A stretch of 64,000 nucleotides of DNA from Pempheris klunzingeri. Lineage: Eukaryota; Chordata; Actinopteri; Acropomatiformes; Pempheridae. A model generated the notes under the pieces. That model saw nothing but the letters and a program-made list of their open reading frames with translations, ran no database searches and was not told where the DNA came from. This document shows positions 1 through 64,000 of this stretch, piece after piece. A program made the translations under genes and the position numbers. Location of the stretch: positions 3,547,506-3,611,505 of the forward strand of contig NC_092027.1 in NCBI RefSeq assembly GCF_042242105.1, written 5' to 3'. Within the stretch, counting starts at the first letter, position 1. Every line of letters begins with the position of its first letter.

Positions 1-914
1 TTCATATAGAGTTGATTAAGTTGTCATCTTTTAACCAGTCCCTTGTAATTTGTTTAATTATTGCTACCCTTATTACTGGGAACAAGTTTGAGTCTTCGCT
101 CTCCTGCAGTAGAACCAGTGGGTTTTTGTTCAGAGAGATCCCAAAAATATCTAACAGTTTTCTAATAGAAGATTCCTAGAAGACACTTTTAGCATTACAT
201 GACCAAAATACCTGACTGTGGTTTATCTGCTCACCACATCCTCTCCAGAGTTTAATCTTCTTTGTACTTTGGTTTATTTATTCATTTGTGTTTTTATCTG
301 TCTGAATGAAAATCAACTATACTAGTATATGTTTGCATTACACTATAGTAAACTTTATTATGTCATATTGAACTATCATTAATATGGTTGTTATTAGAAC
401 TGTCAATATCTTTATTATTATTACTATTGCCATATTATAGTATATTATTATCATTATTACTATAGCAGTAGTTATGGTTGACAGTAATATCCCACTGTAC
501 TGTTTTTATTTTTGTCACACTGCACTACATCGATGCTTTCACATTTGCACTATTCTCAAACCTGCTGCTACTTATATATGACATCTTTGCCATAAATTGA
601 CACTTTCTTTTTAACGTGTTACTTTTATCTATTGTGCTTTTAATTTTGTATTTTTAATGTTGGATACCTGTTCATTGACTGTTGCAACACCTGAATTTCC
701 CCCATAGGGATCAATAAAGGATTATCTTCATCTTAAAGTGAGTGAAAGAGTGAATGAGTGTTTGAGTCTATATGTATGTTTGCTGATGATTTTCTATCCT
801 CATACATCTCTATAAATTTATAAATACAGTCTTAGATTTTTGCACACATTATTTTTATCAACAGTGAGGTCATCCCTCCTTGTATTTGAATCATTCACCA
901 TTTACACGGTCCAT
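1..914. other. 3' flank and probable 3' UTR of gene 1
   Basis: Non-coding, AT-rich sequence downstream of the gene 1 stop codon. Minus-strand AATAAA matches occur near 353-358 and 409-414, but none is clearly the used poly(A) site. A plus-strand LINE 3'-tail fragment lies at about 500-735. Nothing else was recognised. Confidence 0.5.
500..735 (+). mobile_element. LINE 3'-tail fragment in the 3' flank of gene 1
   Basis: Ends in a phrase typical of teleost LINE 3' UTRs (gggatcaataaagg) followed by a short tail of TTATCTTCATCTTA type. No reverse transcriptase part is present, so it is a heavily 5'-truncated copy. It recurs in the same place in units 2-4, so it inserted before the unit duplications. 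The left limit is approximate. Confidence 0.55.
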
Positions 915-3900
915 TTAGCTCCCCAGAACAGCGTTGGGCTGTGATCCATTACTTTGTTCTTTGGTCACCAATGGCGTGTTGCTGTTTACACCGTCTGTGG
1001 AAGAATCCTCAGCACTACTTGAAGAAACCTGTGAGTCTGAAGAGAACAAAATACAAAATCATTTGAACAAGTTAAGGACAAAAATGGATATGATAAGATT
1101 TATGTAGAGACAGTCAGAGGGACAAATAGAGAGATATGTACCTGATCTGCTCGGCAAAGTTCCTGCAGGAGAAGTGCCAGATGAAGTCTTTAAATCTACA
1201 AAAACCAATTAAATAAATCAACACTAGTTCTACTAGACCCAGTGGTGTGGTGGTGCCTGGAGAAGTGAATATACTTCTAATTCTATTTAAAAACAACCTA
1301 TCCAGCAAAGTTTGGTCCTGATTGGACCATGAAGAGCCTAATTAGCAACCACTTCCTGTTTCATGGCGAAACAGAAATTTGAGGCCTCGCCACGCCATCT
1401 GGTGAAAACTCTAGCGTAAGTGAATCGGATAAACTCCCTCAGACTAGTTCATTAACTTCTTTTAATGAACACAGACAAACAAATTATGGTTTCCAGAATG
1501 TGTTTTTTGTTGCATATCATTCCCCACAATATCCAGAAATCCTTCTTAATCTACAGACTGCATGTCCGCTCAGTGAAAATAGAATAAAAAGAAGTTTTAC
1601 TTACGAGATGGAGGGCGTTTGGCTGAAATAAAAGGAAAAGACAAATGTTTTATGTTGTTACAAGTAGAAATGCCACACTTTGTCACTTTCTTCTCAGTGA
1701 TGATGTCCTCTTCTATGCACTCAGACTGATATATAAATCTTTTCTATCATTTGGTTCGATCTTACAATAGTTCTTTTCCTGTCATCTCTCCCTGACATCA
1801 TCATGCTATAGTCATGTTATAATGACTGTGGCTCTGAGACCTTATTATTGTTTGGATTGAAGTCTAAATTCAGAGCACTGGAAAAATGGAGACACAGTTT
1901 CAGTTTTGGTTTCTCACCGTTCTTCTTTTTATAGATGAAGAATCCAGCCAAAGCAATGATGACAGCCAGAACAGCCACTGCAGCAATGATGATGATGATG
2001 ATGGTGGTCTTGTCAAGGGGCTTCTCTGTTGAGCAGAAAACAACAAACAAATCACAGCCTGTACAGATGAAGCAGGTTAGGAGAGAAAAACATCCATTTC
2101 CCAACCAGACCCAAATCTTGTTTACAGACACTATATGTGTTTCCTGCTGCTGTTCTTATTCTTGATCTAAATCTTTATCCCTTCTTGTCTCTGTGTAATA
2201 ACTGTATCTGTGCTGGTTTGCAGTGTAGTTTGTAGTTTGTAGTGTGTAGTTTTGTTGTCTTTGTTTCTGTTTATGATGGTTTCTGTCCCACATGTTGGTT
2301 TTTGGCACAAGGAGAGCTTTTAACACTGATACTTTATGACTATCACCACAATCAACCAACTTTATTCTGACTGATAAATACATACATTCAGATTATTAAA
2401 CAGGCAAAAACAATTATAACTCCTTAAATGCACTTTAAAAACTAGAGTTTAAATAAAAAAATATATATAAAACAAGTTTTTGGGGACTTGCTGATGGTGG
2501 GCAGGTTCATTGGCTGAATACTGATCTAGGAAACTGTCAACAAAACAAGGAAAAGGAAAACAAAATTTCTCACCCAACAGACAAAAAACATGACCTGCAG
2601 GCTGTTACAATAAAATAATGGCTGTTTCCCACCTCCATCACTTCTGATTCCAGTCTTACCTTCGTTGGTCTCGATCACTGCTTTGTCCAGTTTGGTGACG
2701 ATGTCCTCAACACCAGAGAGCTGAAACACACATTCGTAGCTCCCCCAGTCTTCAGATGCTCCTGGTGCTTTCAGGTCAACGCTCGTCTGGAAGGATCCAT
2801 CGTTGTTGGGGAGGATCTCTCCGAGGGTCACGCCCTCATGATGCTCCTCTCCACCTTTCCTCCAGAACATCATGGCTGCGTTAGGGTAGAAACCTGTAGC
2901 GTGGCAGGTGACTGGAGAGGAGGGAGACTTCTGGAGGAGAGACACTTTGGGACGGTCTGGGAGTAAAGAGAAAGACAGTTTATACGCTATTAGTATGTAC
3001 TATATATTAATATTTAGCAGATGCTATTTGCAGCCAGGTGTAAATAGGCAATGTGGCAAATAAAGTGTGTCCATGAACAGATATGACTTTTTAATCAATC
3101 AATATAGAATTCCTCCTCAGTATTGAGCATAGATGTTTATATAGTAGATATTTGTGCTGCTTTTAGATGGTCTGACAAAGAAAAGCCAAAACCAAATAAC
3201 ACTTCACTGGTGAGAAGTTGGTTTACAAAGAAAATATGATAATCTTTATTCAAATCAATTAGTATATATTAATGATAGATGGTGAAAAAATGATATTTAT
3301 CAGTCAGCTCCTGTCACTCTAATTGTTACTGTGTGAAGTTAAACTGTGAGGAGTTATTGATAAATCTCTATTGTTCATCTCTCTTGTATAAACATGATGA
3401 TAACTCATTTATTTTCTGTTGTACAAAACTGTTAGATTTCTGTATCATGTGTAACTGTTGCACTACGACGATGCAAAACTGTTGATACGCCTTGTATATA
3501 TTTGGACACAGTGTCTGACTTTAAATGTAAAATAATTTAAATATACATACATGTTTATACTAAAAATGTTATTTAAAACAAAATTGTCTTGCCTGCCAGA
3601 AATTTACTTTATATTTCATCTTTATTGTCATGAATTAAACAAAACTAGAAAATGTGCAGTTCCTGAAGACACTGCAGTGTGAATGCTGCCAGCTGAATAG
3701 CTGACGCCACACTGCATTGCTGCTTTTTGTAACTGTAATTCATGGTTTAAGGTTCCATGATTTGGGTGCTGCGAATTCCTAGTGCCTCTGAATGCACCAC
3801 GTGCCTGTCAATCAGCTGTCAGGTTGCCATGGTGATGGTGCCTGCTGAGTCACTCTGGGCTCACACAGCTCTTTTCATTGACATTTCAGCTGTGACACAC

Positions 3901-5177
3901 CTCTGAAAATCCAGGTTTTAGCTAAAAACAGTGACTGTCACAGCTTTAATGTGTGGACCAGTGGAGAGAAGAGGGTCTGCTGAACACGTACATGTAGTTT
4001 AATGTCTCTAACTTCTAAATTGAGAGAGCTGGAGCAGGTTAGAAAAGTGTTTGTTTCTGCCTCCCTCCTGAAGTTTGTGCTCTCAGTTAACATGGCAGTC
4101 AATGAGGCAGTTGGTTGGCTCTCCTGACGCTTCGAGGCTCACGGAGGCAGCTGTGTAAGTTTTTTGTTTCCATGGCCACATCACTGCGACGGGCACGATT
4201 TTTTCTACGTTTTGGTGCATAAATGGTGAGTCTGAGTGGCACACCGTGGTCGTGAGAGTGAGATTAAGACAACATTTTCACTTGATTTTCCTGCTCCTCT
4301 GCACTCTAGAGATGATGTCACCCACTCTAGGCAGCGCAATACACACCCATTATAAAATCTGAAAAGGAGCGAAAACGGCATAAAACTAAAACTGTGATAT
4401 TGTCAAAACTGCAAAATATATGTAAAAAAGCTAAATTATACTGTAACAGCTGAAGGTCTTGTGGTCTGTTTAAAAGTTGAATGGAGTCTCTGGCTGAAAG
4501 TATGACGAAGCTATAACCTTTCAAAGTGGAGGAAGTTGAAGAGGATTTGAACGTTCGGCCCTGAGCAGCTGTTGACATCTTGGCGGCCATTTTGTACGTA
4601 GAAAGAAAGGAGTTTCCTTAAAAACTAATTATGTAGGTTAATCTAATCATTAATATTATATAGCAGAAATATTACTGTTACTATCTACATAACATTATTT
4701 ATTTTAAGCGTGGGAGAGAAAGTGACAGAAACTGTGGTAAAGTAGGAGGCAGAGAGATGAAGAGGAGCGAGAACATGACAGAAAGATAAATGTGACACAA
4801 AGTGGGTGTATTTTGTTCATATAACTGTTGAGAAGACACAAAGAAGACATATTAACATTACTGTGTCCATGAATCCACATCAGGTCATGAGACTCTACCT
4901 GTTCTCAGCAGAGAGCTGCTCCCATAATCTACGTACTTCTTCAGCCAGTCAGGACAAATCTGGGTCAGGTAGTTTTTATACTGTACTATCCCGGGTTTGT
5001 TATTGTCCCACTTGTGTTTGGTGATGACAGCCTCTGGTGTTGGAGCGATCCATGTCTCTGTCTTCAGGTCAAATACTATGAAGTCTTCTCCATCATAACC
5101 ATCCTGACTGAAACCGTTGGTTTTTCCCGTCTGATCATCCCACTGACAGCCGTACATCCTCTGGGCAATGTGGACAC

Positions 5178-5268
<91 letters not shown>

Positions 5269-6862
5269 CATTAAACAGAGTGAGATCACTGAAAAAAGGT
5301 GAAAAAAGCCTTCATGAGCACCAAGAGCTTCAGGTGAAACCTTCAAACAGCTTCTTTTGTCCGACCAACACTGAACAGTATTTAATTTAAAGTGATAATA
5401 AACAGAGAAAAGCAGCAAAGTAGTGATGGGAATTTCGGCTCTTTCTGCTCCCAAGTGGCTCCTCAGATATTTTTGTTGCTTCAATACATTTATTGCCAAA
5501 TTATGTGTAAAATGAATTACTAATGTAAAAAACACATTATATAGAATATGTATTATTTATATTGCTTTATTGATTCTAAATTATTTAGTTTTACTGGCTC
5601 ATAGAGCTCAGGGCTGTAGATCTTGGTGGCTGTGTTGTTGTCCTGGATGATACTGTAGATAATGTAGGAGCAGTAGACACACTGGCACCTTCATTAACAG
5701 CAGCTTCCCTTGCTTGTCTTTCCTCCTCTAACTGAATTGATGGTGAACAGTACACACACTTGTCTGTGCAGGTTGTTTGTGGAGTCTGCCCGATATGAAA
5801 CTTGAATTTTGCAAAGTCTGCACTCTGCCCTCCAACTATCAAGTGTATTAAAATGTGTCCAAATTTTACACCATTTTCTGTCGCTCATTTTTCTCACCTG
5901 TCCTGCTGCAGTCTGACTATGCAGCAATACTCTCTCACACTCTCATCTCTCCACCTCACTCCAGTTCGTGTGCTCACTGCGCTGTGCCCCCCTCCCTCCC
6001 GCTCAGTTTGGACACACAGACACCACCACACATCTTGACCAATCACGTGCAGCTTTAACAGAGAAAAGACGAGAAAAACAAACATCCCGATCGCATCGGC
6101 TCCCAATCAGGAGCCGGCTCCCATCGTTCACTTCAAAGAGCCGGCTTTTTCTCTTATTGAGAAACTGGTGCTAGAAAACATTCTGCATTAAATAAGTTAA
6201 ATAAGTAATAAATAAATAAAATAATAAATAAAAGACTTAAATGATTGGATGATTAAAAATGTTGTCAATTAATTTTCTGTTGATCAGCTAATTGATTACT
6301 TGACTAATTGTTTCAGAATAGATGTTTATTGTGGCACAGACACACTGAGGCATGGGGGTCTGATCACAGGTAAAAGTGGGGGTGCATGATTAGTGATTAG
6401 TGTAACGGGAGGTAAAGTGGGACGACTTTCATTTAATTAACACCTGAAAAGGACATTTTCTAAAACACAGTCATAACCATTAAAGCTGCTCTCTCAGTGT
6501 AAAGCTCAGTTTATATTGCACCATAAAATATTAGTGTTTCATTGTGTTCTGTTCTGGTTTCAGCAGTGAAAGAACGATTAAATGTTGTCTCAGAGTGCAC
6601 GTGATGCATATATCTGATAGTCTGCTGACTTTAGGACATTAGGAAAAGACATGTATGAAAATAAAATAAATGTAAAGACTACATAGAGAGCAAATAAATA
6701 TAAAAATCTAAATATAAGGTAATGAGGTACGGCAGCAACGAAATGTAGAAACACAATAAACATATGTGAGTAAATACATCCAATAAATATTAAAATATAA
6801 AGCCAAGAAAAGGCTCCATCAGACAGTTTAATCTCTGTGAATAAAACACTGCTGACAGACTG

Positions 6863-6928
<66 letters not shown>

Positions 6929-8021
6929 TTACACCTGTTCACTAAAATACAGGATGAAAATATAAATAATGTTTCATCAGTAGAAAGTGAAAAATAAACA
7001 AACCTCCAGTTTGGTTGAAGCGCTGCTTTGCAGTGTCAATGTTGACTTTGAGGGCCTGCTGGGAACCCTGATGGTACCCAGTCTCCCTCTCCCAGTACTG
7101 AGGATCATCCTCTGTGACTCTGCTCATCCAGTCCTGTTTGGCTTCTGCTCTCTTGGTCTCACTGTCGTAGTGAAACATCTGAACATCATCAACCAACCCA
7201 ACAATCACAAACTCTGGGAAGTTTGTGACTCCAGAAGAGGCAGTGAAGAAATACTTCAGAGAGTGAGTCACTGTAAGAAGGACATAATTAAGTGTACACA
7301 ATCCAAATTAACTATATTAACGTGATCTGAGACTGAAAATGTGTTAATCAATGAAGAAAAACTAAAAATGTAGATTTACATAATTTCTAAACTTACAGTT
7401 TTAAGGTCTATATTAAACAGTAATGAACAGTTTAAAGATTAAAGACTGAAAAGTGAACTATTCAAAGTTTTGGACAAGAAACTCTTGTTTTTATGATCGT
7501 TACTGTTCTTTATTTATTAATCTGAGTGTGTGTTGGAGAGTTTGGCGCGTCGTAGTTCTGCTGCCATTTTAACATTTAGATCGACCAGACAGTATCGATT
7601 AATGATCCTGACAATATCGATTAAGATAATGTCTCAAATAATAGCTAAAAACAAAGATAAACACAGTTTCCAACAGCTCTTTTTAGACACACACCTTCCC
7701 TCTGACAGAAAGTATTATTAGGGATTATAATGAGATGAACAGACTGAATGTCCTCACGTGACCTTTAAGATTATGAGTTTATAGCTTTTTAACATTTCTA
7801 TAATCTGCAAAGAAGTCCTGAAATCAAACATTAAAAAAAACGATCAAAACATCGAGTAATTCACAGAAACACTACATAAAGACACGGAGCTTTTTTTTTT
7901 CTTTACGATCAACCGATTTAAAATAACATCTTAACTCACGAGCCGTCGCGTCCTGCAGGAACATCAGAGCCAGAAAAACCAGAGTCTTCATCTTGATCAT
8001 CTGAATCATTGAGGGATTCAT
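915..8021 (-). CDS. MHC class I heavy chain, U lineage (gene 1), 8 exons
   Basis: Class I heavy chain that would present peptides at the cell surface with beta-2-microglobulin. Exons, 5' to 3': 7940-8021 (leader), 7004-7270 (alpha1), 4899-5177 (alpha2), 2660-2956 (alpha3), 1918-2025 (transmembrane), 1605-1622, 1142-1195, 915-1036. They join in phase 1 throughout and give 408 residues plus TAA. Leader about 1-27; alpha1 28-116, ending in the conserved N-glycosylation site NQTGG; alpha2 117-209 with the Cys pair (MYGC, QIC); alpha3 210-308 with the Ig C1 pattern CHATGFYP and YECVF; transmembrane 309-344, Ile-rich and closed by YKKKN; Ser/Thr-rich tail without Tyr. Peptide-terminus residues Y7, Y59, R84, T143, K146, W147, Y159 and Y171 (HLA numbering) are all present, so it looks classical. 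The first ATG gives a slightly long leader; an internal MKTLVFLAL start is also possible. A hAT element separates promoter and start codon. Function is inferred from homology. Confidence 0.93.
3914..4575. repeat. 660-bp segment in intron 3 of gene 1, shared by units 1-4, absent from gene 5
   Basis: In gene 5 the sequence jumps from gaaaatcca to tcttggcg (about 53577-53579), skipping about 660 bp present in genes 1-4 (also 15008-15669, 26132-26793 and about 37752-38413). No target duplication or inverted ends are obvious, so a deletion in gene 5 is as likely as an insertion in the others. Confidence 0.4.
5178..5265. repeat. (GA)n microsatellite forming the exon 3 polypyrimidine tract, gene 1
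   Basis: On the gene strand this is (CT)n running straight into the CAG acceptor of the alpha2 exon, so it serves as the polypyrimidine tract. Length about 88 bp. Confidence 0.9.
5422..6150 (-). mobile_element. hAT fragment with BED zinc-finger remnant, intron 2 of gene 1
   Basis: 729 bp that is missing from unit 4, where agcaaagt joins ctcttattgag directly (near 39653). The ends carry hAT-like GTGATGGGAATTTCGGCTC and inverted GAGCCGGCTC repeats. The minus strand near 5750-5890 encodes a BED finger-like stretch (KWCKIWTHF, AECRLCK, NNLHRQ). The expected His after NL.R is Gln, and the catalytic transposase domain is absent, so it is a dead remnant. No clean target duplication is seen. Confidence 0.65.
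6864..6927. repeat. (GT)n microsatellite, intron 2 of gene 1
   Basis: About 64 bp of GT near the alpha1 exon donor. The same length as in gene 2. Confidence 0.9.
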
Positions 8022-8041
8022 GGTTCTTGTGTTTCTCCGTC

Positions 8042-9136
8042 CAGAGTCGGCAACCCGCGGCTCCGGAGCCGCATGTGGCTCTTTAATCCCTCTGCTGCGG
8101 CTCCCTGTGGCTTTGAAAACTAAATCATGACTATTTTAACTCTCTAAAGAAGTTTAAATCTAAGTCTAAGACCTAACGGGCCCACCGGCTCTGGATTACC
8201 GTAATTCCGCCACAGTTTGTGCTTTCGGAAAAATTCCAACGGTTTCTGAAAGCTGAGACGTTGCGCTTTACAGCCAACATGGTGTCATTACGGTAATTTC
8301 ACTCGCGTGTCTCCCGGAAACCCGCGAATCAAATTTTCCCCCCCAGGGAAATCAGTGGAAATGTATTTATTATGCAAATTGTTCCTTTCTGTATATATTT
8401 CTGCCAGATTGTATATGTATTTTGATACAAAAAAGGTGATTTCATTTGTGTTCATGTGCTCTGAAGGCAATTTATTTCATTAGTAAAGGCATGAATCTAT
8501 ACATATTATTAAGATTTAGGATGTAAGGGTTGTATTGATGTATAATAAATTAAAATACTCCCAAAAATGGGACAACAGTGTGTAAAAATGTCAAAAAGAT
8601 GACATGCAGACGCTGTTCGCTGAGGTTCAGGAACTAAAATCACATTAACCAAGTAAGAGAAATATTTTAATAATCTACTATTTTGCATATATTCCTATTT
8701 TTTCATTGTTCAGTGAAATAGTCCATTTGTTATTCAGGTTGACAGCTGACTGGACGCTCCAGTAAAAGGATGAAGGCACAAAAGACGACGGCATTTTTGG
8801 TTTGCTGCCAATGGATCATTTAAGTTCGTTAAATACAAGATGGACTAAAATAGACATTGCGTATTTTATTTAAAAGTAACCTTGAACCCAGCGTCTTTTT
8901 CAAAATGTTTTTGTTGCATTCAGAAATGTCACTTCATTTTCTCTGTAGCAGTCCATTGGTTACATGAAAGCAACACACTATGGTTTGTTTATACATAACA
9001 TAAAGGTAAAAAACAATATATGCAGTGTTATCTTCATTTTGAATGTCAGAAGGGTTTTGCGGCTCCCGGTGTTTTCTTTTCTGTGGGAAACGGAACCAAA
9101 TGGCTCTTAGAGCAGTTAAGGTTGCAGACCCGTCTG
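8042..9136. mobile_element. hAT-type DNA transposon remnant between promoter and exon 1 of gene 1
   Basis: About 1,095 bp with imperfect terminal inverted repeats: the left end reads CAGAGTCGGCAACC, and the right end, reverse-complemented, reads CAGACGGGTCTGCAACC. Subterminal GCGGCTC/GGCTCTT motifs are typical of hAT elements. No transposase is recognisable, so it is a non-autonomous or decayed copy. No clear 8-bp target duplication is seen, and the empty allele in genes 4 and 5 has about 16 bases not present beside the element. It splits the gene's 5' end. Confidence 0.7.
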
Positions 9137-9179
9137 GACTGAGCTCCTGTTTGCTGCTCCACAAGATGGGAAGGGGCTC

Positions 9180-9272
9180 TGACGTCACATGGCCCGTCCA
9201 GCCAATGAGAATTCAGGGCGACTTGTTGCTGGGTAGAACTGACCCGCTGAGGTTGTCAACGAAAGTGAAAGT
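9180..9272 (-). promoter_or_regulatory. Class I promoter box cluster of gene 1 (ISRE, SXY-like, CRE)
   Basis: Read on the minus strand: ISRE ACTTTCACTTTC (9261-9272), X1-like CCCAGCAACA (9224-9233), Y-box CATTGG within CTCATTGGCTG (CCAAT at 9202-9206 on the plus strand), then a perfect CRE TGACGTCA (9180-9187). ISRE and SXY boxes are the elements through which interferon/IRF and NLRC5-RFX-NFY drive class I genes. The ATG is about 1.16 kb away because a hAT element lies between. No TATA box seen. Confidence 0.75.
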
Positions 9273-9300
9273 TAAACTAGCGTGTTTTTGGCCCGTGTGA

Positions 9301-11635
9301 GGGGAAGGGGAGCTTCGTGGGGAGCTTTATTCTGGTGTCTCCACTTTGTCCACACATGAAAGCTGCTGCTCACATTTTCTATAACGGCTGATGTCACATA
9401 ATGTTTTCTGGGAGGTCAGAGGTCACTGTCAGCTGCAGGTCAGACACTGTGGAGGTGGTGTGGATGCTGCAGGGTCTTCTTGTGTTGTGTATGGCTGCCC
9501 TGGGACTGAACACAGTCCTGATCAAAATACCACCAACAAACAATAAATCAAAGTGTTCAAACCTGCAGTGGATGTGCAGCAGTGCAGTTTCTCCCTGATA
9601 GTATCTGTTGTTTTAAACACACCTGAGTGCAATCACACCATCTGGTTATTGAATGAGATGGAGGGGAACATCTCTGTGTCCATACTGAAGTCCATAACCA
9701 AAACAGTATCTTATTTATGTGTCAGTATGTTTCCGTGCAGGCCTGCACATGGGTCTCGGCACAAATTAGACCTCATATTAGGACAGAGTGACAAACAATA
9801 AACACTAAATATAGTTTACATGAAGCGATATTTGGCCTTTTAATGTGACATGAAAACGTGAATGAAAGAAATCAAGCCAGAGGAGAAAGAGAGTGAGAGA
9901 GCTTCTTAAACACAAACATCAGGTCAGACCAGCTCTGTCCTGCAGGCTAAAAGCTCCTGAACTGATCTGAAGCTGTGGACGCTGAAAACTGCCCCAACCA
10001 CAGAAATCTAACACCACTGTTGATGTTTGAACACCTGATGCTGTTTTTCACTTTGCCGTTTCTGAAGCATTTTAGAAAAGGTTTGAGTTTAACAGAAATA
10101 CTCTTCCTGCTCTCTGCTGATCAGTAAGTTTCAATTCAAGAATAAATAGATATTTAATAATTTCATGATTATTGATGCATTAAAGTGTACACGTCACTTT
10201 AACGGCGAAGCTGGTAACCATGGCTGATTTAAGTCTATATGGTTGGGTAGCTATAATAACACAGAATGTATTTTTTGATTATATTTTGTATTGATTAATT
10301 GAAGCAGGCCTTATGATGAAAGCTAAATAAATGCAGTGCAGTGAAAAGTAGAATATTTCCCTCTGAACTGCAGTGGAGTAGAAGTATGAAATAACATTAA
10401 ATGGAAAAACTCATAGTAAAAGTACGAGCTCCTCAAAATGACTCTTAAGTATTTGAATGTACTTATTTAAGTTCCACTGCTGAAAGTCTAAATATATAAT
10501 GTATATGTTTGCTATGACAGAGGAGTGGGTGAAGTTTATACACAAGTGAAAACTTAACATATTAAAACATGATTGAAGAGAAATCTGTCAGTCAAGAACT
10601 TAATATAATAAATATATAAATGCTGTGATCAATATTTGTTCTCTATTTAAGTGTATTAGTACAGATTGTTGTATAACTGATCTCCAAATGAATGATCAAG
10701 TACATTTAGGCTTTTCAGATTCATCAAAGGAAATCACAAAGTCTCCCTCCCTCTCCACCACTCACACAGATTATTGATGCCAAGAGCAGATCACACAACA
10801 ACCAGAGTAAATAGTCTTCAAAATAAAGAAAAAACAGCAGGGGAGAGAATATTCAATATATAATAGTCACTCAGTACAGAATATACTCACAGTAACAAAT
10901 TTCCTTTTCATTTCGAACACAAAATGTCACCAAATGTAAAAGTTTCTAAATATGATGTGTACAGATTCATTTATTATTCTGATGAGCTAGTTCTAATTAT
11001 ATTCTTAATCCTTTTATAAACCAGACTACTGGGAAACACAAGTACTGACAGATAGAAAGGACTCAGAAATCATCAGCGTGACTTCATGTCAAGTAAAAAG
11101 ATGAACTTCTGCTTCAGTTGTGCCACAAGTTTGCTCAACTGGTTTCATCCTTTGTGAACTTTTTCATTTGATATCTGAACATCTGCACTTGGAGCCACTT
11201 CACTTGGTGTTTGTGTGAAAAACCAGGATTTATTCACGTTCCTGTGTGATCTCAGATGAGCAGGCACGTTTAATTTACCACACTGACACGTGTTTTATTA
11301 TCTAAATACATATATTTTAAATTTAACAACACAAAAGAATACAAGGCACACACTTACTTTTCCCTTAAAATACCATTGTGATTCTGGAGTTACAGAATAT
11401 ATCAAGGATTATAAATCAAAAACACAAAACAGAGAGAGAAAAAAGGTGAAATAGAGAATAAAATAGCACACAGTGTGTCTATGTGTACACATGTATTAGC
11501 ATATATTCACTCATTCATGTTTGTTTATTCGAACATGCAAAGAAACATCAGTACAACTAAAATCCTATTTTTGTCTTAATCATCACATCCAGCGAGACAG
11601 CCCTAGATAGCCCAGAGATAGTATATGTATTTCAT
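9301..11635. other. Intergenic DNA upstream of gene 1
   Basis: 2.3 kb between the gene 1 promoter and unit 2. It contains a short open stretch on the plus strand (9553-9801) with no family I recognise and otherwise AT-rich non-coding DNA. No RNA gene or promoter signature was recognised. The part after about 10830 is absent from units 4 and 5. Confidence 0.6.
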
Positions 11636-12134
11636 TTCATATAGAGTTGATTAAGTTGTCATCTTTTAACCAGTCCCTTGTAATTTGTTTAATTATTGCT
11701 ACCCTTATTACTGGGAACAAGTTTGAGTCTTCGCTCTCCTGCAGTAGAACCAGTGGGTTTTTGTTCAGAGAGATCCCAAAAATATCTAACAGTTTTCTAA
11801 TAGAAGATTCCTAGAAGACACTTTTAGCATTACATGACCAAAATACCTGACTGTGGTTTATCTGCTCACCACATCCTCTCCAGAGTTTAATCTTCTTTGT
11901 ACTTTGGTTTATTTATTCATTTGTGTTTTTATCTGTCTGAATGAAAATCAACTATACTAGTATATGTTTGCATTACACTATAGTAAACTTCATTATGTCA
12001 TATTGAACTATCATTAATATGGTTGTTATTAGAACTGTCAATATCTTTATTATTATTACTATTGCCATATTATAGTATATTATTATCATTATTACTATAG
12101 CAGTAGTTATGGTTGACAGTAATATCCCACTGTA

Positions 12135-12370
12135 CTGTTTTTATTTTTGTCACACTGCACTACATCGATGCTTTCACATTTGCACTATTCTCAAACCTGC
12201 TGCTACTTATATATGACATCTTTGCCATAAATTGACACTTTCTTTTTAACGTGTTACTTTTATCTATTGTGCTTTTGATTTTGTATTTTTAATGTTGGAT
12301 ACCTGTTCATTGACTGTTGCAACACCTGAATTTCCCCCATAGGGATCAATAAAGGATTATCTTCATCTTA
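12135..12370 (+). mobile_element. LINE 3'-tail fragment, unit 2 copy
   Basis: Co-duplicated counterpart of the fragment at 500-735, with the same aataaagg phrase and TTATCTTCATCTTA-like end. Confidence 0.55.
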
Positions 12371-12542
12371 AAGTGAGTGAAAGAGTGAATGAGTGTTTGA
12401 GTCTATATCTATGTTTGCTGATGATTTTCTATCCTCATACATCTCTATAAATTTATAAATACAGTCTTTGCACACATTATTTTTGTCAACAGTGAGGTCA
12501 TCCGTCCTTGTATTTGAATCATTCACCATTTACACGGTCCAT

Positions 12543-15500
12543 TTAGCTCCCCAGAACAGCGTTGGGCTGTGATCCATTACTTTGTTCTTTGGTCACCAAT
12601 GGCGTGTTGCTGTTTACACCGTCTGTAGAAGAATCCTCAGCACTACTTGAAGAAACCGGTGAGTCTGAAGAGAACAAAATACAAAATCATTTTAACAGGT
12701 AAAGGACAAAAATGGATATGATAAGATTTATGTAGAGACAGTCAGAGGGACAGATAGAGAGATATGTACCTGATCTGCTCGGCGAAGTTCCTGCAGGAGA
12801 AGTGCCAGATGAAGTCTTTATATCTACAAAAACCAATTAAATAAATCAACACTAGTTCTACTAGACCCAGTGGTGTGGTGGTGCCTGGAGAAGTGAATAT
12901 ACTTCTAATTCTATTTAAAAACAACCAATCCAGCAAAGTTTGGTCCTGATTGGACCATGAAGAGCCTAATTAGTAACCACTTCCTGTTTCATGGCGAAAC
13001 AGAAATTTGAGGCCTCGCCACGCCATCTGGTGAAAACTCTAGCGTAAGTGAATCGGATAAACTCCCTCAGAACACTGAACACTGCCCAACACTGCCCAAC
13101 AAAATATGGTTTCCAGAATGTGTTTTTTGTTGCATATCATTCCCCACAATATCCAGAAATCCTTCTTAATCTACAGACTGCATGTCCGCTCAGTGAAAAT
13201 AGAATAAAAAGAAGTTTTACTTGGAGGGCGTTTGGCTGAAATAAAAGGAAAAGACAAATGTTTTATGTTGTTACAAGTAGAAATGCCACACTTTGTCACT
13301 TTCTTCTCAGTGATGATGTCCTCTTCTATGCACTCAGACTGATATATAAATCTTTTCTATCTTTTGGTTCGATCTTACAATAGTTCTTTTCCTGTCATCT
13401 CTCCCTGACATCATCATGCTATAGTCATGTTATAATGACTGTGGCTCTGAGACCTTATTATTGTTTGGACTGAAGTCTAAATTCAGAGCACTGGAAAAAT
13501 GGAGACACAGTTTCAGTTTTGGTTTCTCACCGTTCTTCTTTTTATAGATGAAGAATCCAGCCAAAGCAATGATGACAGCCAGAACAGCCACTGCAGCAAT
13601 GATGATGATGGTGAAGTCAAGGGGCTTCTCTGTTGAGCAGAAAACAACAAACAAATCACAGCCTGTACAGATGAAGCAGGTTAGGAGAGAAAAACATCCA
13701 TTTCCCAACCAGACCCACCTCCCACCTCCATCACTTCTGATTCCTGTCTTACCTTCGTTGGACTCGATCACTGCTTTGTCCAGTTTGGTGACGATGTCCT
13801 CGACACCAGAGAGCTGAAACACACATTCGTAGCTCCCCCAGTCTTCAGATGCTCCTGGTGCTTTCAGGTCAACGCTCGTCTGGAAGGATCCATCGTTGTT
13901 GGGGAGGATCTCTCCGAGGGTCACGCCCCCATGATGCTCCTCTCCACCTTTCCTCCAGAACATCATGGCTGCGTTAGGGTAGAAACCTGTAGCGTGGCAG
14001 GTGACTGGAGAGGAGGGAGACTTCTGGAGGAGAGACACTTTGGGACGGTCTGGGAGTAAAGAGAAAGACAGTTTATACGCTATTAGTATGTACTATATAT
14101 TAATATTTAGCAGATGCTATTTGCAGCCAGGTGTAAATAGGCAATGTGGCAAATAAAGTGTGTCCATGAACAGATATGACTTTTTAATCAATCAATACAG
14201 AATTCCTCCTCAGTATTGAGCATAGATGTTTATATAGTAGATATTTGTGCTGCTTTTAGATGGTCTGACAAAGAAAAGACAAAACCAAATAACACTTCAC
14301 TGGTGAGAAGTTGGTTTACAAAGAAAATATGATCATCTTTATTCAAATCAATTAGTATATATTAATGATAGATGGTGAAAAAATGATATTTATCAGTCAG
14401 CTCCTGTCACTCTAATTGTTACTGTGTGAAGTTAAACTGTGAGGAGTTATTGATAAATCTGTATTGTTCATCTTTCTTGCATAAACATGATCTAACTCAT
14501 TTATTTTCTGTTGTACAAAACTGTTAGATTTCTGTATCATGTGTAACTGTTGCACTACGACGATGCAAAACTGTTGATACGCCTCATGTATATATTTGGA
14601 CACAGTGTCTGACTTTAAATGTAAAATAATTTAAATATACATACATGTTTATACTAAAAATGTTATTTAAAACAAAATTGTCTTGCCTGCCAGAAATTTA
14701 CTTTATCTTTCATCTTTATTGTCATAAATTAAACAAAACTAGAAAATGTGCAGTTCCTGAAGACACTGCAGTGTGAATGCTGCCTGCTGAATAGCTGACG
14801 CCACACTGCATTGCTGCTTTTTGTAACTGTAATTTATGGTTTAAGGTTCCATGATTTGGGTGCTGGGAATTCCTACTGCCTCTGAATGCACCACGTGCCT
14901 GTCAATCAGCTGTCAGGTTGCCATGGTGATGGTGCCTGCTGAGTCACTCTGGGCTCACACAGCTCTTTTCATTGACATTTCAGCTGTGACACACCTCTGA
15001 AAATCCAGGTTTTAGCTAAAAACAGTGACCGTCACAGCTTTAATGTGTGGACCAGTGGAGAGAAGAGGGTCTGCTGAACACGTACATGTAGTTTAATGTC
15101 TCTAACTTCTAAATTGAGAGAGCTGGAGCAGGTTAGAAAAGTGTTTGTTTCTGCCTCCCTCCTGAAGTTTGTGCTCTCAGTTAACATGGCAGTCAATGAG
15201 GCAGTTGGTTGGCTCTCCTGACGCTTCGAGGCTCTTGGAGGCAGCTGTGTATGTTTTTTGTTTCCATGGCCACATCACTGCGACGGGCACGATTTTTCCT
15301 ACGTTTTGGTGCATAAATGGTGAGTCTGAGTGACACACTGTGGTCGTGAGAGTGAGATAAAGACAACATTTTCACATGATTTTCCTGCTCCTCTGCACTC
15401 TAGCGATGATGTCACCCACTCTAGGCAGCGCAATACACACCCATTATAAAATCTGAAAAGGAGCGAAAACGGCATAAAACTAAAACTGTGATATTGTCAA

Positions 15501-16271
15501 AACTGCAAAATATATGTAAAAAAGCTAAATTATACTGTAACAGCTGAAGGTCTTGTGGTCTGTTTAAAAGTTGAATGGAGTCTCTGGCTGAAAGTATGAC
15601 GAAGCTATAACCTTTCAAAGTGGAGGAAGTTGAAGAGGATTTGAACGTTCGGCCCTGAGCAGCTGTTGACATCTTGGCGGCCATTTTGTACGTAGAAAGA
15701 AAGGAGTTTCCTTAAAAACTAATTATGTAGGTTAATCTAATCATTAATATTATATAGCAGAAATATCACTGTTACTATCTACATAACATTATTTATTTTA
15801 AGCGTGGGAGAGAAAGTGACAGAAACTGAGGTAAAGTAGGAGGCAGAGAGATGAAGAGGAGAGAGAACATGACAGAAAGATAAATGTGACACAAAGTGGG
15901 TGTATTTTGTTCATATAACTGTTGAGAAGACACAAAGAAGACATATTAACATTACTGTGTCCATGAATCCACATCAGGTCATGAGACTCTACCTGTTCTC
16001 AGCAGAGAGCTCCTCCCATAATCTACGTACTTCTTCAGCCACTCAGGACAAATCTGGGTCAGGTAGTTTTTATACTGTACTATCCCGGGTTTGTTATTGT
16101 CCCACTTGTGTTTGGTGATGACAGCCTCTGGTGTTGGAGCGATCCATGTCTCTGTCTTCAGGTCAAATACTATGAAGTCTTCTCCATCATAACCATCCTG
16201 ACTGAAACCGTTGGTTTTTCCCGTCTGATCATCCCACTGACAGCCGTACATCCTCTGGGCAATGTGGACAC

Positions 16272-16345
<74 letters not shown>

Positions 16346-17986
16346 GAGAGAGGGGGGGAGAGAGAGAGGGGGGGGGGGACAAAGAGAGACATCATTAAAC
16401 AGAGTGAGATCACTGAAAAAAGGTGAAAAAAGCCTTCATGAGCACCAAGAGCTTCAGGTGAAACCTTCAAACAGCTTCTTCTGTCCGACCAACACTGAAC
16501 AGTATTTAATTTAAAGTGATAATAAACAGAGAAAAGCAGCAAAGTAGTGATGGGAATTTCGGCTCTTTTGGCTCCCAAGTGGCTCCTCAGATATTTTTGT
16601 TGCTTCAATACATTTATTGCCAAATTATGTGTAAAATGAATTACTAATGTAAAAAACACATTATATAGAATATGTATTATTTATATTGCTTTATTGATTC
16701 TAAATTATTTAGTTTTACTGGCTCATAGAGCTCAGGGCTGTAGGTCTTGGTGGCTGTGTTGTTGTCCTGGATGATACTGTAGATAATGTAGGAGCAGTAG
16801 ACACACTGGCACCTTCATTAACAGCAGCTTCCCTTGCTTGTCTTTCCTCCTCTAACTGAATTGATGGTGAACAGTACACACACTTGTCTGTGCAGGTTGT
16901 TTGTGGAGCCTGCCCGATATGAAACTTGAATTTTGCAAAGTCTGCACTCTGCCCTCCAACTATCAAGTGTATTAAAATGTGTCCAAATTTTACACCATTT
17001 TCTGTCGCTCATTTTTCTCACCTGTCCTGCTGCAGTCTGACTATGCAGCAATACTCTCTCACACTCTCATCTCTCCCCCTCACTCCAGTTCGTGTGCTCA
17101 CTGCGCTGTGCCCCCCTCCCTCCCGCTCAGTTTGGACACACAGACACCACCACACATCTTGACCAATCACGTGCAGCTTTAACAGAGAAAAGACGAGAAA
17201 AACAAACATCCCGATCGCATCGGCTCCCAATCAGGAGCCGGCTCCCATCGTTCACTTCAAAGAGCCGGCTTTTTCTCTTATTGAGAAACTGGTGCTAGAA
17301 AACATTCTGCATTAAATAAGTTAAATAAGTAATAAATAAATAAAATAATAAATAAAAGACTTAAATGATTGGATGATTAAAAATGTTGTCAATTAATTTT
17401 CTGTTGATCAGCTAATTGATTACTTGACTAATTGTTTCAGAATAGATGTTTATTGTGGCACAGACACACTGAGGCATGGGGGTCTGATCACAGGTAAAAG
17501 TGGGGGTGCATGATTAGTGATTAGTGTAACGGGAGGTAAAGTGGGACGACTTTCATTTAATTAACACCTGAAAAGGACATTTTCTAAAACACAGTCATAA
17601 CCATTAAAGCTGCTCTCTCAGTGTAAAGCTCAGTTTATATTGCACCATAAAATATTAGTGTTTCATTGTGTTCTGTTCTGGTTTCAGCAGTGAAAGAACG
17701 ATTAAATGTTGTCTCAGAGTGCACGTGATGCATATATCTGATAGTCTGCTGACTTTAGGACATTAGGAAAAGACATGTATGAAAATAAAATAAATGTAAA
17801 GACTACATAGAGAGCAAATAAATATAAAAATCTAAATATAAGGTAATGAGGTACGGCAGCAACGAAATGTAGAAACACAATAAACATATGTGAGTAAATA
17901 CATCCAATAAATATTAAAATATAAAGCCAAGAAAAGGCTCCATCAGACAGTTTAATCTCTGTGAATAAAACACTGCTGACAGACTG

Positions 17987-18052
<66 letters not shown>

Positions 18053-19145
18053 TTACACCTGTTCACTAAAATACAGGATGAAAATATAAATAATGTTTCA
18101 TCAGTAGAAAGTGAAAAATAAACAAACCTCCAGTTTGGTTGAAGCGCTGCTTTGCAGTGTCAATGTTGACTTTGAGGGCCTGCTGGGAACCCTGATGGTA
18201 CCCAGTCTCCCTCTCCCAGTACTGAGGATCATCCTCTGTGACTCTGCTCATCCAGTCCTGTTTGGCTTCTGCTCTCTTGGTCTCACTGTCGTAGTGAAAC
18301 ATCTGAACATCATCAACCAACCCAACAATCACAAACTCTGGGAAGTTTGTGACTCCAGAAGAGGCAGTGAAGAAATACTTCAGAGAGTGAGTCACTGTAA
18401 GAAGGACATAATTAAGTGTACACAATCCAAATTAACTATATTAACGTGATCTGAGACTGAAAATGTGTTAATCAATGAAGAAAAACTAAAAATGTAGATT
18501 TACATAATTTCTAAACTTACAGTTTTAAGGTCTATATTAAACAGTAATGAACAGTTTAAAGATTAAAGACTGAAAAGTGAACTATTCAAAGTTTTGGACA
18601 AGAAACTCTTGTTTTTATGATCGTTACTGTTCTTTATTTATTAATCTGAGTGTGTGTTGGAGAGTTTGGCGCGTCGTAGTTCTGCTGCCATTTTAACATT
18701 TAGATCGACCAGACAGTATCGATTAATGATCCTGACAATATCGATTAAGATAATGTCTCAAATAATAGCTAAAAACAAAGATAAACACAGTTTCCAACAG
18801 CTCTTTTTAGACACACACCTTCCCTCTGACAGAAAGTATTATTAGGGATTATAATGAGATGAACAGACTGAATGTCCTCACGTGACCTTTAAGATTATGA
18901 GTTTATAGCTTTTTAACATTTCTATAATCTGCAAAGAAGTCCTGAAATCAAACATTAAAAAAAACGATCAAAACATCGAGTAATTCACAGAAACACTACA
19001 TAAAGACACGGAGCTTTTTTTTTTCTTTACGATCAACCGATTTAAAATAACATCTTAACTCACGAGCCGTCGCGTCCTGCAGGAACATCAGAGCCAGAAA
19101 AACCAGAGTCTTCATCTTGATCATCTGAATCATTGAGGGATTCAT
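12543..19145 (-). CDS. MHC class I heavy chain (gene 2), apparent gene 1/gene 3 hybrid
   Basis: Exons: 19064-19145 (leader), 18128-18394 (alpha1), 15993-16271 (alpha2), 13753-14049 (alpha3), 13531-13629 (transmembrane), 13221-13235, 12770-12823, 12543-12664; 404 residues. Leader and alpha1 are identical to gene 1. The exons from alpha2 on (15979-16271 and below) match gene 3 and differ from gene 1, for example PEWLKKY and YGRSS instead of PDWLKKY and YGSSS. The transmembrane exon is three codons shorter than in genes 1 and 4. A 7-base deletion removes the usual GTAAGT donor of exon 6; a GTAAAA donor one codon earlier keeps the frame but is weaker. All groove-anchor residues are kept. A hAT copy lies between promoter and ATG. 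The gene is an intact reading frame by prediction; expression is unknown, and an assembly duplicate cannot be excluded. Confidence 0.9.
16272..16389. repeat. (GA)n tract beside exon 3, gene 2
   Basis: About 118 bp with interrupted G-runs. Very similar in pattern to gene 3 and longer than gene 1. Confidence 0.9.
16546..17274 (-). mobile_element. hAT/BED remnant, intron 2 of gene 2
   Basis: Same 729-bp remnant as in gene 1. The small coding differences are those of the gene 3 copy (for example GQAPQTTC rather than GQTPQTTC), placing this stretch on the gene 3 side of the hybrid. Confidence 0.65.
17988..18051. repeat. (GT)n microsatellite, intron 2 of gene 2
   Basis: About 64 bp. Both edges keep the 11,124-bp offset from gene 1, so the repeat number is equal. 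Confidence 0.9.
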
Positions 19146-19165
19146 GGTTCTTGTGTTTCTCCGTC

Positions 19166-20260
19166 CAGAGTCGGCAACCCGCGGCTCCGGAGCCGCATGT
19201 GGCTCTTTAATCCCTCTGCTGCGGCTCCCTGTGGCTTTGAAAACTAAATCATGACTATTTTAACTCTCTAAAGAAGTTTAAATCTAAGTCTAAGACCTAA
19301 CGGGCCCACCGGCTCTGGATTACCGTAATTCCGCCACAGTTTGTGCTTTCGGAAAAATTCCAACGGTTTCTGAAAGCTGAGACGTTGCGCTTTACAGCCA
19401 ACATGGTGTCATTACGGTAATTTCACTCGCGTGTCTCCCGGAAACCCGCGAATCAAATTTTCCCCCCCAGGGAAATCAGTGGAAATGTATTTATTATGCA
19501 AATTGTTCCTTTCTGTATATATTTCTGCCAGATTGTATATGTATTTTGATACAAAAAAGGTGATTTCATTTGTGTTCATGTGCTCTGAAGGCAATTTATT
19601 TCATTAGTAAAGGCATGAATCTATACATATTATTAAGATTTAGGATGTAAGGGTTGTATTGATGTATAATAAATTAAAATACTCCCAAAAATGGGACAAC
19701 AGTGTGTAAAAATGTCAAAAAGATGACATGCAGACGCTGTTCGCTGAGGTTCAGGAACTAAAATCACATTAACCAAGTAAGAGAAATATTTTAATAATCT
19801 ACTATTTTGCATATATTCCTATTTTTTCATTGTTCAGTGAAATAGTCCATTTGTTATTCAGGTTGACAGCTGACTGGACGCTCCAGTAAAAGGATGAAGG
19901 CACAAAAGACGACGGCATTTTTGGTTTGCTGCCAATGGATCATTTAAGTTCGTTAAATACAAGATGGACTAAAATAGACATTGCGTATTTTATTTAAAAG
20001 TAACCTTGAACCCAGCGTCTTTTTCAAAATGTTTTTGTTGCATTCAGAAATGTCACTTCATTTTCTCTGTAGCAGTCCATTGGTTACATGAAAGCAACAC
20101 ACTATGGTTTGTTTATACATAACATAAAGGTAAAAAACAATATATGCAGTGTTATCTTCATTTTGAATGTCAGAAGGGTTTTGCGGCTCCCGGTGTTTTC
20201 TTTTCTGTGGGAAACGGAACCAAATGGCTCTTAGAGCAGTTAAGGTTGCAGACCCGTCTG
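19166..20260. mobile_element. hAT remnant between promoter and exon 1 of gene 2
   Basis: Copy of the 8042-9136 element at the 11,124-bp offset, same length and same ends. Inherited with the duplicated block. Confidence 0.7.
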
Positions 20261-20303
20261 GACTGAGCTCCTGTTTGCTGCTCCACAAGATGGGAAGGGG
20301 CTC

Positions 20304-20396
20304 TGACGTCACATGGCCCGTCCAGCCAATGAGAATTCAGGGCGACTTGTTGCTGGGTAGAACTGACCCGCTGAGGTTGTCAACGAAAGTGAAAGT
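20304..20396 (-). promoter_or_regulatory. Class I promoter box cluster of gene 2
   Basis: CRE at 20304-20311, CCAAT/Y box at 20326-20330, ISRE at 20385-20396, with the CCCAGCAACA X1-like box between the last two. Same box set and spacing as gene 1, also displaced from the start codon by the hAT copy. Confidence 0.75.
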
Positions 20397-20424
20397 TAAA
20401 CTAGCGTGTTTTTGGCCCGTGTGA

Positions 20425-22759
20425 GGGGAAGGGGAGCTTCGTGGGGAGCTTTATTCTGGTGTCTCCACTTTGTCCACACATGAAAGCTGCTGCTCACATT
20501 TTCTATAACGGCTGATGTCACATAATGTTTTCTGGGAGGTCAGAGGTCACTGTCAGCTGCAGGTCAGACACTGTGGAGGTGGTGTGGATGCTGCAGGGTC
20601 TTCTTGTGTTGTGTATGGCTGCCCTGGGACTGAACACAGTCCTGATCAAAATACCACCAACAAACAATAAATCAAAGTGTTCAAACCTGCAGTGGATGTG
20701 CAGCAGTGCAGTTTCTCCCTGATAGTATCTGTTGTTTTAAACACACCTGAGTGCAATCACACCATCTGGTTATTGAATGAGATGGAGGGGAACATCTCTG
20801 TGTCCATACTGAAGTCCATAACCAAAACAGTATCTTATTTATGTGTCAGTATGTTTCCGTGCAGGCCTGCACATGGGTCTCGGCACAAATTAGACCTCAT
20901 ATTAGGACAGAGTGACAAACAATAAACACTAAATATAGTTTACATGAAGCGATATTTGGCCTTTTAATGTGACATGAAAACGTGAATGAAAGAAATCAAG
21001 CCAGAGGAGAAAGAGAGTGAGAGAGCTTCTTAAACACAAACATCAGGTCAGACCAGCTCTGTCCTGCAGGCTAAAAGCTCCTGAACTGATCTGAAGCTGT
21101 GGACGCTGAAAACTGCCCCAACCACAGAAATCTAACACCACTGTTGATGTTTGAACACCTGATGCTGTTTTTCACTTTGCCGTTTCTGAAGCATTTTAGA
21201 AAAGGTTTGAGTTTAACAGAAATACTCTTCCTGCTCTCTGCTGATCAGTAAGTTTCAATTCAAGAATAAATAGATATTTAATAATTTCATGATTATTGAT
21301 GCATTAAAGTGTACACGTCACTTTAACGGCGAAGCTGGTAACCATGGCTGATTTAAGTCTATATGGTTGGGTAGCTATAATAACACAGAATGTATTTTTT
21401 GATTATATTTTGTATTGATTAATTGAAGCAGGCCTTATGATGAAAGCTAAATAAATGCAGTGCAGTGAAAAGTAGAATATTTCCCTCTGAACTGCAGTGG
21501 AGTAGAAGTATGAAATAACATTAAATGGAAAAACTCATAGTAAAAGTACGAGCTCCTCAAAATGACTCTTAAGTATTTGAATGTACTTATTTAAGTTCCA
21601 CTGCTGAAAGTCTAAATATATAATGTATATGTTTGCTATGACAGAGGAGTGGGTGAAGTTTATACACAAGTGAAAACTTAACATATTAAAACATGATTGA
21701 AGAGAAATCTGTCAGTCAAGAACTTAATATAATAAATATATAAATGCTGTGATCAATATTTGTTCTCTATTTAAGTGTATTAGTACAGATTGTTGTATAA
21801 CTGATCTCCAAATGAATGATCAAGTACATTTAGGCTTTTCAGATTCATCAAAGGAAATCACAAAGTCTCCCTCCCTCTCCACCACTCACACAGATTATTG
21901 ATGCCAAGAGCAGATCACACAACAACCAGAGTAAATAGTCTTCAAAATAAAGAAAAAACAGCAGGGGAGAGAATATTCAATATATAATAGTCACTCAGTA
22001 CAGAATATACTCACAGTAACAAATTTCCTTTTCATTTCGAACACAAAATGTCACCAAATGTAAAAGTTTCTAAATATGATGTGTACAGATTCATTTATTA
22101 TTCTGATGAGCTAGTTCTAATTATATTCTTAATCCTTTTATAAACCAGACTACTGGGAAACACAAGTACTGACAGATAGAAAGGACTCAGAAATCATCAG
22201 CGTGACTTCATGTCAAGTAAAAAGATGAACTTCTGCTTCAGTTGTGCCACAAGTTTGCTCAACTGGTTTCATCCTTTGTGAACTTTTTCATTTGATATCT
22301 GAACATCTGCACTTGGAGCCACTTCACTTGGTGTTTGTGTGAAAAACCAGGATTTATTCACGTTCCTGTGTGATCTCAGATGAGCAGGCACGTTTAATTT
22401 ACCACACTGACACGTGTTTTATTATCTAAATACATATATTTTAAATTTAACAACACAAAAGAATACAAGGCACACACTTACTTTTCCCTTAAAATACCAT
22501 TGTGATTCTGGAGTTACAGAATATATCAAGGATTATAAATCAAAAACACAAAACAGAGAGAGAAAAAAGGTGAAATAGAGAATAAAATAGCACACAGTGT
22601 GTCTATGTGTACACATGTATTAGCATATATTCACTCATTCATGTTTGTTTATTCGAACATGCAAAGAAACATCAGTACAACTAAAATCCTATTTTTGTCT
22701 TAATCATCACATCCAGCGAGACAGCCCTAGATAGCCCAGAGATAGTATATGTATTTCAT
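20425..22759. other. Intergenic DNA upstream of gene 2
   Basis: Copy of 9301-11635 at the 11,124-bp offset, with no difference that I noticed. No gene recognised. Confidence 0.6.
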
Positions 22760-23258
22760 TTCATATAGAGTTGATTAAGTTGTCATCTTTTAACCAGTCC
22801 CTTGTAATTTGTTTAATTATTGCTACCCTTATTACTGGGAACAAGTTTGAGTCTTCGCTCTCCTGCAGTAGAACCAGTGGGTTTTTGTTCAGAGAGATCC
22901 CAAAAATATCTAACAGTTTTCTAATAGAAGATTCCTAGAAGACACTTTTAGCATTACATGACCAAAATACCTGACTGTGGTTTATCTGCTCACCACATCC
23001 TCTCCAGAGTTTAATCTTCTTTGTACTTTGGTTTATTTATTCATTTGTGTTTTTATCTGTCTGAATGAAAATCAACTATACTAGTATATGTTTGCATTAC
23101 ACTATAGTAAACTTCATTATGTCATATTGAACTATCATTAATATGGTTGTTATTAGAACTGTCAATATCTTTATTATTATTACTATTGCCATATTATAGT
23201 ATATTATTATCATTATTACTATAGCAGTAGTTATGGTTGACAGTAATATCCCACTGTA

Positions 23259-23494
23259 CTGTTTTTATTTTTGTCACACTGCACTACATCGATGCTTTCA
23301 CATTTGCACTATTCTCAAACCTGCTGCTACTTATATATGACATCTTTGCCATAAATTGACACTTTCTTTTTAACGTGTTACTTTTATCTATTGTGCTTTT
23401 GATTTTGTATTTTTAATGTTGGATACCTGTTCATTGACTGTTGCAACACCTGAATTTCCCCCATAGGGATCAATAAAGGATTATCTTCATCTTA
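23259..23494 (+). mobile_element. LINE 3'-tail fragment, unit 3 copy
   Basis: Same fragment, in the 3' flank of gene 3, inherited with the tandem unit. Confidence 0.55.
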
Positions 23495-23666
23495 AAGTGA
23501 GTGAAAGAGTGAATGAGTGTTTGAGTCTATATCTATGTTTGCTGATGATTTTCTATCCTCATACATCTCTATAAATTTATAAATACAGTCTTTGCACACA
23601 TTATTTTTGTCAACAGTGAGGTCATCCGTCCTTGTATTTGAATCATTCACCATTTACACGGTCCAT

Positions 23667-26600
23667 TTAGCTCCCCAGAACAGCGTTGGGCTGTGATCCA
23701 TTACTTTGTTCTTTGGTCACCAATGGCGTGTTGCTGTTTACACCGTCTGTAGAAGAATCCTCAGCACTACTTGAAGAAACCGGTGAGTCTGAAGAGAACA
23801 AAATACAAAATCATTTTAACAGGTAAAGGACAAAAATGGATATGATAAGATTTATGTAGAGACAGTCAGAGGGACAGATAGAGAGATATGTACCTGATCT
23901 GCTCGGCGAAGTTCCTGCAGGAGAAGTGCCAGATGAAGTCTTTATATCTACAAAAACCAATTAAATAAATCAACACTAGTTCTACTAGACCCAGTGGTGT
24001 GGTGGTGCCTGGAGAAGTGAATATACTTCTAATTCTATTTAAAAACAACCAATCCAGCAAAGTTTGGTCCTGATTGGACCATGAAGAGCCTAATTAGTAA
24101 CCACTTCCTGTTTCATGGCGAAACAGAAATTTGAGGCCTCGCCACGCCATCTGGTGAAAACTCTAGCGTAAGTGAATCGGATAAACTCCCTCAGAACACT
24201 GAACACTGCCCAACACTGCCCAACAAAATATGGTTTCCAGAATGTGTTTTTTGTTGCATATCATTCCCCACAATATCCAGAAATCCTTCTTAATCTACAG
24301 ACTGCATGTCCGCTCAGTGAAAATAGAATAAAAAGAAGTTTTACTTGGAGGGCGTTTGGCTGAAATAAAAGGAAAAGACAAATGTTTTATGTTGTTACAA
24401 GTAGAAATGCCACACTTTGTCACTTTCTTCTCAGTGATGATGTCCTCTTCTATGCACTCAGACTGATATATAAATCTTTTCTATCTTTTGGTTCGATCTT
24501 ACAATAGTTCTTTTCCTGTCATCTCTCCCTGACATCATCATGCTATAGTCATGTTATAATGACTGTGGCTCTGAGACCTTATTATTGTTTGGACTGAAGT
24601 CTAAATTCAGAGCACTGGAAAAATGGAGACACAGTTTCAGTTTTGGTTTCTCACCGTTCTTCTTTTTATAGATGAAGAATCCAGCCAAAGCAATGATGAC
24701 AGCCAGAACAGCCACTGCAGCAATGATGATGATGGTGAAGTCAAGGGGCTTCTCTGTTGAGCAGAAAACAACAAACAAATCACAGCCTGTACAGATGAAG
24801 CAGGTTAGGAGAGAAAAACATCCATTTCCCAACCAGACCCACCTCCCACCTCCATCACTTCTGATTCCTGTCTTACCTTCGTTGGACTCGATCACTGCTT
24901 TGTCCAGTTTGGTGACGATGTCCTCGACACCAGAGAGCTGAAACACACATTCGTAGCTCCCCCAGTCTTCAGATGCTCCTGGTGCTTTCAGGTCAACGCT
25001 CGTCTGGAAGGATCCATCGTTGTTGGGGAGGATCTCTCCGAGGGTCACGCCCCCATGATGCTCCTCTCCACCTTTCCTCCAGAACATCATGGCTGCGTTA
25101 GGGTAGAAACCTGTAGCGTGGCAGGTGACTGGAGAGGAGGGAGACTTCTGGAGGAGAGACACTTTGGGACGGTCTGGGAGTAAAGAGAAAGACAGTTTAT
25201 ACGCTATTAGTATGTACTATATATTAATATTTAGCAGATGCTATTTGCAGCCAGGTGTAAATAGGCAATGTGGCAAATAAAGTGTGTCCATGAACAGATA
25301 TGACTTTTTAATCAATCAATACAGAATTCCTCCTCAGTATTGAGCATAGATGTTTATATAGTAGATATTTGTGCTGCTTTTAGATGGTCTGACAAAGAAA
25401 AGACAAAACCAAATAACACTTCACTGGTGAGAAGTTGGTTTACAAAGAAAATATGATCATCTTTATTCAAATCAATTAGTATATATTAATGATAGATGGT
25501 GAAAAAATGATATTTATCAGTCAGCTCCTGTCACTCTAATTGTTACTGTGTGAAGTTAAACTGTGAGGAGTTATTGATAAATCTGTATTGTTCATCTTTC
25601 TTGCATAAACATGATCTAACTCATTTATTTTCTGTTGTACAAAACTGTTAGATTTCTGTATCATGTGTAACTGTTGCACTACGACGATGCAAAACTGTTG
25701 ATACGCCTCATGTATATATTTGGACACAGTGTCTGACTTTAAATGTAAAATAATTTAAATATACATACATGTTTATACTAAAAATGTTATTTAAAACAAA
25801 ATTGTCTTGCCTGCCAGAAATTTACTTTATCTTTCATCTTTATTGTCATAAATTAAACAAAACTAGAAAATGTGCAGTTCCTGAAGACACTGCAGTGTGA
25901 ATGCTGCCTGCTGAATAGCTGACGCCACACTGCATTGCTGCTTTTTGTAACTGTAATTTATGGTTTAAGGTTCCATGATTTGGGTGCTGGGAATTCCTAC
26001 TGCCTCTGAATGCACCACGTGCCTGTCAATCAGCTGTCAGGTTGCCATGGTGATGGTGCCTGCTGAGTCACTCTGGGCTCACACAGCTCTTTTCATTGAC
26101 ATTTCAGCTGTGACACACCTCTGAAAATCCAGGTTTTAGCTAAAAACAGTGACCGTCACAGCTTTAATGTGTGGACCAGTGGAGAGAAGAGGGTCTGCTG
26201 AACACGTACATGTAGTTTAATGTCTCTAACTTCTAAATTGAGAGAGCTGGAGCAGGTTAGAAAAGTGTTTGTTTCTGCCTCCCTCCTGAAGTTTGTGCTC
26301 TCAGTTAACATGGCAGTCAATGAGGCAGTTGGTTGGCTCTCCTGACGCTTCGAGGCTCTTGGAGGCAGCTGTGTATGTTTTTTGTTTCCATGGCCACATC
26401 ACTGCGACGGGCACGATTTTTCCTACGTTTTGGTGCATAAATGGTGAGTCTGAGTGACACACTGTGGTCGTGAGAGTGAGATAAAGACAACATTTTCACA
26501 TGATTTTCCTGCTCCTCTGCACTCTAGCGATGATGTCACCCACTCTAGGCAGCGCAATACACACCCATTATAAAATCTGAAAAGGAGCGAAAACGGCATA

Positions 26601-27395
26601 AAACTAAAACTGTGATATTGTCAAAACTGCAAAATATATGTAAAAAAGCTAAATTATACTGTAACAGCTGAAGGTCTTGTGGTCTGTTTAAAAGTTGAAT
26701 GGAGTCTCTGGCTGAAAGTATGACGAAGCTATAACCTTTCAAAGTGGAGGAAGTTGAAGAGGATTTGAACGTTCGGCCCTGAGCAGCTGTTGACATCTTG
26801 GCGGCCATTTTGTACGTAGAAAGAAAGGAGTTTCCTTAAAAACTAATTATGTAGGTTAATCTAATCATTAATATTATATAGCAGAAATATCACTGTTACT
26901 ATCTACATAACATTATTTATTTTAAGCGTGGGAGAGAAAGTGACAGAAACTGAGGTAAAGTAGGAGGCAGAGAGATGAAGAGGAGAGAGAACATGACAGA
27001 AAGATAAATGTGACACAAAGTGGGTGTATTTTGTTCATATAACTGTTGAGAAGACACAAAGAAGACATATTAACATTACTGTGTCCATGAATCCACATCA
27101 GGTCATGAGACTCTACCTGTTCTCAGCAGAGAGCTCCTCCCATAATCTACGTACTTCTTCAGCCACTCAGGACAAATCTGGGTCAGGTAGTTTTTATACT
27201 GTACTATCCCGGGTTTGTTATTGTCCCACTTGTGTTTGGTGATGACAGCCTCTGGTGTTGGAGCGATCCATGTCTCTGTCTTCAGGTCAAATACTATGAA
27301 GTCTTCTCCATCATAACCATCCTGACTGAAACCGTTGGTTTTTCCCGTCTGATCATCCCACTGACAGCCGTACATCCTCTGGGCAATGTGGACAC

Positions 27396-27467
<72 letters not shown>

Positions 27468-29111
27468 GAGAGAGGGGGGGGAGAGAGAGAGGGGGGGGGG
27501 GGGACAAAGAGAGACATCATTAAACAGAGTGAGATCACTGAAAAAAGGTGAAAAAAGCCTTCATGAGCACCAAGAGCTTCAGGTGAAACCTTCAAACAGC
27601 TTCTTCTGTCCGACCAACACTGAACAGTATTTAATTTAAAGTGATAATAAACAGAGAAAAGCAGCAAAGTAGTGATGGGAATTTCGGCTCTTTTGGCTCC
27701 CAAGTGGCTCCTCAGATATTTTTGTTGCTTCAATACATTTATTGCCAAATTATGTGTAAAATGAATTACTAATGTAAAAAACACATTATATAGAATATGT
27801 ATTATTTATATTGCTTTATTGATTCTAAATTATTTAGTTTTACTGGCTCATAGAGCTCAGGGCTGTAGGTCTTGGTGGCTGTGTTGTTGTCCTGGATGAT
27901 ACTGTAGATAATGTAGGAGCAGTAGACACACTGGCACCTTCATTAACAGCAGCTTCCCTTGCTTGTCTTTCCTCCTCTAACTGAATTGATGGTGAACAGT
28001 ACACACACTTGTCTGTGCAGGTTGTTTGTGGAGCCTGCCCGATATGAAACTTGAATTTTGCAAAGTCTGCACTCTGCCCTCCAACTATCAAGTGTATTAA
28101 AATGTGTCCAAATTTTACACCATTTTCTGTCGCTCATTTTTCTCACCTGTCCTGCTGCAGTCTGACTATGCAGCAATACTCTCTCACACTCTCATCTCTC
28201 CCCCTCACTCCAGTTCGTGTGCTCACTGCGCTGTGCCCCCCTCCCTCCCGCTCAGTTTGGACACACAGACACCACCACACATCTTGACCAATCACGTGCA
28301 GCTTTAACAGAGAAAAGACGAGAAAAACAAACATCCCGATCGCATCGGCTCCCAATCAGGAGCCGGCTCCCATCGTTCACTTCAAAGAGCCGGCTTTTTC
28401 TCTTATTGAGAAACTGGTGCTAGAAAACATTCTGCATTAAATAAGTTAAATAAGTAATAAATAAATAAAATAATAAATAAAAGACTTAAATGATTGGATG
28501 ATTAAAAATGTTGTCAATTAATTTTCTGTTGATCAGCTAATTGATTACTTGACTAATTGTTTCAGAATAGATGTTTATTGTGGCACAGACACACTGAGGC
28601 ATGGGGGTCTGATCACAGGTAAAAGTGGGGGTGCATGATTAGTGATTAGTGTAACGGGAGGTAAAGTGGGACGACTTTCATTTAATTAACACCTGAAAAG
28701 GACATTTTCTAAAACACAGTCATAACCATTAAAGCTGCTCTCTCAGTGTAAAGCTCAGTTTATATTGCACCATAAAATATTAGTGTTTCATTGTGTTCTG
28801 TTCTGGTTTCAGCAGTGAAAGAACGATTAAATGTTGTCTCAGAGTGCACGTGATGCATATATCTGATAGTCTGCTGACTTTAGGACATTAGGAAAAGACA
28901 TGTATGAAAATAAAATAAATGTAAAGACTACATAGAGAGCAAATAAATATAAAAATCTAAATATAAGGTAATGAGGTACGGCAGCAACGAAATGTAGAAA
29001 CACAATAAACATATGTGAGTAAATACATCCAATAAATATTAAAATATAAAGCCAAGAAAAGGCTCCATCAGACAGTTTAATCTCTGTGAATAAAACACTG
29101 CTGACAGACTG

Positions 29112-29159
<48 letters not shown>

Positions 29160-30228
29160 TTACACCTGTAAATAATGTTTCATCAGTAGAAAGTGAAATA
29201 TAAACAAACCTCCAGTTTGGTTGAAGCGCTGCTTTGCAGTGTCAATGTTGACTTTGAGGGCCTGCTGGGAACCCTGATGGTACCCAGTCTCCCTCTCCCA
29301 GTACTGAGGATCATCCTCTGTGACTCTGCTCATCCAGTCCTGTTTGGCTTCTGCTCTCTTGGTCTCACTGTCGTAGTGAAACATCTGAACATCATCAACC
29401 AACCCAACAATCACAAACTCTGGGAAGTTTGAGACTCCAGAAGAGGCAGTGAAGAAATACTTCAGAGAGTGAGTCACTGTAAGAAGGACATAATTAAGTG
29501 TACACAATCCAAATTAACTATATTAACGTGATCTGAGACTGAAAATGTGTTAATCAATGAAGAAAAACTAAAAATGTAGATTTACATAATTTCTAAACTT
29601 ACAGTTTTAAGGTCTATATTAAACAGTAATGAACAGTTTAAAGATTAAAGACTGAAAAGTGAACTATTCAAAGTTTTGGACAAGAAACTCTTGTTTTTAT
29701 GATCGTTACTGTTCTTTCTTTATTAATCTGAGTGTGTGTTGGAGAGTTTGGCGCGTCGTAGTTCTGCTGCCATTTTAACATTTAGATCGACTAGACAGTA
29801 TCGATTAATGATCCTGACAATATCGATTAAGATAATGTCTCAAATAATAGCTAAAAACAAAGATAAACACAGTTTCCAACAGCTCTTTTTAGAAACACAC
29901 CTTCCCTCTGACAGAAAGTATTATTAGGGATTATAATGAGATGAACTGACTGAATGTCCTCACGTGACCTTTAAGATTATGACTTTATAGCTTTTTAACA
30001 TTTCTGTAATCTGCAAAGAAGTCCTGAAATCAAACATTAAAAAAAACGATCAAAACATCGAGTAATTCACAGAAACACTACATAAAGACACGGAGCTTTT
30101 TTTTTTTCTTTACGATCAACCGATTTAAAATAACATCTTAACTCACGAGCCGTCGCGTCCTGCAGGAACATCAGAGCCAGAAAAACCAGAGTCTTCATCT
30201 TGATCATCTGAATCATTGAGGGATTCAT
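23667..30228 (-). CDS. MHC class I heavy chain (gene 3)
   Basis: Exons: 30147-30228 (leader), 29210-29476 (alpha1), 27117-27395 (alpha2), 24877-25173 (alpha3), 24655-24753 (transmembrane), 24345-24359, 23894-23947, 23667-23788; 404 residues. Differs from gene 2 in the 5' half: alpha1 reads SGVSNFPEF where genes 1 and 2 read SGVTNFPEF, and the GT run and nearby intron 2 are shorter. Alpha2 to tail appears the same as gene 2, with the same altered exon 6 donor and short transmembrane exon. Groove residues Y7, Y59, R84, T143, K146, W147, Y159 and Y171 are present. The hAT element between promoter and start codon is present as in genes 1 and 2. The role (peptide presentation) is inferred from family membership. 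Confidence 0.92.
27396..27514. repeat. (GA)n tract beside exon 3, gene 3
   Basis: About 119 bp. Differs from gene 2 only in G-run and GA counts, a slippage-type difference. Confidence 0.9.
27671..28399 (-). mobile_element. hAT/BED remnant, intron 2 of gene 3
   Basis: 729-bp copy that appears the same as the one in gene 2. It lies in intron 2 between the GA tract and the GT tract. Confidence 0.65.
29112..29159. repeat. (GT)n microsatellite, intron 2 of gene 3
   Basis: About 48 bp, shorter than in genes 1 and 2. The stretch between the GT run and exon 2 also lacks about 25 bp found in the other genes. Confidence 0.9.
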
Positions 30229-30248
30229 GGTTCTTGTGTTTCTCCGTC

Positions 30249-31343
30249 CAGAGTCGGCAACCCGCGGCTCCGGAGCCGCATGTGGCTCTTTAATCCCTCT
30301 GCTGCGGCTCCCTGTGGCTTTGAAAACTAAATCATGACTATTTTAACTCTCTAAAGAAGTTTAAATCTAAGTCTAAGACCTAACGGGCCCACCGGCTCTG
30401 GATTACCGTAATTCCGCCACAGTTTGTGCTTTCGGAAAAATTCCAACGGTTTCTGAAAGCTGAGACGTTGCGCTTTACAGCCAACATGGTGTCATTACGG
30501 TATTTTCACTCGCGTGTCTCCCGGAAACCCGCGAATCAAATTTTCCCCCCAGGGAAATCAGTGGAAATGTATTTATTATGCAAATTGTTCCTTTCTGAAT
30601 ATATTTCTGCCAGATTGTATATGTATTTTGATACAAAAAAGGTGATTTCATTTGTGTTCATGTGCTCTTAAGGCAATTTATTTCATTAGTAAAGGCATGA
30701 ATCTATACATATTATTAAGATTTAGGATGTAAGGGTTGTATTGATGTATAATAAATTAAAATACTCCCAAAAATGGGACAACAGTGTGTAAAAATGTCAA
30801 AAAGATGACATGCAGACGCTGTTCGCTGAGGTTCAGGAACTAAAATCACATTAACCAAGTAAGAGAAATATTTTAATAATCTACTATTTTGCATATATTC
30901 CTATTTTTTTCATTGTTCAGTGAAATAGTCCATTTGTTATTCAGGTTGACAGCTGACTGGACGCTCCAGTAAAAGGATGAAGGCACAAAAGACGACGGCA
31001 TTTTTGGTTTGCTGCCAATGGATCATTTAAGTTCGTTAAATACAAGATGGACTAAAATAGACATTGCGTATTTTATTTAAAAGTAACCTTCAACCCAGCG
31101 TCTTTTTCAAAATGTTTTTGTTGCATTCAGAAATGTCACTTCATTTTCTCTGTAGCAGTCCATTGGTTACATGAAAGCAACACACTATGGTTTGTTTATA
31201 CATAACATAAAGGTAAAAAACAATATATGCAGTGTTATCTTCATTTTGAATGTCAGAAGGGTTTTGCGGCTCCCGGTGTTTTCTTTTCTGTGGGAAACGG
31301 AACCAAATGGCTCTTAGAGCAGTTAAGGTTGCAGACCCGTCTG
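30249..31343. mobile_element. hAT remnant between promoter and exon 1 of gene 3
   Basis: Third copy, 1,095 bp, with a few substitutions relative to the copies at genes 1 and 2. The insertion therefore predates the split of units 1 and 3 and postdates their split from units 4 and 5, or was lost there. Confidence 0.7.
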
Positions 31344-31386
31344 GACTGAGCTCCTGTTTGCTGCTCCACAAGATGGGAAGGGGCTC

Positions 31387-31479
31387 TGACGTCACATGGC
31401 CCGTCCAGCCAATGAGAATTCAGGACGACTTGTTGCTGGGTAGAACTGACCCGCTGAGGTTGTCAACGAAAGTGAAAGT
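31387..31479 (-). promoter_or_regulatory. Class I promoter box cluster of gene 3
   Basis: CRE 31387-31394, CCAAT/Y box 31409-31413 and ISRE 31468-31479. Separated from the gene 3 ATG at 30228 by the third copy of the hAT element. Confidence 0.75.
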
Positions 31480-31509
31480 TAAACTAGCGTGTTTTTGGCC
31501 CGTGTGAGG

Positions 31510-33843
31510 GGAAGGGGAGCTTCGTGGGGAGCTTTATTCTGGTGTCTCCACTTTGTCCACACATGAAAGCTGCTGCTCACATTTTCTATAACGGCTGATG
31601 TCACATAATGTTTTCTGGGAGGTCAGAGGTCACTGTCAGCTGCAGGTCAGACACTGTGGAGGTGGTGTGGATGCTGCAGGGTCTTCTTGTGTTGTGTATG
31701 GCTGCCCTGGGAGTGAACACAGTCCTGATCAAAATACCACCAACAAACAACAAATCAAAGTGTTCAAACCTGCAGTGGATGTGCAGCAGTGCAGTTTCTC
31801 CCTGATAGTATCTGTTGTTTTAAACACACCTGTGTGCAATCGCACCATCTGGTTATTGAATGAGATGGAGGGGAACATCTCTGTGTCCATACTGAAGTCC
31901 ATAACCAATAAAGTATCTTATTTATGTGTCAGTATGTTTCCGTGCAGGCCTGCACATGGGTCTCGGCACAAATTAGACCTCATATTAGGACAGAGTGACA
32001 AACAATAAACACTAAATATAGTTTCCTTGAAGCGATATTTGGCCTTTTAATGTGACATGAAAACGTGAATGAAAGAAATCAAGCCAGAGGAGAAAGAGAG
32101 TGAGAGAGCTTCTTAAACACAAACATCAGGTCAGACCAGCTCTGTCCTGCAGGCTAAAAGCTCCTGAACTGATCTGAAGTTGTGGACGCTGAAAACTGCC
32201 CCAACCACAGAAATCTAACACCACTGTTGATGTTTGAACACCTGATGCTGTTTTTCACTTTGCCGTTTCTGAAGCATTTTAGAAAAGGTTTGAGTTTAAC
32301 AGAAATACTCTTCTTGCTCTCTGCTGATCAGTAAGTTTCAATTCAAGAATAAATAGATATTTAATAATTTCATGATTATTGATGCATTAAAGTGTACACG
32401 TCACTTTAACGGCGAAGCTGGTAACCATGGCTGATTTAAGTCTATATGGTTGGGTAGCTATAATAACACATCAGAATGTATTTTTTGATTATATTTTGTA
32501 TTGATTAATTGAAGCAGGCCTTATGATGAAAGCTAAATAAATGCAGTGCAGTGAAAAGTAGAATATTTCCCTCTGAACTGCAGTGGAGTAGAAGTATGAA
32601 ATAACATTAAATGGAAAAACTCATAGTAAAAGTACGAGCTCCTCAAAATGACTCTTAAGTATTTGAATGTACTTATTTAAGTTCCACTGCTGAAAGTCTA
32701 AATATATAATGTATATGTTTGCTATGACAGAGGAGTGGGTGAAGTTTATACACAAGTGAAAACTTAACATATTAAAACATGATTGAAGAGAAATCTGTCA
32801 GTAAAGAACTTAATATAATAAATATATAAATGCTGTGATCAATATTTGTTCTCTATTTAAGTGTATTAGTATAGATTGTTGTATAACTGATCTCCAAATG
32901 AATGATCAAGTACATTTAGGCTTTTCAGATTCATCAAAGGAAATCACAAAGTCTCCCTCCCTCTCCACCACTCACACAGATTATTGATGCCAAGAGCAGA
33001 TCACACAACAACCAGAGTAAATAGTCTTCAAAATAAAGAAAAAACAGCAGGGGAGAGAATATTCAATATATAAAAGTCACTCAGTACAGAATATACTCAC
33101 AGTAACAAATTTCCTTTTCATTTCGAACACAAAATGTCACCAAATGTAAAAGTTTCTAAATATGATGTGTACAGATTCATTTATTATTCTGATGAGCTAG
33201 TTATAATTATATTCTTAATCCTTTTATAAACCAGACTACTGGGAAACAAGTACTGACAGATAGAAAGGACTCAGAAATCATCAGCGTGACTTCATGTCAA
33301 GTAAAAAGATGAACTTCTGCTTCAGTTGTGCCACAAGTTTGCTCAACTGGTTTCATCCTTTGTGAACTTTTTCAATTGATATCTGAACATCTGCACTTGG
33401 AGCCACTTCACTTGGTGTTTGTGTGAAAAACCAGGATTTATTCACGTTCCTGTGTGATCTCAGATGAGCAGGCACGTTTAATTTACCACACTGACACATG
33501 TTTTATTATCTAAATACATATATTTTAAATTTAACAACACAAAAGAATACAAGGCACACACTTACTTTTCCCTTAAAATACCATTGTGATTCTGGAGTTA
33601 CAGAATATATCAAGGATTATAAATCAAAAACACAAAACAGAGAGAGAAAAAAGGTGAAATAGAGAATAAAATAGCACACAGTGTGTCTATGTGTACACAT
33701 GTATTAGCATATATTCACTCATTCATGTTTGTTTATTCGAACATGCAAAGAAACATCAGTACAACTAAAATCCTATTTTTGTCTTAATCATCACATCCAG
33801 CGAGACAGCCCTAGATAGCCCAGAGATAGTATATGTATTTCAT
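31510..33843. other. Intergenic DNA upstream of gene 3
   Basis: Diverged copy of the unit 1 and 2 intergenic segment, with scattered substitutions and small indels. No gene recognised. Confidence 0.6.
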
Positions 33844-34342
33844 TTCATATAGAGTTGATTAAGTTGTCATCTTTTAACCAGTCCCTTGTAATTTGTTTAA
33901 TTATTGCTACCCTTATTACTGGGAACAAGTTTGAGTCTTCGCTCTCCTGCAGTAGAACCAGTGGGTTTTTGTTCAGAGAGATCCCAAAAATATCTAACAG
34001 TTTTCTAATAGAAGATTCCTAGAAGACACTTTTAGCATTACATGACCAAAATACCTGACTGTGGTTTATCTGCTCACCACATCCTCTCCAGAGTTTAATC
34101 TTCTTTGTACTTTGGTTTATTTATTCATTTGTGTTTTTATCTGTCTGAATGAAAATCAACTATACTAGTATATGTTTGCATTACACTATAGTAAACTTTA
34201 TTATGTCATATTGAACTATCATTAATATGGTTGTTATTAGAACTGTCAATATCTTTATTATTATTACTATTGCCATATTATAGTATATTATTATCATTAT
34301 TACTATACCAGTAGTTATGGTTGACAGTAATATCCCACTGTA

Positions 34343-34578
34343 CTGTTTTTATTTTTGTCACACTGCACTACATCGATGCTTTCACATTTGCACTATTCTC
34401 AAACCTGCTGCTACTTATATATGACATCTTTGCCATAAATTGACACTTTCTTTTTAACGTGTTACTTTTATCTATTGTGCTTTTAATTTTGTATTTTTAA
34501 TGTTGGATACCTGTTCATTGACTGTTGCAACACCTGAATTTCCCCCATAGGGATCAATAAAGGATTATCTTCATCTTA
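34343..34578 (+). mobile_element. LINE 3'-tail fragment, unit 4 copy
   Basis: Same fragment, in the 3' flank of gene 4. Its presence in all four units dates the insertion before the array expanded. Confidence 0.55.
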
Positions 34579-34757
34579 AAGTGAGTGAAAGAGTGAATGA
34601 GTGTTTGAGTCTATATCTATGTTTGCTGATGATTTTCTATCCTCATACATCTCTATAAATTTATAAATACAGTCTTAGATTTTTGCACACATTATTTTTG
34701 TCAGCAGTGAGGTCATCCCTCCTTGTATTTGAATCATTCACCATTTACACGGTCCAT

Positions 34758-37700
34758 TTAGCTCCCCAGAACAGCGTTGGGCTGTGATCCATTACTTTGT
34801 TCTTTGGTCACCAATGGCGTGTTGCTGTTTACACCGTCTGTAGAAGAATCCTCAGCACTACTTGAAGAAACCGGTGAGTCTGAAGAGAACAAAATACAAA
34901 ATCATTTTAACAGGTAAAGGACAAAAATGGATATGATAAGATTTATGTAGAGACAGTCAGAGGGACAGATAGAGAGATATGTACCTGATCTGCTCGGCGA
35001 AGTTCCTGCAGGAGAAGTGCCAGATGAAGTCTTTATATCTACAAAAACCAATTAAATAAATCAACACTAGTTCTACTAGACCCAGTGGTGTGGTGGTGCC
35101 TGGAGAAGTGAATATACTTCTAATTCTATTTAAAAACAACCAATCCAGCAAAGTTTGGTCCTGATTGGACCATGAAGAGCCTAATTAGTAACCACTTCCT
35201 GTTTCATGGCGAAACAGAAATTTGAGGCCTCGCCACGCCATCTGGTGAAAACTCTAGCGTAAGTGAATCGGATAAACTCCCTAGTTCATTAACTTCTTTT
35301 AATGAACACAGACAAACAAATTATGGTTTCCAGAATGTGTTTTTTGTTGCATATCATTCCCCACAATATCCAGAAATCCTTCTTAATCTACAGACTGCAT
35401 GTCCGCTCAGTGAAAATAGAATAAAAAGAAGTTTTACTTACGAGATGGAGAGCGTTTGGCTGAAATAAAAGGAAAAGACAAATGTTTTATGTTGTTACAA
35501 GTAGAAATGCCACACTTTGTCACTTTCTTCTCAGTGATGATGTCCTCTTCTATGCACTCAGACTGATATATAAATCTTTTCTATCATTTGGTTCGATCTT
35601 ACAATAGTTCTTTTCCTGTCATCTCTCCCTGACATCATCATGCTATAGTCATGTTATAATGACTGTGGCTCTGAGAGCTTATTATTGTTTGGATTGAAGT
35701 CTAAATTCAGAGCACTGGAAAAATGGAGACACAGTTTCAGTTTTGGTTTCTCACCGTTCTTCTTTTTATAGATGAAGAATCCAGCCAAAGCAATGACGAC
35801 AGCCAGAACAGCCACTGCAGCAATGATGATGATGATGATGGTGGTCTTGTCAAGGGGCTTCTCTGTTGAGCAGAAAACAACAAACAAATCACAGCCTGTA
35901 CAGATGAAGCAGGTTAGGAGAGAAAAACATCCATTTCCCAACCAGACCCAAATCTTGTTTACAGACACTATATGTGTTTCCTGCTGCTGTTCTTATTCTT
36001 GATCTAAATCTTTATCCCTTCTTGTCTCTGTGTAATAACTGTATCTGTGCTGGTTTGCAGTGTAGTTTGTAGTTTGTAGTGTGTAGTTTTGTTGTCTTTG
36101 TTTCTGTTTATGATGGTTTCTGTCCCACATGTTGGTTTTTGGCACAAGGAGAGCTTTTAACACTGATACTTTATGACTATCACCACAATCAACCAACTTT
36201 ATTCTGACTGATAAATACATACATTCAGATTATTAAACAGGCAAAAACAATTATAACTCCTTAAATGCACTTTAAAAACTAGAGTTTAAATAAAAAAATA
36301 TATATAAAACAAGTTTTTGGGGACTTGCTGATGGTGGGCAGGTTCATTGGCTGAATACTGATCTAGGAAACTGTCAACAAAACAAGGAAAAGGAAAACAA
36401 AATTTCTCACCCAACAGACAAAAAACATGACCTGCAGGCTGTTACAATAAAATAATGGCTGTTTTCCACCTCCATCACTTCTGATTCCTGTCTTACCTTC
36501 GTTGGACTCGATCACTGCTTTGTCCAGTTTGGTGACGATGTCCTCGACACCAGAGAGCTGAAACACACATTCGTAGCTCCCCCAGTCTTCAGATGCTCCT
36601 GGTGCTTTCAGGTCAACGCTCGTCTGGAAGGATCCATCGTTGTTGGGGAGGATCTCTCCGAGGGTCACGCCCTCATGATGCTCCTCTCCACCTTTCCTCC
36701 AGAACATCATGGCTGCGTTAGGGTAGAAACCTGTAGCGTGGCAGGTGACTGGAGAGGAGGGAGACTTCTGGAGGAGAGACACTTTGGGACGGTCTGGGAG
36801 TAAAGAGAAAGACAGTTTATACACTATTAGTATGTACTATATATTAATATTTAGCAGATGCTATTTGCAGCCAGGTGTAAATAGGCAATGTGGCAAATAA
36901 AGTGTGTCCATGAACAGATATGACTTTTTAATCAATCAATATAGAATTCCTCCTCAGTATTGAGCATAGATGTTTATATAGTAGATATTTGTGCTGCTTT
37001 TAGATGGTCTGACAAAGAAAAGCTGAAACCAAATAACACTTCACTGGTGAGAAGTTGGTTTACAAAGAAAATATGATCATCTTTATTCAAATCAATTAAT
37101 ATATATTAATGATAGATGGTGAAAAAATGATATTTATCAGTCAGCTCCTGTCACTCTAATTGTTACTGTGTGAAGTTAAACTGTGAGGAGTTATTGATAA
37201 ATCTGTATTGTTCATCTTTCTTGTATAAACATGATCTAACTCATTTATTTTCTGTTGTACAAAACTGTTAGATTTCTGTATCATGTGTAACTGTTGCACT
37301 ACGACGATGCAAAACTGTTGATACGCCTCATGTATATATTTGGACATAGTGTCTGACTTTAAATGTAAAATAATTTAAATATACATACATGTTTATACTA
37401 AAAATGTTATTTAAAACAAAATTGTCTTGCCTGCCAGAAATTTACTTTATCTTTCATCTTTATTGTCATAAATTAAACAAAACTAGAAAATGTGCAGTTC
37501 CTGAAGACACTGCAGTGTGAATGCTGCCTGCTGAATAGCTGACGCCACACTGCATTGCTGCTTTTTGTAACTGTAATTTATGGTTTAAGGTTCCATGATT
37601 TGGGTGCTGGGAATTCCTACTGCCTCTGAATGCACCACGTGCCTGTCAATCAGCTGTCAGGTTGCCATGGTGATGGTGCCTGCTGAGTCACTCTGGGCTC

Positions 37701-39436
37701 ACACAGCTCTTTTCATTGACATTTGAGCTGTGACACACCTCTGAAAATCCAGGTTTTAGCTAAAAACAGTGACCGTCACAGCTTTAATGTGTGGACCAGT
37801 GGAGAGAAGAGGGTCTGCTGAACACGTACATGTAGTTTAATGTCTCTAACTTCTAAATTGAGAGAGCTGGAGCAGGTTAGAAAAGTGTTTGTTTCTGCCT
37901 CCCTCCTGAAGTTTGTGCTCTCAGTTAACATGGCAGTCAATGAGGCAGTTGGTTGGCTCTCCTGACGCTTCGAGGCTCACGGAGGCAGCTGTGTATGTAT
38001 TAGTTTCCATGGCCACATCACTGCGACGGGCACGATTTTTCCTACGTTTTGGTGCATAAATGGTGAGTCTGAGTGGCACACTGTGGTCGTGAGAGTGAGA
38101 TAAAGACAACATTTTCACTTGATTTTCCTGCTCCTCTGCACTCTAGCGATGATGTCACCCACTCTAGGCAGCGCAATACACACCCATTATAAAATCTGAA
38201 AAGGAGCGAAAACGGCATAAAACTAAAACTGTGATATTGTCAAAACTGCAAAATATATATAAAAAAGCTAAATTATACTGTAACAGCTGAAGGTCTTGTG
38301 GCCTGTTTAAAAGTTGAATGGAGTCTCTAGCTGAAAGTATGACGAAGCTATAACCTTTCAAAGTGGAGGAAGTTGAAGAGGATTTGAACGTTCGGCCCTG
38401 AGCAGCTGTTGACATCTTGGCGGCCATTTTGTACGTAGAAAGAAAGGAATTTCCTTAAAAACTAATTATGTAGGTTAATCTAATCATTAATATTATATAG
38501 CAGAAATATTACTGTTACTATCTACATAACATTATTTCTTTTAAGCGTGGGAGAGAAAGTGACAGAAACTGAGGTAAAGTAGGAGGCAGAGAGATGAAGA
38601 GGAGAGAGAACATGACAGAAAGATAAATGTGACACAAAGTGGGTGTATTTTGTTCATATAACTGTTGAGAAGACACAAAGAAGACATATTAACATTACTG
38701 TGTCCATGAATCCACATCAGGTCATGAGACTCTACCTGTTCTCAGCAGAGAGCTGCTCCCATAATCTACGTGCTTCTTCACCCAGTCAGGACAAATCTGG
38801 GTCAGGTATAATTTTGTCTGTGTTATCCAGGCTCTGTTATTGTCCCACTTGTGTTTGGTGATGACAGCCTCTGGTGTTGGAGCGATCCATGTCTCTGTCT
38901 TCAGGTCAAATACTATGAAGTCTTCTCCATCATAACCATCCTGCATGAAACCACTGATTTTTCCAGTCTGATCATCCCACTGACAGCCGTACATCTTCTG
39001 GACAATGTGGACACCTGAGAGAGAGAGAGAGAGATAGAAGAGAGGGGGGAGAGGGGGGGAGAGAGAAAGAGGGAGAGAGGGGAGAGAGAGGGGGGAGAGA
39101 GAGGGGGGGAGGGAGAGAGAGAGAAGAGAGGGGGGAGAGGGGGGGAGAGAGAAAGAGGGAGAGAGAGAGAGGAAGGGAGAGAGGGAGGGAAAGAGAAAGA
39201 GGGAGAGGGGGGAGAGAGAGAGGGAGAGAGAAGAGAGAAAGAGGGAGAGAGAGAGGGGGGGGAGAGAGGGAGGGAAAGAGAAAGAGGGAGAGAGAGAGGG
39301 AGAAGAGAGGGGGGAGAGACAAAGAGGGAGAGAAAGGGGGAGAGGGGGGAGAGAGAGAGAAGAGAGGGGGGAGAAGAGAGAAAGAGGGAGAGAGAGAATA
39401 GAGAGAGAAATAGAAGAGAGAGAGAGAGAGAGAAGG

Positions 39437-39467
<31 letters not shown>

Positions 39468-41943
39468 GAGAGAGAAGGAGAGAGAGAGAGAGAGAGACAT
39501 CATTAAACAGAGTGAGATCACTGAAAAAAGGTGAAAAAAGCCTTCATGAGCACCAAGAGCTTCAGGTGAAACCTTCAAACAGCTTCTTTTGTCCGACCAA
39601 CACTGAACAGTATTTAATTCAAAGTGATAATAAACAGAGAAAAGCAGCAAAGTCTCTTATTGAGAAACTGGTGCTAGAAAACATTCTGCATTTTTTGAAA
39701 ATAATAAATAAATAAAATAATAAATAAAAGACTTAACTGATTGTATGATTTAAAATGTTGTCAATTAATTTTCTGTTGATCAGCTAATTGATTACTTGAC
39801 TAATTGTTTCAGAATAGATGTTTATTGTGGCACAGACACACTGAGGCATGGGGGTCTGATCACAGGTAAAAGTGGGGGTGCATGATTAGTGATTAGTGTA
39901 ACGGGAGGTAAAGTAGGACGACTTTCATTTAATTAACACCTGAAAAGGACATTTTCTAAAACACAGTCATAACCATTAAAGCTGCTCTCTCAGTGTAAAG
40001 CTCAGTTTATATTGCACCATAAAATATTAGTGTTTCATTGTGTTCTGTTCTGGTTTCAGCAGTGAAAGAACGATTAAATGTTGTCTCAGAGTGCACGTGA
40101 TGCATATATCTGATAGTCTGCTGAGACAAACTGCAAAGCTACTGAACTCGTCTGGACACATTTCGACTCTAAAACCAGGCTTTAGTTGTGTTCGTGACCC
40201 GATTCTACATCATGTGAACTTCACTTTCTAATCCACAGAAATCTTGGAAAGTGACCCTGAACCCTGAACATCAACTCTGAACCCTTAAATAACCTTAAAG
40301 AGTACGAGCCAAACCCCTCATACGCACCGTGTGTGTGAGCAGAAATAAATGATTAACAGCTACTCTTTACATCTCCTCCTATCTGACATTAGTTAGTTAG
40401 TGATTTTACATGAAATAAAAGCAGCTGCGTTTGTTAAAAACACCAAATCACAGCTGCAGCGTACTTTAGCATCCTGCTCCACCTCCTGCAGCCCACAGCT
40501 AAACCGAGCGCAGTATTTCAGATGTCTGACGGACAGACAGGAGACACAGACCGTCTCCTGTGGGCATCGACCGAGTGGGAAAACTGGAGAGAAAACGGCT
40601 TCGGTCGGGACAGGAAGTGTAATCTTTAGTTCACATGCTGCACACGACACCGACCGACATAACTAGGTTTGATCCACGCTTGCTGAAATATTTAAAAACA
40701 GCAAAGTTGTCTGATCAAAAAGGTGGAGGTGCAGCTGCTCCACCTGCTCCACGGCTCAGGCGCCTGTGCACTGAGGCCAAGTAGAGCTGATCTAATCTGT
40801 AGTTCTAGTCTATAGAATAGAATAGAATAGGACGTTGATGGCACTTGGGATAGAAACACTCCTTAAATACATGTTTAGCTGCCAGAGGGGCTTTAGAGCT
40901 CCTCCCAGAGCTCAGGAGCTCCAACTGTCTGAGGAGAGGATAGGAGGTGTCTGCCAGGACTCCTCCTCCTCCTCGCTTTCTTCCTCGTCCTCTCTGTCAA
41001 GAGTTCAGTCGACGGCTTTTGGGTTTTGCCCACTATTCCTCTGTCATTGACACTTTCCTAGATAGTTCATTCTCAGATCTACAGTTGAGGCGACGGCACC
41101 AGGCAGGAAGGTGAAAAGTTAAAACTCCCAACAGTATTTTTTTATACAAGAGCTCTAAAATGTGTTGACCAACATCGAGGCCACTGAGTTTCCTGTGAAG
41201 ATAAAGCTGCTGTGAGCTTCTTCTACTGCGCCACGGTGTTTACAGTTCACCACAGTGTCAACATGTCGGCCGTCAGGTGAACCTGGCTCTGATTTCACAT
41301 CTTGTTCTGTGTACATAATTAATTCTTCTGTCTCGGTCACACTGATTTCCAGCTGGCTGACGTGACGCCATGTTTGAGGGGCTTTAGTGTGGACCAGGTG
41401 GGCAGCTTCACCTGGTGGCTCAGTTTTCTGTAGGAGGACAACTAAGGCCATGTCATCCACATACACGATCAATCTACAATGTTCCTCATTGATCTTATTG
41501 ATTTGGTATTGATGTGAATGATGGGATGGAGACACTGTGGTCGGTACAGCAGAGTCGAGCCGTTTCACTTTTTAAACCTCTGATCTGAACGAGACATTCG
41601 GCTGTTGTCCTGTCAGCCTGCTTTATTAAAACATGCTGCTGCTCTCATTCGGGGACCTGAGTCCTCTTTACAGTGATGTTTATTAACACTCTGGTTGTTC
41701 AAGCCGTTACACAAAGATGGACATTAGGAAAAGACATGTATGAAAATAAAATAAATGTAAAGACTACATAGAGAGCAAATAAATATAAAAACCTAAATAT
41801 AAGGTCATGAGGTACGGCAGCAACGAAACGTAGAAACACAATAAAGATATGTCAGTAAATATATCCAGTAAATATTAAAATATAAAGCCAAGAAAAGGCT
41901 CCATCAGACAGTTTAATATATGTGAATAAAACACTGCTGACAG

Positions 41944-42000
<57 letters not shown>

Positions 42001-44471
42001 TTACACCTGTTCACTAAAATACAGGATGAAAATATAAATAATGTTTCATCAGTAGAAAGTGAAAAATAAACAAACCTCCAGTTTGGTTGAAGCGATCCTT
42101 TAAAGTGTCAATGTTGCCTTTGTAGGTCTGATGGGCACCCTGACAGATCTGAGTGTTCCTCACCAAGTACTGAGGATCATCTGCTATGACTCTGCTCATC
42201 CAGTCCTGTTTGAGTTCTACTCTCTTGGTCTCACTGTCGTAGTAATTCATCTGAACATCATCAACCAACCCAACAGCCACAAACTCTGGGAAGTTTGGGA
42301 CTCCAGAAGAGGCAGTGTAGAAGATCTTCATAGAGTGAGTCACTGTAAGAAAACATTAATGTGATAATATCAGTTTTATTTTCATCATATAACAATTTTA
42401 TTTCCCCACAAAGAATCAAAAAGAACCACAGTTTATTCAAGACACCTTAACAATCAATGTTCTGACGATAAAAACAAAAAAATAAAGATTTAAAATATTT
42501 AGTTATATATTCATTTATATTTTAAATATTTCATTTCAATATTTAAAGTCATGCAGTCATGTTCCTGACTTTAAGGAAGCAGTTTGTAAAACACAAAAAT
42601 ATAAATATAAACTATTGTTGTCTCTTAGTTTCCAGTCAGTGGAGGATTTTATTCTTCAGCAGGATTTATTAGCAGCTCACACTCCTCATAATCCTCAAAC
42701 CTCTGACCAAAATATTCACATTGCTTCTCAGTCTAGTTTCATTTCCTACATTTAACAGATTAAAACTTTTTTTGGTTAAATTATATCACGTTCCTCACTT
42801 TCATATATCTTTAGCTATATTTAAGTTTAATTATTTTTAAAGTAATAATCATCTATTTATTCTTATTATATATTTATTTTCGTTGTCCCTCATGTGGTCA
42901 TTCTCTACAGTTTAATATTTGTGTCCATATTCTGGAGTAAAAGAAGATTTCTGATTAACTCTAATATCCTTTTTTAAATTCTACCATGATGAAATGATGT
43001 TTATCACTTTTAGTCCTGAATCTTTAAAAAGGATCAACAGACTTTCTGCAGATGTCTGTGAGTCCGTCTCTGAATCCTCCGCCGTCCTCGGCTCTCTGAA
43101 TGGACTCACATCACATTTCTAAGCTGCACTTTAACAATTCTTCACTTTTCACACTGAAATTGTTTCACAAATCTGTCCAGGAATAAATCTGCTCCCTGTG
43201 GAAACCAACCAATGCTGGAGCTGTGAGGCTGACAACTGATATCAATATTTGGGGGATTATAAATGTGATGTATTAGTCCACAGTATATTTATACATGAAG
43301 ATAAAACACTAACAAACTTGGTACAGATGGATCACAGTTGTTCTTTGTGACCAAGATGAAGACTGAGCAGGACATTTCACAGCTTCAGAATAATCAGCGC
43401 CCTCTGGTGGACAAACATGTAACAGAGACACTGTTTCCTCCTTAAAACGGACTTTTCTCTACTTTTTTGTTGCTTATCGGCTGAAATCTGCACAGAAAAC
43501 AATAAATCTGCAGCTAAATAACATCGGCAGGTATATTGGAGGCACATTTATCTGTTAGTTCTTCTGGACAGCAAACATACAGTAAGTGTAATAACTAACT
43601 AACTGAGCAGTTTTCTGGGGAATGGACTGAAATATTTCTAAATATTATATTATTTAAGAAAATGGAGGTCAAACAAGCCAGCAATACGACACGAACTTAA
43701 TATTTATGTACATGTGTGTTTTCTGTGTGGACATAATTAAGTGTACACAATCCAAATTAACTATTTTAACGTGTTCTGAGACTGAAAATGTGTTAATTAA
43801 TGAATAAAAACTAAAAATGTAGATTTACATAATTTCTAAACTTACAGTTTTAAGGTCTATATTAAACAGTAATGAACAGTTTAAAGATTAAAGACTGAAA
43901 AGTGAACTATTCAAAGTTTTGGACAAGAAACTCTTGTTTTTATGATCGTTACTGTTCTTTATTTATTAATCTGAGTGTGTGTTGGAGAGTTTGGCGCGTC
44001 GTAGTTCTGCTGCCATTTTAACATTTAGATCGACCAGACAGTATCGATTAATGATCCTGACAATATCGATTAAGATAATGTCTCAAATAATAGCTAAAAA
44101 CAAAGATAAACACAGTTTCCAACAGCTCTTTTTAGAAACACACCTTCCCTCTGACAGAAAGTATTATTAGGGATTATAATGAGATGAACAGACTGAATGT
44201 CCTCACGTGACCTTTAAGATTATGAGTTTATAGCTTTTTAACATTTCTGTAATCTGCAAAGTCCTGAAATTAAACATTTAAAGAAAAAAACGATCAAAAC
44301 ATCGAGTAATTCACAGAAACACTACATAAAGACACGGAGCTTTTTTTTTTCTTTACGATCAACCGATTTAAAATAACATCTTAACTCACGAGCCGTCGCG
44401 TCCTGCAGGAACATCAGAGCCAGAAAAACCAGAGTCTTCATCTTGATCATCTGAATCATTGAGGGATTCAT
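34758..44471 (-). CDS. MHC class I heavy chain (gene 4), altered peptide-groove residues
   Basis: Exons: 44390-44471 (leader), 42076-42342 (alpha1), 38736-39014 (alpha2), 36497-36793 (alpha3), 35755-35862 (transmembrane), 35442-35459, 34985-35038, 34758-34879; 408 residues, all junctions in phase 1. Alpha1 and alpha2 are clearly diverged from genes 1-3, while alpha3 and tail stay close. The residue at HLA position 7 is Ile (MKIFYTAS) and at 171 is His (VKKHVDYG). Both are normally Tyr and hold the peptide N terminus, so a non-classical role or altered peptide choice is possible. R84, Y59, T143, K146, W147, Y159, both disulfide pairs and the NQTGG glycosylation site remain. Introns 1 and 2 are long (about 2.0 and 3.1 kb); intron 2 holds a 480-bp polypurine tract beside exon 3 and a LINE relic. 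The promoter lies directly upstream, uninterrupted: CRE at 81 bp and ISRE at about 160 bp from the ATG. Confidence 0.92.
39015..39498. repeat. Expanded 480-bp polypurine tract beside exon 3, gene 4
   Basis: Almost pure A/G on the plus strand for about 480 bp, made of GA runs, GGGGGGA blocks and AAGAG variants, ending at the alpha2 acceptor. Four to five times longer than in the other genes. Mirror-repeat purine tracts of this kind can form triplex DNA; that is family knowledge, not shown here. Confidence 0.9.
40813..41600 (-). mobile_element. LINE (Rex1/L2-like) 3' fragment in intron 2 of gene 4
   Basis: The minus strand shows decayed reverse transcriptase pieces: VYVDDMALVVLL (the Y/FxDD catalytic box), QLEISVTETEELI, and in another frame a QQLYLHRKL-like C-terminal segment. 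It ends at a TATTC-repeat tail (40812-40830, seen as gaatagaataga on the plus strand). Several frames are needed, so it is a dead 5'-truncated copy in the same orientation as the gene. A shortened relative is in gene 5. The 5' limit is approximate. Confidence 0.6.
41946..41999. repeat. (GT)n microsatellite, intron 2 of gene 4
   Basis: About 54 bp of pure GT in the same position relative to the alpha1 donor. Confidence 0.9.
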
Positions 44472-44551
44472 GGTTCTTGTGTTTCTCCGTCCAGACGAAC
44501 ACAAACTGAACTGAGCTCCTGTTTGCGGCTCCACAAGATGGGAAGGGGCTC

Positions 44552-44644
44552 TGACGTCACACGGCCCGTCCAGCCAATGAGAATTCAGGACGACGTGTTG
44601 CTGGGTAGAACTGACCCGCTGAGGTTGTCAACGAAAGTGAAAGT
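44552..44644 (-). promoter_or_regulatory. Class I promoter box cluster of gene 4, uninterrupted
   Basis: CRE 44552-44559, CCAAT/Y box 44574-44578, X1-like 44596-44605 and ISRE 44633-44644 lie 81-174 bp upstream of the ATG at 44471. This is the normal compact class I arrangement and probably the ancestral state of the array. Confidence 0.8.
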
Positions 44645-44659
44645 TAAACGAGCGTGTTT

Positions 44660-45910
44660 TTGGCCCGTGTGAGGGGAAGGGGAGCTTCGTGGGGAGCTTT
44701 ATTCTGGTGTCTCCACTTTGTCCACACATGAAAGCTGCTGCTCACATTTTCTATAACGGCTGATGTCATGTAATGTTTTCTGGGAGGTCAGAGGTCACTG
44801 TCAGCTGCAGGTCAGACACTGTGGAGGTGGTGTGGATGCTGCAGGGTCTTCCTGTTGTTGTGTATGGCTGCCCTGGGAGTGAACACAGTCCTGATCAAAA
44901 TACCACCAACAAACAACAAATCAAAGTGGTTTTACTGATGTTTTAGTGAGTAAATGTGGTGAGGTGCCCCCCAGTGTTCAAACCTGCAGTGGATGTGCAG
45001 CAGTGCAGTTTCTCCCTGATAGTATCTGTTGTTTTAAACACATCTGAGTGCAATAACACCATCTGGTTATTGAATGAGATGGAGGGGAACATCTCTGTGT
45101 CCATACTGAAGTCCATAACCAAAACAGTATTTTATCTATGTGTCAGTATGTTTCCGTGCAGGCCTGCACACGGGTCTCAGCACCAATTAGGCCTCATATT
45201 AGGACAGAGTGACAAACAATAAACACTAAATATAAGAAATCAAGCCAGAGGAGAAAGAGAGTGAGAGAGCTTCTTAAACACAAACATCAGGTCAGACCAG
45301 CTCTGTCCTGCAGCCTAAAAGCTCCTGAACTGATCTGAAGCTGTGGACGCTGAAAACTGCCCCAACCACAGAAATCTAACACCACTGTTGATGTTTGAAC
45401 ACCTGATGCTGTTTTTCACTTTGCTGTTTCTGAAGCACTTCAGAAAAGGTTTGAGTTTATCAGAAATACTCTTCCTGCTCTCTGCTGATCATTAAGTTTC
45501 AATTCAAGAATAAATAGATATTTAATAATTTCATGATTATTGATGCATTAAAGTGTACACGTCACTTTAACGGCGAAGCTGGTAACCATGGCTGATTTAA
45601 GTCTATATGGTTGGGTAGCTATAATAACACATCAGAATGTATTTTTTGATTATATTTTGTATTGATTAATTGAAGCAGGCCTTATAATGAAAGCTAAATA
45701 AATGCAGTGCAGTGAAAAGTAGAATATTTCCCTCTGAACTGCAGTGGAGTAGAAGTATGAAATAACTCATAGTAAAAGTACGAGCTCCTCAAAATGACTC
45801 TTAAGTAATTGAATGTACTTATTTATGTTCCATTGCTGAAAGTCTAAATATATAATGTATATATTGATGCCAAGAGCAGATCACACAACAACCAGAGTAA
45901 ATAGTCTTCA
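44660..45910. other. Intergenic DNA upstream of gene 4
   Basis: Matches the first 1.3 kb of the unit 1-3 intergenic segment, with an extra piece of about 45 bp near 44930-44975 and several deletions. Similarity to units 1-3 ends at aaaataaag (about 45918). Confidence 0.6.
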
Positions 45911-45929
45911 AAATAAAGCAAACCTGTAG

Positions 45930-47270
45930 AAATGTAAGACACTTACCTGACAGTGGAGGAATCTCCTCGTCAAATCAAAATGAGCAAATAAAATTCTGTC
46001 ATTTGAACCTTATGAAGTACTTTAACAAGGCCAATAAACCCAACGTCAAGACTTTGTCGCCTTCTTTCCAGTGATGATTCCCACATTTACTCAAACAGCT
46101 AAATGAATTCCTTCTACCTTTTATTTAGATTGTTTACTATTTCTTTTCCTGTCATGTCTCCCTTCCATCATCATGCTACAGTCATGTCACCATGTGTGGA
46201 AGAAACCCAAGGACTCAGAAAAGATGCACCTCAATATTTACTTTATTTTAATTGTGCAACACCAGGCCAGACAATACACTAGCATGTGGCTCCAGCTCAA
46301 TAAAAGAATCCCCCTGGCACTTCACTCCACCACCTTAAATATCCGTTCCTATCAGGCACATACCACCTGACAGGTAACTCCTAAAACACACCCACATAAA
46401 TAAATACTGCATATTTACATAAAACCATAACTGACCGAACCTATATATACTAAATAAGTATTAACTAACCAAAACCCTATTTAATAAATACCCAGCTAAC
46501 TACTTTACATAATTATTTACATTATTGGAAAAGAAACTCCCCTCTACCCACTCCCCACATGGCACCTTCCTCCTGGAACTCATAAAAGGCGTCCGAACGC
46601 CTGGGGAGCTCTTTTGGCTGGACACCCTGAGAGGAAGAGGACAGGCAGAGGTAAGTTCTTACTACCAGAACCTTAAATTCACAGTTCACCAACTAGTTCT
46701 CATTCATTGCCCTGAATCACCTGCCACCTTCCTGTTTGCAGGTGAGGACCCAGATGAAGCTGCCTGGTTTACAGCTGCACCATGTGCTCCAAACAAAGAA
46801 CCCAGCATAACCTATAAATCAATAAACATCTTTCAAAATCAGATTGTTTAATTCCAGGGTTTAACTGTTCTAGTAACGGCCGTCCGTCGTTCCACCCTGA
46901 CACTGGTGCTCTGAGCCTTACAGTGCTTACTGTTTGGAACAGATTTAGTTCTGCTGGGAAATGAAAAGTTTCATTTTTGCAATCCAGATAAAAGCATCGA
47001 CCCAAAGTCTATATATAAAAAAAATCTTTGAGAATCTTTGTTTGGGTCTCTCACCTTTCATCTTGAAAGACATGCATCCAATGACCGCAATGTCATGTCT
47101 GTTCTGTTATCTATCAAATAAAAGCTTAACAATAATATGATCAATGCAACAAACAGCTCCAAATAAAGACTGTTGTTCAGCTCACTGCTCTGTGGTGATG
47201 CCTTATGTTGCTTTATGATATTAAGTGTCAGAAACAAACTAATAAGAGTGAGGCAGAATATCACAAAATT
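45930..47270 (-). pseudogene. Decayed MHC class I 3' relic (exon 5-6 region), interrupted by an insertion
   Basis: Weak but ordered similarity to the class I 3' region. A possible exon 6 remnant sits before a GTAAGT donor (minus strand, near 45945). A phrase like catcatcatgctatagtcatg lies at about 46167-46186. After the insertion come ctctgagcc, ctgtttgga and a transmembrane-like exon ending ATGAAAG before GTGAGAGACC (about 47055-47200), with hydrophobic LFVALIILLLSFYL. Much more diverged than genes 1-6, so an old relic. Alpha domains are not seen. Confidence 0.45.
46185..46902. mobile_element. LTR-like fossil insertion inside the class I relic
   Basis: 718 bp bounded by TGTCA and TGACA, with a TATA-like cataaaagg and an AATAAA motif inside, consistent with a solo LTR. 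The class I relic is continuous on both sides of it. The family is not identified and no internal viral genes are seen, so this is a fossil at most. A non-LTR insertion is the alternative. Confidence 0.35.
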
Positions 47271-47609
47271 AAAATATTTGATTTATTGTTATTGGGGAAA
47301 CCCGAAGCAGCACACTGAGTTTGGATGTGTGCAGTGTGAGGAGGAGCTGAGTGTCTCTTATACATACTAATATAAAATATGCGCACGCACAATATGAAAA
47401 TGTAGATTTACCAAAATCATGATTTTCTTGTCATGAGAAATCAGCTCGCCCCCATCTGTGCAATCACAGGTTTGCCTAAATAACTTCTTCCTGCTCTTCA
47501 TTTGGCCTCTGTGATAATAGTTAAGTTATTATTATATAGTTATTGCTACAGTCAGATGTGCAAGCATTTATGTGGAATCACAAAAAGACACAACTTGGAA
47601 CATGGGGAC

Positions 47610-47615
47610 TTTATT
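47610..47615 (-). other. Probable poly(A) signal of gene 5
   Basis: AATAAA on the minus strand (TTTCAATAAAGTCCCC), followed by a GT-rich stretch (AAGTTGTG). It is about 2.2 kb below the gene 5 stop codon, so a long 3' UTR is implied. Conserved at gene 6. Confidence 0.5.
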
Positions 47616-49853
47616 GAAAAGCACAAATTACAAGAAATAATAACAAGCGGACTTCACTTGGGATTCATCCACTCAATCCAGCATCGCTGTTCACTTTCTA
47701 AGAGAAAAGAAAATGTCCCTTGTCCCCTAAAGAGTAGCAGGAAAGTGCATTACTTAAAAAAATAAAGGAATAAACACCTTTTGAATAGGAATATAGGCAC
47801 TGTCTTTACACTTCAGGCTGTTCAAACACGAACTCATGTAGCTAAAGTTACCTCACAATCACACAAAGTGCATAAAAGGTAATTCTGATGGGAAACCAGG
47901 GTTTCGTTCTGAATATATGTTCCTTTAATTTTTTATGAGTAACATAGTTTCAAAAACATTTCAATCAGTGTGCTCAACGTTTAAAAACTGACAACCCTTT
48001 CAGAATCTAACCAAAAATGAAGATATAATCATGTTTCAAAACAAGCAAACTATTTACACATCTGGAAAATAAATTGTGTGTGTGAATTTGGGAGGGCAAC
48101 ACTGATACAACCTGTCACTGTTGGAGAAGCAATACATTGTCATGATGTAGTACATTTTTTGGAAATTCCATTAAGATACTATTTCCTGTTTCCAGTCGTG
48201 CACTGGGTGAGATTTGTACTGTTCATCACCAGGAGGGACACAGACAACCATTTACATCCCACCTACAGGCAGATTAGGCAGATTTATGTGGTATATTATT
48301 GGATGTTGCCAATTGATTTCCAGTATTTAGCTTCAGTGATTTAATACAAAGAACCAAAGAATGGCTTTCTCAGTATAAATACTAGAGATAAATATCTACA
48401 CTGTTGTCCATAAAGTTGGAATAAAATGTTTTTTACCTCTTCTCGTGTAATGATTGTGACAATGTGATTTATTCTATAAGATATAAGATATACACTATAA
48501 ATTAAGTGTATATCTTCTCAACTTTATTGATCAAACTCTTCCAAACATATCACAGTGAAACTTAAACCATGATGAACCTTTGCAAACTGTGTATTCAGGC
48601 TTTAACAACATTGGGGGCAACAGTGTATTTGTTTGAGGTACATATCATCATGTTGCCAGATCCTGGGAGTATATATATGTATGAAAATGGGAATGCGTAT
48701 GTGTGAATACATGTACATTTTTTGTACATTTGTATTACCAACATTGTTTATATATCCAACTGTTGATAAAAAATATAAAAAATATAAATGATGCTCATTT
48801 GGTTTACAAACATTTAAGCAAACATTTTATCAGAGCAAATTCCACTTTGTGATTTGGAACCAAATGATCAAAATAATTTGATGCCACCATTTATGTCATT
48901 TTTCAACTTTGTTTTCTTTGTATTCCAATCAAACATCTAATATAACACTAATTCAGTGTATGATAGGAATGATGAATAACCAATGAATTCCCAGTGGTGG
49001 CACCGCTCGTCTCTTCAGTGCACAACTTATTCACAAACCTAAAAAAAAATCAAAGACAAAAATGCAGATTCAAAGTTAAAGAATAATTTACACTGTGAAT
49101 AAATATCAATACCCTGACGGATAAGCGGTATAGACGATGGGTGGATAAATATCAATGATTCAGTCATTGAAGTGTCAACTTCCTAGTATAATCAAAAACC
49201 TAGTTTTTAATTATACTTAATATTTATACTATTATGCTTCTACTCTACTGATTCCTCTCTCTCAATAATCTCACTACAATCTTTATTTACAGAGCGCCAA
49301 TTCATAAAAGCATTATCTCAAGACGCTTTACATAAAGAGCAGGTCTAGACCAAACTCTTTAATTAGAGAGAAACCCAACGATTCAAGAATTCAAAATTAA
49401 GGATTCAAGAATCCACACATGAGCAGTGTCAGATATCATATTGAGCAACTGTGGCAGGAAGAACTCCCCTTTAATGGGAAGAAACCTCGAACAGATCCAG
49501 GCTCAATGTGGCAGCTTCTGTCAGGATCCGCGTTGGGAGGAGGTTGGACAGACAACACAAACAGCAACCAGCATACCAACAGTGACTATAGCACTAACAA
49601 CAGGAGTGTGACTAAAAAAATCAGCAATATGGTGATGCCTCAGCTCATATAAAACAGATTTAACTTCGTTGTGGAAAATCAATGAAAGTCAAACATTTTC
49701 TTTACAGTGTGTCAGAAGTTTCACAGCCAACAAAGAAACAATCAGATTAAGTTCTTTTGCACATAGTTGATGGTGTTTGTTCCACAGCGGCTGTGAAGTC
49801 TATGTCCCACATGAAGAAACTTACTGTGTGCAGGGTGGTGTTTTTGTCATCAT
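47616..49853 (-). other. Probable 3' UTR of gene 5
   Basis: Non-coding, AT-rich DNA between stop codon and poly(A) signal, containing the teleost repeat at 49280-49640. Conserved open stretches such as 48078-48344 are short and shortened in the second copy, so they are unlikely to be proteins. Confidence 0.4.
49280..49640 (+). repeat. Common teleost interspersed repeat, gene 5 3' flank
   Basis: Contains agcgccaattcataaaag, aagagcaggtctagacc, gaagaaacctcgaacagat and caggctcaatgtgg, phrases I recognise from a repeat widespread in teleost genomes. I cannot assign its class. Limits are approximate. Confidence 0.5.
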
Positions 49854-52800
49854 TTAGGCTCCTGGATTCAGCTCCTCCAGGACCTCAGGGTTGCTCACAG
49901 CTGTAAGATCAGAACCCCGTTATTATTTCACACCCTGCTCTGAAGTGACACTGTGTTTTTGCAAACAGACTGCATGTCCGCTCAGTGAAAATAGAATAAA
50001 AAGAAGTTTTACTTACGAGATGGAGGGCGTTTGGCTGAAATAAAAGGAAAAGACAAATGTTTTATGTTGTTACAAGTAGAAATGCCACACTTTGTCACTT
50101 TCTTCTCAGTGATGATGTCCTCTTCTATGCACTCAGACTGATATATAAATCTTTTCTATCTTTTGGTTCGATCTTACAATAGTTCTTTTCCTGTCATCTC
50201 TCCCTGACATCATCATGCTATAGTCATGTTATAATGACTGTGGCTCTGAGACCTTATTATTGTTTGGATTGAAGATGAGTAAAAAAAAGTCTAAATTCAG
50301 AGCACTGAAAAAATGGAGACACGGTTTCAGTTTTGGTTTCTCACCGTTCTTCTTTTTATAGATGAAGAATCCAGCCAAAGCAATGATGACAGCCAGAACA
50401 GCCACTGCAGCAATGATGATGATGGTGATGGCAAGGGGCTTCTCTGTTGAGCAGAAAACAACAAACCAATCACAGCCTGTACAGATGAACAAAATTTCTC
50501 ACCCAACAGACAAAAAACATGACCTGCAGGACTGTTACAATAAAATAATGGCTGTTTCCCACCTCCATCACTTCTGATTCCTGTCTTACCTTCGTTGGAC
50601 TCGATCACTGCTTTGTCCAGTTTGGTGACGATGTCCTCGACACCAGAGAGCTGAAACACACATTCGTAGCTCCCCCAGTCTTCAGATGCTCCTGGTGCTT
50701 TCAGGTCAACGCTCGTCTGGAAGGATCCATCGTTGTTGGGGAGGATCTCTCCGAGGGTCACGCCCTCATGATGCTCCTCTCCACCTTTCCTCCAGAACAT
50801 CATGGCTGCGTTAGGGTAGAAACCTGTAGCGTGGCAGGTGACTGGAGAGGAGGGAGACTTCTGGAGGAGAGACACTTTGGGACGGTCTGGGGAGTAAAGA
50901 GAAAGACAGTTTATACGCTATTAGTATGTACTATATATTAATATTTAGCAGATGCTATTTGCACCCAGGTGTAAATAGGCAATGTGGCAAATAAAGTGTG
51001 TCCATGAACAGATATGACTTTTTAATCAATTACATACAGAATTCCTCCTCAGTATTGAGCATAAATGTTTATATAGTAGATATTTGTGCTGCTTTTAGAT
51101 GGTCTGACAAAGAAAAGCTGAAACCAAATAACACTTCACTGGTGAGAAGTTGTTTTTAATATGATAAAAAAATATGATACTTTTTATTCAAATCAATGAT
51201 ATTTATCAGCTCTCTACATGTTACTGTGTGCAGTTAAATTGATGAATTATTGATAAATCTGTATTGTTTATCTGAGGATCTAACTCATTTGTTTTCAGTA
51301 TTAAAGAAGCCAAAGTGGACTATAAAAGGAAGATAGAGGCCCACCTTGTGAGCAATAGATCGCGGGAGGTGTGGCAGGGCCTACAGTGATGTGACGTCAG
51401 GAGACCTGAGCGTGGAGCTGGCAGAAGAGCTCAACAGCTTCTTTGCTCGCTTCAAGTCACCGCAGCGACACTCATCTGTTTCAGCCCTGCCCCCACCCCT
51501 ACCAGGTTGGCGTGTGTGCCTGGCAGTGAACCCTAGGAAGGCTACTGGCCCAGACGGAGTACCTGGCAAGGTACTCAGGACATGTGCCCACCAGCTGTCT
51601 CGCATCTTCTGCAGGATTTTTAATCTCTCCCTGGCCCAAGCAGTCATCCCTACCTGCCTGAAATCTGCCACAATCATACCAGTACCAAAAAAGTCACCCA
51701 CAACCAGCCCTAATGACTATCGTCCTGTTGCCCTCACACCTGTAATAATGAAATGCTTTGATAGACTGGTTCTTCACCACATCAAAGCCCGTCTCCCCTC
51801 CACACTCGACTCCCACCAGTTCGCATACCGGGCGAACAGATCCACGGAGGGCACCATCGCCATAGCCCTGCACGCTGTGCTGAGCCATCTGGAACAACAG
51901 CAGAGCTATGCCAGGATGCTCTTTGTGGATTAAAGCTCGGCCTTCAACACAATTATCCCGGACATTCTGACAACTAAACTGGCCACCCTGGGCCTCCCCT
52001 CTCCCACATATATCTGGATTAAGGACTTCCTGACCAACAAAGGAAGACGAGACAGCCTACAGAGAGGAGGTCCAGAAACTAACAGCCTGGTGCACAGACA
52101 ACAACCTGGCAATGAACACCAATAAAACAAAGGAGATTAACGTGGACTTCAGGAAGAACAGAACTGACCCGCCCCCCCTCTACATCAACGGCGAGTGCGC
52201 GGAGAGGGTCCACACATTCAGGTTCCTGGGAGTCCAGATCTCCAATGACCTCTCCGGGACAGACAACATCTCAGCCATCACAATGAAGGCTCAGCAACGT
52301 CTACACTTCCTGAGAGTCCTCAGGAAGAACAACTTGGACAGGAAGCTGCTGCTGGCCTTCTACCGCTCGTCCATAGAGAGCCTGCTGACATATTGTGTGT
52401 CTACCTGGTATGGAAGCTGTACTGAGGCAGACAGAGCGAGGCTTCAGAGGGCAGTGAAAGCAGCACAGAGGATTGTTGGCTGCTCTCCCCCCTCCCTGAT
52501 GGACATATACACTGCCCGGTGCCTCAGCAGAGCCCAGAACATCATCAAGGACAGTTCACATCCCGGTTCCCACCTCTTTGACCTGTTGCCCTCTGGCAGG
52601 CGCTACAGGTGCATGAGAGCAAGGACAACCCGACTAAAATACAGTTTCTTCTCAAAAGCCATCACCACCCTGAACTCTTACATGCGACAATAATTTACAA
52701 TGTACAGTATACCTACAACTATACTACTACTATTCCACACTACTATACACACGTGCAATATTCTGGCTCATCTGTGCAATCCTAAATTATCTTGTATATT

Positions 52801-54178
52801 TGGATTATATTTTGTGTTTTCATTTTGTATTTATACTATGTATTTTTAGGACTTACTGGAAAGGAACAGCTCCCTAATCTTGTTGTACTTTGTATAATGA
52901 CAATAAAGGGCATTCTATTCTATTCAGTCGTACAAAACAGTTCGATTTCTGTATCATGTGTAACTGTTGCACTTTAAATATACATACATGTTTATACTAA
53001 AAATGTCATTTAAAACAAAATTGTCTTGCCTGCCAGAAATGTACTTTATCTTTCATCTTTGTTGTCATGAATTAAACAAAACTAGAAAACATGCAGTTCC
53101 TGAAGACACTGCAGTGTGAATGCTGCCTGCTGAATAGCTAATGCCACACTGCATTGCTGCCTTTTGTAACTAATTCATGGTTTAAGGTTCCATGATTTTT
53201 ATTCCACCCTCTGGAATGCTCTCCCGACAGTAATCCGCAATGCTCCATCCTTGGACTCCTTCAAGTCAGCTCTAAAAAAACACTTGTTTATTCAGGCCAT
53301 TGGCAGCTAATCTGTTGTTTCGTTGTTTTGTCTTGATGTGTTTTCTTCGTTGTTTTGTTTGTGAAGCGTCCTTGGGTTTCTTTGAAAGGCGCTATATAAA
53401 TGCAAGCTATCACTATTATTATTATTATGATTTGGATGCTGCGAATTCCTACTGCCTCTGAATGCACCATGTGCCTGTCAATCAGTCAGGTTGCCATGGT
53501 GATGGTGCCTGCTGAGTCACTAGGCTCACACAGCTCTTTTCATTGACATTTGAGCTGTGACACACCTCTGAAAATCCATCTTGGCGTCCATTTTGTATGT
53601 AGAAAGAAAGGAATTTTCTTTAAAACTAATTATGTAGGTTAATCTAATCATTAATATTATATAGCAGAAATATTACTGTTACTATCTACATAACATTATT
53701 TATTTTAAGCGTGGGAGAGAAAGTGACAGAAACTGTGGTAAAGTAGGAGGCAGAGAGATGAAGAGGAGAGAGAACATGACAGAAAGATAAATGTGACACA
53801 AAGTGGGTGTATTTTGTTCATGTAACTGTTGAGAAGACACAAAGAAGACATATTAACATTACTGTGTCCATGAATCCACATCAGGTCATGAGACTCTACC
53901 TGTTCTCAGCAGAGAGCTCCTCCCATAATCTACGTACTTCTTCAGCCAGTCAGGACAACTCTTGGTCAGGTATAATTTTGTCTGTGCTGTGAAGGCTTTG
54001 TTATTGTCCCACTTGTATTTGCTGGTGACAGCCTCTGGTGTTGGAGCGATCCATGTCTCTGTCTTCAGGTCAAATGATACGAAGTCTTCTCCATCATAAC
54101 TGTACTGACTGAAACCGATGGTTTTTCCAGTCTGATCATCCCACTGACAGCCGTACATCCACTGGACGATGTGGACAC

Positions 54179-54226
<48 letters not shown>

Positions 54227-54935
54227 GGGAGAGGAGAGAGAGGGAGAGAGAGAGAGGGAGAGAGAGAGAGAGGGAGAGAGAGAGAAGAGAGAGAGAGAGG
54301 GAGAGTCAGACCATTAAACCAGAGTGAGATCACTACAAGCTCTAAAATGTGTTGACCAACATCGAGGCCACTGAGTTTCCTGTGAACATAAAGCTGCTGT
54401 GAGCTTCTTCTACTGCGCCACGGTGTTTACAGTTCACCACAGTGTCAACATGTCGGCTGATCAATCTACAATGTTCCTCATTGATCTTATTGATTTGGTA
54501 TTGATGTGAATGATGGGATGGAGACACTGTGGTCGGTACAGCAGAGTCGAGCCATTTCACTTTTTAAACCTCTGATCTGAACGAGACATTCGGCTGTTGT
54601 CCTGTCAGCCTGCTTTATTAAAACATGCTGCTGCTCTCATTCGGGGACCTGAGTCCTCTTTACAGTGATGTTTATTATCACTCTGGCTGTTCAAGCCGTT
54701 ACACAAAGATGGACATTAGGAAAAGACATGTATGAAAATAAAATAAATGTCAAGACTACATAGAGAGCAAATAAATATAAAAACCTAAATATAAGGTAAT
54801 GAGGTACGGCAGCAACAAAACGTAGAAACACAATAAAGATATGTGAGTAAATATATCCAGTAAATATTAAAATATAAAGCCAAGAAAAGGCTCCATCAGA
54901 CACTTTAATATATGTGAATAAAACACTGCTGACAG

Positions 54936-55012
<77 letters not shown>

Positions 55013-57463
55013 TTACATCTGTTCACTAAAATACAGGATGAAAATATAAATAATGTTTCATCAGTAGAAAGTGAAAAATAAACAAACCTCCAGTTTGGTT
55101 GAAGCGATCCTTTAAAATGTCAATGCTGACTTTGAAGGTCTGCTGGTCACCCTGAGAGACCTCAGTCTGCCCCTCCCAGTAATCAGCTCTGTCTGCTGTG
55201 ACTCTGCTCATCCAGTCCTGTTTGGGTACGTCTCTCTTGGTCTCACTGTCGTAGTAATCAATCTGAGCATCATCAACCAACCCAACAATCACAAACTCTG
55301 GGAAGTTTGGGACTCCAGAAGAGCCAGTGTAGAAATACTTCAGAGAGTGAGTCACTGTAAGAAAACATTAATGTGATAATATCAGTTTTATTTTCATCAT
55401 ATAACAATTTTATTTCCCCACAGAGAATCAAAAAGAACCACAGTTTATTCAAGACACCTTAACAAACAATGTGCTGACGATAAAAACAAAAAAATAAAGA
55501 TTTAAAATATTTAGTTATATATTCATTTATATTTTAAATATTTCATTTCAATATTTAAAGTCATGCAGTCATGTTCCTGACTTTAAGGAAGCAGTTTGTA
55601 AAACACAAAAATATAAATATAAACTATTGTTGTCTCTTAGTTTCCAGTCAGTGGAGGATTTTATTCTTCAGCAGGATTTATTAGCAGCTCACACTCCTCA
55701 TAATCCTCAAACCTCTGACCAAAATATTCACATTGCTTCTCAGTCTAGTTTCATTTCCTACATTTAACAGATTGAAACCTTTTTTTGGTTAAATTATATC
55801 ACGTTCCTCACTTTCATATATCTTTAGCTATATTTAAGTTTAATTATTTTTAAAGTAATAATCATCTATTTATTCTTATTATATCTTTATTTTCGTTGTC
55901 CCTCATGTGGTCATTCTCTACAGTTTAATATTTGTGTCCATATTCTGGAGTAAAAGAAGATTTCTGATTAACTCTAATATCCTTTTTTAAATTCTACCAT
56001 GATGAAATGATGTTTATCACTTTTAGTCCTGAATCTTTAAAAAGGATCAACAGACTTTCTGCAGATGTCTGTGAGTCCGTCTCTGAATCCTCCGCCGTCC
56101 TCGGCTCTCTGAATGGACTCACATCACATTTCTAAGCTGCACTTTAACAATTCTTCACTTTTCACACTGAAATTGTTTCACAAATCTGTCCAGGAATAAA
56201 TCTGCTCCCTGTGGAAACCAACCAATGCTGGAGCTGTGAGGCTGACAACTGATATCAATATTTGGGGGTTTATAAATGTGATGTATTAGTCCACAGTATA
56301 TTTATACATGAAGATAAAACACTAACAAACTTGGTACAGATGGATCACAGTTGTTCTTTGTGACCAAGATGAAGACTGAGCAGGACATTTCACAGCTTCA
56401 GAATAATCAGCGCCCTCTGGTGGACAAACATGTAACAGAGACACTGTTTCCTCCTTAAAACGGACTTTTCTCTACTTTTTTGTTGCTTATCGGCTGAAAT
56501 CTGCACAGAAAACAATAAATCTGCAGCTAAATAACATCGGCAGGTATATTGGAGGCACATTTATCTGTTAGCTCTTCTGGACAGCAAACATGCAGTAAGT
56601 GTAATAACTAACTAACTGAGCAGTTTTCTGGGGAATGGACTGAAATATTTCGAAATATTATATTATTTAAGAAAATGGAGGTCAAACAAGCCAGCAATAC
56701 GACACGAACTTAATATTTATGTACATGTGTGTTTTCTGTGTGGACATAATTAAGTGTACACAATCCAAATTAACTATTTTAACGTGTTCTGAGACTGAAA
56801 ATGTGTTAATTAATGAATAAAAACTAAAAATGTAGATTTACATAATTTCTAAACTTACAGTTTTAAGGTCTATATTAAACAGTAATGAACAGTTTAAAGA
56901 TTAAAGACTGAAAAGTGAACTATTCAAAGTTTTGGACAAGAAACTCTTGTTTTTATGATCGTTACTGTTCTTTATTTATTAATCTGAGTGTGTGTTGGAG
57001 AGTTTGGCGTGTCGTAGTTCTGCTGCCATTTTAACATTTAGATCGACCAGACAGTATCGATTAATGATCCTGACAATATCGATTAAGATAATGTCTCAAA
57101 TAATAGCTAAAAACAAAGATAAACACAGTTTCCAACAGCTCTTTTTAGAAACACACCTTCCCTCTGACAGAAAGTATTATTAGGGATTATAATGAGATGA
57201 ACAGACTGAATGTCCTCACGTGACCTTTAAGATTATGAGTTTATAGCTTTTTAACATTTCTGTAATCTGCAAAGAAGTCCTGAAATCAAACATTTAAAAA
57301 AACGATCAAAACATCGAGTAATTCACAGAAACACTACATAAAGACACGGAGCTTTTTTTTTTTCTTTACGATCAACCGATTTAAAATAACATCTTAACTC
57401 ACGAGCCGTCGCGTCCTGCAGGAACATCAGAGCCAGAAAAACCAGAGTCTTCATCTTGATCAT
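49854..57463 (-). CDS. MHC class I heavy chain (gene 5), with alternative short cytoplasmic tail
   Basis: Exons: 57403-57463 (leader), 55088-55354 (alpha1), 53900-54178 (alpha2), 50590-50886 (alpha3), 50345-50443 (transmembrane), 50017-50034, 49854-49900; 355 residues. The upstream ATG used in genes 1-4 (here 57482-57484) is followed after six codons by TAG, so I start at the next ATG, giving MIKMKTLVFLAL. The groove keeps Y7, Y59, R84, K146, W147, Y159 and Y171; 143 is Ser instead of Thr. Exons 7 and 8 of genes 1-4 are absent. Instead the frame enters an unrelated last exon encoding PVSNPEVLEELNPGA and a stop, behind a good TTACAG acceptor. Intron 3 holds a plus-strand LINE (51300-52922) and a short retroposon (53199-53426). 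A likely poly(A) signal lies at 47610-47615. The last exon is inferred from splice signal, phase and its presence in gene 6; transcripts would confirm it. Confidence 0.88.
51300..52922 (+). mobile_element. Rex1/Babar-like LINE, 5'-truncated, in intron 3 of gene 5
   Basis: 1,623 bp, antisense to the gene, flanked by TTCAGT on both sides (51294-51299 and 52923-52928), which looks like a target duplication. The reverse transcriptase is clear: NPRKATGPDGVP, NDYRPVALTPV, SHQFAYRANRST and LFVD followed by SSAFNTIIP. A TAA (51931-51933) replaces the Tyr of the D-Y-SSAFNT box. A deletion near 52045 removes the FADD catalytic region. The C-terminal part (52112-52693) is open, with FRKNRTDPPPL and FLGVQIS. 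The 3' end is ACAATAAAGGGC plus a TATTC tail. It is absent from genes 1-4 at this site and is inactive. Confidence 0.85.
53199..53426 (+). mobile_element. Short LINE/SINE 3'-tail insertion in intron 3 of gene 5
   Basis: 228 bp flanked by ATGATTT duplications (53192-53198 and 53427-53433). The other units have the uninterrupted target (catgatttgggtgctg). The body ends GGCGCTATATAAATGCAAG and an ATT-repeat tail, typical of L2-class LINE 3' ends or SINEs that use them. No coding content. Confidence 0.75.
54179..54305. repeat. (GA)n tract beside exon 3, gene 5
   Basis: About 127 bp of GA with GGGA interruptions directly at the alpha2 acceptor. Confidence 0.9.
54335..54600 (-). mobile_element. 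Deleted remnant of the same LINE in intron 2 of gene 5
   Basis: Matches the gene 4 LINE fragment at both ends but lacks about 190 bp in the middle (the catalytic DD box) and everything toward the 3' tail. Intron 2 of gene 5 joins from the GA tract straight into it, so about 1.6 kb was lost relative to gene 4. Confidence 0.55.
54937..55012. repeat. (GT)n microsatellite, intron 2 of gene 5
   Basis: About 76 bp of GT, interrupted by a CTGTCT variant near 54970. Confidence 0.9.
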
Positions 57464-57564
57464 CTAAATCATTGAAGGATTCATGGTTCTTGTGTTTCTC
57501 CGTCCAGACGAACACAAACTGAACTGAGCTCCTGTTTGCGGCTCCACAAGATGGGAAGGGGCTC

Positions 57565-57657
57565 TGACGTCACACGGCCCGTCCAGCCAATGAGAATTCA
57601 GGACGACTTGTTGCTGGGTAGAACTGACCCGCTGAGGTTGTCAACGAAAGTGAAAGT
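57565..57657 (-). promoter_or_regulatory. Class I promoter box cluster of gene 5, uninterrupted
   Basis: CRE 57565-57572, CCAAT/Y box 57587-57591 and ISRE 57646-57657, with the X1-like box between. They lie about 100-195 bp from the proposed ATG at 57463. No hAT insertion here. Confidence 0.8.
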
Positions 57658-57669
57658 TAAACTAGCGTG

Positions 57670-58880
57670 TTTTTGGCCCGTGTGAGGGGAAGGGGAGCTT
57701 CGTGGGGAGCTTTATTCTGGTGTCTCCACTTTGTCCACACATGAAAGCTGCTGCTCACATTTTCTATAACGGCTGATGTCATGTAATGTTTTCTTGGAGG
57801 TCAGAGGTCACTGTCAGCTGCAGGTCAGACACTGTGGAGGTGGTGTGGATGCTGCAGGGTCTTCTTGTGTTGTGTATGGCTGCCCTGGGAGTGAACACAG
57901 TCCTGATCAAAATACCACCAACAAACAATAAATCAAAGTGTTCAAACCTGCAGTGGATGTGCAGCAGTGCAGTTTCTCCCTGATAGTATCTGTTGTTTTA
58001 AACACATCTGAGTGCAATAACACCATCTGGTTATTGAATGAGATGGAGGGGAACATCTCTGTGTCCATACTGAAGTCCATAACCAAAACAGTATTTTATC
58101 TATGTGTCAGTATGTTTCCGTACAGGCCTGCACACGGGTCTCAGCACAAATTAGACCTCATATTAGGACAGAGTGACAAACAATAAACACTAAATATAAG
58201 AAATCAAGCCAGAGGAGAAAGAGAGTGAGAGAGCTTCTTAAACACAAACATCAGGTCAGACCAGCTCTGTCCTGCAGCCTAAAAGCTCCTGAACTGATCT
58301 GAAGCTGTGGACGCTGAAAACTGCCCCAACCACAGAAATCTAACACCACTGTTGATGTTTGAACACCTGATGCTGTTTTTCACTTTGCTGTTTCTGAAGC
58401 ACTTCAGAAAAGGTTTGAGTTTAACAGAAATACTCTTCCTGCTTTCTGCTGATCAGTAAGTTTCAATTCAAGAATAAATAGATATTTAATAATTTCATGA
58501 TTATTGATGCATTAAAGTGTACACGTCACTTTAACGGCGAAGCTGGTAACCATGGCTGATTTAAGTCTATATGGTTGGGTAGGTATAATAACACATCAGA
58601 ATGTATTTTTTGATTATATTTTGTATTGATTAATTGAAGCAGGCCTTATAGTGAAAGCTAAATAAATGCAGTGCAGTGAAAAGTAGAATATTTCCCTCTG
58701 AACTGCAGTGGAGTAGAAGTATGAAATAACTCATAGTAAAAGTACGAGCTCCTCAAAATGACTCTTAAGTAATTGAATGTACTTATTTATGTTCCATTGC
58801 TGAAAGACTAAATATATAATGTATATATTGATGCCAAGAGCAGATCACACAACAACCAGAGTAAATAGTCTTCAAAATAA
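57670..58880. other. Intergenic DNA upstream of gene 5
   Basis: Counterpart of 44660-45910 in the second block, without the extra 45 bp. No gene recognised. Confidence 0.6.
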
Positions 58881-58889
58881 AGCAAACCT

Positions 58890-60235
58890 GTAGAAATGTA
58901 AGACACTTACCTGACAGTGGAGGAATCTCCTCGTCAAATCAAAATGAGCAAATAAAATTCTGTCATTTGAACCTTATGAAGTACTTTAACAAGGCCAATA
59001 AACCCAACGTCAAGACTTTGTCGCCTTCTTTCCAGTGATGATTCCCACATTTACTCAAACAGCTAAATGAATTCCTTCTACCTTTTATTTAGATTGTTTA
59101 CTATTTCTTTTCCTGTCATGTCTCCCTTCCATCATCATGCTACAGTCATGTCACCATGTGTGGAAGAAACCCAAGGACTCAGAAAAGATGCACCTCAATA
59201 TTTACTTTATTTTAGTTGTGCAACACCAGGCCAGACAATACACTAGCATGTGGCTCCAGATCAATAAAAGAATCCCCCTGGCACTTCACTCCACCACCTT
59301 AAATATCCGTTCCTATCAGGCACATACCACCTGACAGGTAACTCCTAAAACACACCCACATAAATAAATACTGCATATTTACGTAAAACCATAACTGACC
59401 GAACCTATATATACTAAATAAGTATTAACTAACCAAAACCCTATTTAATAAATACCCAGCTAACTACTTTACATAATTATTTACATTATTGGAAAAGAAA
59501 CTCCCCTCTACCCACTCCCCACATGGCACCTTCCTCCTGGAACTCATAAAAGGCGTCCGAACGCCTGGGGAGCTCTTTTGGCTGGACACCCTGAGAGGAA
59601 GAGGACAGGCAGAGGTAAGTTCTTACTACCAGAACCTTAAATTCACAGTTCACCAACTAGTTCTCATTCATTGCCCTGAATCACCTGCCACCTTCCTGTT
59701 TGCAGGTGAGGAACCAGATGAAGCTGCCTGGTTTACAGCTGCACCATGTGCTCCAAACAAAGAACCCAGCATAACCTATAAATCAATAAACATCTTTCAG
59801 AATCAGATTGTTTAGTTCCAGGGTTTAACTGTTCTAGTAACGGCCGTCCGTCGTTCCACCGTGACACTGGTGCTCTGAGCCTTACAGTGCTTACTGTTTG
59901 GAACAGATTTAGTTCTGCTGGGAAATGAAAAGTTTCATTTTTGCAATCCAGATAAAAGCATCGACCCAAAGTCTATATATAAAAAAAAATCTTTGAGAAT
60001 CTTTGTTTGGGTCTCTCACCTTTCATCTTGAAAGACATGCATCCAATGACCGCAATGTCATGTCTGTTCTGTTATCTATCAAATAAAAGCTTAACAATAA
60101 TATGATCAATGCAACAAACAGCTCCAAATAAAGACTGTTGTTCAGCTCACTGCTCTGTGGTGATGCCTTATGTTGCTTTATGATATTAAGTGTCAGAAAC
60201 AAACTAATAAGAGTGAGGCAGAATATCACTAAAAA
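58890..60235 (-). pseudogene. Decayed MHC class I 3' relic, second copy
   Basis: Near-copy of the relic at 45930-47270, at an offset of about 12.96 kb, with the same insertion and the same transmembrane-like segment. It was duplicated with the genes 5 and 6 flank. Confidence 0.45.
59149..59866. mobile_element. LTR-like fossil insertion, second copy
   Basis: The same 718-bp element in the second block, duplicated with its surroundings, so the insertion predates that duplication. Confidence 0.35.
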
Positions 60236-60721
60236 TTAAAATATTTGATTTATTGTTATTGGGGAAACCTGAAGCAGCTCACTGAGTCTGGATGTGTGCA
60301 GTGTGAGGAGGAGCTGAGTGTCTCTTATACGTATTAATATAAAATATACACACACACAATATGAACTTGGAAAAATATGAATGAATGAATTTTTTTAAGC
60401 CCATATGCCTCCAATGATAAACTTTTTAATTTTAGGTTAAGACCTTTCTTATTATGTATATAATGTATATACGTGATGAAGCCTGTGTGAGAAAATGCAG
60501 ATTTTCCAAAATTATCATGAGTTCCTTGTCATGAAAAGTCAGATCGCCCACATCTGTCCAATCATACATAACTTTGTTCTTCCTGCTCTTCATTTGGCTT
60601 CTGTGATAATAGTTAAGTCATAATATTGTAATAATATTTATATAGATATCGCTACAGTCACAGATGTGCAAGCATTTATATGTGGAATCACAAAAAGACA
60701 CACAACTTGGAACATGGGGAC

Positions 60722-60727
60722 TTTATT
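60722..60727 (-). other. Probable poly(A) signal of gene 6
   Basis: Same AATAAA context as at gene 5, also about 2.2 kb downstream of the stop codon. Confidence 0.5.
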
Positions 60728-62887
60728 GAAAAGCACAAATTACAGTAAAAGGAATTAAATAATAGTAATAATTTTGAATTCAAGTGATTTTAAGCATCGC
60801 TGTTCACTTTCTAAGAGAAAAGAAAATGTCCCTTGTCCCTAAAGAGTAGCAGGAAAGTGCATTACATAAAAAAAATGAAGGGACGGACACCTTTTGAATG
60901 GGCATAAATAGGCATATAGACACTGTCTTTACACTTCAAGCCATTCAAACATGAACTGAATATATGTTCCTTTAATTTTTTATGAGTAACATAGTTTCAA
61001 AAACATTTCAATCAGTGTGCTGAACATTTAAAAACTGACAACCCTTTCAGAATCTAACCAAAAATGAAGATATAATCATGTTTCAAAACAAGCAAACTAT
61101 TTACACATCTGGAAAATAAATTGTGTGTGTGAATTTGGGAGGGCAACACTGATACAACCTGTCACTGTTGGAGAAGCAATACATTGTCATGATGTAGTAC
61201 ATTTTTTGGAAATTCCATTAAGATACTATTTCCTGTTTCCAGTGCACTGGGTGAGATTTGTACTGTTCATCACCAGGAGCGACACAGACAACCATTTACA
61301 TCCCACCTACAGGCAGATTAGGCAGATTTATGTGGTATATTATTAGATGTTGCCAATTGATTTCCAGTATTTAGCTTCAGTGATTTAATACAAAGAACCA
61401 AAGAATGGCTTTCTCAGTATAAATACTAGAGATAAATATCTACACTGTTGTCCATAAAGTTGGAATAAAATGTTTTTTACCTCTTCTCGTGTAATGATTG
61501 TGACAATGTGATTTATTCTATAAGATATAAGATATACACTATAAATTAAGTGTATATCTTCTCAACTTTATTGATCAAACTCTTCCAAACATATCACAGT
61601 GAAACTTAAACCATGATGAACCTTTGCAAACTGTGTATTCAGGCTTTAACAACATTGGGGGCAACAGTGTATTTGTTTGAGGTACATATCATCATGTTGC
61701 CAGATCCTGGGAGTATATATATGTATGAAAATGGGAATGCGTGTGTGTGAATACATGTACATTTTTTGTACATTTGTATTACCAACATTGTTTATATATC
61801 CAACTGTTGATAAAAAATATAAATGATGCTCATTTGGTTTACAAACATTTAAGCAAACATTTTATCAGAGCAAATTCCACTTTGTGATTTGGAACCAAAT
61901 GATCAAAATAATTTGATGCCACCATTTATGTCATTTTTCAACTTTGTTTTCTTTGTATTCCAATCAAACATCTAATATAACACTAATTCAGTGTATGATA
62001 GGAATGATGAATAACCAATGAATTCCCAGTGGTGGCACCGCTCGTCTCTTCAGTGCACAACTTATTTACAAACCTAAAAAAAAATCAAAGACAAAAATGC
62101 AGATTCAAAGTTAAAGAATAATTTACACTGTGAATAAATATCAATACCCTGACGGATAAGTGGTATAGACGATGGGTGGATAAATATCAATGATTCAGTC
62201 ATTGAAGTGTCAACTTCCTAGTATAATCAAAAACCTAGTTTTTAATTATACTTAATATTTATACTATTATGCTTCTACTCTACTGATTCCTCTCTCTTAA
62301 TAATCTCACTACAATCTTTATTTACAGAGCGCCAATTCATAAAAGCATTATCTCAAGACGCTTTACATAAAGAGCAGGTCTAGACCAAACTCTTTAATTA
62401 GAGAGAAACCCAACGATTCAAGAATTCAAAATTAAGGATTCAAGAATCCACACATGAGCAGTGTCAGATATCATATTGAGCAACTGTGGCAGGAAGAACT
62501 CCCCTTTAATGGGAAGAAACCTCGAACAGATCCAGGCTCAATGTGGCAGCTTCTGTCAGGATCCGCGTTGGGAGGAGGTTGGACAGACAACACAAACAGC
62601 AACCAACATACCAACAGTGACTATAGCACTAACAACAGGAGTGTGACTAAAAAATCAGCAATATGGTGATGCCTCAGCTCATATAAAACAGATTTAACTT
62701 CGTTGTGGAAAATCAATGAAAGTCAAACATTTTCTTTACAGTGTGTCAGAAGTTTCACAGCCAACAAAGAAACAATCAGATTAAGTTCTTTTGCACATAG
62801 TTGATGGTGTTTGTTCCACAGCGGCTGTGAAGTCTATGTCCCACATGAAGAAACTTACTGTGTGCAGGGTGGTGTTTTTGTCATCAT
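60728..62887 (-). other. Probable 3' UTR of gene 6
   Basis: Counterpart of 47616-49853, with several indels. No coding feature recognised. Confidence 0.4.
62318..62675 (+). repeat. Common teleost interspersed repeat, gene 6 3' flank
   Basis: Second copy of the repeat at 49280-49640, duplicated with the flank. Confidence 0.5.
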
Positions 62888-63901
62888 TTAGGCTCCTGGA
62901 TTCAGCTCCTCCAGGACCTCAGGGTTGATCACAGCTGTAAGATCAGAACCCCGTTATTATTTCACACCCTGCTCTGAAGTGACACTGTGTTTTTGCAAAC
63001 AGACTGCATGTCCGCTCAGTGAAAATAGAATAAAAAGAAGTTTTACTTACGAGATGGAGGGCGTTTGGCTGAAATAAAAGGAAAAGACAAATGTTTTATG
63101 TTGTTACAAGTAGAAATGCCACACTTTGTCACTTTCTTCTCAGTGATGATGTCCTCTTCTATGCACTCAGACTTATAAATCTTTTCTATCATTTGGTTCG
63201 ATCTTACAATAGTTCTTTTCCTGTCATCTCTCCCTGACATCATCATGCTATAGTCATGTTATAATGACTGTGGCTCTGAGACCTTATTATTGTTTGGATT
63301 GAAGTCTAAATTCAGAGCACTGAAAAAATGGAGACACGGTTGCAGTTTTGGTTTCTCACCGTTCTTCTTTTTATAGATGAAGAATCCAGCCAAAGCAATG
63401 ACGACAGCCAGAACAGCCACTGCAGCAATGATGATGATGGTCGTGACAAGGGGCTTCTCTGTTGAGCAGAAAACAACAAACCAATCACAGCCTGTACAGA
63501 TGAACAAAATTTCTCACCCAACACACAAAAAACATGACCTGCAGGGCTGTTACAATAAAACAATGGCTGTTTCCCACCTCCATCACTTCTGATTCCTGTC
63601 TTACCTTCGTTGGTCCTGATCACTGCTTTGTCCAGTTTGGTGACGATGTCCTCGACACCAGAGAGCTGAAACACACATTCGTAGCTCCCCCAGTCTTCAG
63701 ATGCTCCTGGTGCTTTCAGGTCAACGCTCGTCTGGAAGGATCCATCGTTGTTGGGGAGGATCTCTCCGAGGGTCACGCCCTCATGATGCTCCTCTCCACC
63801 TTTCCTCCAGAACATCATGGCTGCGTTAGGGTAGAAACCTGTAGCGTGGCAGGTGACTGGAGAGGAGGGAGACTTCTGGAGGAGAGACACTTTGGGACGG
63901 T
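62888..63901 (-). CDS. MHC class I heavy chain, 3' part (gene 6), cut by window edge
   Basis: Exons in view: 63605-63901 (alpha3), 63360-63458 (transmembrane), 63051-63068, 62888-62934 (last). Alpha3 has CHATGFYP and YECVF with the same framework as the other five genes. The transmembrane segment is Ile-rich and ends YKKKN. The last exon encodes PVINPEVLEELNPGA and a stop, one residue different from gene 5, so it shares gene 5's tail type. Leader, alpha1 and alpha2 would lie beyond base 64000, so whether the gene is complete cannot be judged. The intron upstream of alpha3 already differs from the other units close to the exon. Confidence 0.9.
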
Positions 63902-64000
63902 CTGGGGAGTAAAGAGATAGAGAGAGAGTTTTGAGTGTTTTTTAAATTATTATCATTTTAATAATGATATAACTCTTCTGTGTAGAACGACAAGAAGCGA

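Follow-up and report, generated by a model that had tools for sequence, protein, structure and literature searches.

A hybrid MHC class I gene within an 11,124-bp tandem repeat of a fish class I array, probably formed by unequal crossing-over between its two neighbors

Results

The class I array and its genes

The window, that is, the whole 64,000-base stretch of DNA that was analyzed (C16:3547506-3611505), belongs to an assembly of 645,938,514 bases in 439 contigs. Twenty-four of these contigs appear to be chromosome-sized, since 16 of C1 to C24 measure 14.9-36.7 Mb and C25 measures 0.44 Mb; C16 is 24.3 Mb long. The window and its flanks carry, on the minus strand, an array of seven MHC class I genes (0 to 6). 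When the genome was searched with Pfam MHC_I, 33 candidates yielded 30 exon matches, all of them on C16, in clusters at ~1.64 Mb, 3.31-3.37 Mb, 3.54-3.61 Mb (the studied array) and 4.88-4.90 Mb. There is no N in the 164,000 bases of the window plus flanks, while the same chromosome has one 200-N gap and an N run of at least 2,006 at 4.87-4.90 Mb. The 200-N gap in the 4.9-Mb class I cluster adjoins a GA microsatellite that lies by an alpha-2 exon, an element of the same kind as the one in which the two tract copies described below differ. No relative appeared in a scan of viral contigs with the alpha-1 exon, in line with a fish origin of the gene, and none of the publication titles listed in literature searches names such an array, a result of little weight because the searches were not made by species.

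Gene models were built with their GT/AG borders checked, and genes 1, 2 and 3 were all found to be intact. Gene 1 (915..8021, minus strand) has 8 coding exons with every GT/AG border present and encodes 408 amino acids. Gene 2 (12543..19145, minus strand), the hybrid, also has 8 coding exons and encodes 404 amino acids, and gene 3 (23667..30228, minus strand), which with gene 1 makes up the parental pair, encodes 404. The gene 2 ectodomain matched both MHC_I (PF00129, E 1.3e-47) and C1-set (PF07654, E 3.3e-07), which identifies it as MHC class I. The nearest PDB match was 5h5z (260.7 bits; the next reached 204.5), which we take to be grass carp UAA, and by this nearest solved relative the genes are classified as U-lineage-like. 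Together with the gene content, this match indicates that the DNA comes from a bony fish.

The peptide-terminus residues of class I molecules are Y7, Y59, R84, T/K/W at 143/146/147, Y159 and Y171. Gene 2 has the corresponding motifs KYF (6-8), QYW (58-60), QRFN (83-86), TKHKW (142-146, one residue below the HLA numbering), KNYL (157-160) and KKYV (169-172). Judged by this residue set, in one haplotype, gene 2 looks classical. Gene 4 has Ile in place of Tyr7 in alpha-1 (HSMKIF; 42074-42343) and His in place of Tyr171 in alpha-2 (KKHV; 38737-39015), and may be non-classical if these residues have the role given above. Outside the window on its upstream side, at -9998 to -9718, gene 0 has an alpha-2 exon that was recovered as three frame-shifted tblastn pieces, with Tyr changed to Asp in the MYGC motif; gene 0 is likely a pseudogene, or else its exon carries assembly indels.

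The repeated tract and the switch point

Three units, each containing one of genes 1 to 3, were aligned: 1-11635 (U1), 11636-22759 (U2) and 22760-33843 (U3). Unit 2 agreed with unit 3 at 76 of the 108 substitution sites, every one of them left of 17078 (one, 16305, in a microsatellite), and with unit 1 at 31, of which 29 are at 18117 or beyond and 2 are in the same microsatellite. The remaining site, again in the microsatellite, is the only substitution private to unit 2. Among the 17 indels, 16 followed this split and the exception was in the microsatellite: nine, all on the left and two of them in the microsatellite, are shared by units 2 and 3, and seven, all within or to the right of a GT array, are shared by units 2 and 1. 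Outside the microsatellite, therefore, all 104 substitutions and all 14 indels obeyed the split. The initial annotation had proposed that unit 2 equals unit 3 from 11.6 to ~17.1 kb and unit 1 from ~18.0 to 22.76 kb, and the positions of the 76 and 29 sites bear this out; the private unit 2 differences that were to be sought by three-way alignment numbered zero outside the microsatellite. Units 1 and 3 differ from each other at 78 of 5,410 positions on the left (1.44%) and 29 of 4,698 on the right (0.62%). The match pattern of unit 2 is not due to chance, since units 1 and 3 themselves differ and the longest exact repeat elsewhere in the 164 kb, beyond the three-unit comparison, is 933 bp.

If L denotes the half of a unit from alpha-2 to the 3' end and R the half from alpha-1 to the promoter, the order observed along the plus strand is L1-R1-L3-R1-L3-R3, which is the pattern predicted initially for duplication of the two inner halves of an ancestral gene pair. 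The stretch R1-intergenic-L3, together with an overlap, is present as copy A (5954..18033; 12,080 bp) and copy B (17078..29158; 12,081 bp) with a period of 11,124. The copies match without a single difference over 10,379 bp (5954-16332 = 17078-27456, offset 11,124) and again over 1,666 bp (16368-18033 = 27493-29158, offset 11,125). Only five alignment columns differ, all at 16333-16367 in a single (GA)n/G-run microsatellite beside the alpha-2 exon (16274..16378), where copy A has GA30, G7 and G11 and copy B has GA29, G8 and G13. Both offsets had been reported for this region, but the change from one to the other is confined to this element.

The final gene-3-type site in unit 2 is 17077, and the earliest gene-1-type markers are a GT array from 17989, followed by an indel of 25 bp (18062) and a substitution (18117). 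The array, (GT)31 at 17989..18050, is of equal length in units 1 and 2 and is (GT)22 in unit 3. There is a single switch point, and it is confined to a stretch of 911-956 bp within the second intron of gene 2 (17078..18033) where units 1 and 3 match exactly (17078-18033 = 5954-6909 = 28203-29158). The earlier placement of the crossover in intron 2, at ~17.08-17.98 kb, was thus correct as to the intron, and its limits are refined here to 17078-~17988, or to 18050 if the switch is inside the GT array. Nowhere else do units 1 and 3 match exactly over a run as long as these 911 bp, the next being 405 bp.

Among 40 scored of 471 candidate matches, the full 956-bp stretch was found in three copies, all in the studied array, and partial copies in this array and the 4.88-4.90 Mb cluster; on contigs beyond C24, these 40 included no copy of the shared tract. 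The initial ~193 bp of the stretch matches a dispersed repeat, and 30 of the 40 scored matches cover that part only, 29 of them on other contigs. A BED zinc-finger fragment in intron 2 of gene 1 (5697..5942, minus strand; Pfam zf-BED, E 1.4e-4) adjoins the identical tract on the left, and the aligned stretch is present in units 2 and 3 too. Its zf-BED match suggests that this fragment is a remnant of a hAT-type transposon.

Proteins encoded by the hybrid and parental genes

Gene 2 has the same exons 1-2 as gene 1 and the same exons 3-8 as gene 3, base for base. The proposal that alpha-1 comes from one gene and alpha-2/alpha-3 from another is therefore right as to ancestry, but it does not carry over to function, because the parental genes differ at 1 of 267 bases in exon 2 (alpha-1) and 0 of 82 in exon 1. 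The coding sequences of genes 2 and 3 are one base apart, in exon 2, and as a result of the near-identical parental alpha-1 exons their proteins are the same save for one residue in 404, Thr or Ser at mature position 16 (Thr16Ser). From alignment to 5h5z and HLA numbering, this residue is predicted to lie away from the groove, in the loop that joins alpha-1 strands one and two. Between genes 1 and 2 there are 2 base differences in alpha-2, each of which changes a residue, and 3 in alpha-3; the TM exon differs in length by 9 bp and the tail at a few bases.

In units 2 and 3 the exon 6 donor is deleted, as the initial annotation stated, through the loss of 7 bp, but an in-frame GT follows, since the remaining sequence reads CCAA and then GTAAAAC. 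Exon 6 of gene 2 (13221..13235, minus strand) presumably uses this GT as its donor, and loss of gene 2 function through loss of the donor was accordingly set aside. A 511-bp stretch of the alpha-3/TM intron (2114-2624) is present in unit 1, and also in unit 4, and is missing from units 2 and 3.

Origin of the hybrid gene

We consider it probable, at about 0.7, that unequal crossing-over (NAHR) between genes 1 and 3 made the hybrid gene 2 and that the event is present in the animal; the mechanism and the physical presence are both what we infer from the assembled sequence. The ancestor would have been a pair of near-identical class I genes, L1-R1-L3-R3. Genes 1 and 3 would have misaligned and recombined unequally within the 911-956 bp of intron 2 that were already identical, and the product would have gained one 11,124-bp module, R1-intergenic-L3. 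Gene 2 would then have received its promoter side, signal peptide and alpha-1 from gene 1, and its alpha-2, alpha-3, TM and tail from gene 3.

This origin fits the requirement of unequal crossing-over, as there is one switch inside shared homology and the repeated tract equals the period plus the shared tract. It is also favored because a single event accounts for all of the substitutions and indels outside the microsatellite and because the switch falls in the longest exact U1/U3 run. Further support comes from the gap-free 164 kb, given that N runs occur at 4.87-4.90 Mb, from the lack of any copy of the shared tract beyond C24 among the 40 matches scored, and from the intact state of the parents and the hybrid, with GT/AG borders and, in gene 2, an ectodomain of MHC_I and C1-set type. 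Microhomology-mediated template switching was set aside, being unneeded where 911 bp of perfect homology lie at the junction.

Outside the microsatellite, copies A and B showed 0 substitutions in ~12,040 compared bases, which bounds their divergence at ~2.5e-4 (95%, rule of three). This bound is ~4% of the 0.62% that separates units 1 and 3 on the right and ~2% of the 1.44% on the left. Fish mutation rates are a few 1e-9 per site per generation, and at this rate the duplication would date back less than a few tens of thousands of generations.

The same lack of substitutions over ~12 kb, with differences only in GA/G runs that are prone to assembler error, counts against a real event in that an assembler loop would look the same. 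If a loop X-R1-L3-X had been walked twice in the assembly graph, and the animal had only genes 1 and 3, the predicted product would equal the observed sequence letter for letter. False copies without heterozygous k-mers ("homotype") are described in passages of PMC9516828. Differences found only in GA/G runs fit both a young duplication and consensus noise, and the initial reading, "very recent or assembly duplication", agrees with copies that are free of substitutions outside one microsatellite. However, the loop needs an assembly unit of less than ~1 kb, or blindness to 0.6-1.4% divergence. A gap-free 164 kb through such an array points to long reads and these, if accurate, would carry flanking markers across the 911 bp. 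In addition, the inter-copy gap that marks false duplication in the relevant passages of PMC9516828 is absent here (0 N in 164,000 bases). An artefact of this kind is in our judgment unlikely.

According to the same passages of PMC9516828, false duplication arises mainly from alleles (heterotype), which here would mean that two haplotypes of one R1-L3 stretch were placed end to end. MHC alleles should differ, however, and 0 substitutions in 12 kb outside the microsatellite would need a homozygous stretch; we regard this explanation as extremely improbable.

History of the parental genes

Units 1 and 3 have diverged unequally to the left and right of the switch, which shows that the parents themselves had a mosaic past. 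Windowed distances showed left halves common to units 1, 3 and 4, much of the right half common to units 0, 4 and 5, and an intergenic end of unit 0 that matches units 1-3. For the split between units 1 and 3, these distances give a mosaic and not one clean earlier event of the same sort.

Such a past raises gene conversion, in which a ~12-kb tract from the neighbors would have replaced the sequence of a pre-existing gene 2. Homogenization is evident elsewhere, as divergence among the seven genes is no more than 1.3% for alpha-3 exons, against up to 14.1% for alpha-1 and 21.4% for alpha-2, and an exact 933-bp tract is shared by the non-adjacent genes 0 and 4. The unequal U1/U3 halves (1.44% v 0.62%) are likewise in keeping with conversion. 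On the other hand, the tract must exceed other exact tracts by the order of tenfold (10,379 v 956 and 933 bp), and both of its ends must hit the same 911-bp interval one unit apart (~8% by length). Conversion is thus a very unlikely source of gene 2, for which we prefer unequal crossing-over.

The 933-bp match between genes 0 and 4 (at -6654 and 42412) is just upstream of alpha-1 and suggests gene conversion between these two genes. In gene 6, the alpha-2 exon (64145-64420, past the window end) is 20-21% from all six others, and there is nothing unusual about its alpha-1 (10.7-13.3%) or its alpha-3 (at most 1.3%); on these distances, gene 6 is a candidate for a true domain swap across divergent lineages.

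The intron 2 tract might also be a recurrent recombination site, at which R-L modules are gained and lost so that class I copy number and the pairing of alpha-1 with alpha-2 vary among living fish of this species, though we think this doubtful. The route may be crossover, or excision and re-insertion of an 11-kb circle, with the transposon remnant alongside.

Discussion

As predicted from the coding sequences, the duplication probably raises by one the dose of a nearly identical class I molecule, peptide-presenting and classical in appearance; with a single residue separating proteins 2 and 3, the change is of dose more than of kind. If real, the locus offers a freshly made example of the growth of a fish class I array, before mutations blur it, with the crossover pinned to ~1 kb in the intron that has been proposed for alpha-1 shuffling. 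If false, the class I count of the assembly is one too high, and the copy would be annotated as a gene.

In the human MHC, unequal crossing-over adds or removes copies of the tandem RCCX module and leaves chimeric genes where the modules join, and these chimeras often disable a gene. The array studied here resembles RCCX in having a tandem module with a chimeric gene at its junction; unlike RCCX, it involves other genes, and all three class I genes are intact. Copy-number variation of the RCCX module (C4-CYP21-TNX) is covered in PMC8362596.

False duplications, as characterized in sections of PMC9516828, are similar in presenting an extra identical copy of a gene-bearing stretch. The present case differs from those described there in having no inter-copy gap, no allelic differences and a join at an exactly homologous place.

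In teleost U-lineage class I genes, alpha-1 domains are shuffled by recombination, and the large intron between alpha-1 and alpha-2 is presumed to enable this, according to portions of PMC4810163 and PMC4364491. As in that shuffling, a switch between the alpha-1 and alpha-2 exons joins the alpha-1 of one source to the downstream exons of a second. Unlike the shuffling depicted in those portions, which involves ancient divergent alpha-1 lineages and occurs mainly among alleles, the present event joined near-identical paralogues, with a gain of one copy of the gene and a change in a single residue. Altogether, the locus presents a real pattern with a probably ordinary mechanism and a small effect on the protein, an assembly artefact being the less likely source.
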